DNA of 64,000 nt from Tridacna crocea. Its lineage: Eukaryota; Mollusca; Bivalvia; Cardiida; Cardiidae. Location of the stretch: assembly GCA_943736015.1 (NCBI GenBank), contig OX031064.1:32611361-32675360 (forward strand), in the 5' to 3' direction. Below are positions 1 to 64,000 of this stretch, piece by piece (positions within the stretch are counted from its first letter, which is position 1; each line of letters opens with the position of its first letter). Made by a program: the position numbers and the translations under genes. The notes below the pieces were generated by a model, which worked only from the letters and a program-made list of their open reading frames with translations, was not told where the DNA came from and ran no database searches.

Positions 1-235
1 CATATTAAAGATTATTGACAACTCCACTTGTTTTCAGCTGGTTTTTAACCAATTTTATCCTTGGTTTATGAAACAATAATCAATCATCTGTCTTCCCACC
101 AAACATTGCCCTTAATGGCAGCATGGCTGCACAGATTATAATGGATTAAAAATGTATTTTCCTTTCTTAATTACCTCCCATTTTTGATTCTTGAAGGGAC
201 TTCAACAAAAATACAACCATGGATTGTTGCTTGTT

Positions 236-321
236 GTCAGCATTTTCTCCTTTTCCCACAAAGATTTCAGAAGGCTTCTTTCTCACGTTGGCTAGAGGTT
301 GGGATTGTATGGTAAAGAGTT
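236..321 (-). mobile_element. TTAA-hairpin MITE, half copy
   Basis: Only one core arm (CAGCATTTTCTCC) and the left end in reverse orientation, ending GGTAAAGAGTTA. Confidence 0.7.
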
Positions 322-419
322 ACAACAACAGAGAATCTTCAGTCTAGAAATATGACCCATTTTTAATAATGGCAATTCTAAGGTTGCTTTTGACTCTCTT
401 GTGGTACTGCATAGCAAAC

Positions 420-478
420 AGCCATGTTCATCAAAATATGCAGTCTGATCTTGATCTGCACTGGCCACAAAGGCTGGT
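420..478. repeat. GATC-hairpin (F family) fragment
   Basis: ATGCAGTCTGATCTTGATC and CACTGGCCAC match the F-family copies at 13.8 and 26.5 kb. Confidence 0.5.
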
Positions 479-523
479 TTAGTTGTGAAAGGTGCTTTAA
501 AGATACATCTTTTGCCCTTCTTT

Positions 524-575
524 TACCCTGGTAACCAGCATTTTCTCCTATTCCCAGAATTTTAACCTTTCTCAA
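524..575. mobile_element. TTAA-hairpin MITE fragment
   Basis: CTGGTAACCAGCATTTTCTC centre only. Confidence 0.55.
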
Positions 576-617
576 AAGATATTTTCAATTTTCACTTTTG
601 ATTTTTTTTTCTATAAA

Positions 618-3600
618 TGCTATCTGGGCAACTTCAAAAAAAATGAAGCAAAAGTGTGACATTGGGGGTCAAATTTCAAACCTGTTTTATCATGGCGCTT
701 TTTCTATTTTTTTGACTAGGAGACATCCAAGTTCAAGGAACAAGCACTTCTACACGCAAAAAAAATGTAGAACTTGACCAAAATTAATGTTTTAATATTT
801 TTTTCATCAATTTTTTTCAATTTGTTAGTTGACAAAAGAATTGATACTACACACAGGCATTAAGAAAAATGTCAATCTTTTTAATTTAGCTTTAGGGGGA
901 AGTGTTTAGGGCACCATTTTAACACAATTTTTCTCACACATATCTATTTATTTTTTTCTTATAGGATTTTTTTTAGTATTTGAGCCGTATATTTTCATTC
1001 GACACATCCCAAAGTTTTTTTCACTGGGAAAATGGGCAAGCTAAAATGAAAAAACATATATGTTAATATCAATGAAGGTATTGCCAAAGCATATGTAAAA
1101 TTTTAATTGGTTATGATGAATATCAGAGTTGTTAGGTCTGTGTCAAAAACATGACATTATTTAGAAAAAAAATGTTACACTTGTGACACTTTCAAAACTA
1201 AGGGTTTTTGTTTAAAATTTGCATTCTAATACCAAATTCTTTTCACATTTAGAATCTTTTGGTAATCACAAATGATTAAAGAGCAATTTGCAAGTAACCT
1301 TTCAACTTTAGGAGGAACAATGAAGAAAAATGATAAGGGAAGCTATTCTTATCTAAATTGGCAATATTGTTTTACTTTTTTCACAAATGACTCATGAAAG
1401 TGGTAGAATCTCTCATTCTGCAAACAGTTATAAACTATCAAATCATAATAAAACAATTTGTTATAAGTTTAAAGCCCCTGCCATAATCTGTAGGCTAGTT
1501 TTAAAGGTACCTTATATGCTACACTTGTGACAAAAGTAGTAATAATGACAAAAATAATTATTTTACTTCAGTACCTGGTTTTTATTTTCAAGTTCTTTAC
1601 CATGCAACAAAATTATTGGCTTGCTCCAATAGAAACTGCTTACAACACATTTAAGGTGTGTAAAATTGTAGAATTGAGCATTGATAGGGTAGAAAACATC
1701 GGGTGGAAAAGGATAAAATGCGGTGTACCACCATTTTCTCTCTTTTTAGAGGAGTGAAAGAGATTTAACCCTTTACCAAAAGATAACATTTTAGACTTGT
1801 CAAAATTGAAAGCCTTTGCAGACAATATTTTTAATAAATGTGATCAGCATTTTCTCCTTTTCCCACAATGTTTTTCAAAGGCTTCGTTCTCAGGGTCCTC
1901 GAAAGTAGGTATTATGTGGTAATGGGTTAAATGGAATCTGTAACAAACCAACTACTTTTTCTCTCAACACACAATATGAAAGGGGAAATCATCAAATGAG
2001 CATACAATCATGTTTGATGAGTTTCTTGAAGTAGTTATCAGTTTTCTGGCATGTTCTTACTCTGAACAAACTTGTTGAGGGCTCCTAATTTTTGTTCAAG
2101 ATTTTTGTTAACACCCTTCTGAAAGTGAGATATAAGCTTTTACATTTCTTTGTGATCAATTTCAATAAAGTGATAAATTTTCTGTGAAAGTCAGGATTGG
2201 CCTTTATGAATTACTTGTACAGTTTAAGCTTTGAATAAAGTAGATGCCATCTAACAACTGGAATACCTCCAATCAACACAGTGTCTCTTTTGTTTGGCAA
2301 TTTTTTGGAGTTTTCTTCTAGGAAAAGACTTTTGTCCTTGCTTTCTTTTTGAAATAACCTCTATATCAAATGATGAATCCTTTTTTCTCTGCTGTTTTAC
2401 TTTCTGTACAAAGTTCTTGCTTCTATTACAGCCTTCTTAATTTTTTACTTCTGTTTTAGTCCTAGGTCAGTTTTTAAGTCTCTTTCGTCACTTTCTTACA
2501 CATGCTTTGAAGCTTGAAAATTTCTTTTCACATGTATTGGCAAAGGATTTACCTTTATATTGTAACTTAACAACAAGTCTGAAGTTCATTTTTCAGTTTC
2601 TTTAACTAGCTGTGGAATTAAAAAATTTATAATGATTAATTCTTGAAATGTATGATTTTTGTCACAAGTGTAACATTTTAGGGCATCTTACTGATTTTGG
2701 CAAAAACCACCAGATTTCCTTTGAAATTAATTGTAATCTTTTGACTTTTAGGTACATAAATAATTTAACATTATATCTGACTGAAAAAACTGAAATGAAT
2801 CTGTATAATAAAACAGATATCTGATGCCATTTTCCTGCTATATCTTAGTTTTATAGATCTATTAAAATTTCTTTCACAGAATTGCTAAAATCTCTATAAA
2901 TATGCATGATGAAAGAACTGTGATGCTTCATAAGTATTACATTGACTATTAGAGCAATGTAGGTATTTAAATGAGCTCTGTACATGTGTATGTTATACAT
3001 GCTCAAAATGTGTTACACTTGTGACATCAGTTGAGACCTGCTGGCGAGGTCCACTGCTCACTCATTTAAATAAAATTGACATCACTGGCATCTTTTGACT
3101 TCCCGGATCAGGAAAATAGCAAATAGTGATATGTTATTCGAAGATTAAAGAAATACTGATGTCTGAAACATCAAATGTTACACTTGTGACATTTTTAGGT
3201 CATGTTGATCAAGCCAGGCTATACAACAGGTGTTGTATTTGTCTGTTGAAAAGACATTTTTTTATTGTTTCTAATACATTGCTGTTTATAAAAAAAACTT
3301 ACCCAGAATGTTAAATTTCATCTATTCTCACTGGTAGCTTTAGAAAATCAGAGCACATGAAAAATTGTGCTCCCTTAAGCTCAAGGGGTAGGTGTATATA
3401 AATATTAGGATATTTGTTCCAACAATTCCAAAGTGGGTGGAAATGACGTCAGCTTGAAAATAATATACCTAAGTACACATACTGTGAACCTTGATAATAT
3501 ATACTCACAACTGTAAGCAAGATTAACAAATGAAGAACAGGGTATTTTAAAAATGTCACACTAAAAGTGTTACACTTGTTACTTTTTTTGATACATTTTG

Positions 3601-3772
3601 GTCCATAACTCTAGAACGCGTAATGTTAGAATAATGAAACTTGGCAGGATTATGGAAAACCACAATCTACACATGATAAGATTAAAAAAATAAGAATTTT
3701 ATATTTTGAATTAACAAAATCCTATGTTAGAGAAAAAGCTTCATTTTTTTTTAAGTTGCCCATCTGAGCTTT
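618..3772. mobile_element. Candidate 3.1-kb DNA transposon with inverted ends
   Basis: The left end reads TGGGCAACTTCAAAAAAAAT...GAAGC (about 624-648). The reverse complement of the right end (about 3738-3766) reads TGGGCAACTTAAAAAAAAAT...GAAGC. Between these inverted ends lie at least five close copies, in both orientations, of a 16-mer TGTTACACTTGTGACA (near 1174, 1516, 2660, 3010, 3175; a degraded one near 3570). No open frame longer than about 80 codons remains, so it is non-autonomous or decayed. Superfamily not assigned; no clear target duplication was found. Confidence 0.5.
1651..1930 (-). mobile_element. Two TTAA-hairpin MITE copies, partial, adjacent
   Basis: 1651-1760 is a degraded part with a TGGAAAAGG arm. 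1765-1930 runs TTAA to TTAA in reverse orientation but has lost one core arm (GATCAGCATTTTCTCC). Both lie inside the 3.1-kb candidate transposon, so they inserted after it. Confidence 0.7.
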
Positions 3773-3803
3773 GACTAATCAAGAGTTTCATTGTGTGGCA
3801 GAG

Positions 3804-4033
3804 TTAAACCTCTACAGTGTGTAATACCGAGCTTTTATGACCCTAAGAAATTAGCCTTATGAAAACATTTTAGGAAAAGGAGAAAATGCTGGTCACCAGC
3901 ATTTTCTCCTTTTCCCACAATGTTTTCTACCCTCCCAAAGACAAATTCCAGCACTTGAGCCGTATCTAAATTGTCGTCTGCAAATGCTTTCAAGTTTGAC
4001 AAGTCTGCAGTTTTATTGTTTAATAAGGAGTTA
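3804..4033 (+). mobile_element. TTAA-hairpin MITE, near full length
   Basis: Perfect core palindrome AGGAAAAGGAGAAAATGCTG...CAGCATTTTCTCCTTTTCC with a GGTCACC loop; the right end has TCGTCTGCAAATGCTTTCAA. Confidence 0.8.
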
Positions 4034-4309
4034 GGCACAGGGTTACTAATTTTGGTGAAGGGACATCTTGGACTTGATACAAGGGCCCCATGAGGGAAGA
4101 CATTTAATTGGCATTTTGTGATAATGTTATCACTAATTACCAGTACCTGGAATGGATCAGTCTTTTAGGCTGGCCACCAATGTATCAAAACAATTTATTT
4201 AGAATCTGGGCTCAGTCTTTCAAACAATAGCATGTTTTCAAAAATTGTTTTTAGCATGGTTCCTCTATCAAACTGTACGTAGAATACTTAAGAAATAATC
4301 TTAAGAATC

Positions 4310-4538
4310 TTAACCCTTTACCCTATAAGGCATTTCTGTGGTATCTTAAATTGACCCTAAATAACAGCAAGGATGAAGCCGTTTCTTATGTGTATATGAC
4401 ACCATTTGATAGCATAGAAAACATTGTGGCAAAAGGTGAAATTGCTCGTCACGAGCAATTTCACCTTTTGTCACAATGTTTTCCAAAGGCTCCTACAAGC
4501 AATGCGTAGAAATGAGTATCTATGGAGTAAAGGGTTAA
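4310..4538 (+). mobile_element. TTAA-hairpin MITE, CGAGCAATTTCACC core (subfamily 2)
   Basis: TTAA at both ends, termini CCCTTTACCCCATAAGG and GGAGTAAAGGG. The core is GGCAAAAGGTGAAATTGCTCGT, CACGAGCAATTTCACC (quoted in parts), a different palindrome in the same frame of ACATTGTGG..CCACAATGTT. Sister copies at 21308, 39111, 59448. Confidence 0.85.
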
Positions 4539-4680
4539 GCTATCATCCTTATGGATTATTTATTGTGCCTCATAACTCACAACTGTGGTTTATTGAACGA
4601 TAAATCATGATAGAAAGAAGATCATTTTGATTCTAACATGGCCAATTCTTAATGAAAGGCAAACAAATTCAAACTTAGAG

Positions 4681-4763
4681 TATTTTTAGTTTAAACATAT
4701 TTATTTTACATCGATTGAGAAACAAGTTCTTACAACTTATACTAATCTCTCTCGATTCTGCTT
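4681..4763 (-). mobile_element. SINE 3' end, 5'-truncated, with 10-bp target duplication
   Basis: Reverse orientation of the SINE tail seen at 40226-40320 (AACTTGTTTCTCAATCGATG, AAATAAATATGTTTAAACT). Flanked by the perfect direct repeat AAACTTAGAG (4671-4680 and 4764-4773). The empty copy at 35.86 kb has only one such stretch. Confidence 0.85.
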
Positions 4764-4822
4764 AAACTTAGAGTAAAAACGGTGATGGAGATTATGTTCC
4801 ATTGCATAACTCACTCACTGAA

Positions 4823-5227
4823 CATCTTTGTGAGCAAAGGTTACGATCACTACCTGGATCTTACCTTGGCTGATTGAGCTCGATTTCAAGATTCCTGTGA
4901 TGCGCCCTCTATTGGATGCTGGTTATTACCCCCCGTTACATCATATTTCTAAAAGCCAATGAAATATCATTTTACAAATCGCTTACGAATACACATGAAG
5001 CGATAAGCAGACATCCATGTGGGTTTCCATGTTGACCTTATATTCGAAAGGTAGCGACCTTGTTTTATTTTTATCAAAGATGAAATGCTACGAGCGATTC
5101 ATTCATTGCAGTTAGAGCTGGTTGCATCCAATAAAAAAGCGTATCAGGTGAATGTAAAAATCAAATCAAATCGATCCGCCAAGGGTAGAGTAGTGTAGTG
5201 AATTGTTAGCCTTGGCTTGCGAAGAGG
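4823..5227. mobile_element. C element (MULE-like MITE), 9-bp duplication
   Basis: 405 bp with ends CATCTTTGTGAGCAAAGG and CCTTGGCTTGCGAAGAGG, inverted repeats of each other with some decay. Flanked by the 9-bp direct repeat CTCACTGAA. A 9-bp duplication is typical of Mutator-like elements. Confidence 0.8.
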
Positions 5228-5439
5228 CTCACTGAATGACGTCACTCGATATAGGATGACATCACTCTGCATGGATTGTCACAGATTTTACCATGCTTTC
5301 CTTGCACTGTGTTTATGGAGCCAAATTCGCATGTCATGTTAGAATAATGCATGAAGCATGATGCAAAACTGAAGAGAGAATGAAAGATAAAAACTACAAG
5401 CAAAAACTTGGCATTCATTTCTGAGATGTAATTAGCTCT

Positions 5440-5860
5440 TTCCAAGATAACAAAAGATGCATCTGTCCAAATTGAAAGAGCACGCAGACAAAACTTGCAG
5501 TTAAATGTGAATCAAATGGTGGAATTTGTTCTAGAATTTAGAATAGGTAGAAAACATAGTTTAAAAACAAAAAACATCTTGGTCTACATTCACCAACCAT
5601 TCTTAAGAACGTTCTTTGTCTTATTCTTCAAGATTTCCTGACTGTGAAAGTAACAGAACTTCTGATTGGCTAAACCATTGGGCTTAGCCAGTCAGAAGTT
5701 CTGTTACTTTCACATTGACAAAATTTTGAAGAGTAAGACTAGGAATGTTCATAAGAATGGTTGGTGAATACAGACCCTCAGGTAACTATCATTTTGCTCT
5801 TTTTCCAACAATGTCTTGAAAAGTCGTTTTCATCAATGTCATTAGAGCTCTAGATTTTCT
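5440..5860. mobile_element. Degraded TTAA-hairpin MITE interrupted by a foldback element
   Basis: Remnants CCAAATTGAAAG, GGTAGAAAACAT before and GGTAACTATCATTTTGCTC, CAACAATGTCTTGAAAAG after the B element at 5582-5776. Confidence 0.45.
5582..5776. mobile_element. B foldback element
   Basis: Almost fully palindromic: TTCACCAACCATTCTTAAGA and its inverse TTCATAAGAATGGTTGGTGAA at the ends, and GATTGGCTAAACCAT / GGCTTAGCCAGTCAG at the centre. Non-coding. Sister copies at 6636, 16323, 34501, 40009, 44150. Confidence 0.85.
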
Positions 5861-6041
5861 GGTAGTCAGGGTTCACTCTTTACAAGACATATAATTTTAA
5901 CTTCACAGCCATGCCAGATATTAAATTGCCAAGATGACGAAGTAAAATTGGCTCAGTTGATAGGACCTATCATTTTTCCGGGTAGAAGACATTATGGAAG
6001 AAGGGAAAAAAATGAATATTACTAGTTTTTCTTTAAACCAG

Positions 6042-6135
6042 CAGTGTGTAAAAGCCCAAATATCTGCCATGAAAGTCAGGGATTATTTTGGGAAAGGTTT
6101 ATTACTTGACAGTGCACCTGTTGTGTTTTCTTTAC
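6042..6135 (+). CDS. Candidate small exon (KVRDYFGKG)
   Basis: Bounded by a pyrimidine-rich acceptor (TTTTTCTTTAAACCAG) and a strong donor, C|GTATGT. The phase-0 frame reads 31 codons, QCVKAQISAMKVRDYFGKGL and then LLDSAPVVFSL, leaving phase 1. Composition looks coding. It could be a 5' exon of the HEAT-repeat gene; the link is inferred only from strand and compatible phases. Confidence 0.35.
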
Positions 6136-6330
6136 GTATGTGTTGAAGTGTTCTTGCAGAACAAAACGCAATTATTTATCAGAATAAAAAACAAACTCGT
6201 CTGGTAAAAAACACCCAAACCTCATTCATATGGTGTTGGTACAGTATTTAGGCTGTTTTTTGCAGTCTGATTTATGGCAGAGCTTTTCTAAGAACTAGTT
6301 ACTGCATAGTTTAGCTTCTAACAATCCGGA

Positions 6331-6544
6331 GTTTTAATCAACCCTGAGTAAGAAAGCCATTGAAAACCAAGTTGAAGGAAAAGGAGAAAATGCTGGTAGC
6401 CAGCATTTTCTCCTTTTCTCAAAATGTTTTCTACCATTTCAAATCATTTTTCTATTTTTTTTAAATCATATTTGAAGATATTATGGTCTGCAAAACTTTT
6501 GAATTTGGAAAAATCTTAAAGTTTGTTGCATGGTGAAGAGTTAA
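6331..6544 (+). mobile_element. TTAA-hairpin MITE
   Basis: Core GGAAAAGGAGAAAATGCTGG with a GTAGCC centre and matching arm; ends GGTGAAGAGTTAA. Left end decayed. Confidence 0.75.
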
Positions 6545-6584
6545 AGAGTCTGTAGAGAAGAGACTTTCAAACAAAATTTAGGGT

Positions 6585-6875
6585 AAACATTTAGGGAAAC
6601 ATTGAAGAAAACGGAGAAAATGCTGCTTAAGCCAGGACCCGTATTCAACAATCATTCTCAAGAATGTTCTTTGCCTTATTTTCTAGAATTTTCAAAACTT
6701 GTAGGTAACACAACTTCTAATTGGCTAAACCATTCGGTTTAGCCAATCAGAAGTTGTGTTACTTACAAAATTAATTTGAAAACCTTGGAGAATAAGACTA
6801 AGAATATTCTCAAGAATGGCTTGTGAATACCAGTCCAACATTTTCCCCATTTCCTTTAATGTTTTCCCCCATTTA
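6585..6875 (+). mobile_element. TTAA-hairpin MITE remnant holding a B element
   Basis: AACGGAGAAAATGCTG stops at the B element (6636) and a second arm, ACATTTTCCCCATTTCC, resumes at 6838. Confidence 0.5.
6636..6837. mobile_element. B foldback element
   Basis: GACCCGTATTCAACAATCAT to GGCTTGTGAATACCAGTCC with the GATTGGCTAAACCATTCGG / TTTAGCCAATC centre. Confidence 0.85.
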
Positions 6876-7096
6876 AATTGTTTCCTGTACTTTGAGGAAG
6901 CATCATTACTTTTGATTCAAATTTAATTTGTTACCAGCTTATACTTTCAACTAAGTCCAAAATAGTAACAGTCCTTTGGTAAAGCATTCATGAATCATTG
7001 TTATTTTTACAAAGAATTGTTACTAAAACTGTTGAGACTGTTTGATAAAAAAGACAAAGGCATTTATGGTCATAAAAGTTTGCCTTTATAATGACT

Positions 7097-7324
7097 GAAC
7101 TCTTTACCAAACGACAAAATTGTAGATTTGTCTAAATTGAAAGCCCTTGCAGATGACAGAATAAATGTGACTCAGAAATTGAAATTTGGTATGGGAAGGA
7201 TAGAAAACATTGTGGGAAAAGAAGAAAATGCTGGTTACCAGTATTTTCTTCTTTTCCCACAATATTTTCAAAAGGTTTCTTTCTCAGGGTCGTTAAAAGT
7301 CAGGATTCTGTGGCAAAGAGTTAA
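7097..7324 (-). mobile_element. TTAA-hairpin MITE, arm-matched AAGAAG variant
   Basis: The core arm is GGGAAAAGAAGAAAATGCTG and the other arm carries the matching CTTCTTTTCCC, so the G-to-A change is present on both arms. Confidence 0.8.
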
Positions 7325-7424
7325 ATAATGCAATGAGTGTTACACACCATTAAAACATCAGGAGTCAAATTTTTTTACAGAACAGTGCTCATAGAAAATT
7401 GTATTTTAAATGCCTCAGATAATC

Positions 7425-7583
7425 ATTGTTGGAAATGGAGAAAATACTAGGTATGGAATTTTCTCCATTTCCCACAATACTTTCTTAGCTCTTAGAGAGA
7501 CAGAAATCTTCTTTTGAGGTATATTTAATTTGCCGTCTGCAAATGCTTTCATTTTGGTGAAGTGGAAAATGTTGTACTTTGGT
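7425..7583 (+). mobile_element. TTAA-hairpin MITE, divergent
   Basis: AAATGGAGAAAATACTAG / GGAATTTTCTCCATTTCCC core and a CCGTCTGCAAATGCTTTCA right end. Confidence 0.6.
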
Positions 7584-7743
7584 TTTTATTAAAATGATGC
7601 AAAGGATATGAGTGTAGAACAAATTAAATTAAAATTTTACAAATTACTATTGCATTACTGTAATAACGAAACCATTCAGACATAGAGTTAGAGCAAGTTC
7701 GTAAAGTTTTTCTTGACGAGAGAGATTGTTAAATCTAAACTCT

Positions 7744-8128
7744 TCCAATAATCAGGGTGATACCTCGGTCACAAATAAAACGGGCGCCGGAAAATTTCGT
7801 GCAATTTCACTGATTCAAATATTTGAGACATTGTCTGAGTGCCGTACAATTTTAAGACATTTTGCTCAAGCAGTCACATATCAAACAGGCATTGGATGGC
7901 AGTTTCTTTAGAAATGCCGTGTGTGCACTTTTCAGTTCAGATAGGCATCGGGCACGGACAGCACAGACATATCTTAAACCTCAAAACAGCATCTCAAAAT
8001 TGAACTGCCTCCGTTTAAATTAAACTGCCACCGCACGGTCGCCGTGGGGTACCTGGACAATTGTGTCAAAATCTCCTGAAAAACTCTCTGTCCAGCAGCA
8101 GTTGGTTATTTGTGACTGGAGCATAAAA
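7744..8128. mobile_element. Possible DNA element with CACAAATAA inverted ends
   Basis: TCGGTCACAAATAAAACGGG near the left and GGTTATTTGTGACTGGAG near the right are inverted copies. Nothing coding is seen between. Boundaries approximate. Confidence 0.35.
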
Positions 8129-8134
8129 TGGGTA

Positions 8135-8356
8135 TTTACTCTTTGCCAAACAACACAATTTTAGACTATTCATAAAAATAGTATTGGAAAGGGAGAAAAT
8201 GCTGGTAACCTGAGTATTTTCATCCTTTTCCACAAAGTTTTCTACCCTGTCAAAGGTAAATTGCACCATTATAATAATGAGCCACTTTGAAATTGCCGTC
8301 TGCAAATGCTTTCAATTTGGATAGATTCAAAGTTTTGCTGTGTGGTAACGTGTTTA
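8135..8356. mobile_element. TTAA-hairpin MITE with two right ends
   Basis: The left side starts CTCTTTGCCAAACAACACAA (an inverted right end) and the right side has GCCGTCTGCAAATGCTTTCA (a right end), so both arms are of right type around the core. Confidence 0.6.
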
Positions 8357-8509
8357 AAAACATTGGATTTATTTGTAAAGGGTTAAAAAAGGTATAAAAC
8401 TGTCACTCACTTAGGTTTTATCAACCATATGTTATACATATTACAGCCCAAGGCTTATCAGTTTACTTAACTGTTCCTGTGAAATAACAAACTATCAAGA
8501 CCTCTGCAG

Positions 8510-8565
8510 GTCTGTTATTGCCAGGCTGTCTGGGTACCAGCAAGGAGATCTGTCTTGTCTGGAGA
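8510..8565 (+). CDS. Candidate small exon
   Basis: After CCTCTGCAG, two bases complete a split codon (compatible with the phase-1 end at 6135) and 18 codons follow (LLLPGCLGTSKEICLVWR) up to a weak GTATAA donor in phase 0, the phase of the candidate exon at 12283. Short and unproven. Confidence 0.2.
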
Positions 8566-8629
8566 GTATAATTCAAGATGAATGGAACCTGATTCTTATA
8601 AACACATAGACTGCGAAGCTCCACTCATT

Positions 8630-8705
8630 GACATTTTGCAGATGATGTAGATCATGATTAGACTGCACATTGTGTGCAGTCTGATCTCAGATCTTCACTT
8701 TTCCA
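8630..8705. repeat. F-family GATC hairpin
   Basis: TTTTGCAGATGATGTAGATC, ATGATTAGACTGCACA / TGTGCAGTCTGATC inverted repeat. Confidence 0.6.
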
Positions 8706-9178
8706 GTAATTTTTTTCTAAAAATACATTTTAACTGGTAGTCTTTTGTAACCTCAACCTAAGAAATGGAGTGTGTATACCAGTTTCACCATGTCTGTCTG
8801 TCGGTCAATCTGTCCTCTTGTAGACTTTATTGTTTCCACCCTGTAACTGAAAAGCTGTTTCTCCGATAACAACTTTACACAAGTGTTGCTAATGACCCAA
8901 GAAGGTGTCCTCTTCTTTTTGGATTGCATTGGTCAAAGGTCAAGGTCATTGGTGATTTTAGTTTAAAAATTGTTTCCAAGATCTAACCCAATAGCTGTTC
9001 TACTTTAAACCCTAATGCCTTGATCTTTACGTGGTGTCTTTCCGTAGATCAAGCCATGTAGATTTTATATAAGCTCACCAACTGTCAAAAAATGATTTGT
9101 AACTGATTTAGATATTCCAATAGCTGGCAAGTCATGACTCAAAAAAGACAGTAGAAAATGATTTTCAATGGTATTTCC

Positions 9179-9393
9179 TTAACCCATTACCACACAATCC
9201 CAGGTTACTGAGAAAGAAGCCTTTAGAAAACATTGTGGGAAAAGGAGAAAATGCTGGTAACCACAATGTTTTCCCACAATGTTTTCTACCCTTCACAAGA
9301 CAAATTTCAAATTTTAAGTCACTTTTATTTTGTCGTCTGCAAGTGCTTTCAAATTGGACCAGTTCAAAATATTGCCGTTTGGTAATGGGTTAA
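9179..9393 (+). mobile_element. TTAA-hairpin MITE, full length
   Basis: TTAA both ends; termini CCCATTACCACACAATCCC and TTTGGTAATGGG. The core right arm is altered (CACAATGTTTTCCCAC). Confidence 0.85.
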
Positions 9394-9536
9394 TAGGCTA
9401 CATAGCCTCTTTTCGTATTTTTGGAATTCACACCAGAGACTCCAAACACAAGTGGCAACGTCATAGTCATTATCAATAACATTTAGACTACAAGGATTCA
9501 ATCTGATGGTATCATATCAGATGCAATATATAGAGG

Positions 9537-9693
9537 ATATTTGTTTTTTTCGGTGAAAGATCGAAATTTATTTCATCGAGTGGACACCATCGGTAATATT
9601 TTCACAAGTGGCACAGCCACTCGTGAAAATATTACTGATGGTGTTCACAAGATGAAATAAATTTCGATCTTTCACCGAAAAAAACAAATATTC
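9537..9693. repeat. Long inverted repeat (about 70-bp arms)
   Basis: ATTTGTTTTTTTCGGTGAAA, GATCGAAATTTATTTCATC and GGTAATATTTTCAC recur in inverted order to 9693, around a short AAGTGGCACAGCCACT centre. The sequence to about 9980 (with ATTTTATGC, GATCGAAAAATATTTTCACT) probably belongs to the same element. Confidence 0.8.
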
Positions 9694-9984
9694 TATTTAT
9701 TTTATGCTTTTAACCCTTTCTGGGAGGAGCTTTATCAAAATTCAGTACAGTTCTTTTCCTTTATTCCCCGTGGTGTATCCCTCCCTCATAGCAAAGTTAC
9801 GTCAAGCGCGAGAAATCTAAGGTATATGACGTCATATTTCCCATCTGGTTGTTAGGCACGCGCAATTTACCTAGGTGACAAGAACTTGAAAATCAGTATT
9901 TTCACTGGTGATACCAGTGTAAGATCGAAAAATATTTTCACTGCCATTTCTCGATATCCTACCGGAAAGCATGAAATAAAGAGT

Positions 9985-10860
9985 TACAAATGGCAAAAAC
10001 TGTCACCCAGTTAAAAAAACTTTTTACCAAATAACAACAGTTTGCCAAACTGAAACCTTTTGCATAAAAGTTTAAAGATACCTGTCTACAGCCGGTGACC
10101 AGAAACGCTGTTAAATTTAAAAAAAGTTACAATGGTAAAGAAATCTGTCCTTTGTGTACACAAGGATAAATTATTGACATATATGGTGTAACTTAAAAAA
10201 AAGAAACACGTAGGTTTGTGTTAGAAATCAAAAATTGGTCAGAAGAAAACTGGCTGACGATCAAAGCAGTAAACAGTGGCGGTCCATTACGGAGATTTAT
10301 CGTTGGTTTCCACCTACAGTTGGATATGGTTTAACTTGCATATAGACCTCGACCTCTGTTGAAAATCAAGGGGGCAACAGAGAAGCCTACATTTTCCTTT
10401 GTTTATCTCAATATACTCAGATTGAAGTTCAAATATAGTCATGCGACAAAATGCATGATCATCATACGAATCTACCCGAGTGTATAACGGCTATCCAAAA
10501 TCTTCGATTCAAAAACCGGAAATGACGAGTCTGTTTACATAGCTGGCCACAACTCGGCGAAAGGCATTTTCTATCGACCGTAATCTACGCAACCTTGCAA
10601 CCGTCAGGCACAATATTTGGCACAAAGATGTAAGAATGACTATATTTTGATAAAATACATGCAAAATGAGTTAAAACTGGCTTAAAATGAGTATAACTGC
10701 CTCTTTAATAGCTCCTGTTAAAGTTTACTGGTAATTACAAGCTGGCACAGAATTTTCTTTGGGAAAAAAAAAACAGAAACCACCTGATGCCTTGTGGTTA
10801 TACATGATTGACATTAACACTCATGTACCAAACAGTATACAATTTGACCCATAACAGTCT
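9985..10860. other. No gene or clear repeat recognised
   Basis: Mixed-composition sequence with no convincing exon, hairpin or repeat that I could match elsewhere in the window. Confidence 0.4.
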
Positions 10861-10870
10861 GAAATATCAG

Positions 10871-10965
10871 AAATGAGACATTTTGAAAACACGGTTGAAA
10901 AAGGAGAAAATGCTTTTTACAACTTAGCTTTTTCTCCTTTTCCCCACAATATTTTCAACTATTTT
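10871..10965. mobile_element. TTAA-hairpin MITE core
   Basis: AAGGAGAAAATGCTTTTTAC, AGCTTTTTCTCCTTTTCCCC, then CAATATTTTCAAC. Confidence 0.6.
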
Positions 10966-11077
10966 ATAGAGAAGTCTCATAATCTAAGTCACATTTTGAT
11001 TGATTACTTAGACTTATTAAATTTATGCTTTTAAATACAGACATGGCTAAAGCCTTTCTGTTGAATTAAACATAAAG

Positions 11078-11230
11078 TTGATGAGGTCTAAGGCTGCAAA
11101 GTGATACTCAAGGACCTTTTGCAGACTGTGTAGATCATGATCAGACTCTACAGAAGGAGATACTTTTTCCCCAAAAATTACTTTTTATTAAAATGGCAAT
11201 ATTTAGATTATTTAGCATAGCTGAATTATG
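11078..11230. repeat. F-family copy
   Basis: GGACCTTTTGCAGACTGTGT, AGATCATGATCAGACTC, then ATGGCAATATTT as in the 26.5-kb copy. Confidence 0.55.
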
Positions 11231-11379
11231 CTGACTTTCGATCTACTGTTTGGTACTGATTGGTAAAAAATGTAGACATGTTTAATTTCATGTAGGGCCC
11301 CTTCCATATTTGCCTTCTGTCTTTTTAAAGACATTTCCTGTTTCTTGTTGGCATGAAAGTTTCACTTAATTTATTTAGT

Positions 11380-11582
11380 TACAAATGCTAGTTAGGGGTT
11401 TAAGTGCATTTATTGCAGAAATATTTTGAAATCAAATTTTTGCACGTAATATTGCATGACTTGTATATAGTCCATATTTAGTTACAAATGTTAGTTAGGG
11501 GTTTAAGAACATTTATTCCTGTTTGCAGAAATATTTTGAAATCAAATTTTTGCATTTAACTTTGCATGACTTGTATCTAGTC
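11380..11582. repeat. About 95-bp direct duplication
   Basis: TTAGTTACAAATG.TAGTTAGGGGTTTAAG, GCAGAAATATTTTGAAATCA and GCATGACTTGTAT.TAGTCCAT occur twice in a row (from about 11385 and 11478). Confidence 0.8.
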
Positions 11583-11850
11583 CATCAATGATGCTTTACC
11601 ACATTTGGACAACATAAGTGTAAGACTTGTGTTTGAGGGTTTGCATTTGGAAACTTTTTGAGATTTGTTTCACATGTGAATAGTTCATTTTTAGTGCAAA
11701 AGAGGAAGAAAAACAGGTCAAGCATTAAAGGGGTGCACAAAGAAATTATTTGGGAGACGGCCAAAAAATTGCCCAAAAGAGACATTGGGTACTGGTCAAC
11801 ATTATCATCTATTCTCACAATATTTTCAAACAGCTTTCCTTTTCAAGATT

Positions 11851-12043
11851 GGGAAAAGGAGAAAATGCATGTAAACAGCACAATCCTGACTTTTTACGAC
11901 CCCCAAAAGAGGGGGCTTCCAAAACATTGGAGGAAAGGAGAAAATGTTGGTAACTAGCATTTTCTCCTTTTCACATGATGGTTTCAAAAGGTTTCTATTC
12001 AAGGGTCATTAAAAAGTTGGCGCCTTATGCAGAAAATGGTTAA
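11851..12043. mobile_element. TTAA-hairpin MITE with two left ends
   Basis: CCTGACTTTTTACGACCCCC on the left and AAGGGTCATTAAAAAGTTGG on the right are inverted left ends around a GGAGAAAATGTTGG / CTAGCATTTTCTCC core. Confidence 0.55.
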
Positions 12044-12097
12044 CCTATTAGAAAGTTAGACAAAACTTTAAGACCAACAGTAAATAGAAATGTCTTT

Positions 12098-12245
12098 CGA
12101 AATTTTCTCCATTTTCCCACTATGTTTTCCAGCTTTCCATAGACAAAAATCATTTATTTATTTATTGTAACAACATCAAATTTGTCGTCTGCTATGGCTT
12201 TGAATTTGGTCGTGTCAAAAAAAAAATGTTGTTGGTAAAGAGTTA
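12098..12245 (+). mobile_element. TTAA-hairpin MITE, right half
   Basis: AATTTTCTCCATTTTCCCAC, TTGTCGTCTGCTATGGCTTT, end GGTAAAGAGTTAA. Confidence 0.65.
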
Positions 12246-12282
12246 AATCTAGATATTGTTTGTAACAAGTTGAACTATTCAG

Positions 12283-12341
12283 GAGCAAATTCGTGCCCTG
12301 GAAATTTATGAGTCAACCGAATTCAGGGTTCCTGCAGTTTT
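12283..12341 (+). CDS. Candidate small exon (EQIRALEIYES)
   Basis: After ACTATTCAG the phase-0 frame reads EQIRALEIYESTEFRVPAVL up to a GTAACA donor (leaving phase 2). The residue pattern suits a HEAT-type helix. It leaves in the phase needed by the VPNKL exon at 27999. The acceptor lacks a good pyrimidine tract, so this is weak evidence based on composition and phase. Confidence 0.35.
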
Positions 12342-12406
12342 GTAACAGCAAAATGTTTATGTACATAAGCTGTCCTAATTCATACCACACTTTACCCTAG
12401 GTCCTG

Positions 12407-12634
12407 TTAACCCATTACCACACAATCCCTACTTTTGATGACCCTGAGAAAGAAGCTTTTAGAAAACATTGTGGGAAAAGGAGAAAATGCTGGTAACCAG
12501 CATTTTCTCCTTTTCCCACAATGTTTTGTACTCTTCACAAACAAATTTCAAATTTTCAGTCATTTTTAGTTTGTTGTCTGCAAATGCTTTCAATTTGGAC
12601 CAGTCTAAAATGTTGTCCTTTGGGAAAGAGTTAA
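12407..12634 (+). mobile_element. TTAA-hairpin MITE, full length, perfect core
   Basis: CCCATTACCACACAATCCC to TTTGGGAAAGAGTTAA; core arms perfect, with GTAACC centre. Confidence 0.9.
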
Positions 12635-12651
12635 ATAACTGAAATAGAACT

Positions 12652-12885
12652 TTAAGCTCTTTACCAAACGACAAAATTTTATACAAATCTGAAATGAAAG
12701 CACTGGCAACGACAAGGTAAACGTAACTCAAAAGTTGAAATTTGTTTCCAACAGGGTTACTAAGAAAACATCATGGGAAAAGGAGAAAATGCTGGTTACC
12801 AGCATTTTCTCTTTTTCCTACAATGATTTCAAAAAGCTTCTATCTCAGGGTCGTAAAATCCTGGGATTGTTTGTTAAAGGGTTAA
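12652..12885 (-). mobile_element. TTAA-hairpin MITE, full length
   Basis: Opposite orientation to the copy 18 bp upstream; core GGAGAAAATGCTGGTTACC. Confidence 0.85.
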
Positions 12886-13074
12886 ATTAAGCTAATAGTA
12901 AAACCCTACATTTTGCCATTTCAGAAGTATTTTTTTCTAAGGAAAATAATTTTGTCCTTATTGGGCGGTGTTGATCAATGCAAATTCTGTGCAGAATGAT
13001 CTTGACCTTCACAGTCTGCAAGAGGTCAGTGAGTTGTGCTTAAAGCAGCCAAAGGAATCATGCTAGAGGTTAGA

Positions 13075-13172
13075 GGCAATAAATGGCCGAAAGAAAGTTT
13101 TCCTGAACCGAATATCAAACTCACAACCACTAGGTCACAAATCTGATATGCTCACCACTGAACTACCCTAAA
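13075..13172 (-). mobile_element. tRNA-derived SINE head
   Basis: On the - strand it reads GGTAGTTCAGTGGTGAGCAT (tRNA-like A box) then GTGAGTTTGATATTCGGTT (B-box-like). Confidence 0.55.
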
Positions 13173-13317
13173 TTGTTACGAACAGAATAATAGGGGAGTG
13201 CAATACTGTTCTAAGTGCCTGAACATTGTACAGGCAATTAGAATAGAATTGCACTCACCCCATGAAATGTACAACTTGAAATTGACTCAAATGATGAGGT
13301 TTGTCTGTTATAGTGTA

Positions 13318-13450
13318 GGAAACATTTAGGTAAAAAGAATAAAGTGCTGCATGGTTACCAACATTTTCTCTTTTTCTCTATATTCAATAATTTCAAAAGC
13401 TATACAATCCTACACAAGGGTTGTTAGAACTGAGTATTGTTTGGTATAGC
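13318..13450. mobile_element. Decayed TTAA-hairpin MITE
   Basis: AACATTTAGGTAAAAAGAAT and GGTTACCAACATTTTCTC centre; right end TTTGGTATAG. Confidence 0.5.
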
Positions 13451-13486
13451 CACAGGAATTTGACAGTCTAATAATGAAAATATTTG

Positions 13487-13710
13487 GTAAAATACGAAAA
13501 AAATACTCCCTATATAGAGAAACTTCTTTACATATAGGGGAGTATTTCTTTTCATATTTTATCATATATTTTTGTTATAGAATTTAACATTCCTGTGGTT
13601 AAAAAATACTCCCCTATAATTTATAAAGAAGTTTCTTTATATATTTATAGGGGAATATTTTTTTCATATTTTATCATGTATGCCTATTATAGAATGTCAA
13701 ATTCCTGTGG
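13487..13710. repeat. Duplicated hairpin AATACTCCC..GGGAGTATT
   Basis: A unit of about 115 bp occurs twice: AAATACTCCC, GAAACTTCTTTA, GGGGAGTATTT, TTTTCATATTTTATCAT and a trailing ATTCCTGTGG. Each unit folds on itself. Confidence 0.75.
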
Positions 13711-13796
13711 TATAGTGTTAGCTCTTTTACGATAAAGTCTGAATTATACCTTTTCATTGGTTATGAATATGGTCCACCTGCAAGAACTTTAAATGT

Positions 13797-13875
13797 ATAA
13801 TTAGTGGACAGTGTAGATCAGAGACCAAACTGCATGTTCTGTGCAGTCTGATCTTGATCTACACTGCCCACAAAA
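13797..13875. repeat. F-family GATC hairpin
   Basis: ACAGTGTAGATCAGAGACCA / TGCAGTCTGATCTTGATC and ACACTGCCCACAAAAGCTTC; near-identical to 26713-26790. Confidence 0.65.
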
Positions 13876-14374
13876 GCTTCTGGTGTCATCTGTGATATAA
13901 AAAGTGTTGAAGCCCCTGGAAGCTGTACCTAGCAAATTTAGTAACATTTTCAGAACTAGAGGAGGCAAGGTTTTCACGCCATGACTGTGCTCGCATTCTT
14001 TGAGCAATAAACACACATAGTTGTAATCCATGGTTAATTGAGGATAATGTTGTAAATATTTGGCATATGTCAACCCTGAAATAACAGCTTTATTGTAATA
14101 GTTACAAGGAATAAAAACAGTTCATTGTATCCCAGGGCTGTTGCCAACTCATGCTGACTGTGCTAGTGAAAAGGATAATGAATACTTTTATTATGTATTT
14201 TTGTACTGGCTTCAGTCTTTGAAAGCAGTTAGGCAGGAATGCTGCAACTTCGATGTCTGCGCATGTCATATTCTTCTAAGATTCGACCTGTCTGCTATGA
14301 TGCATCACCCATTCCCCGATACTTGGGAAAAGTTGGGCCTATGCAGAAGCTAACCCAAGCCTGTAGGGACTGTT

Positions 14375-14450
14375 TTAACCCATTACCACACAATGCCTAT
14401 TTTTGACGCCATTGAGAAAGAAGCCTTTAGAAGATATTATGGGAGAAGGA
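14375..14450 (+). mobile_element. TTAA-hairpin MITE, left end only
   Basis: Begins TTAACCCATTACCACACAAT and breaks off at GGGAGAAGGA, where C-element sequence starts. Confidence 0.75.
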
Positions 14451-14769
14451 TGCTGGTTATTATCCCCCATTACATCATATTTCTGAAAGCCAATGAAATA
14501 TTGTTTTACAAACCGCTTACGAATACAATTATTCAACATGAAGCCATAAGCAGACATCCACGTGGGTTTCCATGTTTACCTTCTATTCGAAAGGTCACAA
14601 CTTTATTCCTTTTTTATCAAAGATGAAATGCAACGAGCAATTTCATCCATTGGAGTTAGAGCTGGCTGCATCCAATTAAAAAACATATTGAGGAATGTAA
14701 AAATCAAGCTCGATCAGCAGCCAAGGGTAGAGTAGTGTAGTGAATCATCAGCCTTGGCTTGCGAAGATG
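14451..14769. mobile_element. C element, left-truncated
   Basis: Matches C copies from GATGCTGGTTATTA to the right end CCTTGGCTTGCGAAGATG. Confidence 0.8.
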
Positions 14770-15088
14770 ATGCACCCAGAGTGCCCATATTAGATAGATG
14801 TGTATTTGTAGAATGCCATCTAGCGGGAGTTAATGGCTGCAACTATGCCAGGGTAAGTAGCTTTTAGTTCACGGTACTAATAATTATTATAAACAGTTCA
14901 GGAGTCAAAATTTGCAGAATAATTGATTAATGCCATTGAACAGTATGAATAACATAAATATGGGTCTGACACTGTGTTACAGCATTTTGGCATACCTTGA
15001 GTAATGATCCGTTGATCAAGGCTTTTGGCTTTATTACACAATTTGATATACACCAACACTATGCTGTTCTTAACTCGAAAGGCTCCTC

Positions 15089-15316
15089 TTAACTCATTAC
15101 CAAAGGACAAAATTTTAGGTGTGTCCAAATCAAAAGCACCTGTAGATGACAAAATAAAAGTGACTGAAAACTTGAAATTTGGTCTGTGAAGGGTAGAAAA
15201 CATTTTTGGGAAAAGGAGAAAATGCTGGTTCCCAGCATTTTATCCTTTTCCCACAAAGTTTTCTAAAGGCTTCTTTCTCAGGAGTGTCAAAAGTAGGGAT
15301 TGTGTGGTAATGGGTT
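15089..15316 (-). mobile_element. TTAA-hairpin MITE, full length
   Basis: TTAACTCATTACCAAAGG to GTGGTAATGGGTTAA; core GGAGAAAATGCTGGTTCCC. Confidence 0.85.
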
Positions 15317-15640
15317 AAAAAGAAAGCTTGAGTCACAATATTCCATCTACATTTCTCTAAAATATACTTCTCACATCATGGTTGCTATGACATTGTTAAC
15401 GGGTGCTGCAATGTTTAAGATCACTTGATTTGCAATTCAAAATGGAAAGAACCATTATATGGATGAGGTTAGATGTAGTTATGGAATCAGTCAAGCTGTG
15501 ATCAGTGTCTGCCAAAATTTTGACTTTTTTTATCCTTCATGTAACCTTGGGTAACCCTTTTCAAAAATTGTTCGTGAAATTTTGATTGATCAAGAAACAT
15601 GGCTATGGTGACTGGGGCTACTTGCACCATATGGGCATGA

Positions 15641-15732
15641 GGAATTTCAATTTTGAGTAACTGTTATTTTGTCGTCTACAAATGCTTTCAATCTGGACCA
15701 GTATGGAATTTTGTTGTTTGGTAAAGGGTTAA
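15641..15732 (+). mobile_element. TTAA-hairpin MITE, right end
   Basis: TTTTGTCGTCTACAAATGC to GGTAAAGGGTTAA; no core. Confidence 0.7.
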
Positions 15733-15821
15733 GAATTAGTTCATTTTGATTATCTTACAAGAAAGATTTTGAAGTAATATGCCAGAAATTGTGATTCAGT
15801 GGGTAAGGAATTTTGACAATG

Positions 15822-15979
15822 ATTTGGAAAAAAAGCATTTGAAAACACTGTGTAAAAAGAAGAAAATTCTGGTAACAACAGTTTTCTATTTTTTGCACAA
15901 AGTTTTGTTCCTTTCAAAAACATATTGAAACATTATCAAATTTGGCCTGTCTAAAATTATGCGGTCTAGTAAAGAGTTT
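15822..15979 (+). mobile_element. Decayed TTAA-hairpin MITE
   Basis: AAAACACTGTGTAAAAAGAA, AAATTCTGGTAACAACAG core. Confidence 0.55.
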
Positions 15980-16322
15980 GATAAAAACAACTCAAAAATA
16001 ATATTTTGATGTAAAACCCAGACATGAGATGCTATTTGTGATACAGCTTATGATTAGATTCCGAGAAACAGGGAGAATTTTTGTGATTGTAGATAGCCCA
16101 GACGGAGAAATAAATCTAACGAGGGGTCTGCAAGGGTCTGCCAATATTGTAACAATTTCATTAGTTTGGCCAAAATGTAATTTTTTTGGCAGAGCTGAAT
16201 GTGCTAGCTTTTTACCCATTCAGCATACCTTGGAAGATGGAAGCCATCATATCCCTCGACATGTTTTCTACCCTTTCAAAGAGAAATCTTCTAAATTTGT
16301 TGTATGCAAATGCTTCCAGCCT

Positions 16323-16448
16323 GGGCCCATTTACCAACCATTCTTAAGAACTTTAGCCATTCAGAATTTCTGTCACTTTCACACTGACTAAATTCTGAAG
16401 AATAAGACTAAGAAATTGTTCTCAAGAATGGTTGATAAATACGGACCC
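16323..16448. mobile_element. B foldback, centre deleted
   Basis: Both ends are present (CCCATTTACCAACCATTC and GAATGGTTGATAAATACGG) but most of one arm and the GATTGGCTAAACC centre are gone. Confidence 0.75.
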
Positions 16449-16621
16449 AGGTTAGATGAATGTAAAATTTTGTCATTGAGTAAAGAGTACACCACGTCTG
16501 TATCATGCTGTTTAACAAGGTCTCGGTGAAAGCAAGCCTTGGAATAAAATGTAGGAGAGGATTACTTATGTTATGCATACTACGCACTCCAACCTTTCTC
16601 CTTTTCTACCTTTCTCTGCAG

Positions 16622-16693
16622 CCAGAATGGCTTATAAAGCAAAATTTGTCCATTCCCTTTCAACAGTTGATAGCAGTCAGAGCCCCCAAGCAG
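16622..16693 (+). CDS. Possible exon behind a very strong acceptor
   Basis: A 30-bp pyrimidine tract ends in CTTTCTCTGCAG at 16621, the best acceptor in the window. Two frames stay open downstream: one reads PEWLIKQNLSIPFQQLIAV, the other RMAYKAKFVHSLSTVDSSQ. The end is set arbitrarily at a GTAGTG. No frame fits the phase chain of the HEAT gene directly. It may be a further exon, a non-coding exon or a chance site. Confidence 0.25.
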
Positions 16694-16833
16694 TCTGTAG
16701 TGTACCGGGACTCAAAGAACAGGGATTTGTTGGTTCAATCCCCGGCTCGGCCATTTTCTATACAAGGAATTATGACAGTCATTGCAACAGGATTCATTCC
16801 TCTCGTCACTATCTGTCATTTTTTTGACAAGAT

Positions 16834-17055
16834 TATCTCTTTATCACACAATCCCGACTTTTAACAACCCTGAGAAAGAAAGCTTTTGAAAATATTGTAC
16901 GGAAAAGGAGAAAATGCCCTTAACAAGCAGTTTCTCCATTTCCCACAATGTTTTCTAACCTTCCAAAATAAAATTTCAATGTTTGAATAGTATTTGTTGT
17001 CTACAAATGCTTTCAATTTGGACTAGTCCAAACTTTTGTTGTTTAGTAAAGAGTT
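16834..17055 (+). mobile_element. TTAA-hairpin MITE
   Basis: TTATCACACAATCCCGAC to TTTAGTAAAGAGTT; the two core arms no longer pair fully. Confidence 0.8.
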
Positions 17056-17215
17056 GTATGGGAAAGTAGCCTGTGGCTTTGAAAGATGTTGTGCTCAGTA
17101 CTGGTAAAGAAACTCCAGGAAAGCATGGATAGGTGCATTGGCTGCAGTGATACAACTGAAATAATGTTGAAAATGGCTTTAAACCCCATACCATCAATCA
17201 GTCACCAATAGATCT
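17056..17215 (+). mobile_element. SINE 3' part
   Basis: GTGCTCAGTACTGGTAAAG, GCATTGGCTGCAGTGAT, AACTGAAATAATGTTGAAAA; similar tail at 40790-40850. Confidence 0.55.
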
Positions 17216-17302
17216 ATTTTTAACAAGTCCCTAATTTTGTTGTTTGGTTCCGTTAAGTTGTTGAGCACTGTATCAGGGAATATGGAATTAATTGGAAAAG
17301 AC

Positions 17303-17528
17303 TTAACCCTTTGCAGAATAATCCCAGGCTTTCACAACCCTGAGAAAAAAGCCTTCTGAAAACATTGTGGAAAAAGGAGAAAATGCTGGTAACCAGCATT
17401 CTCTCCTTTTCACACAATGTTCTCTACCTTTCCAAGACAAACTTCAATTTTTGAATTGCCTTAATTTTGTTATCGGCAAATAGTTCAAAATTGGTCAAGT
17501 CTAGAATTAGGTTGTTTGGTAAAGAAAT
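17303..17528 (+). mobile_element. TTAA-hairpin MITE
   Basis: TTAACCCTTTGCAGAATAAT to TTTGGTAAAGAAA; core intact apart from CTCTCC on the right. Confidence 0.8.
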
Positions 17529-17627
17529 ATGGTATTATGATCCCAGCACTTTTAGCGCAACGTGTAATGAAATTGCTTTTTTAGATAATAATTTAGGATT
17601 TATGCTGATGTGATATTTTTGCACATC

Positions 17628-18080
17628 TTTAATCCTTTACCACACAGTCCCGGGTTTTAACGACCCTGATGAAGAAAGCTTTTGAAAACATTGTGGGAAA
17701 AGAAGGAAATGCTGGTAACCAGCATTTTCTTCTTTCCCCACGATGATTTCTACTTTCCCCCAAACAAATTTAAATCCTGAGTCAAATTTACTCAGTCATC
17801 TGCAAGTGCTTTCAAAATGGACAGGTTTAACCCATTACCACTCAATCCCTACTTTTGACGCCCCTGAGAAAGAAGCCTTTTGAAAACACTGTGGGAAAAG
17901 GAGAAAATGCTGGTAACCAGCATTTTCTCCTTTTCCCACAGTGTTTTCTATCCTTTCCAGAACAAATTTCTATTTTTCAGTCATCTTTATTTTGTCGTCT
18001 GCAAATGCTTTTAATTTGGACCAGTCCAAAATTGTCTCATGTGGTAATGGGTTAACATTTTTGTGTTTGGTAAAGAGTTA
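17628..18080 (+). mobile_element. TTAA-hairpin MITE, outer copy (split)
   Basis: Runs 17628-17830, is interrupted at TTAA, and resumes 18056-18080 with CATTTTTGTGTTTGGTAAAG. Removing the insert and one TTAA restores a normal right end. Confidence 0.9.
17827..18055 (+). mobile_element. TTAA-hairpin MITE nested in another copy
   Basis: TTAA (17827-17830) CCCATTACCAC ... GTGGTAATGGG TTAA (18052-18055). Eleven-bp perfect terminal inverted repeats, perfect core, and arm-matched ACACTGTGGG / CCCACAGTGT. Confidence 0.95.
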
Positions 18081-18280
18081 TAGAGCAGAAATTCTTTTGA
18101 TGTCTAACTTGAGATTATTTGTTAATACTTTCGTAAGTTTCTTGAAAAGGAAGGTAATTATTATCTCTGTTTATAATGAGAATATAGTGGTTTTAGATTT
18201 ATAAATGATAATGCTAAGAAGAAGAATAAAGAAAATGTACCTCAGTTAAAGTTAATTATACTCATTTTTAATCATATCAA

Positions 18281-18690
18281 ATGTTTGTGGTATTTCTCAA
18301 AGACAATACCACTATGAGTTTAATATTGAATTATGAAGACCATTTTGTATTTTGTGCACAGCTGAAGGAAATAAACGAAATTGAACTAACTTTTTCTCAA
18401 GCAAATGAATTTTTCGGTAGCACTCAGATATATGATTGGAAATGGCATGTTAAAATATACTGGGTGAGGCCATCAATCGTGGAAATACTTTTTTTTTTTT
18501 ATTGAAAATAGCTTCACTCGCTCATACCCTTCTATTGGCACATCGATATAAAACTTGCCTACTGATCGTTTGGTCCATGGCTTTTTCATTCTAAAACATG
18601 TTTGTTCCATGGCTTCTTCATCCTTTGATTGTATGCTATTCCAAATGTTTGGGCATGAATATTTATAGATTAAAATTATTGGGAATTTTA
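18281..18690. repeat. K repeat, copy 1
   Basis: Similar over about 400 bp to 63601-63990: ACAATACCACTATGAGTT, AAATGAATTTTTCGGTAGCA, GCATGAATATTTATAGAT at the end. Family not recognised; no coding frame shared. Confidence 0.75.
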
Positions 18691-18699
18691 TATTAGTTT

Positions 18700-19220
18700 T
18701 CAGGTAGAGACTTAATTTTATTCCATATATTCACATGGTTGCTTTCTCTATCCATCATGCATCCTACTGTCAAGGGATGTTACTCCTGACTCCTCCTAAA
18801 AGCTAAAGGGAGACCACTAATATACAAATAACCCTAACTTTGTCATGAGTACTCTCCCGTCAACCAAAAAGGTATTCATTTGCTGAGCAGGTTGACCAAG
18901 CCAATATTTGAATAATATTTCTCTTTTTCTTTCAAATTATTTACACAATGGCTTCCATGAGAAATACCACTCAGCATTTTCAATGCTTTGATTTAGAATT
19001 GTTTTACAGTGGAAATGGGCTTAGCTGTTTTCCTTTAGGAGGGTACTGCCTTGAATCATGCAATCAGCTGGACTTAGTAGGATGTTTTACGTTGTCAGCT
19101 TTGATCTTTCAGCATTTGCACCTAGTTAATCTATGTTTACACAACTTTCTCTAGCTATGTTTAAAATTTCTTACCCTACAGAATTTAGTATTAATTTATT
19201 TCCAGAGGTATGGTAGACCA
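18700..19220. other. No gene recognised
   Basis: A CTGTTTTCCTTTAG acceptor-like site near 19040 is followed by a short open frame (GGYCLESCNQLDLVGCF) too weak to call. Confidence 0.3.
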
Positions 19221-19224
19221 AGAA

Positions 19225-19290
19225 CAGCCAGTAAATATGTGCAGTCTGATCTTTGTCTATGATCTACACAATTCTGTCCATGGCTTTTAT
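19225..19290. repeat. F-family fragment
   Basis: TGTGCAGTCTGATCTTTGTC, ATGATCTACACAATTC. Confidence 0.45.
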
Positions 19291-19307
19291 CTGACAGAAC
19301 CTATAAA

Positions 19308-19689
19308 CGGTTTACTAAATAATCCCTTGTTTTTACGACCCTAGGAAAGAAGGCTTTTGAAAACATTGTCGGATAAGGAGAAAATGCTGGTCACCAGCAT
19401 TTTCTCCTTTTCCCACAATGTTTTTCTACTCTTCCAAATTCAAGTTTCAATTTCAGAGTCACACTTAATTTGTCATCTGCGAATGCTTTCAATTTGGACC
19501 AGTCTTTACCACACAATACCAGGTTTTGACAACCCTGAGGAAAAATTCTTTAGAAAACAATGTGGGAAAAGAAGAAAATGCTGGTTACCAGCATTTTCTT
19601 CTTTTCCCACATTGTTTTCTAACATTTGTCATCTGCGAATGCTTTCAATTTGGACCAGTCTAAGATAATGTAATTTGTTAAAGAGTTAA
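19308..19689 (+). mobile_element. Two recombined TTAA-hairpin MITEs
   Basis: The first core (GGATAAGGAGAAAATGCTGG) and the second core (GGGAAAAGAAGAAAATGCTG with matched CTTCTTTTCCC) share a repeated 35-bp right-end segment (TCATCTGCGAATGCTTTCAA at 19471 and 19628), as expected from recombination between copies. Confidence 0.75.
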
Positions 19690-19772
19690 AAGCCTATGTA
19701 CAGAAGAAAGCTAACGTACAGAAGAAAACCTTTTATTTTGTCAACAAAACAAATTTTAGAGCATTACAAAGG

Positions 19773-19935
19773 TTAGATCTTTACCAAACAATCTCGAACC
19801 ATGACAAGAGACACAACGGAACTTTTGAAGACGACATTGTTGGAAAAGAAGAAACTTCTTGTAACCGTTTTCTGCTTTTTCTCAAAAATAACCATTTGAG
19901 CAAAATTGAAATTGATATAATTGCAAATATTTTCA
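19773..19935 (+). mobile_element. Decayed TTAA-hairpin MITE
   Basis: TTACCAAACAATCTCGAACC, GGAAAAGAAGAAACTTCTTG. Confidence 0.5.
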
Positions 19936-20106
19936 GGTTGAGTGGGTTTCATGAAATTAATGAAATTTTAAATCCTGAAAAACATAGCTTTGTCACTGGT
20001 TAAAGGATCTCCTTGCATGACATTGAAAAATGATAAACCAAGGTCAACATTGTATTTTTTGGGCTAAATGGCCTTGATTCCTCTGCATGCTAGGTCGGTC
20101 CAACCC

Positions 20107-20296
20107 TTAACTCTTTCCCAAATGACAGATTTTTAACTGAACCAAATTCAAAGCATCTGCAGGTAACAAATCTTGCTAATATGATGATTTTTGACTGTGT
20201 AGGAAAGGTACCAACATTTTCTCTTTCCCCACAATGTTTTCAATAGGCTTCCATTCCAGGGTCATAATAAAAGTGGGGATTGTGTGGTAATGAATT
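20107..20296 (-). mobile_element. TTAA-hairpin MITE, core partly deleted
   Basis: TTAACTCTTTCCCAAATGAC to GTGGTAATGAATTAA; only one core arm remains (CCAACATTTTCTC). Confidence 0.7.
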
Positions 20297-20500
20297 AACA
20301 AGATGACAAAATCTTAGACTTGTCCAGATTGTTAGCCCTTCAAAGAAAAAACTGAATGTGACTCAAGTATCTAAATTTGTTTTTGGATGGATTCTAGAAA
20401 AACCAGAAAATGTAGGCACATGTACTAGGATTTTCTTTCCTTGTCCCACAGCGTTTTCAAATGGCTCTTTGGCTTGGATCTGTAAAACTCGAGATGATCT
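20297..20500 (-). mobile_element. Decayed TTAA-hairpin MITE
   Basis: ATGACAAAATCTTAGACTTG and a CCAGAAAATGTAGGCAC core; directly abuts the previous copy. Confidence 0.5.
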
Positions 20501-21307
20501 AAGGGTTGATGCCAAAACAGCTGGATATGTTAATTACATAATGACCCCTGAATGTTTATAAACATGATTTGTTTAGAGCCATATGGCATAACAGTGCACA
20601 ACATTTCGGTGCTCAACATTTCGTGGAAAGGGTGTTTCCTTTAAAAGCCATGTAGATATATGTTGTTTTATAAGGATCATTAACTTTCTAGACTTATTTC
20701 ATGAAATAATTATGTCAGGGTGGAAGAGTTTAACCACAATTTGTCTGGGTTATGGTATTAGGGCTAGGGATCACTTTCAACAAACATTGTATTGGGAGAC
20801 CACTCCTTCATGCATGACTTCATCCCCATTTAAATACGATACCTAACAACTATGTTAGGAAGAATTGACCTTTCTGCAAATTTTGATGGACAAGTCTACC
20901 AACCTCTTATCGGCTAATGAAAACAAAGCATTTGGTGTCATGTAAACAAAAAAGTCTGACACAATTTCTGGTTAGCTTGACAGGCTTGTCAACCAATATA
21001 GCTCCTTACTAAGGGGGGCATGCCAAACTCGCGTTTACAGAAAGGACTCAACCCTCTTTTGCTCAGTAGTTATGATGTTGGCCTTTTATATGTGGATTTC
21101 CAGCTCAAAATCACGAGAGATTGTAATTACATGTTCATTTAACCCAGAACTACTGGTGCAGTCATTGTGTGGCTTCTTCGCTCCACACACCAATCGCGTG
21201 AGCCTCGAGGGGCAGAGGAGATGAATTTTGTCACCGGATAACCAAATTTTGCATATTTTTGCCCGTTTTTCCCCCGTTACATATCTGTAAGTCAGTCTGA
21301 CCAAGCC

Positions 21308-21538
21308 TTAACCCTTTACCCCATAAGGCATTTCTGGGGTATCTCTAATTGACCCTAAATAACAGCATGGATGAAGCCATTTCTTATGTGTATTTGACAC
21401 CTTTTGATAGCATAGAAAGCATTGTGGCAAAAGGCGAAATTGCTCATCTCGAGCAATTCCACCTTTTGCCATAATGTTTTCCAAAGGCTCCTACAAGCAA
21501 TGTGTAGAAATGAGTATCTGTGGAGTAAAGGGTTATTA
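21308..21538 (+). mobile_element. TTAA-hairpin MITE, subfamily 2
   Basis: TTAACCCTTTACCCCATAAG; core GGCGAAATTGCTCATCTCGA, GCAATTCCACC; end GGAGTAAAGGGTTA. Confidence 0.85.
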
Positions 21539-21665
21539 AGGAGAAAATGTTGGTAACCAGCATTTTCTGCTTTACCTAGAAGGTTTTTTATTCTTTCGCA
21601 GGTAATAACAATCATTTCAGCTTTATTGTTATGATTGGCAAGTCAAAAAAATTTTGTAGAGTTAA
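21535..21665 (+). mobile_element. TTAA-hairpin MITE, right part
   Basis: GGAGAAAATGTTGGTAACC core directly after the subfamily-2 copy; ends GTAGAGTTAA. Confidence 0.65.
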
Positions 21666-21669
21666 AGGA

Positions 21670-23340
21670 AGTTACAGTAAATAACTGAAAAACTCAAAAT
21701 ACCCACAAATACTGGATAAATTTCTTTTTGTGGGTGAAACATAAACTGAGAAAGGAAATGATGTCTGTGCAAGTTTATAATGTATAAAAATGACATATAA
21801 ACAAACCAGGGCGAATGCAAAACCAGGGTCAACTATCAACGAATGTTTGATGAATTGTGCATGCTGTCTGCATGCCCTTAGAAATAATTTGTATCATGGA
21901 CTAACAAAACATTCTTATTACCTTCATGAAACAAATCCACAGCATAATATGCATTGTGTGTTGGTTAATAATTATGTGATTGAATTTTGTGTATGCAAAA
22001 AAAACACTACCCAAAATCACATCATCTGACTTTGGATGGAATAGTACCATACTGTGGTTAAACAAACTAGTCTGATTGGGGCCATTCTTGGAAATTAAAT
22101 TGTCATTTCTGCCAGATAAACACTAAAGGTATCCAAATAACAGATTGGTCTTTTTAGCTGTATTCCTTTGTTTTCATCCTTGGTTCCCTTAGTGATGTTG
22201 CGATAAATATAACGGTGATTTATTATGTTTGGGTAACCTGGCCAGCATGTAATTCAGTTCAAATTCTGTTCTTAATCATCAGGTACTATGCATACATTGA
22301 TTTGTAAAGCAATCTAACTAGATTTACTTGCAATATTATCTCAAGAAAATAGCTGATCAGTGCAGGAAAATCAAGGATAAAATCCAAGTAATCCTCTTAT
22401 CCGGACCAATTTAGTACGGGAGAAGAATCAAGACTGAAATAACTGAAGAATGGTTCTTGTTGCATTCATCAAATGATTATGCAGCAAAATAGTTGTGTGT
22501 TAGTATATAACTATTATGAAAAGTTTTTAGCATGCTCAAAAATTTTCTATGCAAAGGACAATCAGCATAAAATTATGTCATCTAACTTTGAATAATCTTC
22601 AAAGAATGAACTAATGAGCTTCGTTCTATGCCATCGAATGCCAAAATATCTCTGTATGCTGGCATTCATTTGTGGTGTTGTAAATGCACCTTACAAAGAA
22701 CCCAATTTGCAATAATTATACCAATCAGATATTTATTCACAAGTGTTCCTACTTGATTTGTCACCACACAGTTCGACTTTTAAAGGTGGGTATTTAGAAT
22801 TTTTACATCTCACCAAATTAAAAAATATATAATATTTTTTATTATATCACTGAAATTTATATGAAAAAATAATACAAATCATCAATAATTAAGACTCATA
22901 AAATTACAAGAAAAAAATTTTTTTGATGGTGTTCCCCTAAAAGGCTACGTAGCCTCTAAGGTATTTTTAGATTTCGCTCCAAAAATCAATAAAGCATTGT
23001 GGGAATGTCAAGTGACTGGCACGTAACTAATAATACTTAAATTCCCTTACATATCAAACTTGTAATAATTATTTTCCATAATGTCTTCTTCAGACGTTAT
23101 GTTTTAAACTTCGTCTGTGTATTCCTGTATATAAATGAGTGAATTGATCATCCAAAAATAGAATGTGTCTCTCGTTGGTGTTAACCTAGGCCTTGGTAAA
23201 TCTCTAATTTCTCGTGTTGTCGGATGGTTTTTGACTACTGGGGTTTTATGAACGCACATTAAAAGGCTTTGGGAGTCTAAGGATGATTTTTTTGCATTTT
23301 TGTAAAATTTTCGTCCCAAAATCTGAAGGGTTACCTTTAA
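21670..23340. other. Unique AT-rich sequence, no gene recognised
   Basis: 1.7 kb with almost none of the TTAA elements. 22800-22920 is nearly pure A/T. GGCTACGTAGCCTC (22943) recalls GGCTACATAGCCTC at 9396. A short frame 22193-22282 lies between good splice-like sites but encodes an unconvincing hydrophobic peptide. Confidence 0.5.
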
Positions 23341-23489
23341 CAACTAGGCAAACATTGAAGGAAAATGAGAAAATGGTGGTAACTGGCAGTTCCTCCTTTG
23401 CATCAATTTTTCCTACCCTTTCAGAGAAAAATTCCGCTGTTTGAAACATGTTCAATTTGTTGTTGTCTTTAAAGTAATAAAGGGTTAAT
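23341..23489 (+). mobile_element. TTAA-hairpin MITE, left-truncated
   Basis: GAAAATGAGAAAATGGTGG core; ends ATAAAGGGTTAA. Confidence 0.6.
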
Positions 23490-23577
23490 CAAGTATGTTT
23501 TGTATGAATTCTCTGGTAATAACCTGATTAGACTTGAAGCTGGACAGAGGAATACATGTGGAGAGAAAATGGAAATT

Positions 23578-23821
23578 CACTCTTTACTAAATAACAGGAC
23601 TTTAGACTTATCCAGTGTGGTAGCACTTTCAGATGACTTATCAGATTTCATGGGATTTGTCTTTGTAAAGATTAGAAAACATTGCTGGAAAAGGAGAAAA
23701 TGCTGGTTACCAGCATTTTCTCCTTTTCCAGTAATGTTTTCAAAAGGCTTCTTCCTCGGGGTCGTGCAAAGGCTTCTTTTCCAGCCTCATTGAAATACAG
23801 GATTGTTCTGTAAAGGGTTAA
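23578..23821 (-). mobile_element. TTAA-hairpin MITE, arm-matched CTGG variant
   Basis: Core CTGGAAAAGGAGAAAATGCT paired with AGCATTTTCTCCTTTTCCAG, so a GGGA-to-TGGA type change occurs on both arms. Confidence 0.85.
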
Positions 23822-24111
23822 TGGAAATTGTGTCCAGTTCAGCAGGTCATTTGCATGCACATGCATGTCCAATCAATTGAAATGGTAATCAAGCCTAAGT
23901 AACTTCATATTGATGAAGACCCATTAATGCTGGAAGGTCACTATTGTATCCCCACTAGAATTTCCCACAGCTTGCGTCAGTTGTCTACCTTACTTTTTTA
24001 CTAAAGAATACCAAGTTTTAATAATCCTGATGAAAGACATATACCTTTTGAAAACAGGATGAAATTATAAAGGAGACATTGCTGAGTTCTACATGCATCC
24101 CAACAGACTTT

Positions 24112-24321
24112 TTAACCCTTTACCAGACAACAAAATTGTATACCAGTCCAATTTCAAAGTACTTGCACAGTCAAGAACTGAAATATTTTTTTGACAAAAA
24201 ACAAATTGTGGAAAAAAGGAGAAAATACTTGTAACCAGCATTTTCTCTTTTTCCCACAATGTTTTCAAAAGGTTTCGTTCTCGAGGTTGTTAAAAGTCAA
24301 GATTGTGTGGTGAGCTGTTAA
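24112..24321 (-). mobile_element. TTAA-hairpin MITE
   Basis: TTAACCCTTTACCAGACAAC; core GGAGAAAATACTTGTAACC. Confidence 0.8.
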
Positions 24322-24343
24322 AGCTTGTACATGTTTTTGTAAT

Positions 24344-24427
24344 TTAACTCTTTACCAAACATCCCAGAAGCTGATAAAGACATCTTATGAAATATTGTTG
24401 GAAAAGAAGAAAACACTGGTAACCTGA
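24344..24427 (+). mobile_element. TTAA-hairpin MITE, left half
   Basis: TTAACTCTTTACCAAACATC to AACACTGGTAACC, breaking at the centre of the palindrome. Confidence 0.7.
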
Positions 24428-24429
24428 TC

Positions 24430-24721
24430 TGTTACCTCTTTACCAAACAACAGAATTGTAGACTGGTGACCAATTCTGAAAGCATTTGCATACAACAAAA
24501 TAAATGTGACTGAAAATGTGAAATTTGGTTTTAGAAGGGTAGAAAACATTGTTCAAAGAGGAGAAAATGCTTAGGTTACCAGCATTTTCTCCTTTTCCCA
24601 CAATATTTTATACCCTTCCTAAAAACAATTTTCAACTTTAAGCCATACTTATTTTGTCGTCTGCAATTATGCTTTCAATTTGGACAAGTCTGTAATTTTG
24701 TTATTTGGTAAAATAAGTTAA
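24430..24721. mobile_element. TTAA-hairpin MITE with two right ends
   Basis: The left side, CTTTACCAAACAACAGAATT...GAAAGCATTTGC, is an inverted right end; the right side, GTCGTCTGCAATTATGCTTT, is a right end. The whole element is therefore a foldback of right-type arms. Confidence 0.75.
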
Positions 24722-24837
24722 ACCTGTTGAGATTGGCTCATACCTATTGCAATTTCAACCCTATTTTGCACCCACAGTATACCGAAAATATAGGACAGTG
24801 TCTTTGGAAACAAATTAAATGTTGATCAAGACTGACT

Positions 24838-24975
24838 TTGTTTTATAAAGGGTAGAAAAATTTGTAGGACATGGAGAAAGTGCCTGATACAAGCATTTTT
24901 CTCCTTTTTTCCACAATCTTTTTTCAAAAACTTACCTACCGAAAGGCCATTCAGTAAAGCGTTTTTGGGTTTGGA
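24838..24975. mobile_element. Decayed TTAA-hairpin MITE
   Basis: GGGTAGAAAAATTTGTAGGA, GGAGAAAGTGCCTGATAC, AAGCATTTTTCTCC. Confidence 0.5.
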
Positions 24976-24999
24976 GTTAATGAATAACATGAAATGAGT

Positions 25000-25480
25000 C
25001 AACAGTTGGGCTGTAAAACTGATATTTAATTCATAAATGACATTGACTGTCTATTGTTACATTGTCATGTACTTCTCGTCAATGACTCCTCCATAATATT
25101 ATGCAATGTTCAGTCTTAGTACTTTGAGCTCATAGCATCTCTTATAGTAGAACTACAGAAACTGACTGAATGGTTTCATGCAAGAGACAGCCATGAAAAT
25201 GTACTACAATGAAAAGAATAACAATTGATCATATTGACACATCAATTAAAAGTATGAGTATTTTTCTGTTTTCCTGGTTTCTTTTTGTGACATGCATTCA
25301 CACATTGACACGCTCAGGGATACCTGTTGTTTGACTCAAACAGTTGAGTCATAGATCAGGTGCATGCATGAATTTGTCATACTTTACATTGTTAACTAGC
25401 ATAATGACTCACTTGAATCGCCTTTACAAGCATTTTCCTCTCTTTTCCACCGTTTTTTTTTTATCCTCTTTATTCCTTTT
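25000..25480. other. No gene or repeat recognised
   Basis: Ends in a strong acceptor-like tract (TTTATTCCTTTTTTCAG, 25468-25484) that runs straight into a MITE at 25497, so any exon here has been displaced or the site is fortuitous. Confidence 0.35.
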
Positions 25481-25496
25481 TTCAGACCATCTAGAG

Positions 25497-25722
25497 ATTA
25501 ATGACCCTAACAAAGAAAGCTTTTGAAAACATAGTGGGAAAAGGAGAAAATGCTGTTAACCAGCATTTTCTCCTTTTCCCACAATGTTTTCTACCCTACT
25601 TGACACATTTCAGTCCATGCATCAACTTTATCATCTAAATTCCAGTCCATGAGTAACTTTTGTTGTTTGCAAAAGCTTTCAATTTGGATTAGTCTAAAAG
25701 TTGGTTGTTTAGTAAAGAGTTA
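25497..25722 (+). mobile_element. TTAA-hairpin MITE
   Basis: GACCCTAACAAAGAAAGC; core GGAGAAAATGCTGTTAACC; end TTTAGTAAAGAGTTA. Confidence 0.8.
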
Positions 25723-25775
25723 GGAGAAATCCGTCTTTAGAGCGGTTGTTGATTTGTCATCTGCATGATTATGAT

Positions 25776-25990
25776 TTAACTCATTACCAAACGTCAAAAA
25801 TTTAGACTGGTCCAAATCAAAAGCATTTGCAGACAACTGAAAAATTGAAATTTGTTTTGTGAAGGGTAGAAAACATTGTGGGAAAAGGAGAAAATGCTGG
25901 TTACCAGCATTTTCTCCTTTTCCCACAATGTTTTCTAAAGGCTTCTTTCTCTCAGGGGCGTCAAAAGTAGGGATTGTGTGGTAATGGGAT
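25776..25990 (-). mobile_element. TTAA-hairpin MITE, perfect core
   Basis: TTAACTCATTACCAAACGTC to GTGGTAATGGG. Confidence 0.85.
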
Positions 25991-26445
25991 TTGAACTGGC
26001 CTTAAATTCTGTTATCAGCTACGCTGAACCATCTTTTCACAAGGCAATAAGCCATGTCATGTTTTTTTTTCATAACAGTCTAAAAGTGATAATTCTGCTG
26101 GTTCACAAATGCTACAATACAGTACAGTCTCCATACAGTCTCGGATGTTTTGGTCTATCTCTGTAAACAAAGAAAGAGGTTAATTAGTTTTATGATTTCT
26201 GTATCCTGTGCTCAATTATTGGTTCAATCCAACAAAGACTGTTACTGTCCGTTTTGTTTGGTTTCATTGAGGTTTATTGGAGGAGCTTGAGTGAAACCAG
26301 CTCACTATTCAATATTGTCTTGAAAACTTTTTATCCTAGTATTTGGACAGATGTTTTTCCCCCCCTTTTTCTCTATGTGTCAGTTTGTTTGGAACAGAAT
26401 CGGTTATTCTTTTGAATGAATTGCATTTTCTCAAAGGCTTCAAAA

Positions 26446-26657
26446 TTAACCCTTAGGCTGCTAAGCACGACTCACTGATCTTTTGCAGACACTGTAGATT
26501 AAGATCAGACTGCACAGAATATGCAGTCTGATCTTGGATCTGCACTTTCTGATAAGGAGATATTATTTCCAAAATCATAACTTTGAAATGGCAGTATTTT
26601 TTATTTTACTATCGAAATGAAAATTTCATTTTAGTTATTGAGCAGGATAAGGGTTAA
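26446..26657. mobile_element. F element, full length, TTAA-flanked
   Basis: TTAA CCCTTAGGCTGCTAAGC ... GAGCAGGATAAGGG TTAA. Internal hairpin AGATCAGACTGCACAG / ATGCAGTCTGATCTTGGATC (quoted in part). A second TTAA-inserting short family with CCCTTA termini. Confidence 0.8.
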
Positions 26658-26712
26658 TAAAGCCCCCCTACAAGATATCTATTAATAGTTTGTTGATCAT
26701 GTAAAATAAAGC

Positions 26713-26790
26713 CATGGGCAGTGGAGATCATAGATCAGACTGCCCATTAGGTGTTGTCTGATCTTGATCTACACTGTCCACAAAAGCTTC
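26713..26790. repeat. F-family hairpin
   Basis: GCAGTGGAGATCATAGATCA, then TTGTCTGATCTTGATCTACA. Confidence 0.6.
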
Positions 26791-26873
26791 TGGTGTTGTC
26801 TATGGTATGGAAAAAGTTAAAAGTATTTTCCACTAAAGTAACAGTAAATCCCAAAAGTAAAGAAAGCGGATGC

Positions 26874-27101
26874 TTAACCCATTACTATACAATCCCTACT
26901 TTTGACGCCCCTGAGAAAGAAGCCTTTAGGAAACATCGTGGGAAAAGGAGAAAATGCTGGTAACCAGTATTTTCTCCTTTTCCCTCAATGTTTTCTGCTC
27001 TTAACAAAACAATTTTCAAATTTTCAGTCACTTTTTGTCTGTCGTCTACAAATGCATTCAATTTGGACAAATCTAAAATTTTGTCATTAGGTAATCAGTT
27101 A
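26874..27101 (+). mobile_element. TTAA-hairpin MITE, full length
   Basis: TTAACCCATTACTATACAAT; core near-perfect; right end TAGGTAATCAGTTA. Confidence 0.85.
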
Positions 27102-27128
27102 GATCCACTTGAATTGAAATAATACTAT

Positions 27129-27356
27129 TTAACCCTTTCCCAAACAATCCCTGGTTTTTACGGGTCTGGAATTGTAGCCTTTTGAAAACATTGTGGGTAA
27201 AGAGAAAATGCTGGTAACCAGCATTTTCTCATTTTCCGACAATGTTTTCTACCCTATCATAATCAGAAACCGTCTTTTCAGCAAGAATTGAATTGCCGTC
27301 TGCAAATGCTCTCAATTTGGTCTAGTCCAAAAGTTTGTTGTTTGGGAAAGGGTTAA
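27129..27356 (+). mobile_element. TTAA-hairpin MITE, full length
   Basis: TTAACCCTTTCCCAAACAAT to GTTTGGGAAAGGGTTAA: 13 bp of matching termini, both carrying the CCC/GGG variant. Confidence 0.9.
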
Positions 27357-27360
27357 AAGT

Positions 27361-27870
27361 ATGGAAATTACTGCGAAGATGACAATCTGTCATTGTACAG
27401 TTGGTCCAAGTGTTAGTTGCTGACAGAGAAATACAAGTTCAAAACTAGGTTAAGACCTGCCAGGTAGCTGTGTCATTTGTTTACTTTTTGCTTGATTTCA
27501 AAATTCTTTTTTTTTTTCTGCGACTAACATATGGCCCAACCACATGATATCAGACTCATACTTTCAAATGGAATGAATTCAATTTAACTCTTTACCACAT
27601 GACGAAATTTTAGACTGGTTCAAATTGAAAGTATTTGCAGACGACAAAATAAAGGCGACTAAAAAATTGAAATTTATTTTGAGAAGAGTAGAAAACACTG
27701 TGGGAAAAGGAGAAAATGCTGGTTACCAGCATTTTCTCCTTTTCCTACAGTGTTTTCTAAAGACTACTTTCTCAGGGGCGTCAAAAGTAGGGACTGTGTG
27801 GTAATGGGTTAAATGTAATATGAAACCTGCTTTGATATTTTGGCCTTCACTGGACCTTTAAAGCTGCAGA
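27361..27870. repeat. N repeat, copy 1 (filled by a MITE)
   Basis: Similar to 43556-43830: ACAGTTGGTCCAAGTGTTAG, TGACAGAGAAAT, AAAACTAGGTTAA, ATGGCCCAACCACA. Split by the TTAA element at 27584-27812. Confidence 0.85.
27584..27812 (-). mobile_element. TTAA-hairpin MITE, full length, empty site known
   Basis: TTAA both ends, core arms with ACACTGTGGG / CCTACAGTGT. The paralogous N copy has a single TTAA (43781-43784) at this position. Confidence 0.95.
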
Positions 27871-27998
27871 CTGCAACAATTAGTTTATCTAAACATAGAT
27901 AACCATACAGCCACTACTGTACAAAGCTGATACTGCAAAGAGGAAATAGCAAATAAAAGGTTTAACGGGGTAAACTATATGATTGATTTAAATTTTAG

Positions 27999-28152
27999 AG
28001 TGCCAAATAAACTAAGCAGACCATTGCAGTTCAGGGATACTGTATACATGGATATATCCGCTGCCAACAGTGATCAAGCAGGTTCACTTATGGCAGTGTT
28101 CCTGCTCGTTCAAAATCCCATCATGAAATTAAAATTCACTTTACAAACATTG
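27999..28152 (+). CDS. Candidate HEAT exon (VPNKL segment)
   Basis: The open frame after a TTTTAG acceptor reads VPNKLSRPLQFRDTVYMDIS, then NSDQAGSLMAVFLLVQ. The VPNKL...RDT...NSD order resembles the HEATR4-type solenoid as I remember it. The 3' end is uncertain: GTTCAC at 28082 would leave phase 1, compatible with 28782, whereas GTAACA at 28153 leaves phase 0 and would need a further exon. Part of the usual HEAT region expected after this segment is not visible in the window. Confidence 0.4.
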
Positions 28153-28283
28153 GTAACACCCAAGACCTCACATAAGTAAAAAAAGTATGGACTAATATTG
28201 CCATTATGGGATCCTCCTCACTGTCTTCAAGACTTTCCTGTCTTAATTCTGAATTCTGCTTGAAACTTTACGTGCATATGCCT

Positions 28284-28512
28284 TTAACTCATTACCACAC
28301 GAGAAAATTTTGGACTGGTCCAAATTGAAAGCATTTGCAGACGACAAAATAAAGGTGACTAAAATATAGAAATTTGTTCTGGGAAGGGTAGAAAACACTG
28401 TGGGAAAAGGAGAAAATGCTGGTTACCAGCATTTTCTCCTTTTCCCATAGTGTTTTCAAAAGGCTTTTTTCTCAGGGGCGTCAAAAGTAGGGATTGTGTG
28501 GTAATGGGTTAA
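28284..28512 (-). mobile_element. TTAA-hairpin MITE, full length
   Basis: TTAACTCATTACCACACGAG to GTGGTAATGGGTTAA. It lies between two candidate HEAT exons. Confidence 0.9.
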
Positions 28513-28781
28513 ATAGCCATATTGCCATGAGGTATCAATTGCAATACAAGCAGTGACATTTATTACAAGTGCCAAAAAAAAACTGAATTGATCTATTCTA
28601 CATCCAGCAACTGATGATGTAATATAATATTTTGCTTATTTCTGAAAAATGGTAGGGGAACAATCAACATAAGCACCTTTTGGCTTCGCCGGATGGAAAC
28701 ATAAAGGTCAATGAAGAAAATCGAAATAGTTGTAACTACATTTTATATCAACAAAAAAGGTGTCGTGTGACTCTTTTACAG

Positions 28782-28868
28782 GGCTCCCTTTGTCCATGGC
28801 CAGTAGTGTCAATTTGTCAAATGTATCATTTAAAAAAAAAGTCTCCAAAACTGAAGCACTGGCAACAA
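28782..28868 (+). CDS. Candidate HEAT exon upstream of 34240
   Basis: Between acceptor CTCTTTTACAG and donor CAA|GTAATT, the frame entering with two bases reads 28 codons, including a helix-like VSFKKKVSKTEALAT. It leaves in phase 1, exactly what the 34240 exon needs. The joined product would read KTEALATTLGRIGLITEQ, a well-formed HEAT helix pair, which is the main support. The donor is weak and another frame is also open, so this is a likely but unproven exon. Confidence 0.55.
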
Positions 28869-29247
28869 GTAATTCAGACACAGTCATGAATCTTAAAATT
28901 TCTTGATTCCGAAACAAACAGTATGACTTGTAACACTTGTGAAGGAAACTTGTGTCACTGTTTGTCCTAGACAATCAAGCTGGTATTTTATTAATAGAAA
29001 ACATGATCATGACTTTAATCCCCTTCTCCAGTGTTTTGATGATTTTGAAGTTAGTTGTTACCCTGATTGACAAATTTTTGTCAAATCATTCAGTGATACC
29101 TATCCACAAAATTAGTTTTAAAGAAAAATAGATCACTGCAAAAATAAAAAGCAAAACCCCGTGACACAACAAGAAATCTTTTTTGCATTGTCCAAACAGA
29201 CTCTTTTCAGCTTTTTAGATGACTTTTAGCAATAAATTTACACAACT

Positions 29248-29412
29248 ATCTGTTTAACTTTTTTTTCACTGCAAATCATTAATATGGATTTTTTAACTTT
29301 TTTTTCACTGCAAATCATTAATATGGATTGTTTAACTTTTTTTTCACTGCAAATCATTAATATGGATTGTTTAACTTTTTTTTTTACTGCAAATCATTAA
29401 TATGGATTGCTG
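29248..29412. repeat. 39-40-bp tandem repeat, 4 copies
   Basis: GTTTAAC, T8-9, CACTGCAAATCATTAATATG, GATT repeated four times almost unchanged. Confidence 0.95.
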
Positions 29413-29481
29413 AACCAAACGTTGGGAACTAATTGTCATACCCTGTAACAAGTAATTTTTCCACCAGATTTTCAGCCCATT

Positions 29482-29612
29482 GACTCTTTACCAGACAACA
29501 AAGTTTTAGCATTGTCCAAATTGAATGCATATTAATGACAATTTCTATGTGGCTCAGATGGTGTGATTTTTGTTTCATTGGGTAGAATAGATTGTGGGAA
29601 AAGGAGAAAATG
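29482..29612 (-). mobile_element. TTAA-hairpin MITE, truncated in the core
   Basis: CTCTTTACCAGACAACAAAG to GGGAAAAGGAGAAAATG. Unusually close to the outer copy at 30488-30942. Confidence 0.75.
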
Positions 29613-30065
29613 TAAGTAAGTGTATCTTTGAAATAAAAAGCTAGTGGGAACACTGTATGGTCAAGTGTAATCAGACTGCTGCCATGGTTGGACCTTGGCA
29701 TCCAAACTGCTTTTAGAGATATCTGAAAACTTTTGGGTAAACCAAGTCAAATCACACTTTCCTTTAAGTTCAAGCTAGTTCAGTAACCCCTGACATGCAG
29801 TCTTATACTTATGCCATACTTTTTGAGATATTTTGACTGGAACTAATGCCTATCTCTGCAATGTCTGTAAACAAGGAATTATCCAATGAGGTGAACCGTA
29901 AATGTCACATGACTGATACAGAATAATGAAGGACCAAGTGACAGTTTGGCTTCCCAAGGGCCTTTTACAATAATTACATTTCTTCCTCATTCTTCCATTC
30001 CATGGATTTAATTAGACATCCAGTGACAATGTTAGGTTACCTCTTCAGCAGTCAGAACAAATTTG

Positions 30066-30272
30066 AAGGCTTGTTCAAATTGAAAGCACTTGCAGACACC
30101 AAATTAATTTCAGCTCCATTGATGAGCTTTAGCTGCGATAAAGAGAAAATCATTTTGGGAAAAAGAGAAAATGCTGGTTACCAGCATTTTCTCATTTTCC
30201 CAAAATGTTTCCAAAGGCCTTTTTGTCAAGGTCATTTAGTCTTCAACAGTTGTTGTGAAGTAAAAGGTAAAC
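30066..30272 (-). mobile_element. TTAA-hairpin MITE
   Basis: TTCAAATTGAAAGCACTTGC; arms GGGAAAAAGAGAAAATGCTG / AGCATTTTCTCATTTTCCC. Confidence 0.75.
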
Positions 30273-30487
30273 TGATTTAATCCTAAACAAAAGTTGCTGC
30301 TGATAAGAATGAAAGCATCTTTGCAGAATTATTAAAGATCAGAATGAATTCATTTATAAAGCATGAAAACCTGAAAAACTATTGCGACAGAAGCAGAAAT
30401 TGCTTCACATTTTTAACATTCTCCTTTGTTCGAATTATTTTTCAAAGTTATCTGCCACAAGATACAATATGAAGTAGATGACTCATT

Positions 30488-30942
30488 GACTCTTTACCTG
30501 ACAACAAAGTTTTACCTATACCACATGATCCCTACTTTTGACGCCCCTGAGAGAGAAGCCTTTAGAAAACACTGTGGAAAAAGGAGAAAATGCTGGTAAC
30601 CAGCATTTTCTCCTTTTCCCACAATGTTTTCTACCCTTCACAAAATACAAAATTCAAATTTTTGGTCACTATTTTTTTGTTGTCTGCAAATGCTTTTGAT
30701 TTGGACAAACCGAAAATCTTTTTGTTTGGTAATGAGTTAAGCATTGTCCAAATTGAAAGCATATTGATGACAATTTCAATTTGACTCAGATGGTGTGATT
30801 TTTGTTTGATTGGGTAGAATAGATTGTGGAAAAAGGAGAAAAAGCTGGTTACTGGCATTTTCTCTTTTTTCCCACAGTGTTTTCATAAGGCTTCTTTCCC
30901 AGGTTTGTTAAGAGTCCGCATGACATGTTGGTAAAAGGTTTA
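30488..30942 (-). mobile_element. TTAA-hairpin MITE, outer copy (split)
   Basis: CTCTTTACCTGACAACAAAG TTTTA before the insert and GCATTGTCCAAATTGAAAGC after it; reads through without the insert as in the 29482 copy. Confidence 0.8.
30516..30740 (+). mobile_element. TTAA-hairpin MITE nested in another copy
   Basis: Left end decayed (CTATACCACATGATCCC), right end GGTAATGAGTTAA; perfect GGAGAAAATGCTGGTAACC core. Confidence 0.85.
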
Positions 30943-30956
30943 ACCATGAATTACCT

Positions 30957-31035
30957 TCTAACAACTTTGAGATTGAAAGTTTTTGAAAACCTGGGAAAAG
31001 GAAAAAATGCTGGTAACCAGCATTTTTCTAATATT
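30957..31035 (+). mobile_element. TTAA-hairpin MITE fragment
   Basis: CTGGGAAAAGGAAAAAATGC, GGTAACCAGCATTTTTC. Confidence 0.6.
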
Positions 31036-31131
31036 TTTGTGTGTAGTAGTCATAGATAGGATAGAGAGGGTTTTCAACACATTTTGAGAACTTAGCATTT
31101 CTAAAAACTAATGTGATTCTACATGTAAGAA

Positions 31132-31359
31132 TTAACCCTTTTCCAAACGACAAAAATATAGCATGGTCCAAATTTATAGCATTTCCAGACCACATAATGA
31201 ATGTGCTGAAAATTTGAAAGTTGTTTTGAGAAGGGAAGAAAACATTGTGGGAAAAGGGGAAAATGCTGGTTACCAGCATTTTCTCTTTTTCCCTCAATGT
31301 TTTCAGGAGGCTTTTGTCTTAGGGTCATTAAAGGTCGGGATTGTGTGGTAAAGAGTTAA
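31132..31359 (-). mobile_element. TTAA-hairpin MITE, full length
   Basis: TTAACCCTTTTCCAAACGAC to GTGGTAAAGAGTTAA. Confidence 0.85.
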
Positions 31360-31432
31360 GACATGCCATATGATTTGCTTACACAAAATGTCTTAGTCAG
31401 TAAAATGGTTCATGAGCTGAACTCCCCTGTTT

Positions 31433-32782
31433 TTAGCTCACCTTAGCACAAAGTGCTAAAGGTGAGCTATTGTGATCGCCCAATGTCCAGCATCCGGCGG
31501 CTGTCGTCTGTCAACAATTTCTTTAAACATCTTCTTCTCCTAAACCACTGGGCCAATCTTCATGAAACTTGGCAGGAATGTTCTTTGGGTGAAGCTCTTC
31601 CAAAATTGTTCAAAGAATTTAATTCCACCCATAACTCTGGTTGCCATGGCAACAAAACGAAAAAAAAAACGAAATCACAAGTTTGAGCATAGGAACAAAG
31701 AAGGAAAACTTTAAAAATCTTCTCCTCTGAAACTTGAAGGCGTAGAGCTTTGATATTTAGTATGTGACATCTCCTAGTGGACCTCTACCAAGTTTATTCA
31801 AATAATGTCCCTGGGGTCAAATCTGGCCCCACCCCGGGGGTCACTAGTTTGAACATAGGAGCAAAGAAGGAAAACTTTAAATTTCTTCTTCTCTGAAACT
31901 AGATGGCATAGAGCTTTGATATTTGGTTTGTGGCATCTCCTAGTGGACCTCTACCATGTTTCTTCAAATCATGCCCGTGGGGTCAAAACTGGCCCTGCCC
32001 CGGGGGTCACAAGTTCGAACATAGGAACAATGAAAGAAAATTTTGAGATTCTTTTTCTCTATAACTAGAAGGCATAGAGCTATGATATTTGGCATGTAGC
32101 AATTCCTAGTGGATCTCTACCAAGTTTGTTCATATTGTGCCCTTGGGGTCAAAACTGGCCCTGCCTCGGGAGGTCACAAGTTCGAACATAGCAACAAAGA
32201 AGGAAAACTTTAGAAATCTTCTCTGAAACTTGAAGGTGCAGAGCTTTGCTATTTGGTATGTAGAATCTTCTAGTGGACCTCTACCAAGTTTGGTCATATG
32301 ATGTCCCTGGCGTTTAAACCGGCCCTGCCCCGGAGGTCACAGGTTCGAACATAGGAACAAAGAAGGAAAATTTTAAATTTCTTTTTGTCTTAAACGGGAA
32401 GGTGTAGAGCCTTGATACTTGGTATGTAGCATCTTTGAGTGGACCTCTACCAAGTTTGTTCCAAGGATGCTGCTTTGGTTAAAACTGACCCAGCCCCGGG
32501 GACCACAAGTTCGAACATAGGACAAAAAAGGAAAATGTAAAATTCTTCTTTGAAACTGGAAGGTGTAGAGCTTTATGATATTTGATTGCCCTATGTCAGG
32601 CGTCTGTCGCCCGTCAACAACTTCTTTAAACATCTTCTTCTCCTAACCCACTGGGCCAGTCTTGATACAACTTGGCAGGGATGTTCCTTGGGTTAAGCTT
32701 TACCAAAGTTGCTCAAATAATTGAATTTCACCCATAAGCTATAGTCTAAGGTGAGCATTCCAGGGCCAATGGCCCTCTTGTT
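31433..32782 (+). mobile_element. G element: hairpin-ended, tandem-repeat body (Helentron-like?)
   Basis: Starts TTTAGCTCACCTTAGCACAA with a GCTCACCTTAGCAC / GTGCTAAAGGTGAGC hairpin and ends CCAATGGCCCTCTTGTT with a short GGGCCAATGGCCC hairpin. Inside, a unit of about 165 bp (GTTCGAACATAGGAACAAAG, AGTGGACCTCTACCAAGTTT) repeats about six times. No TIR or target duplication. The plan resembles non-autonomous Helentron-type elements; that is inference. Confidence 0.75.
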
Positions 32783-32828
32783 GTTTTTTGAAATTTGTAT
32801 TAAACTTGAGTTTATATGTTCATTGGAT

Positions 32829-34111
32829 TTAATTCTTGATACTTTGGTCTCAAATTCTGTTCAATTAATTGATACAGTACTTGATACTTGGATCTGAAAT
32901 TCTGTTCAATGAATACAGTTCTTGAAACTCAGTCCAATGAGAACAGCTCTGAATATTTTGGTCTCAAATTCTGTCTAATGAATACATTTTTGATACTTTG
33001 GTCTCAAATTCTGAAAATTAATAGTTCTTGATACTTCAGTCTAAAATTCTGAAAATTAATATTGTTCTTGATACTTTGGTCACAAATTCTGTTCAATAAA
33101 CTCAATTCTAAATACTTTTGTGTCAAATTCAGAACAATGAATACAGCTCTGGATAATTCAGTCTCAAGTTCTGTAAAATTGATACAGCCCTGAATACTTT
33201 GGTCTCAAATTCTGTACAATGAATACTTCGCTGGATACTTTGGTCCATTTCTGTACAATGAATATATTTTTTGATACTTTGGTCTAGATTTCTTTCAGTG
33301 AAATATTTTTTGATACTTTAGTCACAAGTTCTGTGCAATGATTACAGTTCTGAATACATTGGTCTCAAATTCTGTAAAATGAAAGCAGCTCTGAATAGTA
33401 TGGTCTCGAATTCTGTACAATGAATGCAGCTCTGTATCCTGTTGTCTGAAATTCTTTGCAATAAATACAGTTCTGGATACTTTGGTCTCAAATTCTGTGA
33501 ATGAATACAGCTCTGAATACTTTGGTCTCAAAATCTGTTCAATGAATACAGTCTGTTTGGTTTTCAAATTCTGCACAGTGAATACTGCTCTGATTACTTT
33601 GGTATCAAATTCTTTAAGATTTATACAATTCTTGATACTTTGGTCTCAAATTCTGTACAATGAATACAGTTCTTGATACTTTGGTCTCAAATTTTGTTTA
33701 TTTAATACAGTTCTTGATACTTTGGTCTCAAATTCTGTACAGTGAATACAGTTCTTGATACTTTGGGCTCAAATTCTGTACAATGGATACAGTTCTTGAT
33801 ACTTTGGTCACAAAATCTGTACAATGAATACAGTTTTTGATATTTTGGTCTCAAAATCTGTACAATCAATACAGTTTTTGATACTTTGGTCTCAAAATCT
33901 GTACAAACAATACAGTTTTTGATACCTTGGTCTCAAAATCTGTGTAATGAATATGGTTCTTGATTCTTTGGTCTCAAATTCTGTTCATTAAATACAGATT
34001 CTTATTCTTTGGTCATAGCTTTTGTTCAGTGAGTACAGTTTATGACACTTTGATCTCCAATTCTGTTCAGTGAATGCATTTTGTGATACTTTGATCTTAA
34101 ATTCTGTAAAA
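32829..34111. repeat. 41-bp minisatellite, about 31 copies
   Basis: Units of TACAGTTCTTGATACTTTGG, TCTCAAATTCTGTACAATGA, A fill about 1.28 kb with 5-25% divergence between units. It follows the G element and ends 130 bp before the HEAT exon at 34240. Confidence 0.92.
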
Positions 34112-34239
34112 CACTATTCAATGGAGCGATTATTCACTTCACATGATTTAATGAGGTTTATTCAGAGGCTTTTCCTTCAAATTTGTCCTAAATGTATTGG
34201 CTTCAAATCAAGTCTGAATCATTTTATTTGTATTTTCAG

Positions 34240-34429
34240 CATTAGGAAGAATTGGTTTAATAACAGAACAGATAGTAGATTGTCTTCTTTGGGCTGTTAG
34301 ATATGAGGAAAACCCAGGTGTGAGGGCGGAGGCATGTCACACGCTGAAGGTATTGGAGGTTAAGACAGAGGAAGTGGCAGATGTAATACAGGACAGATTT
34401 TTGGTAGAGTCTAACCCAGTGGTCAGAGA
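34240..34429 (+). CDS. HEAT-repeat protein, internal exon (HEATR4-like)
   Basis: Internal coding exon. The acceptor is a TTTTCAG ending at 34239 and the donor is GA|GTAAGTG at 34430. It enters with two bases completing a split codon and leaves in phase 2. It encodes about 62 residues, including LLWAVRYEENPGVRAEACHT, a classic HEAT helix pair with the conserved Pro-x-Val-Arg and Ala-Cys-His-x-Leu spacing, followed by VESNPVVRE, the start of another HEAT helix. HEAT repeats form alpha-solenoids that bind other proteins; no catalytic role is expected. The pattern resembles the C-terminal HEAT region of animal HEATR4; this is from memory of the family, not a database search. It joins in frame to the exon at 36082. 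Confidence 0.85.
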
Positions 34430-34447
34430 GTAAGTGTCTTTCCTATC

Positions 34448-34841
34448 CTAACCCTTAGGCTGATAAGCGCAACTCACTGACCTTTTGTAAATCGAGATCA
34501 GGGCCTGTATTCACCAACCATTCTTGAGAGTATTTTTTGTCTAATCCTCAGGAAATTTCTACAACTGAAAGTAACAGAACTTCTGATTGGCAAAACCAAA
34601 TGGTTTAGCTAAACCAAATGGTTTAGCCAATCAGAATTTCTGTTACCTTGAACTGTAGAAAACTTTGGAGAATAAGACTGAGAATATTCTTAAGAATGGG
34701 TGATGAATACGTACCCAGACTGCACTGCACACAAAGCCTGATCTTGGATCTACACTGTCCAATAAGCAGATATCTTTCTGAAGAAAAAGAACTTAGAACT
34801 ACAATTTTTTTTTATTTCTTATTTAGCACTATAAGGGTTAA
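34448..34841. mobile_element. F element split by a B foldback
   Basis: AACCCTTAGGCTGATAAGCG to GATCA, then the B element, then AGACTGCACTGCACAC to CACTATAAGGGTTAA. Confidence 0.8.
34501..34716. mobile_element. B foldback element nested in F
   Basis: GGGCCTGTATTCACCAACC to GGGTGATGAATACGTACCC; the centre has a duplicated AAACCAAATGGTTTAGC. Confidence 0.88.
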
Positions 34842-34842
34842 C

Positions 34843-35072
34843 TTAACCATATTAACACACAATCCCTACTTCTGATGACCCTGAGAAAGAAGCTTTTAGA
34901 AAGCAATGTGGGAAAAGGAGAAAATGCTGATAACCAGCATTTTCTCCTTTTCCCACAATGTTTTCTTCTCTTCGCAAAACAAATTTCAAATTTTGAGTCA
35001 CTTTTTTTTTATCGTCTGCAAATGCTTTCGATTTGGATAAGCGTAAAATATTGTTGTTTGGTAATGAGTGAA
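34843..35072 (+). mobile_element. TTAA-hairpin MITE
   Basis: TTAACCATATTAACACACAA; core GGAGAAAATGCTGATAACC; right end TGGTAATGAGTG. Confidence 0.85.
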
Positions 35073-35284
35073 AAGCACAAGATAAACCCAACAGACACTT
35101 TTAGTCAGGAAATAAGCCTAGAAATAAGACCACCTTCATAATTGAGTCATGCCCTGCGCAGGAATACATGAGTTTTCTGTATGTCTAGGGACCAAGCTAA
35201 CTCATGATTAACTTGGTGGTTGAAAGTGAATACCATGGCTCCATAAGTGTATGATGGCTTGCTTGATGCCAAGGATTATAAAGT

Positions 35285-35479
35285 GGTGTCCGTGGTCATG
35301 AAGTAGAGCGTCGGCCTCATAACCTAAAGGTCCTGAGTTCAATATCCAGGAGTGGGTGTCAAGTTTGGGATTTTTCATTGGCCCACACATTTGGCGCGAG
35401 TAATGTTGTAGTTCCCAGGAAGCAGAATCGAGAGAGATTAGTATAAGTTGCAAGCACTTGTTTCTCAATTGATGTAAAA
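35285..35479 (+). mobile_element. tRNA-derived SINE
   Basis: GTCATGAAGTAGAGCGTCGG (A-box region), GAGTTCAATATCCAGG (B-box-like), body TGGGTGTCAAGTTTGG, tail GAGAGAGATTAGTATAAG and CTTGTTTCTCAATTGATG. Same family as 39897-40320 and 4681-4763. Confidence 0.75.
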
Positions 35480-35655
35480 GAAATTTTCTCCTTTTCCCAC
35501 AGTGTTTTTTAACCTTCCCAGAACAAATTTCAATTTTTCAGTCACCTTTATTTTGTTGTCTGCAAATGCTTTAAATTTGAACCAGTCTACACAATGTTTT
35601 TGAAAGGCTTCTTTATAGGGGTTGTTAAAAGACGGGATTGTGTGGCTAAGAAATA
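35480..35655. mobile_element. Rearranged TTAA-hairpin MITE
   Basis: One core arm, a right end (TTGTTGTCTGCAAATGC), then directly an inverted left end (AAAAGACGGGATTGTGTGG). Confidence 0.65.
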
Positions 35656-35671
35656 ATCTTCTTTCTATTGT

Positions 35672-36020
35672 GGTTTTTTATTCAATAAACCACAGTTGTG
35701 AGTCATGAGGCACAATATATAATCCACAAGGGTGATAGCAGGAGTGGTTTATTCATTGCACCTTGTAATTCACAACTTGGTTTATTGAATGATAAACCAC
35801 GATTGAACGAAGATTATTAATATGGCCAATTCTTAAAGAAAGGAAAACAAGTTCAAACTTGGAGTAAAAACGCGGATGAATATTATGTTCCATTAAATAA
35901 CTCATTCATTGAATGACATCACTTGATATAGAATGACGTCACTCTACATGGATTGTCGCAGATTTTAGCATGCTTTCCTTGCACGGTGTGTATAGAACCA
36001 AATTCGCTTGTCATGTTAGA
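35672..36020. repeat. H repeat, copy 2 (uninterrupted)
   Basis: GGTTTTTTATTCAATAAACC, TCAAACTTGGAGTAAAAACG, TTGATATAGAATGACGTCAC; serves as the empty-site reference for copy 1 at 4543. Ends about 60 bp before the exon at 36082. Confidence 0.85.
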
Positions 36021-36081
36021 ATAATGAGTTAACCAGCTCAAATTTCTTTTTCCAAGACTGTCAGTACTTTGAAAATTGCAG

Positions 36082-36277
36082 GGAGCTAGCTTCCACACTG
36101 AACATGTTTGACATCAGTGCCACAGAAGACATGGATATGGTGGCCCAAATTAAGAAAGAGGTGAAGAAGTTATGTACTCGCAACATCATTGCTGAACAAA
36201 TAGACATGAACGAACAAGAAGATGATCGCAGGCAGAATCTAGCCCGGATGATTTATAAGTCAGAAAAAGATATGAGG
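36082..36277 (+). CDS. HEAT-repeat protein, next exon
   Basis: Follows the 34240 exon in phase: its first base completes the Glu codon split at 34429. The acceptor is TTGCAG and the donor GTAGGA is weak. It encodes about 66 residues: ELASTLNMFDIS, an ATEDMDMVAQIKKEVKKLC helix, and a charged stretch with NEQEDDRRQNLARMIY. This is the end of the HEAT solenoid and the start of a charged, probably helical tail. A hairpin-ended tandem-repeat element begins about 35 bp downstream in the intron (36312). Confidence 0.8.
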
Positions 36278-36311
36278 GTAGGAAATTCTTACTGGTTGCA
36301 GCGTAATGCAT

Positions 36312-38002
36312 TTTTAGCTCACCTGAGCATGAAGTGCTCAGAGTGAGCTATTGTGATAGTGCTGTGTCCGTCGTCCGTCGACAACTTTTTACCTTGTGTA
36401 TACTCTAGAGGCCACAGTTTTTCATCCGATACTCATGAAACTTGGTCAGCATGTTTGGCTCGATGAAATCTCTGACAAGTTTGAAAATGGCTCATGTCGG
36501 GTAAAAAACTAGGTCATTAGGTCAAATCTTAGAAAAACCTTGTGTACACTCTAGTGGCCACATTTTCAGTCGGACACATGAAACTTGGTTAGAATGTTTG
36601 GTTCGATATTTCAGACAAGGTTGAAAATGGGCCTGTCGGCCAAAAACTAGGTCACTAGGTCAAATCTAGAAAAACCTTTTGTATGCTCTAGAGGCTACAG
36701 TTTTAGTCCAATACTCATGAAACTTGGTCAGAATGTTTGCCTCGATGACATCTCAGACAAGTTTGAAAATGGCTCATGTTGGGTCAAAAACTAGGTCACT
36801 AGGTCAAATCTTAGAAAAACCATGTGTACGCTCTAGTGGCAACATTTTCAGTCCAACACTCATGAAACTTGGTCAGAATGTTTGCCTCAATGATATCTAA
36901 GACACGGTTAAGATGGGCATGTCGGGCAAAAACTAGGTCACTAGGTCAGATCTTAGAAAAACCTTTTGTATGCTCTAGAGGACACCATTTTCAGTCCGAT
37001 ACTCATGAAACTTGGTCAGAATGTTTGCCTCGATGACATCTTCGACAAACTCGAAACTGGGTCATGTCGGGTCAAAAACTAGGTCACTAGGTCAAATCTT
37101 AGAAAAACCTTGTGTATGCTCTAGAGGCACATTTCAGTCCAAAACTCTTGAATCAGAAAGTTTGTCTTCATGATATCTTGGATGAGTTTGAAAATGAATC
37201 ATGTCGAGTCGAATACTAGTTCACCAGGTCAAATGTTAGAAAAACCTTTTGTTCGCTCTAGAGGCCACATTTTCAGTCTATGTTTGTCTTGATGATATCT
37301 CGGACGATTTAAAACTGGGTCATGTTGGGTCAAAAACTAGGTTACCAGGTCAAATCTTAGAAAAACCTTGTATACGCTCTGGAAGCCACATTTTCAGTCC
37401 AACACTCTTGAAAATTGGTCAGAATGTTTGCCTTGATAATATCTTTGATGAGTTTGAAAATGGGTCATGTTTGGTCAAAAACTAGGCCAATAAGTCAAAT
37501 ATTATAAAAACCTTGTGTATGCTCTGGAGGACAGATTTTCAGTCTGATACTCCTGAAACTTGTTCATAATGTTTGTCTTGGTGATACCTTTAATGACTTT
37601 GAAAATGGGTCATGTAGAGTGTAAAACTACGTCACTGGGTCAAATATTTGAAAAACCTTGTGTACACTCTAGAGGCCACATTTTCTGCCTGATACTCTTC
37701 AAACTTGGTCAGAATGTTTAATTTGGTGATGTCTCAAAAGAGTTTGATAATGGGTAATTGTCGGGTCCAAAACTAGGTCACTTGGTCAGATCTTAGAAAA
37801 ACCTTTTCTGTAGAGGCCACATTTTCAGTCCAGTACTCATGAAACTTGGTCAGAATGTTTGTCTTATTGATATCTCAGAAGTGGTTGATAACGGGTAATG
37901 TCTGATAAAAAACTAGGACAGTGAAAAACTAGATTGAAAATGGTTCATGTTTAGTCAATAGACTCAGATGAGCGATTTCAGGGCCATCATGGCCCTCTTG
38001 TT
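36312..38002 (+). mobile_element. G-type element with about 150-bp tandem units
   Basis: TTTAGCTCACCTGAGCATGA start hairpin; GGGCCATCATGGCCCTCTTG end hairpin. The body is about 11 units of TTTTCAGTCCGATACTCATG, AAACTTGGTCAGAATGTTTG, AAAACTAGGTCACTAGGTCA. The unit sequence is unrelated to that of the 31433 element although the ends are alike. Confidence 0.85.
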
Positions 38003-38040
38003 TTCTACCAGTTACCAACCTATCTGGTGTTTCAGTGACA

Positions 38041-38067
38041 CCCCCCCCCCCCCCCCCCCCCCCCCCC
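38041..38067 (+). repeat. Poly(C) tract of 27
   Basis: Uninterrupted C run in the gap between a G-type element and a truncated MITE; the opposite strand is G27. Confidence 0.95.
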
Positions 38068-38210
38068 AAGAAGCTTTTGAAACATTCTAGGTAAAGGAGA
38101 AAATTCTGGCAACCAGCATCTTCTCCTTTACGAGCAATACCCTCTACCCATTCAAAGACAAAATCAGTCATTTGAGCATTATTTGATTTGTCAGCTGTAA
38201 ATGCTTTCTG
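38068..38210 (+). mobile_element. TTAA-hairpin MITE, truncated both ends
   Basis: GGTAAAGGAGAAAATTCTGG, AACCAGCATCTTCTCC; right end cut by the G-type fragment. Confidence 0.65.
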
Positions 38211-38400
38211 TTTAGCTCACCTGAGCACAACATGTTCAAGGGGAGCTCTTAGCATCTCACTGTTTCCGCTGTGCGGTATGCCTCATTTGTCGTGTGGCGT
38301 CAACAATTCCTTAAACATCTTCTCCTCCTAAATCTCTTAGCCTATTTGGACCAAACATGGCTGGAATGTTCCATGGGAGGTCCTCTGTAAAAATTGTAAA
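38211..38400 (+). mobile_element. G-type element, 5' fragment
   Basis: TTTAGCTCACCTGAGCACAA and TCAACAATTCCTTAAACATC only. Confidence 0.65.
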
Positions 38401-38425
38401 AACACATTAAAGTTTTAGAAAATGA

Positions 38426-38648
38426 TTTGACTCTATACTACACAATCCCGACTTTTAACAACCCTGAGATAGAAAGCCTTTGAAAACATTGTGGGAAAAG
38501 AAGAACATGCTTGTAACCTGCATTTTCTCCTTTTCCCACAATGTTTTCTACCCTTTCCAAATAAAATTTCAAGTTTTGATTCACATTTATTTTGTCGTCT
38601 GCAAATGCTTTCCATTTGGACGATATCATAGTTTTTGTTTCTGGTGAG
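38426..38648 (+). mobile_element. TTAA-hairpin MITE
   Basis: CTACACAATCCCGACTTTTA; core GGGAAAAGAAGAACATGC; right end GTCGTCTGCAAATGCTTTCC. Confidence 0.8.
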
Positions 38649-38649
38649 G

Positions 38650-39110
38650 GCTATGACCTCACAACAGACAACCCTCACTTATTAAACATGACCTATTAGT
38701 TTTCGAAAGAAAAGGGGATATTTATTTATAAAACATGAAGACAAAATTGTGCTTTATTATTGCAATTGGTGGATATCAAAAGAACATTTTCAGTAATGAA
38801 AACTTGTTTTATATTTTTTAACTGATGTAAAATAACTGCTTTCAAAAAATTCGGTGGAGTAAACAGTGGATATGTGGTGCTACATATGCAAATGAGGTAT
38901 TTTACTGATTACCACAGTATCATTGATGGGTTGTACCAACGAGTATGATTATTCATAGACTACTTATGGCAATCCTAGGATTACTTCTGGTGATATTAAA
39001 ACTTGTCAGATTACCTCGGAAAAACTTTTTTAAAAAGAAGGTATTGAAGATAAGAAAGATCCCGGATTAACAGAGCAGTTTTCTCACAAGGCAACCATCT
39101 TGCCTTTGAC
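38650..39110. other. No gene or repeat recognised
   Basis: Intronic by position, AT-rich, without hairpins. Confidence 0.4.
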
Positions 39111-39338
39111 TAAACCCTTTACCCCATAAGGCATTTCTATGGCATCTCTAATTGACCCTAAATGACAGCAAGGATGAAGCGGTTTCTTATGTGTAAATGA
39201 CACCAATTAATAGCATAGAAAACATTGTGACAAAAGGTGAAATTGCTCGTCATGAGCAATTTCACCTTTGCCACAATGTTTTTCAAAGGCTCCTACAAGC
39301 AATGTGTAGAAATGAATATCTATGGGGTAAAGGGTTAA
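39111..39338 (+). mobile_element. TTAA-hairpin MITE, subfamily 2
   Basis: ACCCCATAAGGCATTTCTAT; core GGTGAAATTGCTCGTCATGA, GCAATTTCACC; GGGGTAAAGGGTTAA. Confidence 0.88.
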
Positions 39339-39896
39339 CTGGTCAAAAGTATCATTGTCATCCTTGAAAAGTTCTACATCATCTAACCATTATTTGTCAC
39401 ACCCACCCTCAAGGGACGTTAAATAGACATAATACTGTGTTTCCTTAGGAATTAGTATATCACAGAAGCATAATGCCATGATTTCTGTGCTTTCTATTTT
39501 TATGTCTTCTTGGTGAAAGTGTAAATCCACTTTTATTCCAAAGCAGTATTAATACTAATGACCTTAAGCCCGGTTACAACATGAATTCTTTCTTCTAACA
39601 TTTTATTACAACAGTCTCAGCTAGGGTCATGCCTTAGGTAATTAATTTATTGCCAGTTTTATATTCTGACCAAGAGGCAATGGAGCAATAAAATGTAACA
39701 GCAGCCTGTCACTAACTAGTCTTTTAGTACCTTGTGTAAGTCTGTAGGTATAACTCTTTACCAAACAATCCCTGGTTTTCATGACCCTATGTAAGAAGCC
39801 TTCTGAAAACATTGTTGGAAAAGTAGAAAATGCTGATAACCACAGTGCTGTTTTCCCTTCCCAAAACAACTTTCAAATTCTGAATTTGGTGTGGTG

Positions 39897-40320
39897 GGGT
39901 TGTGAGGTAGAGCGTCGGCCTCGTAACCATAAAGTCCGGAGTTTAATACCCAGGAGTGGGTGTCAAGTTTGGAATTTGTCATTGTTCCACACATTCTGCA
40001 TAAATACTGGGGCCACATTCACCAACCATTCTTAGGAGCGTTCTTGATCTTATTCTCCAGAAATTTCTACATTTGTAAGTAACACAACTTCTGATTGGCT
40101 AAACAGAATCTGATTGGCTAAACCATTCGGTTTAGCCAATCAGAAGTTGTGTTACTTACAAAATTGGAAATCTTTGGAGAATAAGACAAAGAACATTCTC
40201 AAGGATGGTTGCTGAATACGAGCCATGGTGTAATTCCTAAGAAACAGAACCAAGAGAGATTAGTACAAGATGTAAGAACTTGTTTCTCAATCGATGCAAA
40301 ATAAATATGTTTAAACTAAA
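39897..40320 (+). mobile_element. tRNA-derived SINE, middle of a triple nest
   Basis: TGAGGTAGAGCGTCGGCC, GAGTTTAATACCCAGGAG, TGGGTGTCAAGTTTGG; interrupted at 40009; tail from 40226 (AACCAAGAGAGATTAGTACA, AAATAAATATGTTTAAACT). Confidence 0.8.
40009..40224. mobile_element. B foldback, innermost of a triple nest
   Basis: GGGCCACATTCACCAACC to GGTTGCTGAATACGAGCC; the centre carries a duplicated GATTGGCTAAAC. Confidence 0.88.
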
Positions 40321-40405
40321 TTTTTGAGTTGCATAAATTTGGTCGTCTGCAACTACTTTCAATATGGACAAGTCTAAGATTACGTGTATGTTGTTTAGTA
40401 GAGAG

Positions 40406-40447
40406 TTAACCCTTTGCCACACAATTCTGACTTTTAACAACTCCTGA
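40406..40447 (+). mobile_element. TTAA-hairpin MITE, left end
   Basis: TTAACCCTTTGCCACACAAT, cut by a SINE. A possible right end (GATGTCTAAAATTTTGTTGT) lies near 40916-40935. Confidence 0.65.
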
Positions 40448-40865
40448 GGGCTCCTGCATAGCTTAGTGGTAAAGCGTAGGACTTGTTACCTGGAGGCCCT
40501 GTTTGAACTTCACAAGAAATATTGGGGTTTTCATGGGAGTGTCATTTGGCAACAACACTTAACCCTTTACCAAACAATCCAGGGTTTCAACGACCCTTGG
40601 AAAGAAGCCTTTTGAAAACATTGTGGAAAAGGTAGAAAATGATGGTAACCAGGACAAATATACAGTAAGAAGGACAAATTCCAGCTTTTGAGCCAACTTT
40701 AAGTTGTTGTCTGCAAATGTTTTCAATTTGAAGCTAATACTTTGTTGTTTGGTAAAGAGTTAGGAATCCTAGCTCAAAACTGGTGAAATCCAGGGCATAC
40801 AATATGTGAACTCTTGCAGTGATGTAACTGAAATAATGTTGAAAGGAGCATAAATCATCACAGAT
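40448..40865 (+). mobile_element. tRNA-derived SINE, split by a MITE
   Basis: CATAGCTTAGTGGTAAAGCG is a good A box. The body stops at 40558 and a SINE tail (GCAGTGATGTAACTGAAATA, ATGTTGAAAGG) continues from 40763. Confidence 0.6.
40559..40762 (+). mobile_element. TTAA-hairpin MITE nested in a SINE
   Basis: TTAACCCTTTACCAAACAAT to GGTAAAGAGTTA; one core arm partly lost. Confidence 0.8.
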
Positions 40866-40944
40866 ACCTACACTATTTGCTCTTGTCTTTATGTGGATGA
40901 GTGGATAAAATATTGATGTCTAAAATTTTGTTGTCAGGAAAAAA

Positions 40945-41400
40945 GTTGATTCTTTCTCACATAATCCATCAAGTTTCAACAACCCTCATTGAAAGAAATA
41001 TTTCCAAAAACATTGTAGGAAAAGGAGGAAACACCATTTTCTCCTTTTCCCAAAATGTTTCTACTTTTTGAATGCCAAAAGGGTTGTGTTATGTTATGGC
41101 CCAGGCCATCCATAACAGGTTTCTTTGGAATAACTTCTAGTTTTATGCCACAATGAATCTCTATGATGTGTACATGTTGTGCATGTGACTCTTAAAATTT
41201 TGTATCTGCAGGTGCTCTAGATTTTAACCCATTTCACTTATAAGCCCTTTTGGGTGTATATGCGCGGCTTTGTGAAGCTCTTGTTCAAGAAACCATACAT
41301 CGTTTGCCTCACATGTGATTTTCGTTTGCGTCAAATATAATTTGTCATCTGCAAATTTTCTCAAATTGGACATGTAGAAAACTCTCCTGTTTTGTAAAAA
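40945..41400 (+). mobile_element. TTAA-hairpin MITE split by a J repeat
   Basis: GGAAAAGGAGGAAACACC, ATTTTCTCCTTTTCCC; interrupted about 41071-41325; right end TTTGTCATCTGCAAATTTTC. Confidence 0.6.
41080..41325. repeat. J repeat, copy 1
   Basis: TTATGTTATGGCC, CCACAATGAAT, ATGATGTGTA, CCATTTCACTTATAAGCCC, GTGAAGCTCTTGTT; shared with 48045-48295. Confidence 0.7.
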
Positions 41401-41587
41401 TATCTCTTTCCCTGTATATCAGTTTTACTGTTTGTCAAATGTTTGTCAACTTTTCACATTTTTTTGTCATGTCTTCCTTTCCTGCGTTTTCCATTATATC
41501 TTTCTACCTTTTATTTCCTCTTCTTTATATATATACATGTATATCTCTCTCTTTCTTTCTCTCTTTCTTTACCTCAATACCAAGTAG

Positions 41588-41743
41588 CAGCAACATAAGG
41601 AAAGGAGAAAAAGCCATTACAGATTGAATGCTTATAAAATCAAACTGAAAAATCATCATCTACATATGATGGCCAGTAATTACAGAATTACTGAAAATCG
41701 TAAAGCTCCACAGCACTGCTTTGAAACATGGGAAGCTAAGAGA
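41588..41743 (+). CDS. HEAT-repeat protein, basic linker exon
   Basis: A 52-codon open stretch between a long CT-rich tract ending AAGTAG (41587) and a strong donor AGA|GTATGT. It starts and ends in phase 0, as the exons on either side require. It encodes a basic segment with YRLNAYKIKLKNHHLH and ending APQHCFETWEAKR. It contains no stop and differs in composition from the surrounding intron. An alternative acceptor three bases downstream (CAG at 41590) would drop one Gln. A palindromic TTAA element starts only 11 bp after the donor. Assignment to this gene rests on phase and position. Confidence 0.65.
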
Positions 41744-41754
41744 GTATGTAACCT

Positions 41755-41982
41755 TTAACCCTTTCCCAAACGACAAATTTTACACTCTTCCAAACTCAAA
41801 GAGTTTGCAGACGACAATTTCAAATTTGATAAAAATGGCAGAAAGTTCTCCAAATGAGTAGAAAACACTTTGGGAAAAGGAGAAATTGCTCGTTACGAGC
41901 AATTTCTCCTTTTCCCACAGTGTTTTCAAAAGACTTGTACTCCAAACACGTAAATACACGGGCTTGTTTGGGAAAGGGTTAA
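41755..41982. mobile_element. TTAA-hairpin MITE, subfamily 3 core
   Basis: TTAACCCTTTCCCAAACGAC to GTTTGGGAAAGGGTTAA; core GGGAAAAGGAGAAATTGCTC, then GTTAC, GAGCAATTTCTCC. Starts 11 bp after an exon donor. Confidence 0.9.
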
Positions 41983-42165
41983 CCCTTTACCACACAATTC
42001 TGACTTTTAATTCCCCTATGAAAGAAGCCTTCTGAAAACATTGTCGGTTTCCCACATTGTTTTCTTCCCTTCCTGAATCAAATTTCATTTTATTAATCAC
42101 CTTTATTTTGTCATCTGCTTTTAATTTTGACCAGTCCAAAATTTTGTTGTTTGGTAAAGAGTTAA
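41979..42165 (+). mobile_element. TTAA-hairpin MITE without its palindrome
   Basis: Shares TTAA 41979-41982 with the previous copy. ACATTGTCGG is joined directly to TTTCCCACATTGTT, so the central palindrome is missing. Confidence 0.88.
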
Positions 42166-42199
42166 GAAATGACCCATGAATTTACAAACTTCATGAAAC

Positions 42200-42370
42200 A
42201 GAGTTAAAAAGAAAATTATGGGGGAGGGAGGAGAAAATGCTGGCAATACTTGAAATAAACCCTTCACTGAACAAGTTTTCAATAAAAATGAGTTTTTGAA
42301 AACAATGTGAGAGAAGGAGAAAATGCTGGTAACCAGCTCTTTCACATTTTCACACAATATTTTCTATCCT
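42200..42370. mobile_element. Decayed TTAA-hairpin MITE pieces
   Basis: GGAGGAGAAAATGCTGGC and GAGAAGGAGAAAATGCTGG, CAGCTCTTTCACATTTTC. Confidence 0.5.
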
Positions 42371-42480
42371 ATCATCATTTGACCTAAATAGCATCATATT
42401 GTTTTATGAAAAGTCATAATGTGTTCACTTTGGTTTAGTACAGAAAATTATTCAAACTCTTATTCCATGCTTATTATCAG

Positions 42481-42590
42481 TACCAGTTTGGTTTTTAAGC
42501 AATTCAAAAGTTGTGTTACTTTCAAGTTCAGAAAATCTTGGAGAATAAGATGAAGAATGTTCCTAAGAATGGTTCCTGATACACTACAAA
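42481..42590. mobile_element. B foldback, one arm
   Basis: GTTGTGTTACTTTCAAGTTC, GAGAATAAGATGAAGAATG, AAGAATGGTTCCTGATAC. Confidence 0.6.
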
Positions 42591-43555
42591 TGGATTAGCC
42601 AATTATTACAAGTTGTGTTACTTTCATAGTTAAAAAAAAAAAATCAAAGCATTGAAAATACTGGAGTGGTATTTATCAAGGAAGCCATTGTGTGGAATAA
42701 ATAATTTAAAAATGAGAAAGATTATGCAAGCAGTTGAAAGTCAACCTGCTAAGCATATTAATAATTTTTTGTTTGAAGGGAGAGTACTTATTACAGTTAG
42801 GATTGTTTGTGCATTGGTACCCCGTTTGTTTATTAGGAGGAGTCAGTAGTAACGTGCCTTGCCTGTAGAATGCATGATGGGTGAAGAAAGAAGAAGAAAT
42901 ATATCAAAAAAATTAAGTTTGTCCCCGAAAACTATGATTTTGAGATATCTTTAGCTGTAAAGGTTTAATTCCCAACATTACAATCACTCATTTTGATTTG
43001 TAAACATTCATGCACAATTATGAGATGAACAAGTCCAGGGATGCACTGGTTTTGGCAAATGCCACAAAAACTGTGTACCATAAGATTTACAACAATCATA
43101 AGAATGGTTGGTGAATATGCTCCCACCTGGCATATACGACAAAGTTTTATATTAATAGTTTTAAGAGCTGATATTTTGCAAACTAAATGATGGATTTGAT
43201 GCATATTTTGCTTGATGAATGACCCAGGTTTGGAGTTTTATTGAGCAATACCCTAGCAATGACTATGCCCACGATTTTTAGATAGAGGTTTCAAATTTTG
43301 AAATTAGATGTTCAAGTTTTTTAAGGTCTACATTCACTAACTATTCTCAAGACCAAAAGATTGATTCAGTCCACAGTGTCATTCACCTGTACCCGAGCTC
43401 ATGCCTGTGGCCAAAAGGTCAAGGTCAAAATTTATTATATGAAGTCTAGGAAGTCCAGGGCCCATATTCACCAACCAGTCTTAAAGTAACAATAAAGGCC
43501 AAATGTAAACATGTAAAGATGTTTAAATGCATTTTAATTGATATCCTGTTTATAA

Positions 43556-43830
43556 GTATGGAATTTATTGTCAAGATGACATCCTATTATTGCACAGTTG
43601 GTCCAAGTGTTAGTCACTGACAGAGAAATTGATTTGAAAACTAGGTTAAACCTGCCAGATAGTTGCCTGATTTTAAAATCCTTTTTCTGCCAGTGACTCA
43701 ACATATTATGGCCCAACCACACAATAACAGACTGTCATCTCTACAATATTTTTCATACTTTTCAATGGTGTGATTAAAGGTTAAATGTATTATCACACCT
43801 GCTTTATATTTTTGACTTCACTATGCCTTG
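43556..43830. repeat. N repeat, copy 2 (empty site)
   Basis: Matches 27361-27870 and continues across a single TTAA at 43781 (AAAGGTTAAATGTATTATCA) where the other copy holds a MITE. Confidence 0.85.
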
Positions 43831-43985
43831 TAATATCATGCTTCACAATTTTCTATTGTTTGAAAGTAACACATAACTTCGGATTATCCAAAGTTTGGTT
43901 CTTTCTATACCTTTTGCAAATACATTGAGCCCCTTTTTCACAGAGCATGGCTCATATTATATAAATTGAATTTCTAATTCTACAG

Positions 43986-44126
43986 GAACATGAGAAGGAC
44001 GTACCTCTGGTTATTGAGCGCATACCTAGTATGAGCCATACAAGTGATCATGTGACCAAGGTGGATTCGCGGAAAGCAACACCAGAACTTGAACGTGAGA
44101 CTCAATTCACCCCTACAGCAGACGAG
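43986..44126 (+). CDS. HEAT-repeat protein, exon with duplicated donor
   Basis: Exon of exactly 47 codons, phase 0 at both ends: acceptor TTCTACAG, donor GAG|GTACATAAG. It encodes a polar segment (EHEKDVPLVIERIP, then a Ser/Thr/Glu-rich part ending TPTADE), probably disordered. The donor region is followed 25 bp later by a foldback element (44150-44344), and a near-identical 20-bp copy of the donor sequence reappears at 44346-44365, so a second CAG|GTACAT donor exists. Use of that second donor would add 219 bp containing a stop codon. Confidence 0.8.
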
Positions 44127-44149
44127 GTACATAAGTTTCATAAAATATG

Positions 44150-44344
44150 TACATATTCACCAACCATTCTTTACAGAGCATTCTTCGTCTTGTTCTTCAA
44201 GGTTTTCTCACTATGAAAGTATCAGAACTTCTGATTGGCTAAACCAAATGGTTTAGCCAAGCAGAGGTTCTGTTACTTTCACATTGAGAAAATTCTGAAG
44301 AATAAGACTAAGAATGGTGAGAACGGTTGGTGAATACAGATCCA
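44150..44344. mobile_element. B foldback beside an exon donor
   Basis: ATTCACCAACCATTCTTTAC to GGTTGGTGAATACAGATCC, with GATTGGCTAAACCAAATGG centre. Flanked by GTACATAAG(T/C)TTCATAAAAT on both sides. Confidence 0.88.
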
Positions 44345-44441
44345 GGTACATAAGCTTCATAAAATTTGCTGAGATTTTTTGTCAAACATTTAAAAATGTG
44401 GTTTTCACTTTATATTCTCCAGTTATTTTGGCCCTGTCTGG

Positions 44442-44640
44442 AGGCTCGGTGGTTAGCATATCTGACTTGTAACCTTCAAGTTGTGGGTTAGATACACGGT
44501 CTAGGCAAACTTGGTTTCTGGTGATTTTTTGCCTGTTACCTGTGAGGGACATGGGAAAAGTAGTCAGGGGCTTTGGATTTGGAAAGAAATTTGTTGTCAA
44601 AAGAAGTGAGAGAAAGCCAAGAAACGCATGGGTGCGTTAC
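44442..44640 (+). mobile_element. tRNA-derived SINE, second type
   Basis: GAGGCTCGGTGGTTAGCATA (A-box-like), TTGTGGGTTAGATACACGG (B-box-like), then GGTGATTTTTTGCCTGTTAC. Confidence 0.6.
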
Positions 44641-44649
44641 TGATGCCAT

Positions 44650-44851
44650 GATAAGACCTAAGCTGTTAAAATTTGCTGTTGATAATCCAAGTGGGCCTCA
44701 TGTCATGAAACATGTCTTTGATAGGATAGAAAAAATTGTGGAAAAGGAGAAAATGCTGAGTACCACCAGCATTTTCTCCTTTTCCCATAATGTTTTCAAG
44801 AGCTGTCAACCTCAAAGTCATTAAAAGTCAGGATTGTGTGGTAAGGATTAA
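44650..44851 (-). mobile_element. TTAA-hairpin MITE
   Basis: GGAGAAAATGCTGAGTACC, ACCAGCATTTTCTCC core; ends GTGGTAAGGATTAA and shares that TTAA with the next copy. Confidence 0.75.
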
Positions 44852-45075
44852 CTCTTTACCACACAATCCCGACTTTTAACAACCGTGAGAAAGAAAGCTT
44901 TTGAAAACATTTTGGGAAAAGGAAAAAATGCTGGTAAACAGCATTTCTCCTTTTCCCATAATGTTTTCTATCCTTCCGAAATTCAATTTCAATTTTTGAG
45001 TCATATCTATATTGTCGTCTGCAAATGCTTGCAATTTGGACTAGACCAAAATTATGTCATTTGGTAAAGAGTTAA
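44848..45075 (+). mobile_element. TTAA-hairpin MITE abutting an exon
   Basis: TTAACTCTTTACCACACAAT to GGTAAAGAGTTAA, 22 bp upstream of the acidic exon. Confidence 0.9.
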
Positions 45076-45097
45076 CAACCAGTTTTACTCCAATCAG

Positions 45098-45343
45098 GAG
45101 CTGGAGGCAATACTTGCTAAAGAAGAGGCTAAAAGTGGACAGGCCTCCCCAGCAGAGTCCAAGTCAACCCCAGGAACTAAGTCTAGAGCAACAAGTGCCA
45201 CCAGTACAGTCACCTCACAGGCAGATGATGATGATGATGCTGATGCTGATGATGGTGATGATGAGGAAGAGGAAGTTGGGGAAGAGACAGGGACAGAGGA
45301 AGAGCAGGGAGTGGCAGTTAGTAGAAAACAATCCAGGAAAAAG
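45098..45343 (+). CDS. HEAT-repeat protein, acidic low-complexity exon
   Basis: Exon of exactly 82 codons, phase 0 at both ends: acceptor CCAATCAG, donor AAG|GTGAAC. It starts ELEAILAKEEAKSGQ, then a Ser/Thr/Pro-rich stretch, then an acidic run of Asp/Ala and Glu (about residues 42-70) encoded by imperfect GAT and GAG/GAA repeats, and ends in a basic SRKQSRKK. Such tails are normally disordered. A TTAA hairpin element ends at 45075, only 22 bp before the exon, so the branch point probably lies inside or at the edge of that element. Confidence 0.8.
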
Positions 45344-45372
45344 GTGAACTTGACTGCAACATCTTTTATGTC

Positions 45373-45530
45373 TTAACCCTTTACCCCCTTTTAAAGACCT
45401 TGGAAAAGAAGCCTTTTGAAGACAATGATGGAAAAGGAGAAAATGCTGGTAATCAAAGAAACATCTCACCATTTGACCACCTTTAAAAATTGTCGTCTGC
45501 AAATGCTTTCAATTTGGACAAGGCAGTATA
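45373..45530 (+). mobile_element. TTAA-hairpin MITE, one core arm lost
   Basis: TTAACCCTTTACCCCC; GGAAAAGGAGAAAATGCTGG then no second arm; TTGTCGTCTGCAAATGC. Confidence 0.7.
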
Positions 45531-45561
45531 TTAATTTTATGTCTTAACCTCTTACCACCTT

Positions 45562-45790
45562 TTAACCCATTACCACACAATCCCTTCTTTTGACGCCCCT
45601 TAGAAAGAAGCTTTTAGAAAACATTGTGGGAAAAGGAGAAAATGCTGGTAACCAGCATTTTCTCCTTTTTCCACGCTGTATTCTACCCTTCACAAAACAA
45701 ATTTCATATTTTCAGTCACTTTTATTTTGTGGTCTGCAAATGCTTTCAATTTGGACTAGTCTAAAATACTGTCGTTTGGTAATGGGTTAA
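45562..45790 (+). mobile_element. TTAA-hairpin MITE, full length
   Basis: TTAACCCATTACCACACAAT to GGTAATGGGTTAA. Confidence 0.9.
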
Positions 45791-45799
45791 CTAAACTGC

Positions 45800-45963
45800 A
45801 TTGTCTTTTATGTCTTGAGAAAGAAACCTTTTGATAGAGTAGAAAACTTCATGGGACATGGAGAAAATGCTGGTTACCAGCATTTTCTCCTTGTCCCACA
45901 AAGTTTTCAAAAGGCCTCTTCCTCAGGGTTGTTAGAAGTGGTCATTGTGTGGTTAAGGGTTAA
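45800..45963. mobile_element. TTAA-hairpin MITE with two left ends
   Basis: TTGAGAAAGAAACCTTTTGA on the left and CTCTTCCTCAGGGTTGTTAG on the right are inverted left-type arms; core GGAGAAAATGCTGGTTACC with matched GGGACATGG / CCTTGTCCC. Confidence 0.7.
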
Positions 45964-46491
45964 GCGCCCTTTTCATGGAAGCCTGGAACAATTGTCTATG
46001 TCACTTTTCACTTGAACCCCTGTAAAAAGGGGTTTTAATGCATTTGCAGAAAGTTTCAGCCCAGGTCAGCCTACGCAGCTCCCCATAGGCTGATCAAAGT
46101 GGATTTTCTGCTATTGGTCAATTTTTTTGTTTGTCAAAGGACCAATCTACCTCATGATTTTAAATGGATTTTATTGGTCTACAGTCTAGGAGCTACATCA
46201 AACCCTTTTTTCCAAGAGTATCCATGGAACAATTATTGTGTAGTTGTATATTGGTTAAAGTCCCCTTCACACTAAACTGTTTCTTAGAACGTCTTACCCC
46301 CTTCCTGGCAGAATCAGAAAAGAGGTTCCAGTCCGGGGAGAACATGTAATTTTGGTCTGGAAATGCCTGAAGCCCCTGCATCACCGAACCTGTTCTTTAT
46401 ACCTTATAATAAATGGTAATACCTAAATTAATTAATGAATAAAAAAAAGCTGTTGAATTATATTAAAATGTGTCTTCTTTTTACATAACAG

Positions 46492-47202
46492 GAGCGGCAG
46501 ACTTCAGGTGAAGTTTCAACAACGAGTCTTGGGTCCCAAACTCTAGTCAGAGATACTGAGGAGGACACTGAAGGAGAAGTAGCCCGGGTCACTGATCCAG
46601 AGAGACCTTCTAGCACAGTAAAGTTTGCTTCGCATTTAGAAGTTGCAGATATACCATCTAGATCTATGTCATCTTTAGGTCCGTCCCGAATGTCTGTCAT
46701 GGATGATACAGGAAAACCATCTAGGAGTAGTCGTGCAACCGCTACAACTGCCACTGAGGGTATGGTCTTTGGAAGAGATGCAGTGGTGGAGAGAGAGAAA
46801 ATAAATGAGGAGGCAAGAAATACATTTGCTGTGATGGATGCGAGGTACCAAGATATGGTTCAAGACTTGATAGAGCTGGATAATGCTTTTGAACTAGGTT
46901 TGACTGATGGCGACAGAAAACTGTTTGAGAAAAAGATTTCTAATGTTAAAATTGTGAAAACACCACCTTCTTCTGCAACAGCAAAGCTTGAAATTGTTGT
47001 TACTGTTGAAAATGACAAATCTGAGAAACCTGCAACAAATAATGTTAATGGTTTAAGCACTCAACAAGAAGAGGAAGGTGTTCAAAATACACCTGTTGAC
47101 AGTCAAGATGATACAAAAGAATTAAGCAAAGCAGGTCAAGCAGAAATTGGAAACAATGACACAGTAAAAGAACGTACGGTAGAAACCAGTGATAAAAACT
47201 AG
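46492..47202 (+). CDS. HEAT-repeat protein, terminal exon and stop
   Basis: Last coding exon: acceptor CTTCTTTTTACATAACAG, phase 0, 236 codons and a TAG stop at 47200-47202. The first 80 residues are Ser/Thr/Glu-rich. A helical segment follows with REKINEEARNTFAVMDARYQ and DLIELDNAFELGLTDGDRKL, probably a short coiled coil, and then a polar low-complexity tail ending ETSDKN. No signal peptide or membrane segment is seen in any exon, so a cytoplasmic (or ciliary) protein is likely. With the five exons above, the visible C-terminal part of the protein is about 545 residues. The terminal-exon function is unknown. Confidence 0.85.
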   Translation, partial: ERQTSGEVSTTSLGSQTLVRDTEEDTEGEVARVTDPERPSSTVKFASHLEVADIPSRSMSSLGPSRMSVMDDTGKPSRSSRATATTATEGMVFGRDAVVEREKINEEARNTFAVMDARYQDMVQDLIELDNAFELGLTDGDRKLFEKKISNVKIVKTPPSSATAKLEIVVTVENDKSEKPATNNVNGLSTQQEEEGVQNTPVDSQDDTKELSKAGQAEIGNNDTVKERTVETSDKN

Positions 47203-47220
47203 ATTATTAAAGTTAAAAAT

Positions 47221-47400
47221 TATCAGTTTTCATTTATAAAGGTAATCCTTTTTCATTAAACAAGGTATTTTGTCATTGTTGGTAATCTTTTTTCAGTAAA
47301 CAGAGTATTTATTATTATTGTTGGTAATCTTTTTTCATTAAACAAAGTATTTTATTATTGTTGGTAATCTTTTTTCTTCAAACAAAGTATTTCATTACTG
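47221..47400. repeat. About 50-bp tandem repeat, 4 imperfect copies
   Basis: Units around TTGTTGGTAATC, TTTTTTC and AAACAAAGTATTT recur four times immediately after the HEAT-gene stop codon, inside the predicted 3' UTR. Confidence 0.8.
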
Positions 47401-47552
47401 TTCAGTAGGATGAAAAACATGCAAATTTTAAAGTAAACTTTTTTGCACAAAATAAGATATCTGTGGTATGCTAAAGTGGTTTCCAGGTAATTGTTATTTC
47501 TTTATTAATTGTTGACTTGTGATGAAATTATACCGTATCAAGTATTTTATGT

Positions 47553-47732
47553 GGTAAATCCGTCCTAGGACATTCCATTGTTACACTGCACTGTGATGGT
47601 AAATCCGTCCTAGGACATTCCATTGTTACACTGCACTGTGATGGTAAATCCGTCATAGGACATTCCATTGTTACACTGCACTGTGATGATAAATCCGTCC
47701 TAGGACATTCCATTGTTACACTGCACTGTGAT
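47553..47732. repeat. 45-bp tandem repeat, exactly 4 copies
   Basis: Four nearly identical 45-bp units starting GGTAAATCCGTCCTAGGACA, each with the palindrome TCCTAGGA (one copy has TCATAGGA). They lie in the predicted 3' UTR just before the AATAAA. The close identity implies recent expansion. Confidence 0.9.
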
Positions 47733-47757
47733 TGTATTAATTTTGTTACCTTGTCAA

Positions 47758-47763
47758 AATAAA
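47758..47763 (+). promoter_or_regulatory. Poly(A) signal AATAAA of HEAT-repeat gene
   Basis: First canonical AATAAA noticed after the stop at 47202. If used, the 3' UTR is about 570 nt and contains both tandem repeats described below. Confidence 0.5.
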
Positions 47764-47842
47764 ATTGTGAAAAAAGGACCAAAAAAATATTTTTACATGA
47801 ATTTCTCAATCTCAGCCACAAGCAAATAATCTAAAAATAAGT

Positions 47843-48040
47843 CAACTCTTTACCACATAGTTCCTAGTTTTCACCGCCATTAGGAAGACGCTTTTTGAAA
47901 ACACTGGTGGAAACAGGGAAAATGCTGTTTACCAGCATTTTTTCCATTTCCCTCAATGTTTTCTACCCTATCAAAGAGAAGTTCCATCATTTGAATCATA
48001 TTTCGTTTGTCATCTGCAACTACCTTGAATTTGGAAGTCT
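47843..48040 (+). mobile_element. TTAA-hairpin MITE
   Basis: CTCTTTACCACATAGTTCC; core GGGAAAATGCTGTTTACC; right end cut by a J repeat. Confidence 0.75.
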
Positions 48041-48044
48041 TTAA

Positions 48045-48295
48045 TTTTTATACAGCAGAAGGCTCATATTATGTTATGGCCTCGATCGTCCGTCCATCCT
48101 TCCCATCTATCTGCTTGTCTGTCCGTCCAGTAACAATTTCTTGTATGCGCAACATCTCCTACAGTTTGCATTGGAATAAGTTAAAACTTACCACAATGAA
48201 TATCAATGATGTGTAGTTGTGCATTTGACATTTAGTCCATTTCACTGACGAGCCCCTTAGGGTGTATAAACACCCCTTTGAGAAGCTCTTGTTTC
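48045..48295. repeat. J repeat, copy 2
   Basis: GGCTCATATTATGTTATGGC to GAGAAGCTCTTGTT; like copy 1 it sits in a TTAA-hairpin MITE. Confidence 0.7.
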
Positions 48296-48387
48296 CCCCG
48301 CCCCCTCCCTGTTTTTTTTTTATAAGGCAACTGATTCTTATTAATCATCACAAAAAATCACCATTTTTGTGTAACACACTTTCAGCC

Positions 48388-48622
48388 TTAACCAAACAGC
48401 CCCAAGTTTAAATCTTTCCCAGATGAGGTAATTTTGGTGTGATGAAATTGAAGGAATGGGCAGATGACAAATTTAAAGTGGCTAAAAAGGTGGTGTTGTT
48501 AGGGGAAGAAAACACTGTGGAAAATGGAGAAAATGCTCTTTATGAGCATTTTCTCCTTTTTCCATTGTGTTTTCAAATGCCTTCAACCTCAGAGCCGTAA
48601 ACACTACGGCTTATGGGGTTAA
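48388..48622. mobile_element. TTAA-hairpin MITE, third core variant
   Basis: TTAACCAAACAGCCCC; core GGAGAAAATGCTCTTTATGA, GCATTTTCTCC; ends TTATGGGGTTAA. Confidence 0.8.
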
Positions 48623-48834
48623 ATGACCTTGATAATGAAAGCCATAGAAAGCATTTGAAAAAGGAAGTAAAATGGTAACTCCTTTTCCCCTATCGATTTT
48701 TTAGCATTTCAAATACAAATCCCATTATCTTCAAACACATGTTATTTCTTAAATGCAAAAGGTCTGAATTTGAATGTGTCTTAAAATTCTGATACCATAT
48801 TTGATAACAGGTAACCCTTTCTAGATTTTCTTGT

Positions 48835-49170
48835 TGTTTGCGCATGTCATATTCATCGAATATTCGACCTGTCTTATATGACGCATCACTCTCCCCGATA
48901 TGGGAGAGACTGTGATAATACGCGCTATAAAGTAGCAATGGCTTTTATTAATACGTTTGAGGAAAAATCAGGCTTGTTTTAGCTCCAGATTTCTCTAAAC
49001 TGCTGATCATAGCTGAATGAATCGCACCAGGTAGCGTTTTATTGAGTATACGTTTATTTTAGTTTGAAATTCAAAGTAATGGTTGTCGCGTAGAAACGTG
49101 GTCCGGCCCTGTGTACCCAGGATGCCCAAATTAGATGAGTATCTGTAGAATGCCATCTAGCGGGAGATAA
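48835..49170. repeat. D repeat, copy 2
   Basis: GCGCATGTCATATTCATCGA, CACCAGGTAGCGTTTTATTG, GTAGAATGCCATCTAGCGGG. Confidence 0.7.
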
Positions 49171-49441
49171 CTAGATTTTCTGGGTTCTTGCCAAAACTAG
49201 AATCGCGAGATGTAGACTGTATGGCCACCCTACCTAGTCAAAAACGGAGATCTGACGCCTCATATAGCATCAAAAACACGTACGGGGTGCAGAGATGCGG
49301 AAAATAAGACGGAAATTGGGTCTAAAATAAATGGTAGGGCAACTGGATAACAACCATTAATCTAGATCGACAGTGGTATGATTAGGCTGGTATTTTGTGT
49401 CTTGTAATACAATAACTGCTTATATTACACGATTGATAAAT

Positions 49442-49657
49442 GGCTTGCAACACGCGAAAAAGGGCATTTGGATATTTGCATACAGAGTCGTCTCGGATCA
49501 GCCTTCGCAGTCCGCGCAGGCTAATCTGAGACGGCACTTTACATCAAAGTTCGATTTTGTCCTACAAAAGGGTAGCGTGAAACTCAAAATCACACACGAT
49601 TTGAAGTGTCGTCTCTGATTAATCTGCGAGGACTGCACAGGCTAATCCGAGACCACA
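49442..49657. mobile_element. E element (two-stem), cut by a C element
   Basis: TCTCGGATCAGCCTTCGCAG / CGCAGGCTAATCTGAGAC and a second stem AATCTGCGAGGACTGCACAG; right end missing at the C-element junction. Confidence 0.7.
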
Positions 49658-49842
49658 CATCTTCGCGAGCCAAGGTACGATGCTACGTGGATCTTACCTT
49701 GGCTGATTGAGCCCGATTTCGAGATTCCTGCGATGCGCCCTCGATTGGATGCCGGTTATTACTCCTCTTTACATCATATTTCTAAAAGCCAATGAAATAT
49801 CGTTTTACAAACCGCTTACGAATACACATGAAGCGATAAGCA
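49658..49842. mobile_element. C element, left part
   Basis: CATCTTCGCGAGCCAAGG start; stops at AAGCGATAAGCACACA. Confidence 0.8.
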
Positions 49843-50084
49843 CACATAAATCATATTAAATCTGCAGTCTAATTTACTTTTGATTATTGTGGCTAAAAAA
49901 AAGAAAATCTGGCCATTGAAAACTTTTTGTCCATTCATGGCCAAGTATTTCCATTTCGCTTTTACAGCAATGACAGGATAAAATTTGTTTATCAAGATCA
50001 ACGGATCACCCGAGGTTTTATGTCCTGATACAATCGTGCACGCGAAATTGTTCATTTCCTTTCCAACTACGCGCAAGAGTGCCG

Positions 50085-50465
50085 TTGTCTGCGCATGTCA
50101 TATTCTTTGAAGATTCGTCTGCTATGGCGCATCACCCATCCCCCGTATACCTGGAAAACGTAGGACTTACATCATCCCCCATTCCCCGTATACTTGGGAA
50201 AAGTAGCTCTTGTACCGAAGCTATTAGCCTATTACCCATGGATATAGGGGCTGTTTTGATAAATGGTCGGTGCATAGGTTATACACTAGCCGATCATAGA
50301 ATGGATGGCACCAGGTAGCGTTTTATTGAGTCAACGATTATTTCATTTTGAATTCAAAGTACGGGTTGTTGTTTTAAAAAAATTATTCCACTTCCGTACC
50401 CAGAATGCCCAAATTAGATAGATGTGTATTTGTAGAATGCCATCTGGCGGAAGTAAATGGCAAGA
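50085..50465. repeat. D repeat, copy 3, invaded by a C element
   Basis: TCTGCGCATGTCATATTC to GCCATCTGGCGGAAGTAAAT. Confidence 0.75.
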
Positions 50466-50896
50466 CATCTTCGCGCGCCAAGGTTACAATCACTACGTGG
50501 ATCTTACCTTGGCTGATTGAGCCCGATTTCGAGATTCCTGCGATGCGTCCTCTATTGGATGCTGGTTATTATCCCCCTTTATAAAGGGGGGGTATTAACC
50601 AGCATATACATCATATTTCTAAAAGTAAATGAAATATCGTTAAATACAAACCGCTAAAGAATACACATGAAGCGATAAGCAGACATTCACGTGGGTTTCC
50701 ATGTTTACCTTCTATTCGACTGGTAGCGACCTTGTTCTATTTTTATCAAAGATGAAATGCTACGGGCAATTTCATTCGTTGCAGCTAGAGCTGGTTGCTT
50801 CCAATGAAAAAGCGTATCGGGTGAATGTAAAAATTAAGCTCAATCCGCCAAGGGTAGAGTAACGTAGTGAATCGTCAGCCTTGGCTTGCGAAGATG
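50466..50896. mobile_element. C element, full length, 9-bp duplication
   Basis: 431 bp, CATCTTCGC...GCGAAGATG ends (longer TIR about 35 bp with mismatches, GCCAAGG / CCTTGGC). Flanked by ATGGCAAGA at 50457-50465 and 50897-50905. Holds a local inverted duplication at 50566-50610. Confidence 0.92.
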
Positions 50897-51036
50897 ATGG
50901 CAAGAGTGCAGAGAAAAAGATAATTCCATCAGACTTACTAGTATCATTTTAACTTTTATCATGCTAAATAAGTGAAATGATCACGATAAGCATCTTGAGG
51001 GTCAAGAAATTTCGACGATGATTATTTTATATGGGT

Positions 51037-51290
51037 TGCAACACGCCAAAAGGGACATTCGGACATCTGCGTAAAGTGTCGTCTCGGATCAGCCTGCGCA
51101 GTCCGCGCAGGCTAATCCGAGACGGCACTTTACGACTACATTAGATTTTGTCCTTCAATAGACATGTGCAAAACAGAAAATTGCATCAAAACGGAAAGTG
51201 TCGTCACGGATTAGCCTGTGCGGACTGCGTAGGCTGATCCGAGACGTAACTTTACGCATATGTCCGAATGCCCCTTTTCCCGTGTTGTAG
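51037..51290. mobile_element. E element, full length
   Basis: Ends AAGGGACATTCGGACAT and ATGTCCGAATGCCCCTTTT are inverted. Two internal stems (GGATCAGCCTGCGCAGTCCG, CGCAGGCTAATCC and its inverted twin). Confidence 0.85.
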
Positions 51291-51325
51291 GCTAATTATA
51301 TAAACCGATTATTGTTCCGCCAGTT

Positions 51326-51472
51326 ATGGTTGGCGGACAGCCAACGCATGAAGGAAGTGTTGTGAAATATAAGGAACTCCTTGAGCACACGAATGAGATC
51401 ATTGACTGCCGAGACATTAAAAGAAAAGTATTAACTGTTAGAAGAGTAGATGAACGAAGCATTTACCGTTAG
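51326..51472 (+). CDS. Short open frame, coding-like, unknown
   Basis: A 48-codon frame, MVGGQPTHEGSVVKYKELLE followed by HTNEIIDCRDIKRKVLTVRR, stopping at TAG. The amino-acid mix looks like coding sequence, unlike the flanks, but no family is recognised. It follows directly after a hairpin element (51037-51290) and could be an exon remnant or part of a mobile element. Confidence 0.25.
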   Translation: MVGGQPTHEGSVVKYKELLEHTNEIIDCRDIKRKVLTVRRVDERSIYR

Positions 51473-52255
51473 TTAAGGTCCTAGACTCCTCCCTAATGCT
51501 TCGCGTGGCTAGTTTTCCAACCATCGAGTTATCGAGTTATAAAAACCAAATTTCGAGATTTTTTTTCTTACTGAATATTGGAGAAGATGGATCTCCAACC
51601 TGAAAGCATAAAAGCAACAACTTTTAAAGTATCGCTGTTGCTATTAAGTCCTACATATACATATTTAGTGGCCCATTCTACAGTTGCGAAGAGAAAACAC
51701 GTAATTTTCCAGTTTTTGACCCTCCCCACCCTCCCTCGGAAATTCGAAATCAAAGTTCGAAATAAACGAATCAAGTTTTAAAGTTTGAAGTAACTTTTGT
51801 ATTTCTTAATGATCAGTAAGAAATTGTCCAAATTCGAACTTTAAAAACAATCTTTCAGATTTTTTTCCCCCATTAAAATTTAGTAGCTAAATCTTAAGTC
51901 TTAATCTTAAGTTTTGTTAATTCGAACTATAAACACCAAGTTTAAGGTTTTGGACATTTTATTTTAGTCTCAACAGCCTTGATACATTTCTATTATATTA
52001 GTCCGCACATTTAAAATTATATCGTTCGCTTACTTCTCTTGAAGTATTCATTATACTCACAAAGTTCTATCAAATGTATAACAAGAAAAAGTTGATGCAA
52101 AGCATCAAAGTCGCCGCAAAAAAATTTGTTTAATGCTTCAAGAAAGCCAGGGCAAGTAAGTAAATGTCAGTTTTCATCAGCAGATTTTTTAACACATTAT
52201 GAAATTATGTGAATAGTAACCTATATCAAAACTTGTCTTCTGTTACAGTACCTAA

Positions 52256-53444
52256 TGGCCGTGTCACACAGCCGTTGACGTATGAATTTCGCACGATTTA
52301 CGCATAAAAATTGAAAAATCTGGATTTATACGCGGCGATAATAGAAAACTTGGTTGTTATACGTGAAATTTTGACAGATGAATCACGCAAGAACGACGCG
52401 GAAAGTACGTAAAACTTACGCATGGAACACGAGTAAACCGCGTAAATAACACGCATATCCACGGAAAAGCCAATTTTCTAGATAATGAAACACGCATAAT
52501 CACGAAAGAAATTCGTATGATTTACGCATGCTCCGCTTACAGATCGCGTATGTTTTACGCATGAATCAGGCATGTTCCGCTCACGCTTCGCGTCTGCAAC
52601 TTTTGTATGAATTTGCCACCTCCGCTGCACTTCTTCACAAACCATTGATCGTCATTTCTCATCTCCACCATCAATCTGTCTTAGATCCCAAGTTCGAATC
52701 TTCTCCCACGCCTTCTTCTCCTCCTGTGGTTCAGGATCTGCTGGAGCTGGACCAGTTGGTTGTTGTGCTGCTAAAGGAGGAAGGCAAGAACTTCTCTGCG
52801 TTGGAGATTCATGGTCTCCTCTCTTGGATGGCATTCAAAAGAGATGTGAACTCATGGACGGCATGATGGAGACTGATGTAGCGGTCCGAAATCGGCCGGT
52901 TTATATACCCTGTCCCCATACGCGTTTCTTGCGTGAAGCATGCGTGATTCCAGCGTAAATCTAGCGTATTTCATCTGTTTTTATAAGTGATCCGTGCGTA
53001 ATGTGTGTAGTTTCTTAGCGGTATACGCGAAATATAAGTGATACATCTGCGATACATGAGTGTTATATCCGTGAAAGGTTCGTTAAACATACGCGGACAT
53101 ACGTGGAATGGTCGTGAAAATTGCCAACTTTGCGTATGTATCGCGCACATACGCGTATGAATTACGCACGAATTACGTAAGAACTACGTAAAAACTACGT
53201 AAATTACGCATAGATCGCGTAAATCCAAACAGTCGAAAAATTTTGTGCAGCTCAAAACCGTTTTCGCGTATGTCCACGTGTGCTCACCCTGGACTCCACT
53301 CGCTGCGCACAGAGACGAATGAAATGCGCATGAAAAACGTATGAATTACGTATATCGCGCATGTATTGCGTATCTCCGCGTATGCCTCAAATTTTATACG
53401 TAGTTTATGCGTAATTTATGCGTAAGTGCTGTGTGACACGGCCA
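52256..53444. mobile_element. PIF/Harbinger-like non-autonomous element
   Basis: Perfect 17-bp inverted ends TGGCCGTGTCACACAGC, flanked by TAA (52253-52255 and 53445-53447). The 1.19-kb body is full of TACGCAT / TTACGCGTA / ACGTAA motifs in both halves. A central stretch (about 52528-52866) has a frame of 112 codons with no recognised domain. A 3-bp TWA duplication is the PIF/Harbinger habit; no transposase is present. Confidence 0.85.
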
Positions 53445-53467
53445 TAATACCCTAGTACAGCGCTCTC

Positions 53468-53645
53468 TTAGCTCTTTTCCAAACGACAAATATCAGACTC
53501 TTCCAAATTCAAAGAGTTGGCAGATGACAATTTAAAAAGCTGCAAAAATGGTGGAAAATTCGCTAGTAGTGGGGAAAAAGTATTTAATAAAGAAGAAATT
53601 GCTTATAACGAGCAATTTCTCCTTATCCAACATGTTTTGACTGAT
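53468..53645. mobile_element. TTAA-hairpin MITE, subfamily 3, truncated
   Basis: CTCTTTTCCAAACGACAAA; core AAGAAATTGCTTATAACGAG, CAATTTCTCC. Confidence 0.75.
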
Positions 53646-53729
53646 ACTTTCTTTCCGATTACCCCGTATCAATGTATCAATGTATACCATTACGTAACAC
53701 CAATCAAGATACCCGATAGGCGTCTTATC

Positions 53730-56300
53730 TCACAGTGAGACTCGGTCATGATCGGAGAACTCCGGCACAATGCAAACGATCAGGGAAAAAGAAAAAAAAT
53801 GCGATAGTTGCTTTAAAAAAGTGTAAAAAGGGCTAAAAATGTTTTTTCTAAATGACCGAAAACTACGCCATATTAAAGAACAATAAATAAGCTTTCTGAC
53901 TTCCCTGAAGATAATTTTGATTTTCCAACAATATTGTGCAGGCTGATTTATGTTTACCGTGTGCTCACAAAACCACTGACTTCTTCTCAAAAATGACTAA
54001 ATTATTTTAAACAGAACTGACCTATTGAACATAAAGGTTAAAAAATATGATTTGTATACGGTTGGTTTGTTTATGATAGATCAGACGATACCAGTGTGGT
54101 CTGATCTACCAACACACTTTCCCCAGCTCAACATACATGTACGTACATGTATTTATGAGGACGCTATGCAAAACAATTACAATAAAATGCCGTCTGCTGA
54201 CTATGTAATAGCTCTATGCTACAGGTTGGAAATTAATGTTTTCAAAAACATTGTAACAAGAGAAGCCTCTTCATAATATCCTTAACTTTGTGGGTAGCTA
54301 TTCAGAAATATATCCTACCGAAGTACTTTTACTATTGTACCATTTCTGTTGATAAATCAATAAAAATATCAGAGATTGAATTCAAAATTATGATGAAAAA
54401 ATCAGAGATAAAATTCCAAAGATGCAGTAAACATATATGCATGCTGTTACATTTTGAGCGTTCGTGTCGCGCTCCTCCCCCGGCTTTAGTCTCAACATAA
54501 GAAACTTGTACTGCGGATATTTTTCTTTTTTTTTTTAAGTCTTCAGGAACTGGCAATGTATGACTGCCCCAATATTTAAAGCAGTTGTAGACAACACAAT
54601 ATTTACAGCTCAAATCATTCAATTTGTATCAATTAAGGCATGACAACATTGCTTGAAAAAGAGCAAATGCTGGTCAAAAGCATTTCTATAGCTGACCATA
54701 ATTTTTCAAACGCGTGCTTTCGGTAAAATTTGAGATATATCAAATTGTAAGACCTGAAAGGAAAACAAATCCTACAAGTTTTGGAACCCCAGTAATTTGC
54801 AACCCCAGATATCCCGCAGAGTTGTTTTCCAATAAATTGAAACCCTCTACACTCGAAGCGCGAAATTCGGGTTATAAGTGCAAAGGGTTTGCCGAGATCG
54901 CCAGTCAATATATAATTCCGTATGTGATGGATTTCACGGCCAAAAGGGATCAAACTCTCATAATTTAATTGGCTTACATAGCGGTCAAATAACAGTTACC
55001 GGGTTTGATTTGCATGATAAAGTTGGCCATGTCCTAGGAAAGTATGATTCAAGAGGACGTAAGTTTGCAAGGCATGCTTTCAATTTAAACAAGTCTAAGA
55101 CTATAGTGTTTGGTGAACAGTGTTCATAAAGAATCATGGTTTTGCATCGCGCTTTATTATTATGAACAACACAGCGAAAAAGTGGCCTCTCTCCAGATTT
55201 TTTCCACAAATTATATTTATGCAGAGCTGTTTGAGAAATAAACAAAGGAGTTCTAAACTATCTTTGTTGTAAAAACTAAACTTAGAAATAAGTAACCAAT
55301 AATGGTCAGATACAATCATAACCATCATACCCGTTCTTCGGCGGAATTTAGCACAATTTCAGCAATGCACAATTTTAGCAGTGGTCATTCAACAAAAAAC
55401 ACACAAATAGTAGGAAAAACTATCTACAAAATAATCAAAATGATTATTAAACCTGTGTACGAAAGTTGTACGAAACGACCAACTGGGTACGAAATGACCA
55501 AAATTGAAAGTATAAGTAGGTACGAAATGACCAAAATCGTACGAAATGACCTAGGTACGAAATTAACAAGGTACGAAATGACTGGAAACCTGTACAGCCT
55601 TGACCAATGGAAACAAGGCATTTATGTGGACGAGTCCATTTCTCACGAATAGCGACAATAAAAGAAATAATTAGGCTGTTTTTTGATGTTGTAATTATTA
55701 ATAGAACAAAAATAGTATCGTATTGCAATTTCGTAGTTTAAGAATGAATTAAAAAGCCAGTTTAAGGCGAAGTAACGTTAGAAAGATTCCTTTTTAACCT
55801 AACACCCCTATAAAAACGAAATTCCCACTATCCATGTCCTAACTCGAAAAACTATTAAAAATATAGTCGCACGCTTCTGCGCGGCGACTAACAACCTTCA
55901 AAGAATATGTCGCTTGTCATATTTTTCCGTCAAAGGTCAATACAAAGAATACACTAATTTCGATACCATGTGAATAGTTTAACAAGTTGTATGTTGCTTA
56001 ACTCGGATCAGAAGCCGTATTCTTTTAAAATTTCTTTCAAAATACAGGACAAGGAAAACATAGCTAAAAAGAAAACAAAAAAGTACTAAAATGCCAGGTA
56101 ACCTTGCATATAGGCCACAATCTCGGTTTGTTTACTTTCCAGTTTCCCCATACATCACAACAACAGCGGAATGTTTACTTTTTTCTTGCCTTTGGAAATA
56201 TTGTTTATCTTACGAACATGATTCTGCCAGGTTGCTTTTCATTTGTCAGTGGACCTGCTAAACGCTTTACTACGGCAGACAACAGAAGCGTTCAAATATT
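53730..56300. other. Intergenic, no gene recognised
   Basis: Mostly unique AT-rich sequence with decayed MITE pieces (54645-54715, 55025-55125) and the GTACGAAATGACC cluster. Several open frames of 60-116 codons are present but show no domain or splice support. Confidence 0.5.
55456..55590 (+). repeat. Cluster of GTACGAAATGACC motifs
   Basis: GTACGAAACGACC, GTACGAAATGACC (three times), GTACGAAATTAAC and GTACGAAATGACT within 130 bp, separated by 10-25 bp. Confidence 0.85.
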
Positions 56301-56305
56301 AACCA

Positions 56306-56534
56306 TTAACTCTTTACCAAACAATCCCTGGCTTTTACGACCCTGAGATAGAAGCCTTTTGAAATCATTGTGGCAAAAGGAGAAAACGCTGGTAACCAGC
56401 ATTTTCTCCTTTTCCCACAATGTTTTCAACCGTGCTGGAAGCAAATTTCAATGTTTGAGTTACGATTATTTTGACGTCTGCAAGTGCTTTCAAATTGAAC
56501 CAGTCTGAAATTTTGTCATTTGGTAAAGGGTTAA
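56306..56534 (+). mobile_element. TTAA-hairpin MITE, full length
   Basis: TTAACTCTTTACCAAACAAT to TTTGGTAAAGGGTTAA; about 430 bp upstream of the TATA box of the fibrinogen-domain gene. Confidence 0.9.
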
Positions 56535-56967
56535 CACACAAGGATTTTTTCGATACCATTGCAGTAGCTACTTCCTTGCTACTTATTCATTTTTCTGACC
56601 ACTTTGTAATAAATTTTTCACAATAAGGTCTTTAATTAATTATCCTCACTGACAGACACTTAAGCCCATCTCCATGTAAAAGTTTTCGCTACTTTATGGA
56701 CACACCCGTAGAGGCGACTGGAAAATGTATACAGTTTGCTCCTTTGGGCTCCTAATGCGCGTAATGATGCAGTTAATTAAGAACGGATGAACACACTTGT
56801 ATTGTTCTTTATAAATGAACAGTACAAAATCTAGAACTAAAAGACACAGGGTAGAAACCTTTTTGGGGGCCACATAGTAAGCAATTGCAGGAAAGGCTAT
56901 GTTAGTCAATGTCTTCCAGAACCCATTGTGGCAAACACGCTAAAGTACATCTGCACCAAGCAAACAT

Positions 56968-56977
56968 CTATATATAG
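56968..56977 (+). promoter_or_regulatory. Probable TATA box
   Basis: CTATATATAG lies 122 bp before the preferred start of the intact fibrinogen-domain gene. It lies inside the alternative long open frame starting at 56928, which supports 57099 as the start. Confidence 0.5.
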
Positions 56978-57098
56978 TCTTAAAAAATCTTCGAAGCGCC
57001 CACGCTACTTTGAAACGATTGGATGGACAAATCTACTACGTAAGTACTTGTTTATTTTATACTTTGTTGTTCAGCACCAGTGCTTTTTGTTTGTAACG

Positions 57099-58250
57099 AT
57101 GGCGGGTTGTGGAGTCTACTTCTTTTATCTTTTACATTTAATTTTGTTTTTTACTGCGGGGCAGTCAGACGATGCTGCTGAATTTGTATCTATCATAATG
57201 GAGAGATTTCGGCAGCTAGACAAACGAATCAAGACTGAGATAACCTTTCTACGCCAAGAGCTTCAAACAGAAATATCAATGATGACATTTTCGCCACCTT
57301 TGAATAAACAATCTTATCTAAGAAGAAAAAAAGATTTGAACAACATGACAAATTCGTTCGAAAAACGTGTCGTTAATGAAATGAAATCTGTTAAATATGG
57401 ACTTGCCAAAGAGAAGATTTTTCGTAGGGACTTACAAGATCAAATGCGAAAAATGAAAGAAGACCAGCTGCTTCTAGAAAGGCCTCTAGAAAACTTAGTG
57501 CAAACACTGATACATAAGCTTGGGGAAATCGAACTTGCTATAACAGGTACTTTAAAACATGGTAGGCTTACGGATATCGTCAAACCAATTTGCGAGAGTA
57601 CCTTACCCGAGAAAACTGCCAAAGACTGCGCTGACCTATACAGTATGGGTCACGTGACCAGCGGAGTATATTCCATTCACCCAGATTCAATATGGCGACC
57701 ACTGGATGTGTACTGTGACATGGAAACAGACGGCGGAGGTTGGACTGTGTTCCAGAGGCGATGTGATGGCTCGGAGGATTTTTACCGTGACTGGATGGAT
57801 TACCGATTCGGCTTTGGAAATTTGACAGCTGAATTTTGGCTTGGAAACGAGTTTATCCACCGAATAGTGTCGATGTGTCCGCACGAGTTGAGAATCGAGT
57901 TAGAGGACTTTGCCGATGATGTTCGTTATGCCAAGTACTTGCTGTTTTCTGTTGGATCTGCTGATGACGGTTTTAGATTGACCATTGATGGGTTCAGAGG
58001 TAACGTTACAGATTCTTTTACTGGAAGTCATAACGGTCAGCAATTTTCGACAAAAGACAGGGGGCCATCGAAAGGATGTTCCAAGTCCTACAAAGGTGGA
58101 TTTTGGTACAACAAATGTCACTTGGTGAATTTGAACGGTCTTTACTTAAAGGGCATACATGAATCATTTGCAGATGGAGTGAGCTGGAAAAGTTTCAGAG
58201 GCTACAACTATTCATTGAAATATACGGAAATGAAGTTTAGACCGAAATGA
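57099..58250 (+). CDS. Secreted coiled-coil fibrinogen-related protein (intact)
   Basis: Intronless 383-residue open frame. Residues 1-20 form a hydrophobic signal peptide. Residues about 25-160 are charged and helical (FRQLDKRI, LRQELQTEI, then SVKYGLAKEKIFRRD and DQMRKMKEDQLLLE), probably an oligomerising coiled coil. Residues about 175-383 are a fibrinogen C-terminal domain with the marks CADLY, GVYSI, VYCDMETDGGGWTVFQRR, HNGQQFSTKD and GGFWYNKCH..NLNG. Cys 177/206 and 327/340 match the two conserved disulphides; Cys 222 and 260 are extra. Sequons lie at N82, N241 and N302. Such proteins are extracellular lectin-like pattern-recognition molecules in molluscs. The usual calcium DxD after STKD is DRG here, so calcium binding may be lost. 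An in-frame ATG at 56928 adds 57 residues before the signal peptide; I prefer 57099 because the paralogue aligns from there. Confidence 0.93.
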   Translation: MAGCGVYFFYLLHLILFFTAGQSDDAAEFVSIIMERFRQLDKRIKTEITFLRQELQTEISMMTFSPPLNKQSYLRRKKDLNNMTNSFEKRVVNEMKSVKYGLAKEKIFRRDLQDQMRKMKEDQLLLERPLENLVQTLIHKLGEIELAITGTLKHGRLTDIVKPICESTLPEKTAKDCADLYSMGHVTSGVYSIHPDSIWRPLDVYCDMETDGGGWTVFQRRCDGSEDFYRDWMDYRFGFGNLTAEFWLGNEFIHRIVSMCPHELRIELEDFADDVRYAKYLLFSVGSADDGFRLTIDGFRGNVTDSFTGSHNGQQFSTKDRGPSKGCSKSYKGGFWYNKCHLVNLNGLYLKGIHESFADGVSWKSFRGYNYSLKYTEMKFRPK

Positions 58251-58299
58251 ACTCATTGATACGCTAATAGTAACCTGTCGAGTGTTGCAGTTAAACTGA

Positions 58300-58305
58300 A
58301 TTAAA
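58300..58305 (+). promoter_or_regulatory. Possible variant poly(A) signal ATTAAA
   Basis: ATTAAA about 50 bp after the stop of the intact fibrinogen-domain gene. Confidence 0.4.
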
Positions 58306-58554
58306 ATAATGACAGGACAAAACATTACATTGACTGTGAACTCTATATTGGTTTAGAATCATTTGAATAGTGTTGTAAGAATATTGTTACATGTCAATAG
58401 CCGGTTCAATTAATTCAAAGTATGTTTTCGTTTTGCCTAGGGAAAGGGGGCTTGATGAATCTGCAGAAAGTATCGATTCGGGACAGTCTGCGATGACCTG
58501 GACTGAAACATTTACTGTTAAAGGCTTGTAAACCTTATGATTCTGTTGGTTGCG

Positions 58555-58685
58555 AGACTAAAATCTGTGACCCATCACGCAAAAAAAGAAAACCTGGGAA
58601 CTGCGAAAAGTGTCAACCCTCGTCAGACTGCGCGAACCACGCAGTCTGACCAGGGTTGACACTTTTCGTTCAAATGACATTTTCT
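58555..58685. repeat. Palindrome (E-related)
   Basis: GCGAAAAGTGTCAACCCTCG, TCAGACTGCG / CGCAGTCTGA, GGGTTGACACTTTTCG. Confidence 0.85.
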
Positions 58686-58992
58686 GTATGAAAAATAGTC
58701 ATTGTACCTTGTTATACAATCTTTTTTTGGATTATCAATTTAAAATGACTTGCACTATCGTCGATCTGTTTTCACCTCATTGATGTACAGAATTCCCAGA
58801 TGGTCCCTTTTTGATTAACGGGTCACATATAGATTATAGTAATTAAAGATCAATAGAAAAAAAAATCAATTTGGAAATGGATAGATCTTTTCGTCTATTT
58901 CCGAAATAATTCCGACACTGGACGTATTTTTTTTCTCTCAAATTGATTAAACCACAATTTTGTCATAATTCTGGTCTAAACAAACGAACATT

Positions 58993-59400
58993 TTAGCTCA
59001 CCTTAGCACTAAGTGCTCAAGGTGAGCTTTTGTGATTTTGCTGTGTCCGGCGTTCGTCGTGCTTCATCAACTTTTAAATTTTGTACACTCTAGAGGTCGC
59101 ATGTTCGACCTGGTTCTCATAAAACTTTGTTAAAATCTTTGTCTTGATAATATCTCAGACTAGCTCGAAAATGGGCCATGTCGGGTCCAAAACTAAGTCA
59201 CTAGATCCAATCTTTGAGAAAGCTTGTATACGCTCTAGAAGCCATACATTTTGTCCGAAATTCATGAAAGTTGGCCAGAATGTTTGTCTTAATGATATCT
59301 CAGACGAGATTGAAAATTGATCATGTCCTGTCAAAAACTAGGTCACTAGGTCACTAGGTCACTAGGTCAAATATTAGAAAAACCTTGTACACGTAGGCTC
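58993..59400 (+). mobile_element. G-type element, 5' part
   Basis: TTTAGCTCACCTTAGCACTA hairpin and about 2.5 units of the AACTAGGTCACTAGGTCA body (TCACTAGG repeated three times at 59340); the 3' hairpin is missing. Confidence 0.75.
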
Positions 59401-59447
59401 CAGAGTCACTTAGTATTCTCCTAATTCGACTACATAACACACAACAC

Positions 59448-59665
59448 TTAACCCTTTACTCAATAGATACTCATTTCTACTCATTGCTTGTACTAGCCTT
59501 TGGAAAACATTGTGGCAAAAGGTGAAATTGCTCGTTACGAGCAATTTCACCTTTTGTCACGATGTTTTCTAATGTGTCGTATACACATAAAAACGGTGTC
59601 ATCGTTGCTGCTATTTAGGGTGAATTAGAGATACCATAGAAATGCCTTATTGGGTAAAGGGTTAA
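59448..59665 (-). mobile_element. TTAA-hairpin MITE, subfamily 2
   Basis: Inverse of the 4310 copy; core GGTGAAATTGCTCGTTACGA, GCAATTTCACC. Confidence 0.9.
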
Positions 59666-59899
59666 GCGAATCATGCTCTACGAAAAGGGGGCTTAATGCA
59701 TATTTGAAACGCTGCATCCAAAGCTAGTCATCGCTTGATCGTGCATCGATAAAATCAATTTTGTATCTGACAACTGGCTAAATCATAAGGTGGAATTGCC
59801 CTTGTTCATGCAAAAATTTCCGATCACGTCAACCTAGGCGGACTGAAATGGACTGATACTTTTTACAGATACATTTATTCCTCTTTTCACAGGGTACGA

Positions 59900-60783
59900 C
59901 TCAAGATTATCAAGTTGGATTAATGGATCTTGGGATTATCATATAAAGATAACATTGGAAAAAGCATGGAATAGAGTGAATACCATGAGAGCATATAAAG
60001 TTTAAGTTAGATCAGCATACACTGCAAATAATCTACTTTTCGTTCATAAGACAAGTCTTAAAATATGCTGATAATATCTGGGATAATATTCCCGAGTACT
60101 TCAAAAATGAAGTTGAAAAAGTTCAAATGAATCGGCAAGAATTGTAACTGGCTGCACTAAACTAGTTTCCCTGGATTACCTTATAAAAGAAGCAGGATGG
60201 GAATCGCTGAGACATAGAAGGAAAAAACACAAATTAATCTTATTTTTTTAAAATGATTAAGGGCATTTACTCCGGCCTATTTATCGTCTTTAGTCCCAGA
60301 TACGGTTGGAAATTCTACGAGTTGTAACCTGCGACGAGCTAACTATCTCCAAGGCATTGCATGTAGAACTTCAATGTATAAGATTTTTTTTATTCCGTCA
60401 GTGGTGGACGATTGGAATGCTCTGCCCGATGACATGAGAAATTTAGATTCCCTTGCAGCCTTTTAGACATATCTTGACAAGGACAAACCTATACCTAAGA
60501 AGCTTTATTTTATTGGCGAAAGAGAATATCAAATTATCCATACTAGACTACGTAATAAATGTAGTTCTCTAAATTCTGACCTGTTCCAAAAACATTTGGT
60601 TGCTTCGCCTTTGTGTCAATGTGGTGGAATTGAAACTAGTCACCATCATCGGTTAGAGTGTGGGTATTATGCTATCGTTAGAAATAAGCTTTTTGCAACT
60701 ATTGAGAATTTCACAACTGTTAGTTTGGACGTCCTGCTGTACGGTGACGAAAGCCTCACCTTTCATGAAAATGTAACAGGCTG
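59900..60783 (+). pseudogene. LINE (non-LTR retrotransposon) 3' fragment, decayed
   Basis: Broken reading frames give the C-terminal end of a CR1/jockey-type reverse transcriptase: IWDNIPEYFKNEVEKVQMN, ALN/KLVSLDYLIKEAGWESL, a VPDTVGNSTSCNLRRANYL-like stretch, VVDDWNALPDDMRNLDSLAA, and the terminal Cys/His knuckle PLCQCGGIETSHHHRLECG (60608-60664). Frameshifts and stops are frequent (for example near 60003, 60146, 60250 and 60464), so it is dead. The 5' part with the catalytic motif is absent. It lies between the two fibrinogen-domain genes. Confidence 0.8.
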
Positions 60784-61221
60784 ACCTGAGTCGGAACCTT
60801 TCGCTATAGGTCAATTTTCTGTATGGTTAATGCCTACTCTACCTCATGATTACGTTGATTGTTTAACAATTGAGCTATAATGGATCGATAGGTGTGTGAT
60901 CGCTTGCTTTGGTATCATACATCGCTGATATGCATTAAGCCCCCTTTTCACCGAACACGGCTCAAATTCTTTTTTTTTTTGGCAGACACATTTGCAGGAA
61001 ACAGGAAAGAATAAAAAAAAAACATTTTTATCTAATCATGACATTTGGCGCTGATAATTCAGAAATCACCAGTAACAGATAGAGATTTATATAAATGATT
61101 GTAAACAAATGTTTGCTGCCAAACAACCCCTTAAAATGATTGGATAATCGTTCTGGTGACGTCAATGGTTGTTTATTACATATATCGTTGTTCTCCACTC
61201 AAACGCTATATGTCTTGAATC

Positions 61222-62361
61222 ATGGCGACTAGAAATGTCTGCTTACTTTTTATTTCATTATCGATTATGTTGTTTTCTACAGTTCAAACAAATGATGAAG
61301 ATGGAAGTTTATCATTTTTTATTGCAAGGTTTCGTCAGCTAGACATACGAATAAACCTTCTTCGTGAAGAATTCCAGACAGAACTGGCTATGATACCATT
61401 GACATCAGCTGTAAAAGGCAATTCTGACTTAACTGTGGACAAAGATATAAGCAATGTGACGAACATGATCGAAAAACGCGTCTCTGATGTGATTAAATCT
61501 GTAAAATATGGACTTGCTAAAGAGAAAGTGTTCCGCCGAGACGTACAAGAACAGATAAGAAAAATGAAAGATGACCAGATGGTTCTAGAAGGATCTTTGG
61601 TTGACTTAGTGCAAACACTGATTCGCAAGATTGACGAAATTAAAGTTCCATTGACAGAAACACTTGACCGTGATAAGCAGAGTTTTATCTTAAAATCTAT
61701 ATCAGACGCGTCTTTGTATTCAAGAATGGCAAAAGACTGCGCTGACCTATACAGGATGGGTCACGTGACCAGCGGTGTTTATTCCATCCACCTAGATTCA
61801 ATATGGCGACCTCTGGATGTGTACTGTGACATGGAAACAGACGGCGGAGGTTGGACTGTGTTCCAGAGGCGATGTGATGGCTCGGAGGATTTTTACCGTG
61901 ACTGGTTGGATTACCGATTCGGTTTTGGAAATTTGTCAGCTGAATTTTGGCTTGGAAACGAGTTTATCCATCGAATAGTGTCGATTTGTCCACATGAGTT
62001 AAGAATCGAGTTAGAGGACTTCGACAATGATGTTCGTTATGCCAAGTACTTGCTGTTTTCTGTGTGATCTGTTGATGACGGTTTTAGATTGACCATTGAT
62101 GGGTTCAGAGGTAACGTTACAGATTCTTTTACTGGAAATCATAACGGTCGACAGTTTTCAACAAAAGACAAAGGACCATCGATAGGCTGTTCCAAGTCTT
62201 ACAAAGGTGGATTTTGGTACAACAAATGTCACGGAGTGAATGTAAACGGTCTATACTTAAAGGGTGAACACAAATCCTATGCAAATGGAGTGAACTGGCA
62301 TGGATTCAAGGGACATCACTACTCCTTGAAATTTACGGAAATGAAGTTCAGACCCAAATGA
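61222..62361 (+). pseudogene. Fibrinogen-related paralogue with in-frame TGA
   Basis: Tandem paralogue of the 57099 gene with the same build: signal peptide (MATRNVCLLFISLSIMLFST), helical region with SVKYGLAKEKVFRRD, then the fibrinogen domain from KDCADLY (about residue 171). The frame is open for 281 codons, stops at TGA (62065-62067), and is then open again in the same frame for 97 codons to a TGA at 62359-62361. In the paralogue the same position is GGA (Gly), so one G-to-T change explains the stop and there is no frameshift. The truncated product would lack the distal third of the domain, including the C-C pair and the ligand/calcium region. The undamaged remainder suggests a recent null allele, a young pseudogene, or a sequencing error. 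The TGA is not at a cysteine position and no selenocysteine context was seen. Confidence 0.88.
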
Positions 62362-62416
62362 ACTCATTGATAGGTCACATTTAATCTTTACACTGCAATG
62401 TTGATCAAGTTCAGAA

Positions 62417-62422
62417 AATAAA
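62417..62422 (+). promoter_or_regulatory. Poly(A) signal AATAAA
   Basis: Canonical AATAAA about 55 bp after the final stop of the second fibrinogen-domain gene; another AATAAA follows at 62487-62492. Confidence 0.55.
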
Positions 62423-63108
62423 AAACTGCTCATCATGGATCCAAATTGACCGTCACCGATATTTCATTTGATCACTGTTCTTTTAAAATAAAACAGTCGT
62501 GGTTCTGCTTGTGCTCGATATCTGTTGTTTACTATTCTTGTCAATTTCAATTTGTTTGGCATTATGACCGTATGTTGCTTTGAAATGGATGAGAAAGGCA
62601 TACAGGTAACAAATGTTTTGTTCTAAAATAACTGTTTGCCTCTGTTATTAAGGGTCTGAAGGAGGAGTGTATTATCAGGGCTGATCTTCTGATGTAGAAC
62701 CGAGGATGCTAGTAAACTTTATATGACTGAGTAAGAATATTGACCGGACCCAGACAACTGCCGAGGAATATTTTTAATGATTGGGTACTACGTCAACTAA
62801 TCAACGATCAAACTGTGTTGTTTTATGTGTGATATTAAACATCTGTCACTGGAATGGGGTCCGAAGGTTCCATGATATCTATTTTGACAACCGAACGAGC
62901 CAAACTGAAGATTGGTCCTTTGACATGCAAAATTGACCAATAACAAAAAGTTTCAACCGAGATCAGCCTGTGCAGACTTTGTAAAATGACCTTGTATGAA
63001 AGTTTTGCAGATGCACCAGGCCCACTTTTCACAAATCATGGTTCAAAATTCTAAATGATGAATGTGGCGAACAAGTATAATTTTATTTCTCTCTACGAGT
63101 ATGTAAAA

Positions 63109-63338
63109 TTTAATCCTTTACTCCATAGATACTCATTATGATGTATCAATAACAGACAGCTTTTGAAAACTTTGTGGGAAAAGGAGAAATTGCTCGTCAC
63201 GAGCAATTTCTCCTTTTCCTACAATGTATTCCACTCAATCAGATATTTCTATCCTCATTTGTCCATATTTTTGACATCATATCTTTATTTGCTGCTGAAA
63301 TGGAAGAGTCTCAAATTGGTATATCAGGTAAAGTGTTA
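63109..63338. mobile_element. TTAA-hairpin MITE, hybrid of subfamilies
   Basis: The left terminus recalls subfamily 2 (CTCCATAGATACTCAT) while the core is subfamily 3 (GGGAAAAGGAGAAATTGCTC, GTCAC, GAGCAATTTCTCC). Confidence 0.8.
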
Positions 63339-63471
63339 ATTTTAAGCCCCAAAATGATTTTTAAGAATTCTGGCATTTCATATCAGTACATCATTTTGTT
63401 ATCTTGGTGATTCCATGTGTTAAATGTTTTAATTTCAACGTGGATAATCTTAAAAGTGAGCCATGCTCTGT

Positions 63472-63580
63472 GGAAAAAAAAAAAAAAAAAAGGGAGGGGT
63501 GGGGGGTCAATTGCATGTGCAAAGAGTATCAACCTATGTCAGCCTGAGCAGTCCGCGCAGGCTGACATGGGTCGAAACTG
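63472..63580. repeat. A-rich tract and E-family stem
   Basis: About 18 A, then GGGAGGGGTGGGGGG, then ACCTATGTCAGCCTGAGCAG, TCCGCGCAGGCTGACATGGG hairpin. Confidence 0.7.
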
Positions 63581-63600
63581 TTTTGCTCTCTGCATTCCTT

Positions 63601-63990
63601 TTTGTGATATTTGTCGAAGACAACACCACTATGAGTTCAAGATTGAATTTTGATAACCATGTATCTTATTTTTTGCAAAGCCGAAGGAAATAAACCCAGT
63701 TAAACTCATTTTTTCTCAGGCAAATGAGTTTTTCGGTGGCACTCGGATATGTAATTTGAAATGGCATATTAAAATACATTGGACGAAGCCATCGATCGTT
63801 GAGATACTTATTTTTGATTGAAAATAGTTTCTCTCGTTCATATCCTTTTATTGGTGCAATGATACAAATTTGCCAACTGACCATGGGCTTTTTCGTTCTA
63901 AAACCAATTCGTTCCATGGCGTGTTCGTTCTATGATTGCGCGCTACTCCATTTGATTGCTCATGAATATTTATAGATCGAAGTAATTGAT
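63601..63990. repeat. K repeat, copy 2
   Basis: ACAACACCACTATGAGTT to CATGAATATTTATAGATCGA; partner of 18281-18690. Confidence 0.75.
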
Positions 63991-64000
63991 TGTAATATTG

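Follow-up and report, generated by a model that had tools for sequence, protein, structure and literature searches.

The stretch of DNA considered here, a 64,000-bp window of Tridacna crocea contig OX031064.1, is crowded with copies of one short, TTAA-flanked repeat with a palindromic centre, and it raises two questions: what mobilises this element, and what keeps its centre so alike from copy to copy? The answer proposed below combines a piggyBac MITE family, candidate partners and a central palindrome acting in cis as DNA; taken as a whole, this reading appears probable, and its parts are graded where they are discussed.

A profile derived from 22 end-paired copies, which were selected among 61 pairs, found 91 non-overlapping fragments of an element of about 229 bp in the window (39 on the plus strand and 52 on the minus strand). 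They cover 15,372 of the 64,000 bases, i.e. 24%; 73 of them contain the core and 32 both ends. The fragments should not be read as 91 insertions, as some are parts of one broken copy. The best match of the profile in the reversed window had only an E value of 0.38. The initial annotation, which had described a single TTAA-flanked, palindrome-cored family present in many copies and in both orientations, was therefore right about a family that is larger than it described; its number, about 60, has to be raised to about 73 core-bearing copies. The length that it gave, 215-230 bp, narrows to 228-230 bp for those copies of core types 1, 2 and 3 that are intact and end-paired, and its 45-60 bp palindrome is in fact a near-perfect palindrome of 71 bp, made of two 35-bp halves and one spacer base. 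The termini that it had read as CCCWTTACCA occur exactly 19 times in the window (0.25 expected), and TTAA-anchored termini with at most two mismatches 70 times (1.69 expected); the element ends can be written TTAAC[C/T]C[A/T]TT[A/C]CCA. Identity to the majority base averages 0.87 over the core, 0.90 and 0.88 over the 14-bp ends and 0.72 and 0.74 over the arms, so that the better conservation of the core relative to the arms, also claimed earlier, is borne out.

The family is not an artefact of a core-based search, since 59 of the 64 pairs chosen by their ends alone in the window and a genome sample are overlain by core-bearing copies; 45 of these 64 pairs measure 220-239 bp. From a grid sample of 20 x 10 kb, the element makes up 15% of the 1.05-Gb genome (bootstrap 10-20%), and the genomic count of core-bearing copies comes to roughly 0.74 million; exact matches to the 31-bp core number 191,599. 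Five strings of core and end sequence had a single match in the literature searched, that of an end string in a gastric-cancer paper. Two core patterns had no match in viral contigs. A half-core pattern matched three bacterial or archaeal stretches among genome contigs, all without the mirror half, and these were dismissed as chance.

The TTAA behaves as a duplicated target. Among 45 elements checked for paralogous empty sites, a spanning match was obtained for 10 and none for 35; in six of the 10, one intact TTAA lies exactly at the expected position in the paralogue, which upholds the proposed target. Single-TTAA empty sites correspond, for example, to the young type 1 copies at 9179-9393 (minus strand; empty site in L007) and 27584-27812 (plus strand; empty site at 43753-43822). 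The match of L031:276 has TTCA in place of the expected TTAA, that of the copy at 27129-27356 (full, minus strand, with TTTCCCA ends) is shifted or decayed, and two further matches are uninformative. An intact TTAA remains at 62 of the 102 readable ends in the window. Ends of the piggyBac superfamily start with CCC[T/A] or CC[C/T]T, a textbook motif from which CTC departs. Among the five commonest kinds of end, right ends are mostly CCC (74, vs 12 CTC) and left ends are CTC or CCC (45 and 44).

No transposase was found in the longer frames of the window, in agreement with the initial annotation: a Pfam search of all its 14 frames of at least 110 aa gave two fibrinogen domains and a single match below threshold. 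The genome, on the other hand, contains at least 118 matches to the piggyBac transposase domain PF13843, which has none in 14 control genomes. The flanks of 15 such domains were read, then those of two more copies of the C15:28712879 family, on C3 and C5. Two of the 15 domains, the C15 one and C7:18510562, led to candidate partners. The C3 and C5 elements (C3:59403556-59410772, 7217 bp, and C5:7864466-7871668, 7203 bp), whose boundaries were set where the two copies cease to match, have the ends TTAACCCATTACC... (5') and TTAACTCATTACCA... (3') and enclose piggyBac transposase sequence; the C5 element carries a 492-aa open frame that matches PF13843 and also the solved piggyBat and piggyBac transposases. 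The C7 relative, 6.4 kb long, likewise has piggyBac transposase sequence, MITE-like ends and the subterminal motif. Nine other domains belong to four families with different ends, which were rejected as partners: A (TTAACCCTTTATATAC), B (TTAACCCTAGTCATGC), C (TTAACCCATTTATGCC) and D (TTAACCCTTTCAGTGC), three of the nine having only one end seen. The remaining four (C18:19006660, C1:60095799, C1:49496002 and C8:24821097) were not placed.

These elements and the MITE resemble each other at the ends. The motif TTTTGACGCCCCT stands at the same offset in the C3/C5 elements and in the MITE, and the C3/C5 element also displays the CCC/CTC asymmetry between ends. The right end of the young MITE matches the C3/C5 5' end at 9 of 10 TIR and 19 of 26 subterminal positions, and the C7 element at 7 of 10 and 21 of 26, whereas the four other piggyBac families do not exceed 13 of 26 positions with any MITE end (12 of 22 in the case of B, whose ends are shorter). 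The left TIR of the young MITE is identical to the C3/C5 3' end over 14 of 14 positions, but past these 14 bp only 4 of 26 positions match. For type 3 MITEs, the best agreement with piggyBac elements is 11 of 26, and no partner was found. Right ends carry one of two motif versions in 42 of 122 cases; among these, ATT ends go with GACGC (17 vs 3) and AACGA goes with TTT ends (20 vs 2; p 9e-7). Judging by these ends, MITE subfamilies pair with partner lineages; a full copy at 44848-45075 (minus strand) has the TTTTAACAACC version of the right end, close to the motif of the C7 element.

Mobilisation by another superfamily that targets TTAA, Kolobok, would also account for the TTAA, and the T2-MITEs of Xenopus, which presumably depend on a Kolobok transposase, are likewise TTAA MITEs divided into many subfamilies (PMC6004289, in the part consulted). 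However, Kolobok ends are described there as opening with two purines, AG or AGGRR (AGGRR in T2-MITEs), whereas the MITE ends open with C[C/T]C, and the elements that share the ends of the MITE contain piggyBac transposase sequence; this alternative is extremely improbable. The piggyBac-type mobilisation proposed by the initial annotation, which advised a search for an autonomous element bearing CCCWTTACCA ends, is supported at the sequence level by the TTAA empty sites and by the C3, C5 and C7 elements, whose ends match those of the MITE. The element is thus very probably a very large piggyBac-superfamily MITE family with partners of the C3/C5/C7 type.

The copies of the window illustrate the range of this family. 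Besides the two with empty sites, young type 1 full copies lie at 12407-12634 (minus strand; 34 of 35 core pairs formed), 15089-15318 (plus), 17827-18055 (minus; with a compensated C115/G167 pair), 25776-25988 (plus; palindrome perfect over 35/35 pairs, 25867-25937), 26874-27101 (minus), 28284-28512 (plus; the top score) and 45562-45790 (minus), and the full copy at 30515-30740 (minus) is assigned to the same group. Another type 1 copy, at 7098-7324 (plus; end pair from 7096), has a compensated GAAG/CTTC pair. Type 3 copies, with the core GGTGAAATTGCTCGT/ACGAGCAATTTCACC, are found at 4310-4538 (plus; core 4415-4485), 21308-21535 (plus), 39113-39338 (plus) and 59448-59665 (minus). Type 2 (GAAATTGCTCGT/ACGAGCAATTTC) is represented by 41755-41982 (plus; TTTCCCA ends, core 41859-41929) and by 63110-63339 (minus), where the core (63163-63233) sits within diverged arms. 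Other full copies occupy 12655-12885, 24112-24321, 30038-30268 and 31132-31359 on the plus strand and 16834-17055, 17303-17525, 38428-38650 and 56306-56534 on the minus strand; those at 5875-6100 (plus) and 8138-8354 (minus) are decayed. Both ends are present but the interior is deleted at 20107-20298 (plus) and 40559-40762 (minus), and most of the core is missing at 41979-42165 (minus).

The 71-bp core is shared by subfamilies with different arms or ends, and it changes in a peculiar way. The type 1 and type 3 consensus sequences disagree in 80 of the 130 arm columns but in only 10 of the 71 core columns, and 8 of these 10 differences form four complementary pairs; nine random stem changes, simulated 200,000 times, never produced four compensated pairs. 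In a tree of 152 near-full copies, changes per column on internal branches amount to 6.16 in the arms, 1.56 in the core and 3.55 in the TIRs, and changes per base on terminal branches to 0.101, 0.061 and 0.077, respectively. The core/arm ratio is therefore 0.25 on internal branches but 0.61 on terminal branches, a rise that would be expected of a constraint acting before insertion. Furthermore, 24 of 105 core changes on internal branches are symmetric within one branch, vs a mean of 2.0 and a largest value of 10 with random partners.

Gene conversion or host selection might instead keep all inserted copies alike. Indeed, terminal divergence of the core is only 0.61 of that of the arms, and singletons are depleted in the core (odds ratio 0.61, p 0.02; with CpG columns masked 0.54, p 0.01). 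Differences from three agreeing nearest relatives amount to 0.061 in the core and 0.119 in the arms. Bases unique to one of 91 copies are about equally frequent in core (0.0043) and arms (0.0037), a measure set aside because saturated arm columns seldom leave a base unique. Such upkeep does not fit the rise of the ratio from internal to terminal branches, nor the many copies of the window whose cores are broken or badly decayed; as a general explanation it is quite improbable. Some maintenance after insertion is nevertheless possible, because terminal core change is lower and symmetric changes are in excess on terminal branches (46 of 618, vs a random-partner mean of 15.3 and a largest value of 34).

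This terminal excess also bears on a mutational explanation, in which hairpin-templated correction of imperfect palindromes, not functional selection, keeps the core symmetric. Symmetric double changes do occur in single copies: the partial copy at 19504-19689 (minus strand) has a perfect 35/35 palindrome with its own compensated T115A/A167T change, and that at 23579-23770 (plus) has two adjacent symmetric core changes. Genome-wide, one one-sided core variant pattern occurs at 882 sites vs the 191,599 perfect cores. Breaks cluster at the centre of the palindrome (22 of 110 breaks within 15 of 213 columns, p 8e-6), which suggests that a hairpin forms in vivo. Half copies with a break near the centre lie at 228-322 (plus), 528-639 (minus), 24344-24426 (minus), 29483-29613 (plus) and 35483-35593 (minus; other side rearranged); a further half copy, 12102-12246 (minus), ends near it, that at 14375-14459 (minus) is fused at the centre to another repeat, and a deletion copy at 1765-1930 (plus) has the centre as one breakpoint. 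However, copy-private symmetric variants show no excess over divergence-stratified shuffles (13 vs a mean of 13.0), and correction alone cannot account for the fourfold lower rate of core change, relative to the arms, on internal branches. Templated correction as the main cause is thus rather unlikely.

The hairpin could also act as RNA. Made1, a member of the mariner group that is palindromic over nearly its whole length, is a source of microRNAs. The core might by analogy be a small-RNA or microRNA-like precursor, like the Made1-derived mir-548: one strand folds as an almost perfect 34-bp hairpin, the RNA-fold z score is -9.4 for positions 25776-25992 (the copy starting at 25776), and MITE-derived microRNAs exist (PMC1784062). 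Nevertheless, an RNA made from one strand would tolerate G.U pairs, and G.U mismatches are no commoner than A.C ones and favour neither strand (287 vs 277, p 0.70; 6,557 cells in 205 rows), a comparison in which use of both strands would hide any asymmetry; nor does any Rfam family reach its gathering threshold in the window. A functional RNA is an unlikely explanation of the core.

A cis-acting DNA element seems the more fitting role for the palindrome, a function to which we give slightly less than even weight. The shared ends would imply that transposases of the C3/C5/C7 type move the MITEs by cut and paste, with the TIR and the right-end motif as recognition sites. The palindrome may be a dyad binding site or an extruded cruciform, which a source copy would need in order to multiply; it would then be selected among mobile copies and decay after insertion. 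Nothing in the sequence supports binding of the core by the transposase itself, since the partner's subterminal motif is not visible in the core. The left arm and core of the MITE are found inside the C5 element only as presumed nested MITE copies, and the origin of the core is therefore unexplained.

Globally, roughly a seventh of this 1.05-Gb animal genome seems to consist of a single miniature element, for which a likely transposase is at hand. Generic pipelines can leave such repeats unnamed; in a repeat table for the clam Mercenaria (PMC8905726), unclassified repeats stand at about 25% and piggyBac is almost absent. The bias of breaks towards the centre also raises the possibility that natural palindromes act as fragile sites at hundreds of thousands of places.

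Among known systems, piggyBac-superfamily MITEs have the same TTAA target and CCC[A/T]TT ends, and the candidate transposases share with those of piggyBac and piggyBat the PF13843 domain and, at the C terminus, a Cys/His-rich region. The latter, in piggyBac and piggyBat, binds a subterminal palindrome of 14 and 19 bp located next to the ends (PMC11707139, in the part consulted), whereas the palindrome here is 71 bp long, central and unlike the subterminal motif of the partner. Made1/hsa-mir-548 is similar as a short MITE able to fold as a hairpin (PMC1784062). The closest precedent is provided by the CMITEs of the coral Acropora (PMC2872659), which also duplicate TTAA and have CC-starting piggyBac-like ends. 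In both cases, families with different ends share a better-conserved interior (75 bp in CMITEs vs 71 bp here) of unexplained origin, and the partner of one CMITE family agrees with it at the ends and the bases next to them, not elsewhere. CMITEs are shorter (about 100 bp vs about 229 bp) and far less numerous (A. millepora is estimated to have 1,600 copies, vs roughly 0.7 million here). Tandem arrays of full copies are a further CMITE trait; the window has abutting copies, 41755-41982 and 41979-42165, with one TTAA (41979-41982) common to both. The main text of the CMITE paper (PMC2872659) uses none of the terms palindrome, hairpin, stem-loop and secondary structure, and the compensated palindrome described here makes the question raised by CMITEs, i.e. 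the role of an internal conserved region in a MITE, testable. More speculatively, and with appreciable doubt, animal TTAA MITEs may include a class, CMITEs among them, in which a long central DNA palindrome is a third functional site. Such a palindrome would not depend on the ends of the autonomous partner and would evolve by compensated changes; it would make source copies multiply far beyond that partner and might be extruded or bound during replication or synapsis.

The TTAA-flanked repeat with CCCWTTACCA ends, described in the initial annotation as occurring in both orientations, is borne out by the analysis of the window. The terminal motif is present far beyond chance, with 19 exact CCCWTTACCA (0.25 expected) and 70 TTAA-anchored ends (1.69 expected), and the spacing of end pairs peaks at 200–299 bp (41 pairs; 5–24 in other 100-bp bins). 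A profile of 229 positions, derived from the alignment of 22 end pairs hand-picked among 61, matches 91 non-overlapping fragments in both orientations, including 73 with the core (the 71-bp central palindrome) and 32 with both ends, which cover 15,372 of the 64,000 bases; in the reversed window, the best match to the same profile has an E value of 0.38. When pairs are selected by their ends alone in the window and in a genome sample, 45 of 64 are 220–239 bp long; core-bearing copies account for 59 of the pairs, the remaining five lacking most of the core.

Joining the flanks of 45 elements with one TTAA and comparing them with all sequence collected for the analysis gave spanning matches for 10 elements. 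For six of these, at least one paralogue carries a single intact TTAA at the junction (window 27584 and 9179; L024:5324, L028:7150, L008:1501 and L023:2021 in other stretches), the clearest case being L008:1501–1730 (five of six paralogues). The match of L031:276 has TTCA at the expected position, that of window 27129 is shifted or decayed, and those of L006:286 and L031:6398 are uninformative. One TTAA can also serve two adjoining copies, for example at 41979–41982 in the window.

The number of genomic copies, a question raised by the initial annotation, was addressed in the assembly around the window (1,048,827,098 bp, 31 contigs). Exact TTAACCCWTTACCA has 114,312 forward and 114,404 reverse occurrences (14 and 10 for its backward control), and the 31-bp type 1 core (30 fixed bases, free centre) is present at 191,599 sites (control, 0). 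The sample, 20 stretches of 10 kb taken at round coordinates on contigs C1–C15, contains 170 fragments, 141 with the core and 72 with both ends, which represent 15.0% of bases (24% in the window), the share being nil in three stretches and 47% in one; the reversed stretches gave no matches. Extrapolation yields about 0.74 million core-bearing copies (bootstrap 0.51–1.0 million) and a genome share of 10–20% (bootstrap). Among near-perfect palindromes of the window and sample, 79 of 91 lie inside the MITE. Two copies 2 kb apart, L030:3485–3704 and L030:5568–5787, show no difference in aligned columns and are probably a segmental tandem duplication.

Other features accompany the MITE. Two open frames (+) encode a fibrinogen C-terminal domain, at 56841–58250 (Pfam E 9e-73) and 61219–62067 (E 1e-41; first half only before the frame ends), and tandem arrays lie at 31675–32584 (period ~166 bp), 32935–34108 (~41 bp) and 36391–37879 (~145 bp). 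A second fold-back family, centred on CTGATTGGCTAAACC, occurs at 5581–5776, 44179–44316, L021:58 and L023:9749; other palindromes, whose outer arms resemble GCGAAAAGT, occur at 58634, L013:2909, L013:8157 and L021:4111, those of L013 and L021 having CAGCCTGCGC near the centre in common. By eye, a short motif resembling GTTACACTTGTGAC is seen repeatedly, in either orientation, within the first 3.6 kb (~1170, 1520, 2655, 3010, 3175 and 3570).

The core has diverged less than the arms. Between the consensuses of two subfamilies (type 1, from 10 copies; type 3, from four), 80 of 130 arm columns differ (identity 0.385; permuted mean 0.268, maximum of 2000 permutations 0.392) versus 10 of 71 core columns. 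These core differences comprise four complementary pairs (121/161, 128/154, 133/149 and 138/144), a spacer base (141) and an edge base (175); four symmetric pairs were never reached when nine random stem changes were simulated 200,000 times. In the 67 core-bearing rows of the window, two-sided complementary changes affect 56 cells versus 21.7 ± 4.0 in shuffles (maximum 34). Copy-private symmetric changes show no excess over shuffles (13 versus 13.0).

In an arm-based tree covering 152 near-full copies, drawn from the window, the sample and eight loci retrieved through their ends, and with which the whole-copy tree agrees on branch rates, internal branches carry 6.16 changes per column in the arms, 1.56 in the core and 3.55 in the TIRs, and terminal branches 0.101, 0.061 and 0.077 changes per base, respectively. 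Symmetric changes on the same branch amount to 24/105 internally (random partners: mean 2.0, maximum 10) and 46/618 terminally (mean 15.3, maximum 34). These rates and symmetric changes are read as a constraint acting mainly before insertion; some constraint may persist after insertion (singletons: 31/987 in the core, 90/1786 in the arms). Core mismatches include 287 G.U versus 277 A.C. The best inference is that the core is a cis-acting DNA palindrome required by source copies.

Truncations, counted only if the adjoining 20 columns were at least 75% consensus-like (45 of 73 kept in the window), cluster at the palindrome centre. Columns 134–148, which should hold 7% of them under the simplification of uniform breaks, contain 10/45 in the window (p 0.001; recount 10/44), 9/52 (p 0.01) in the independent sample and, when eight further loci are added to window and sample, 22/110 (p 8e-6). 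This cluster is read as the result of a hairpin or cruciform extruded in vivo and then cleaved. By eye, 14459–14599, which is joined to the half MITE starting at 14375, looks similar to a different repeat (4880–5040) that holds AACCAGCATCC on one strand; AACCAGCATCC could represent microhomology at the palindrome centre.

A piggyBac-like element with similar ends, anticipated by the initial annotation, was found in two contigs (C3 and C5), together with a relative in C7. The genome contains at least 118 matches to PF13843, the best 30 spanning almost the entire domain, and flanking sequence was inspected for 15. Nine of these 15 loci belong to four piggyBac families with different ends. These four families have long open frames (C10:28376412, C1:8963161, C7:38462639 and C6:1762957 of G000, the T. 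crocea genome); families B and C carry a palindrome immediately inside the 5' end, with sequences CCGGAATATTCCGG (C13:14433496) and CGTCCCCTTTTGGGGACG (C7:38462639).

The partner family includes five matches of similar score (298.0–298.5 bits), three of which were compared. The mutual match of the C3 (7217 bp) and C5 (7203 bp) copies ends exactly at TTAA on both sides, with 99.9% identity over the outermost 5' 1485 bp and 98.9% over a 1584-bp 3' part. Their 5' end, TTAACCCATTACCGTTCAATAACGCCTTTTGACGCCCCTA, shares with the right end of young MITEs (a young type 1 group) 9 of 10 TIR positions after TTAA, 19 of 26 positions beyond the TIR, and TTTTGACGCCCCT at an identical offset; GACGCCCCTA recurs in the partner at offsets 31, 66 and 101. 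At the 3' end, the likeness to the left end of the MITE covers 14/14 bases and then stops. The C5 copy contains a 492-aa open frame with a PF13843 match (297 bits), alignments to piggyBat (E 9e-40) and piggyBac (E 3e-36) proteins of a structure library, and a Cys/His-rich C-terminal tail. The C7 relative (C7:18507265–18513640, 6376 bp, read except for 1.5 kb of its middle) is a single copy whose ends were set by their mutual match; it carries TTAACTCTTTCCCACACAATCCCGACTTTTTACGACCCC as well as a subterminal tandem array of roughly four 35-bp repeats, and is 83% identical to the C5 family over 175 bp at the putative first exon. From this likeness and our own translation, the partner first exon would start MSDSDSDNSVFEF.

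Among the 42 of 122 MITE right ends that combine ATT or TTT with GACGC or AACGA (80 other combinations being left out), ATT ends have GACGC in 17 and AACGA in two, and TTT ends GACGC in three and AACGA in 20; the right-end motif of the MITEs tracks partner lineage. MITE-like matches, old and young, also lie within the C5 (eight, 1266 bp) and C7 elements and are taken for nested copies; these aside, no trace of the core was detected in the parts of both elements read. Globally, there is good support for assigning the element to the piggyBac MITEs and for its likely partners.

CCCTT and CCCAT are listed among piggyBac end motifs (PMC10813416). According to a mollusc survey, piggyBac is present in every mollusc genome analysed and piggyBac MITEs are left without further classification (PMC10294476). 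Five core and end strings found their sole literature match in a gastric-cancer paper, and no comparable bivalve element appears among the matches listed (titles and abstract openings), from a search that lay outside most subscription journals, Repbase and Dfam. The nearest precedent for this MITE is provided by the coral CMITEs (PMC2872659).
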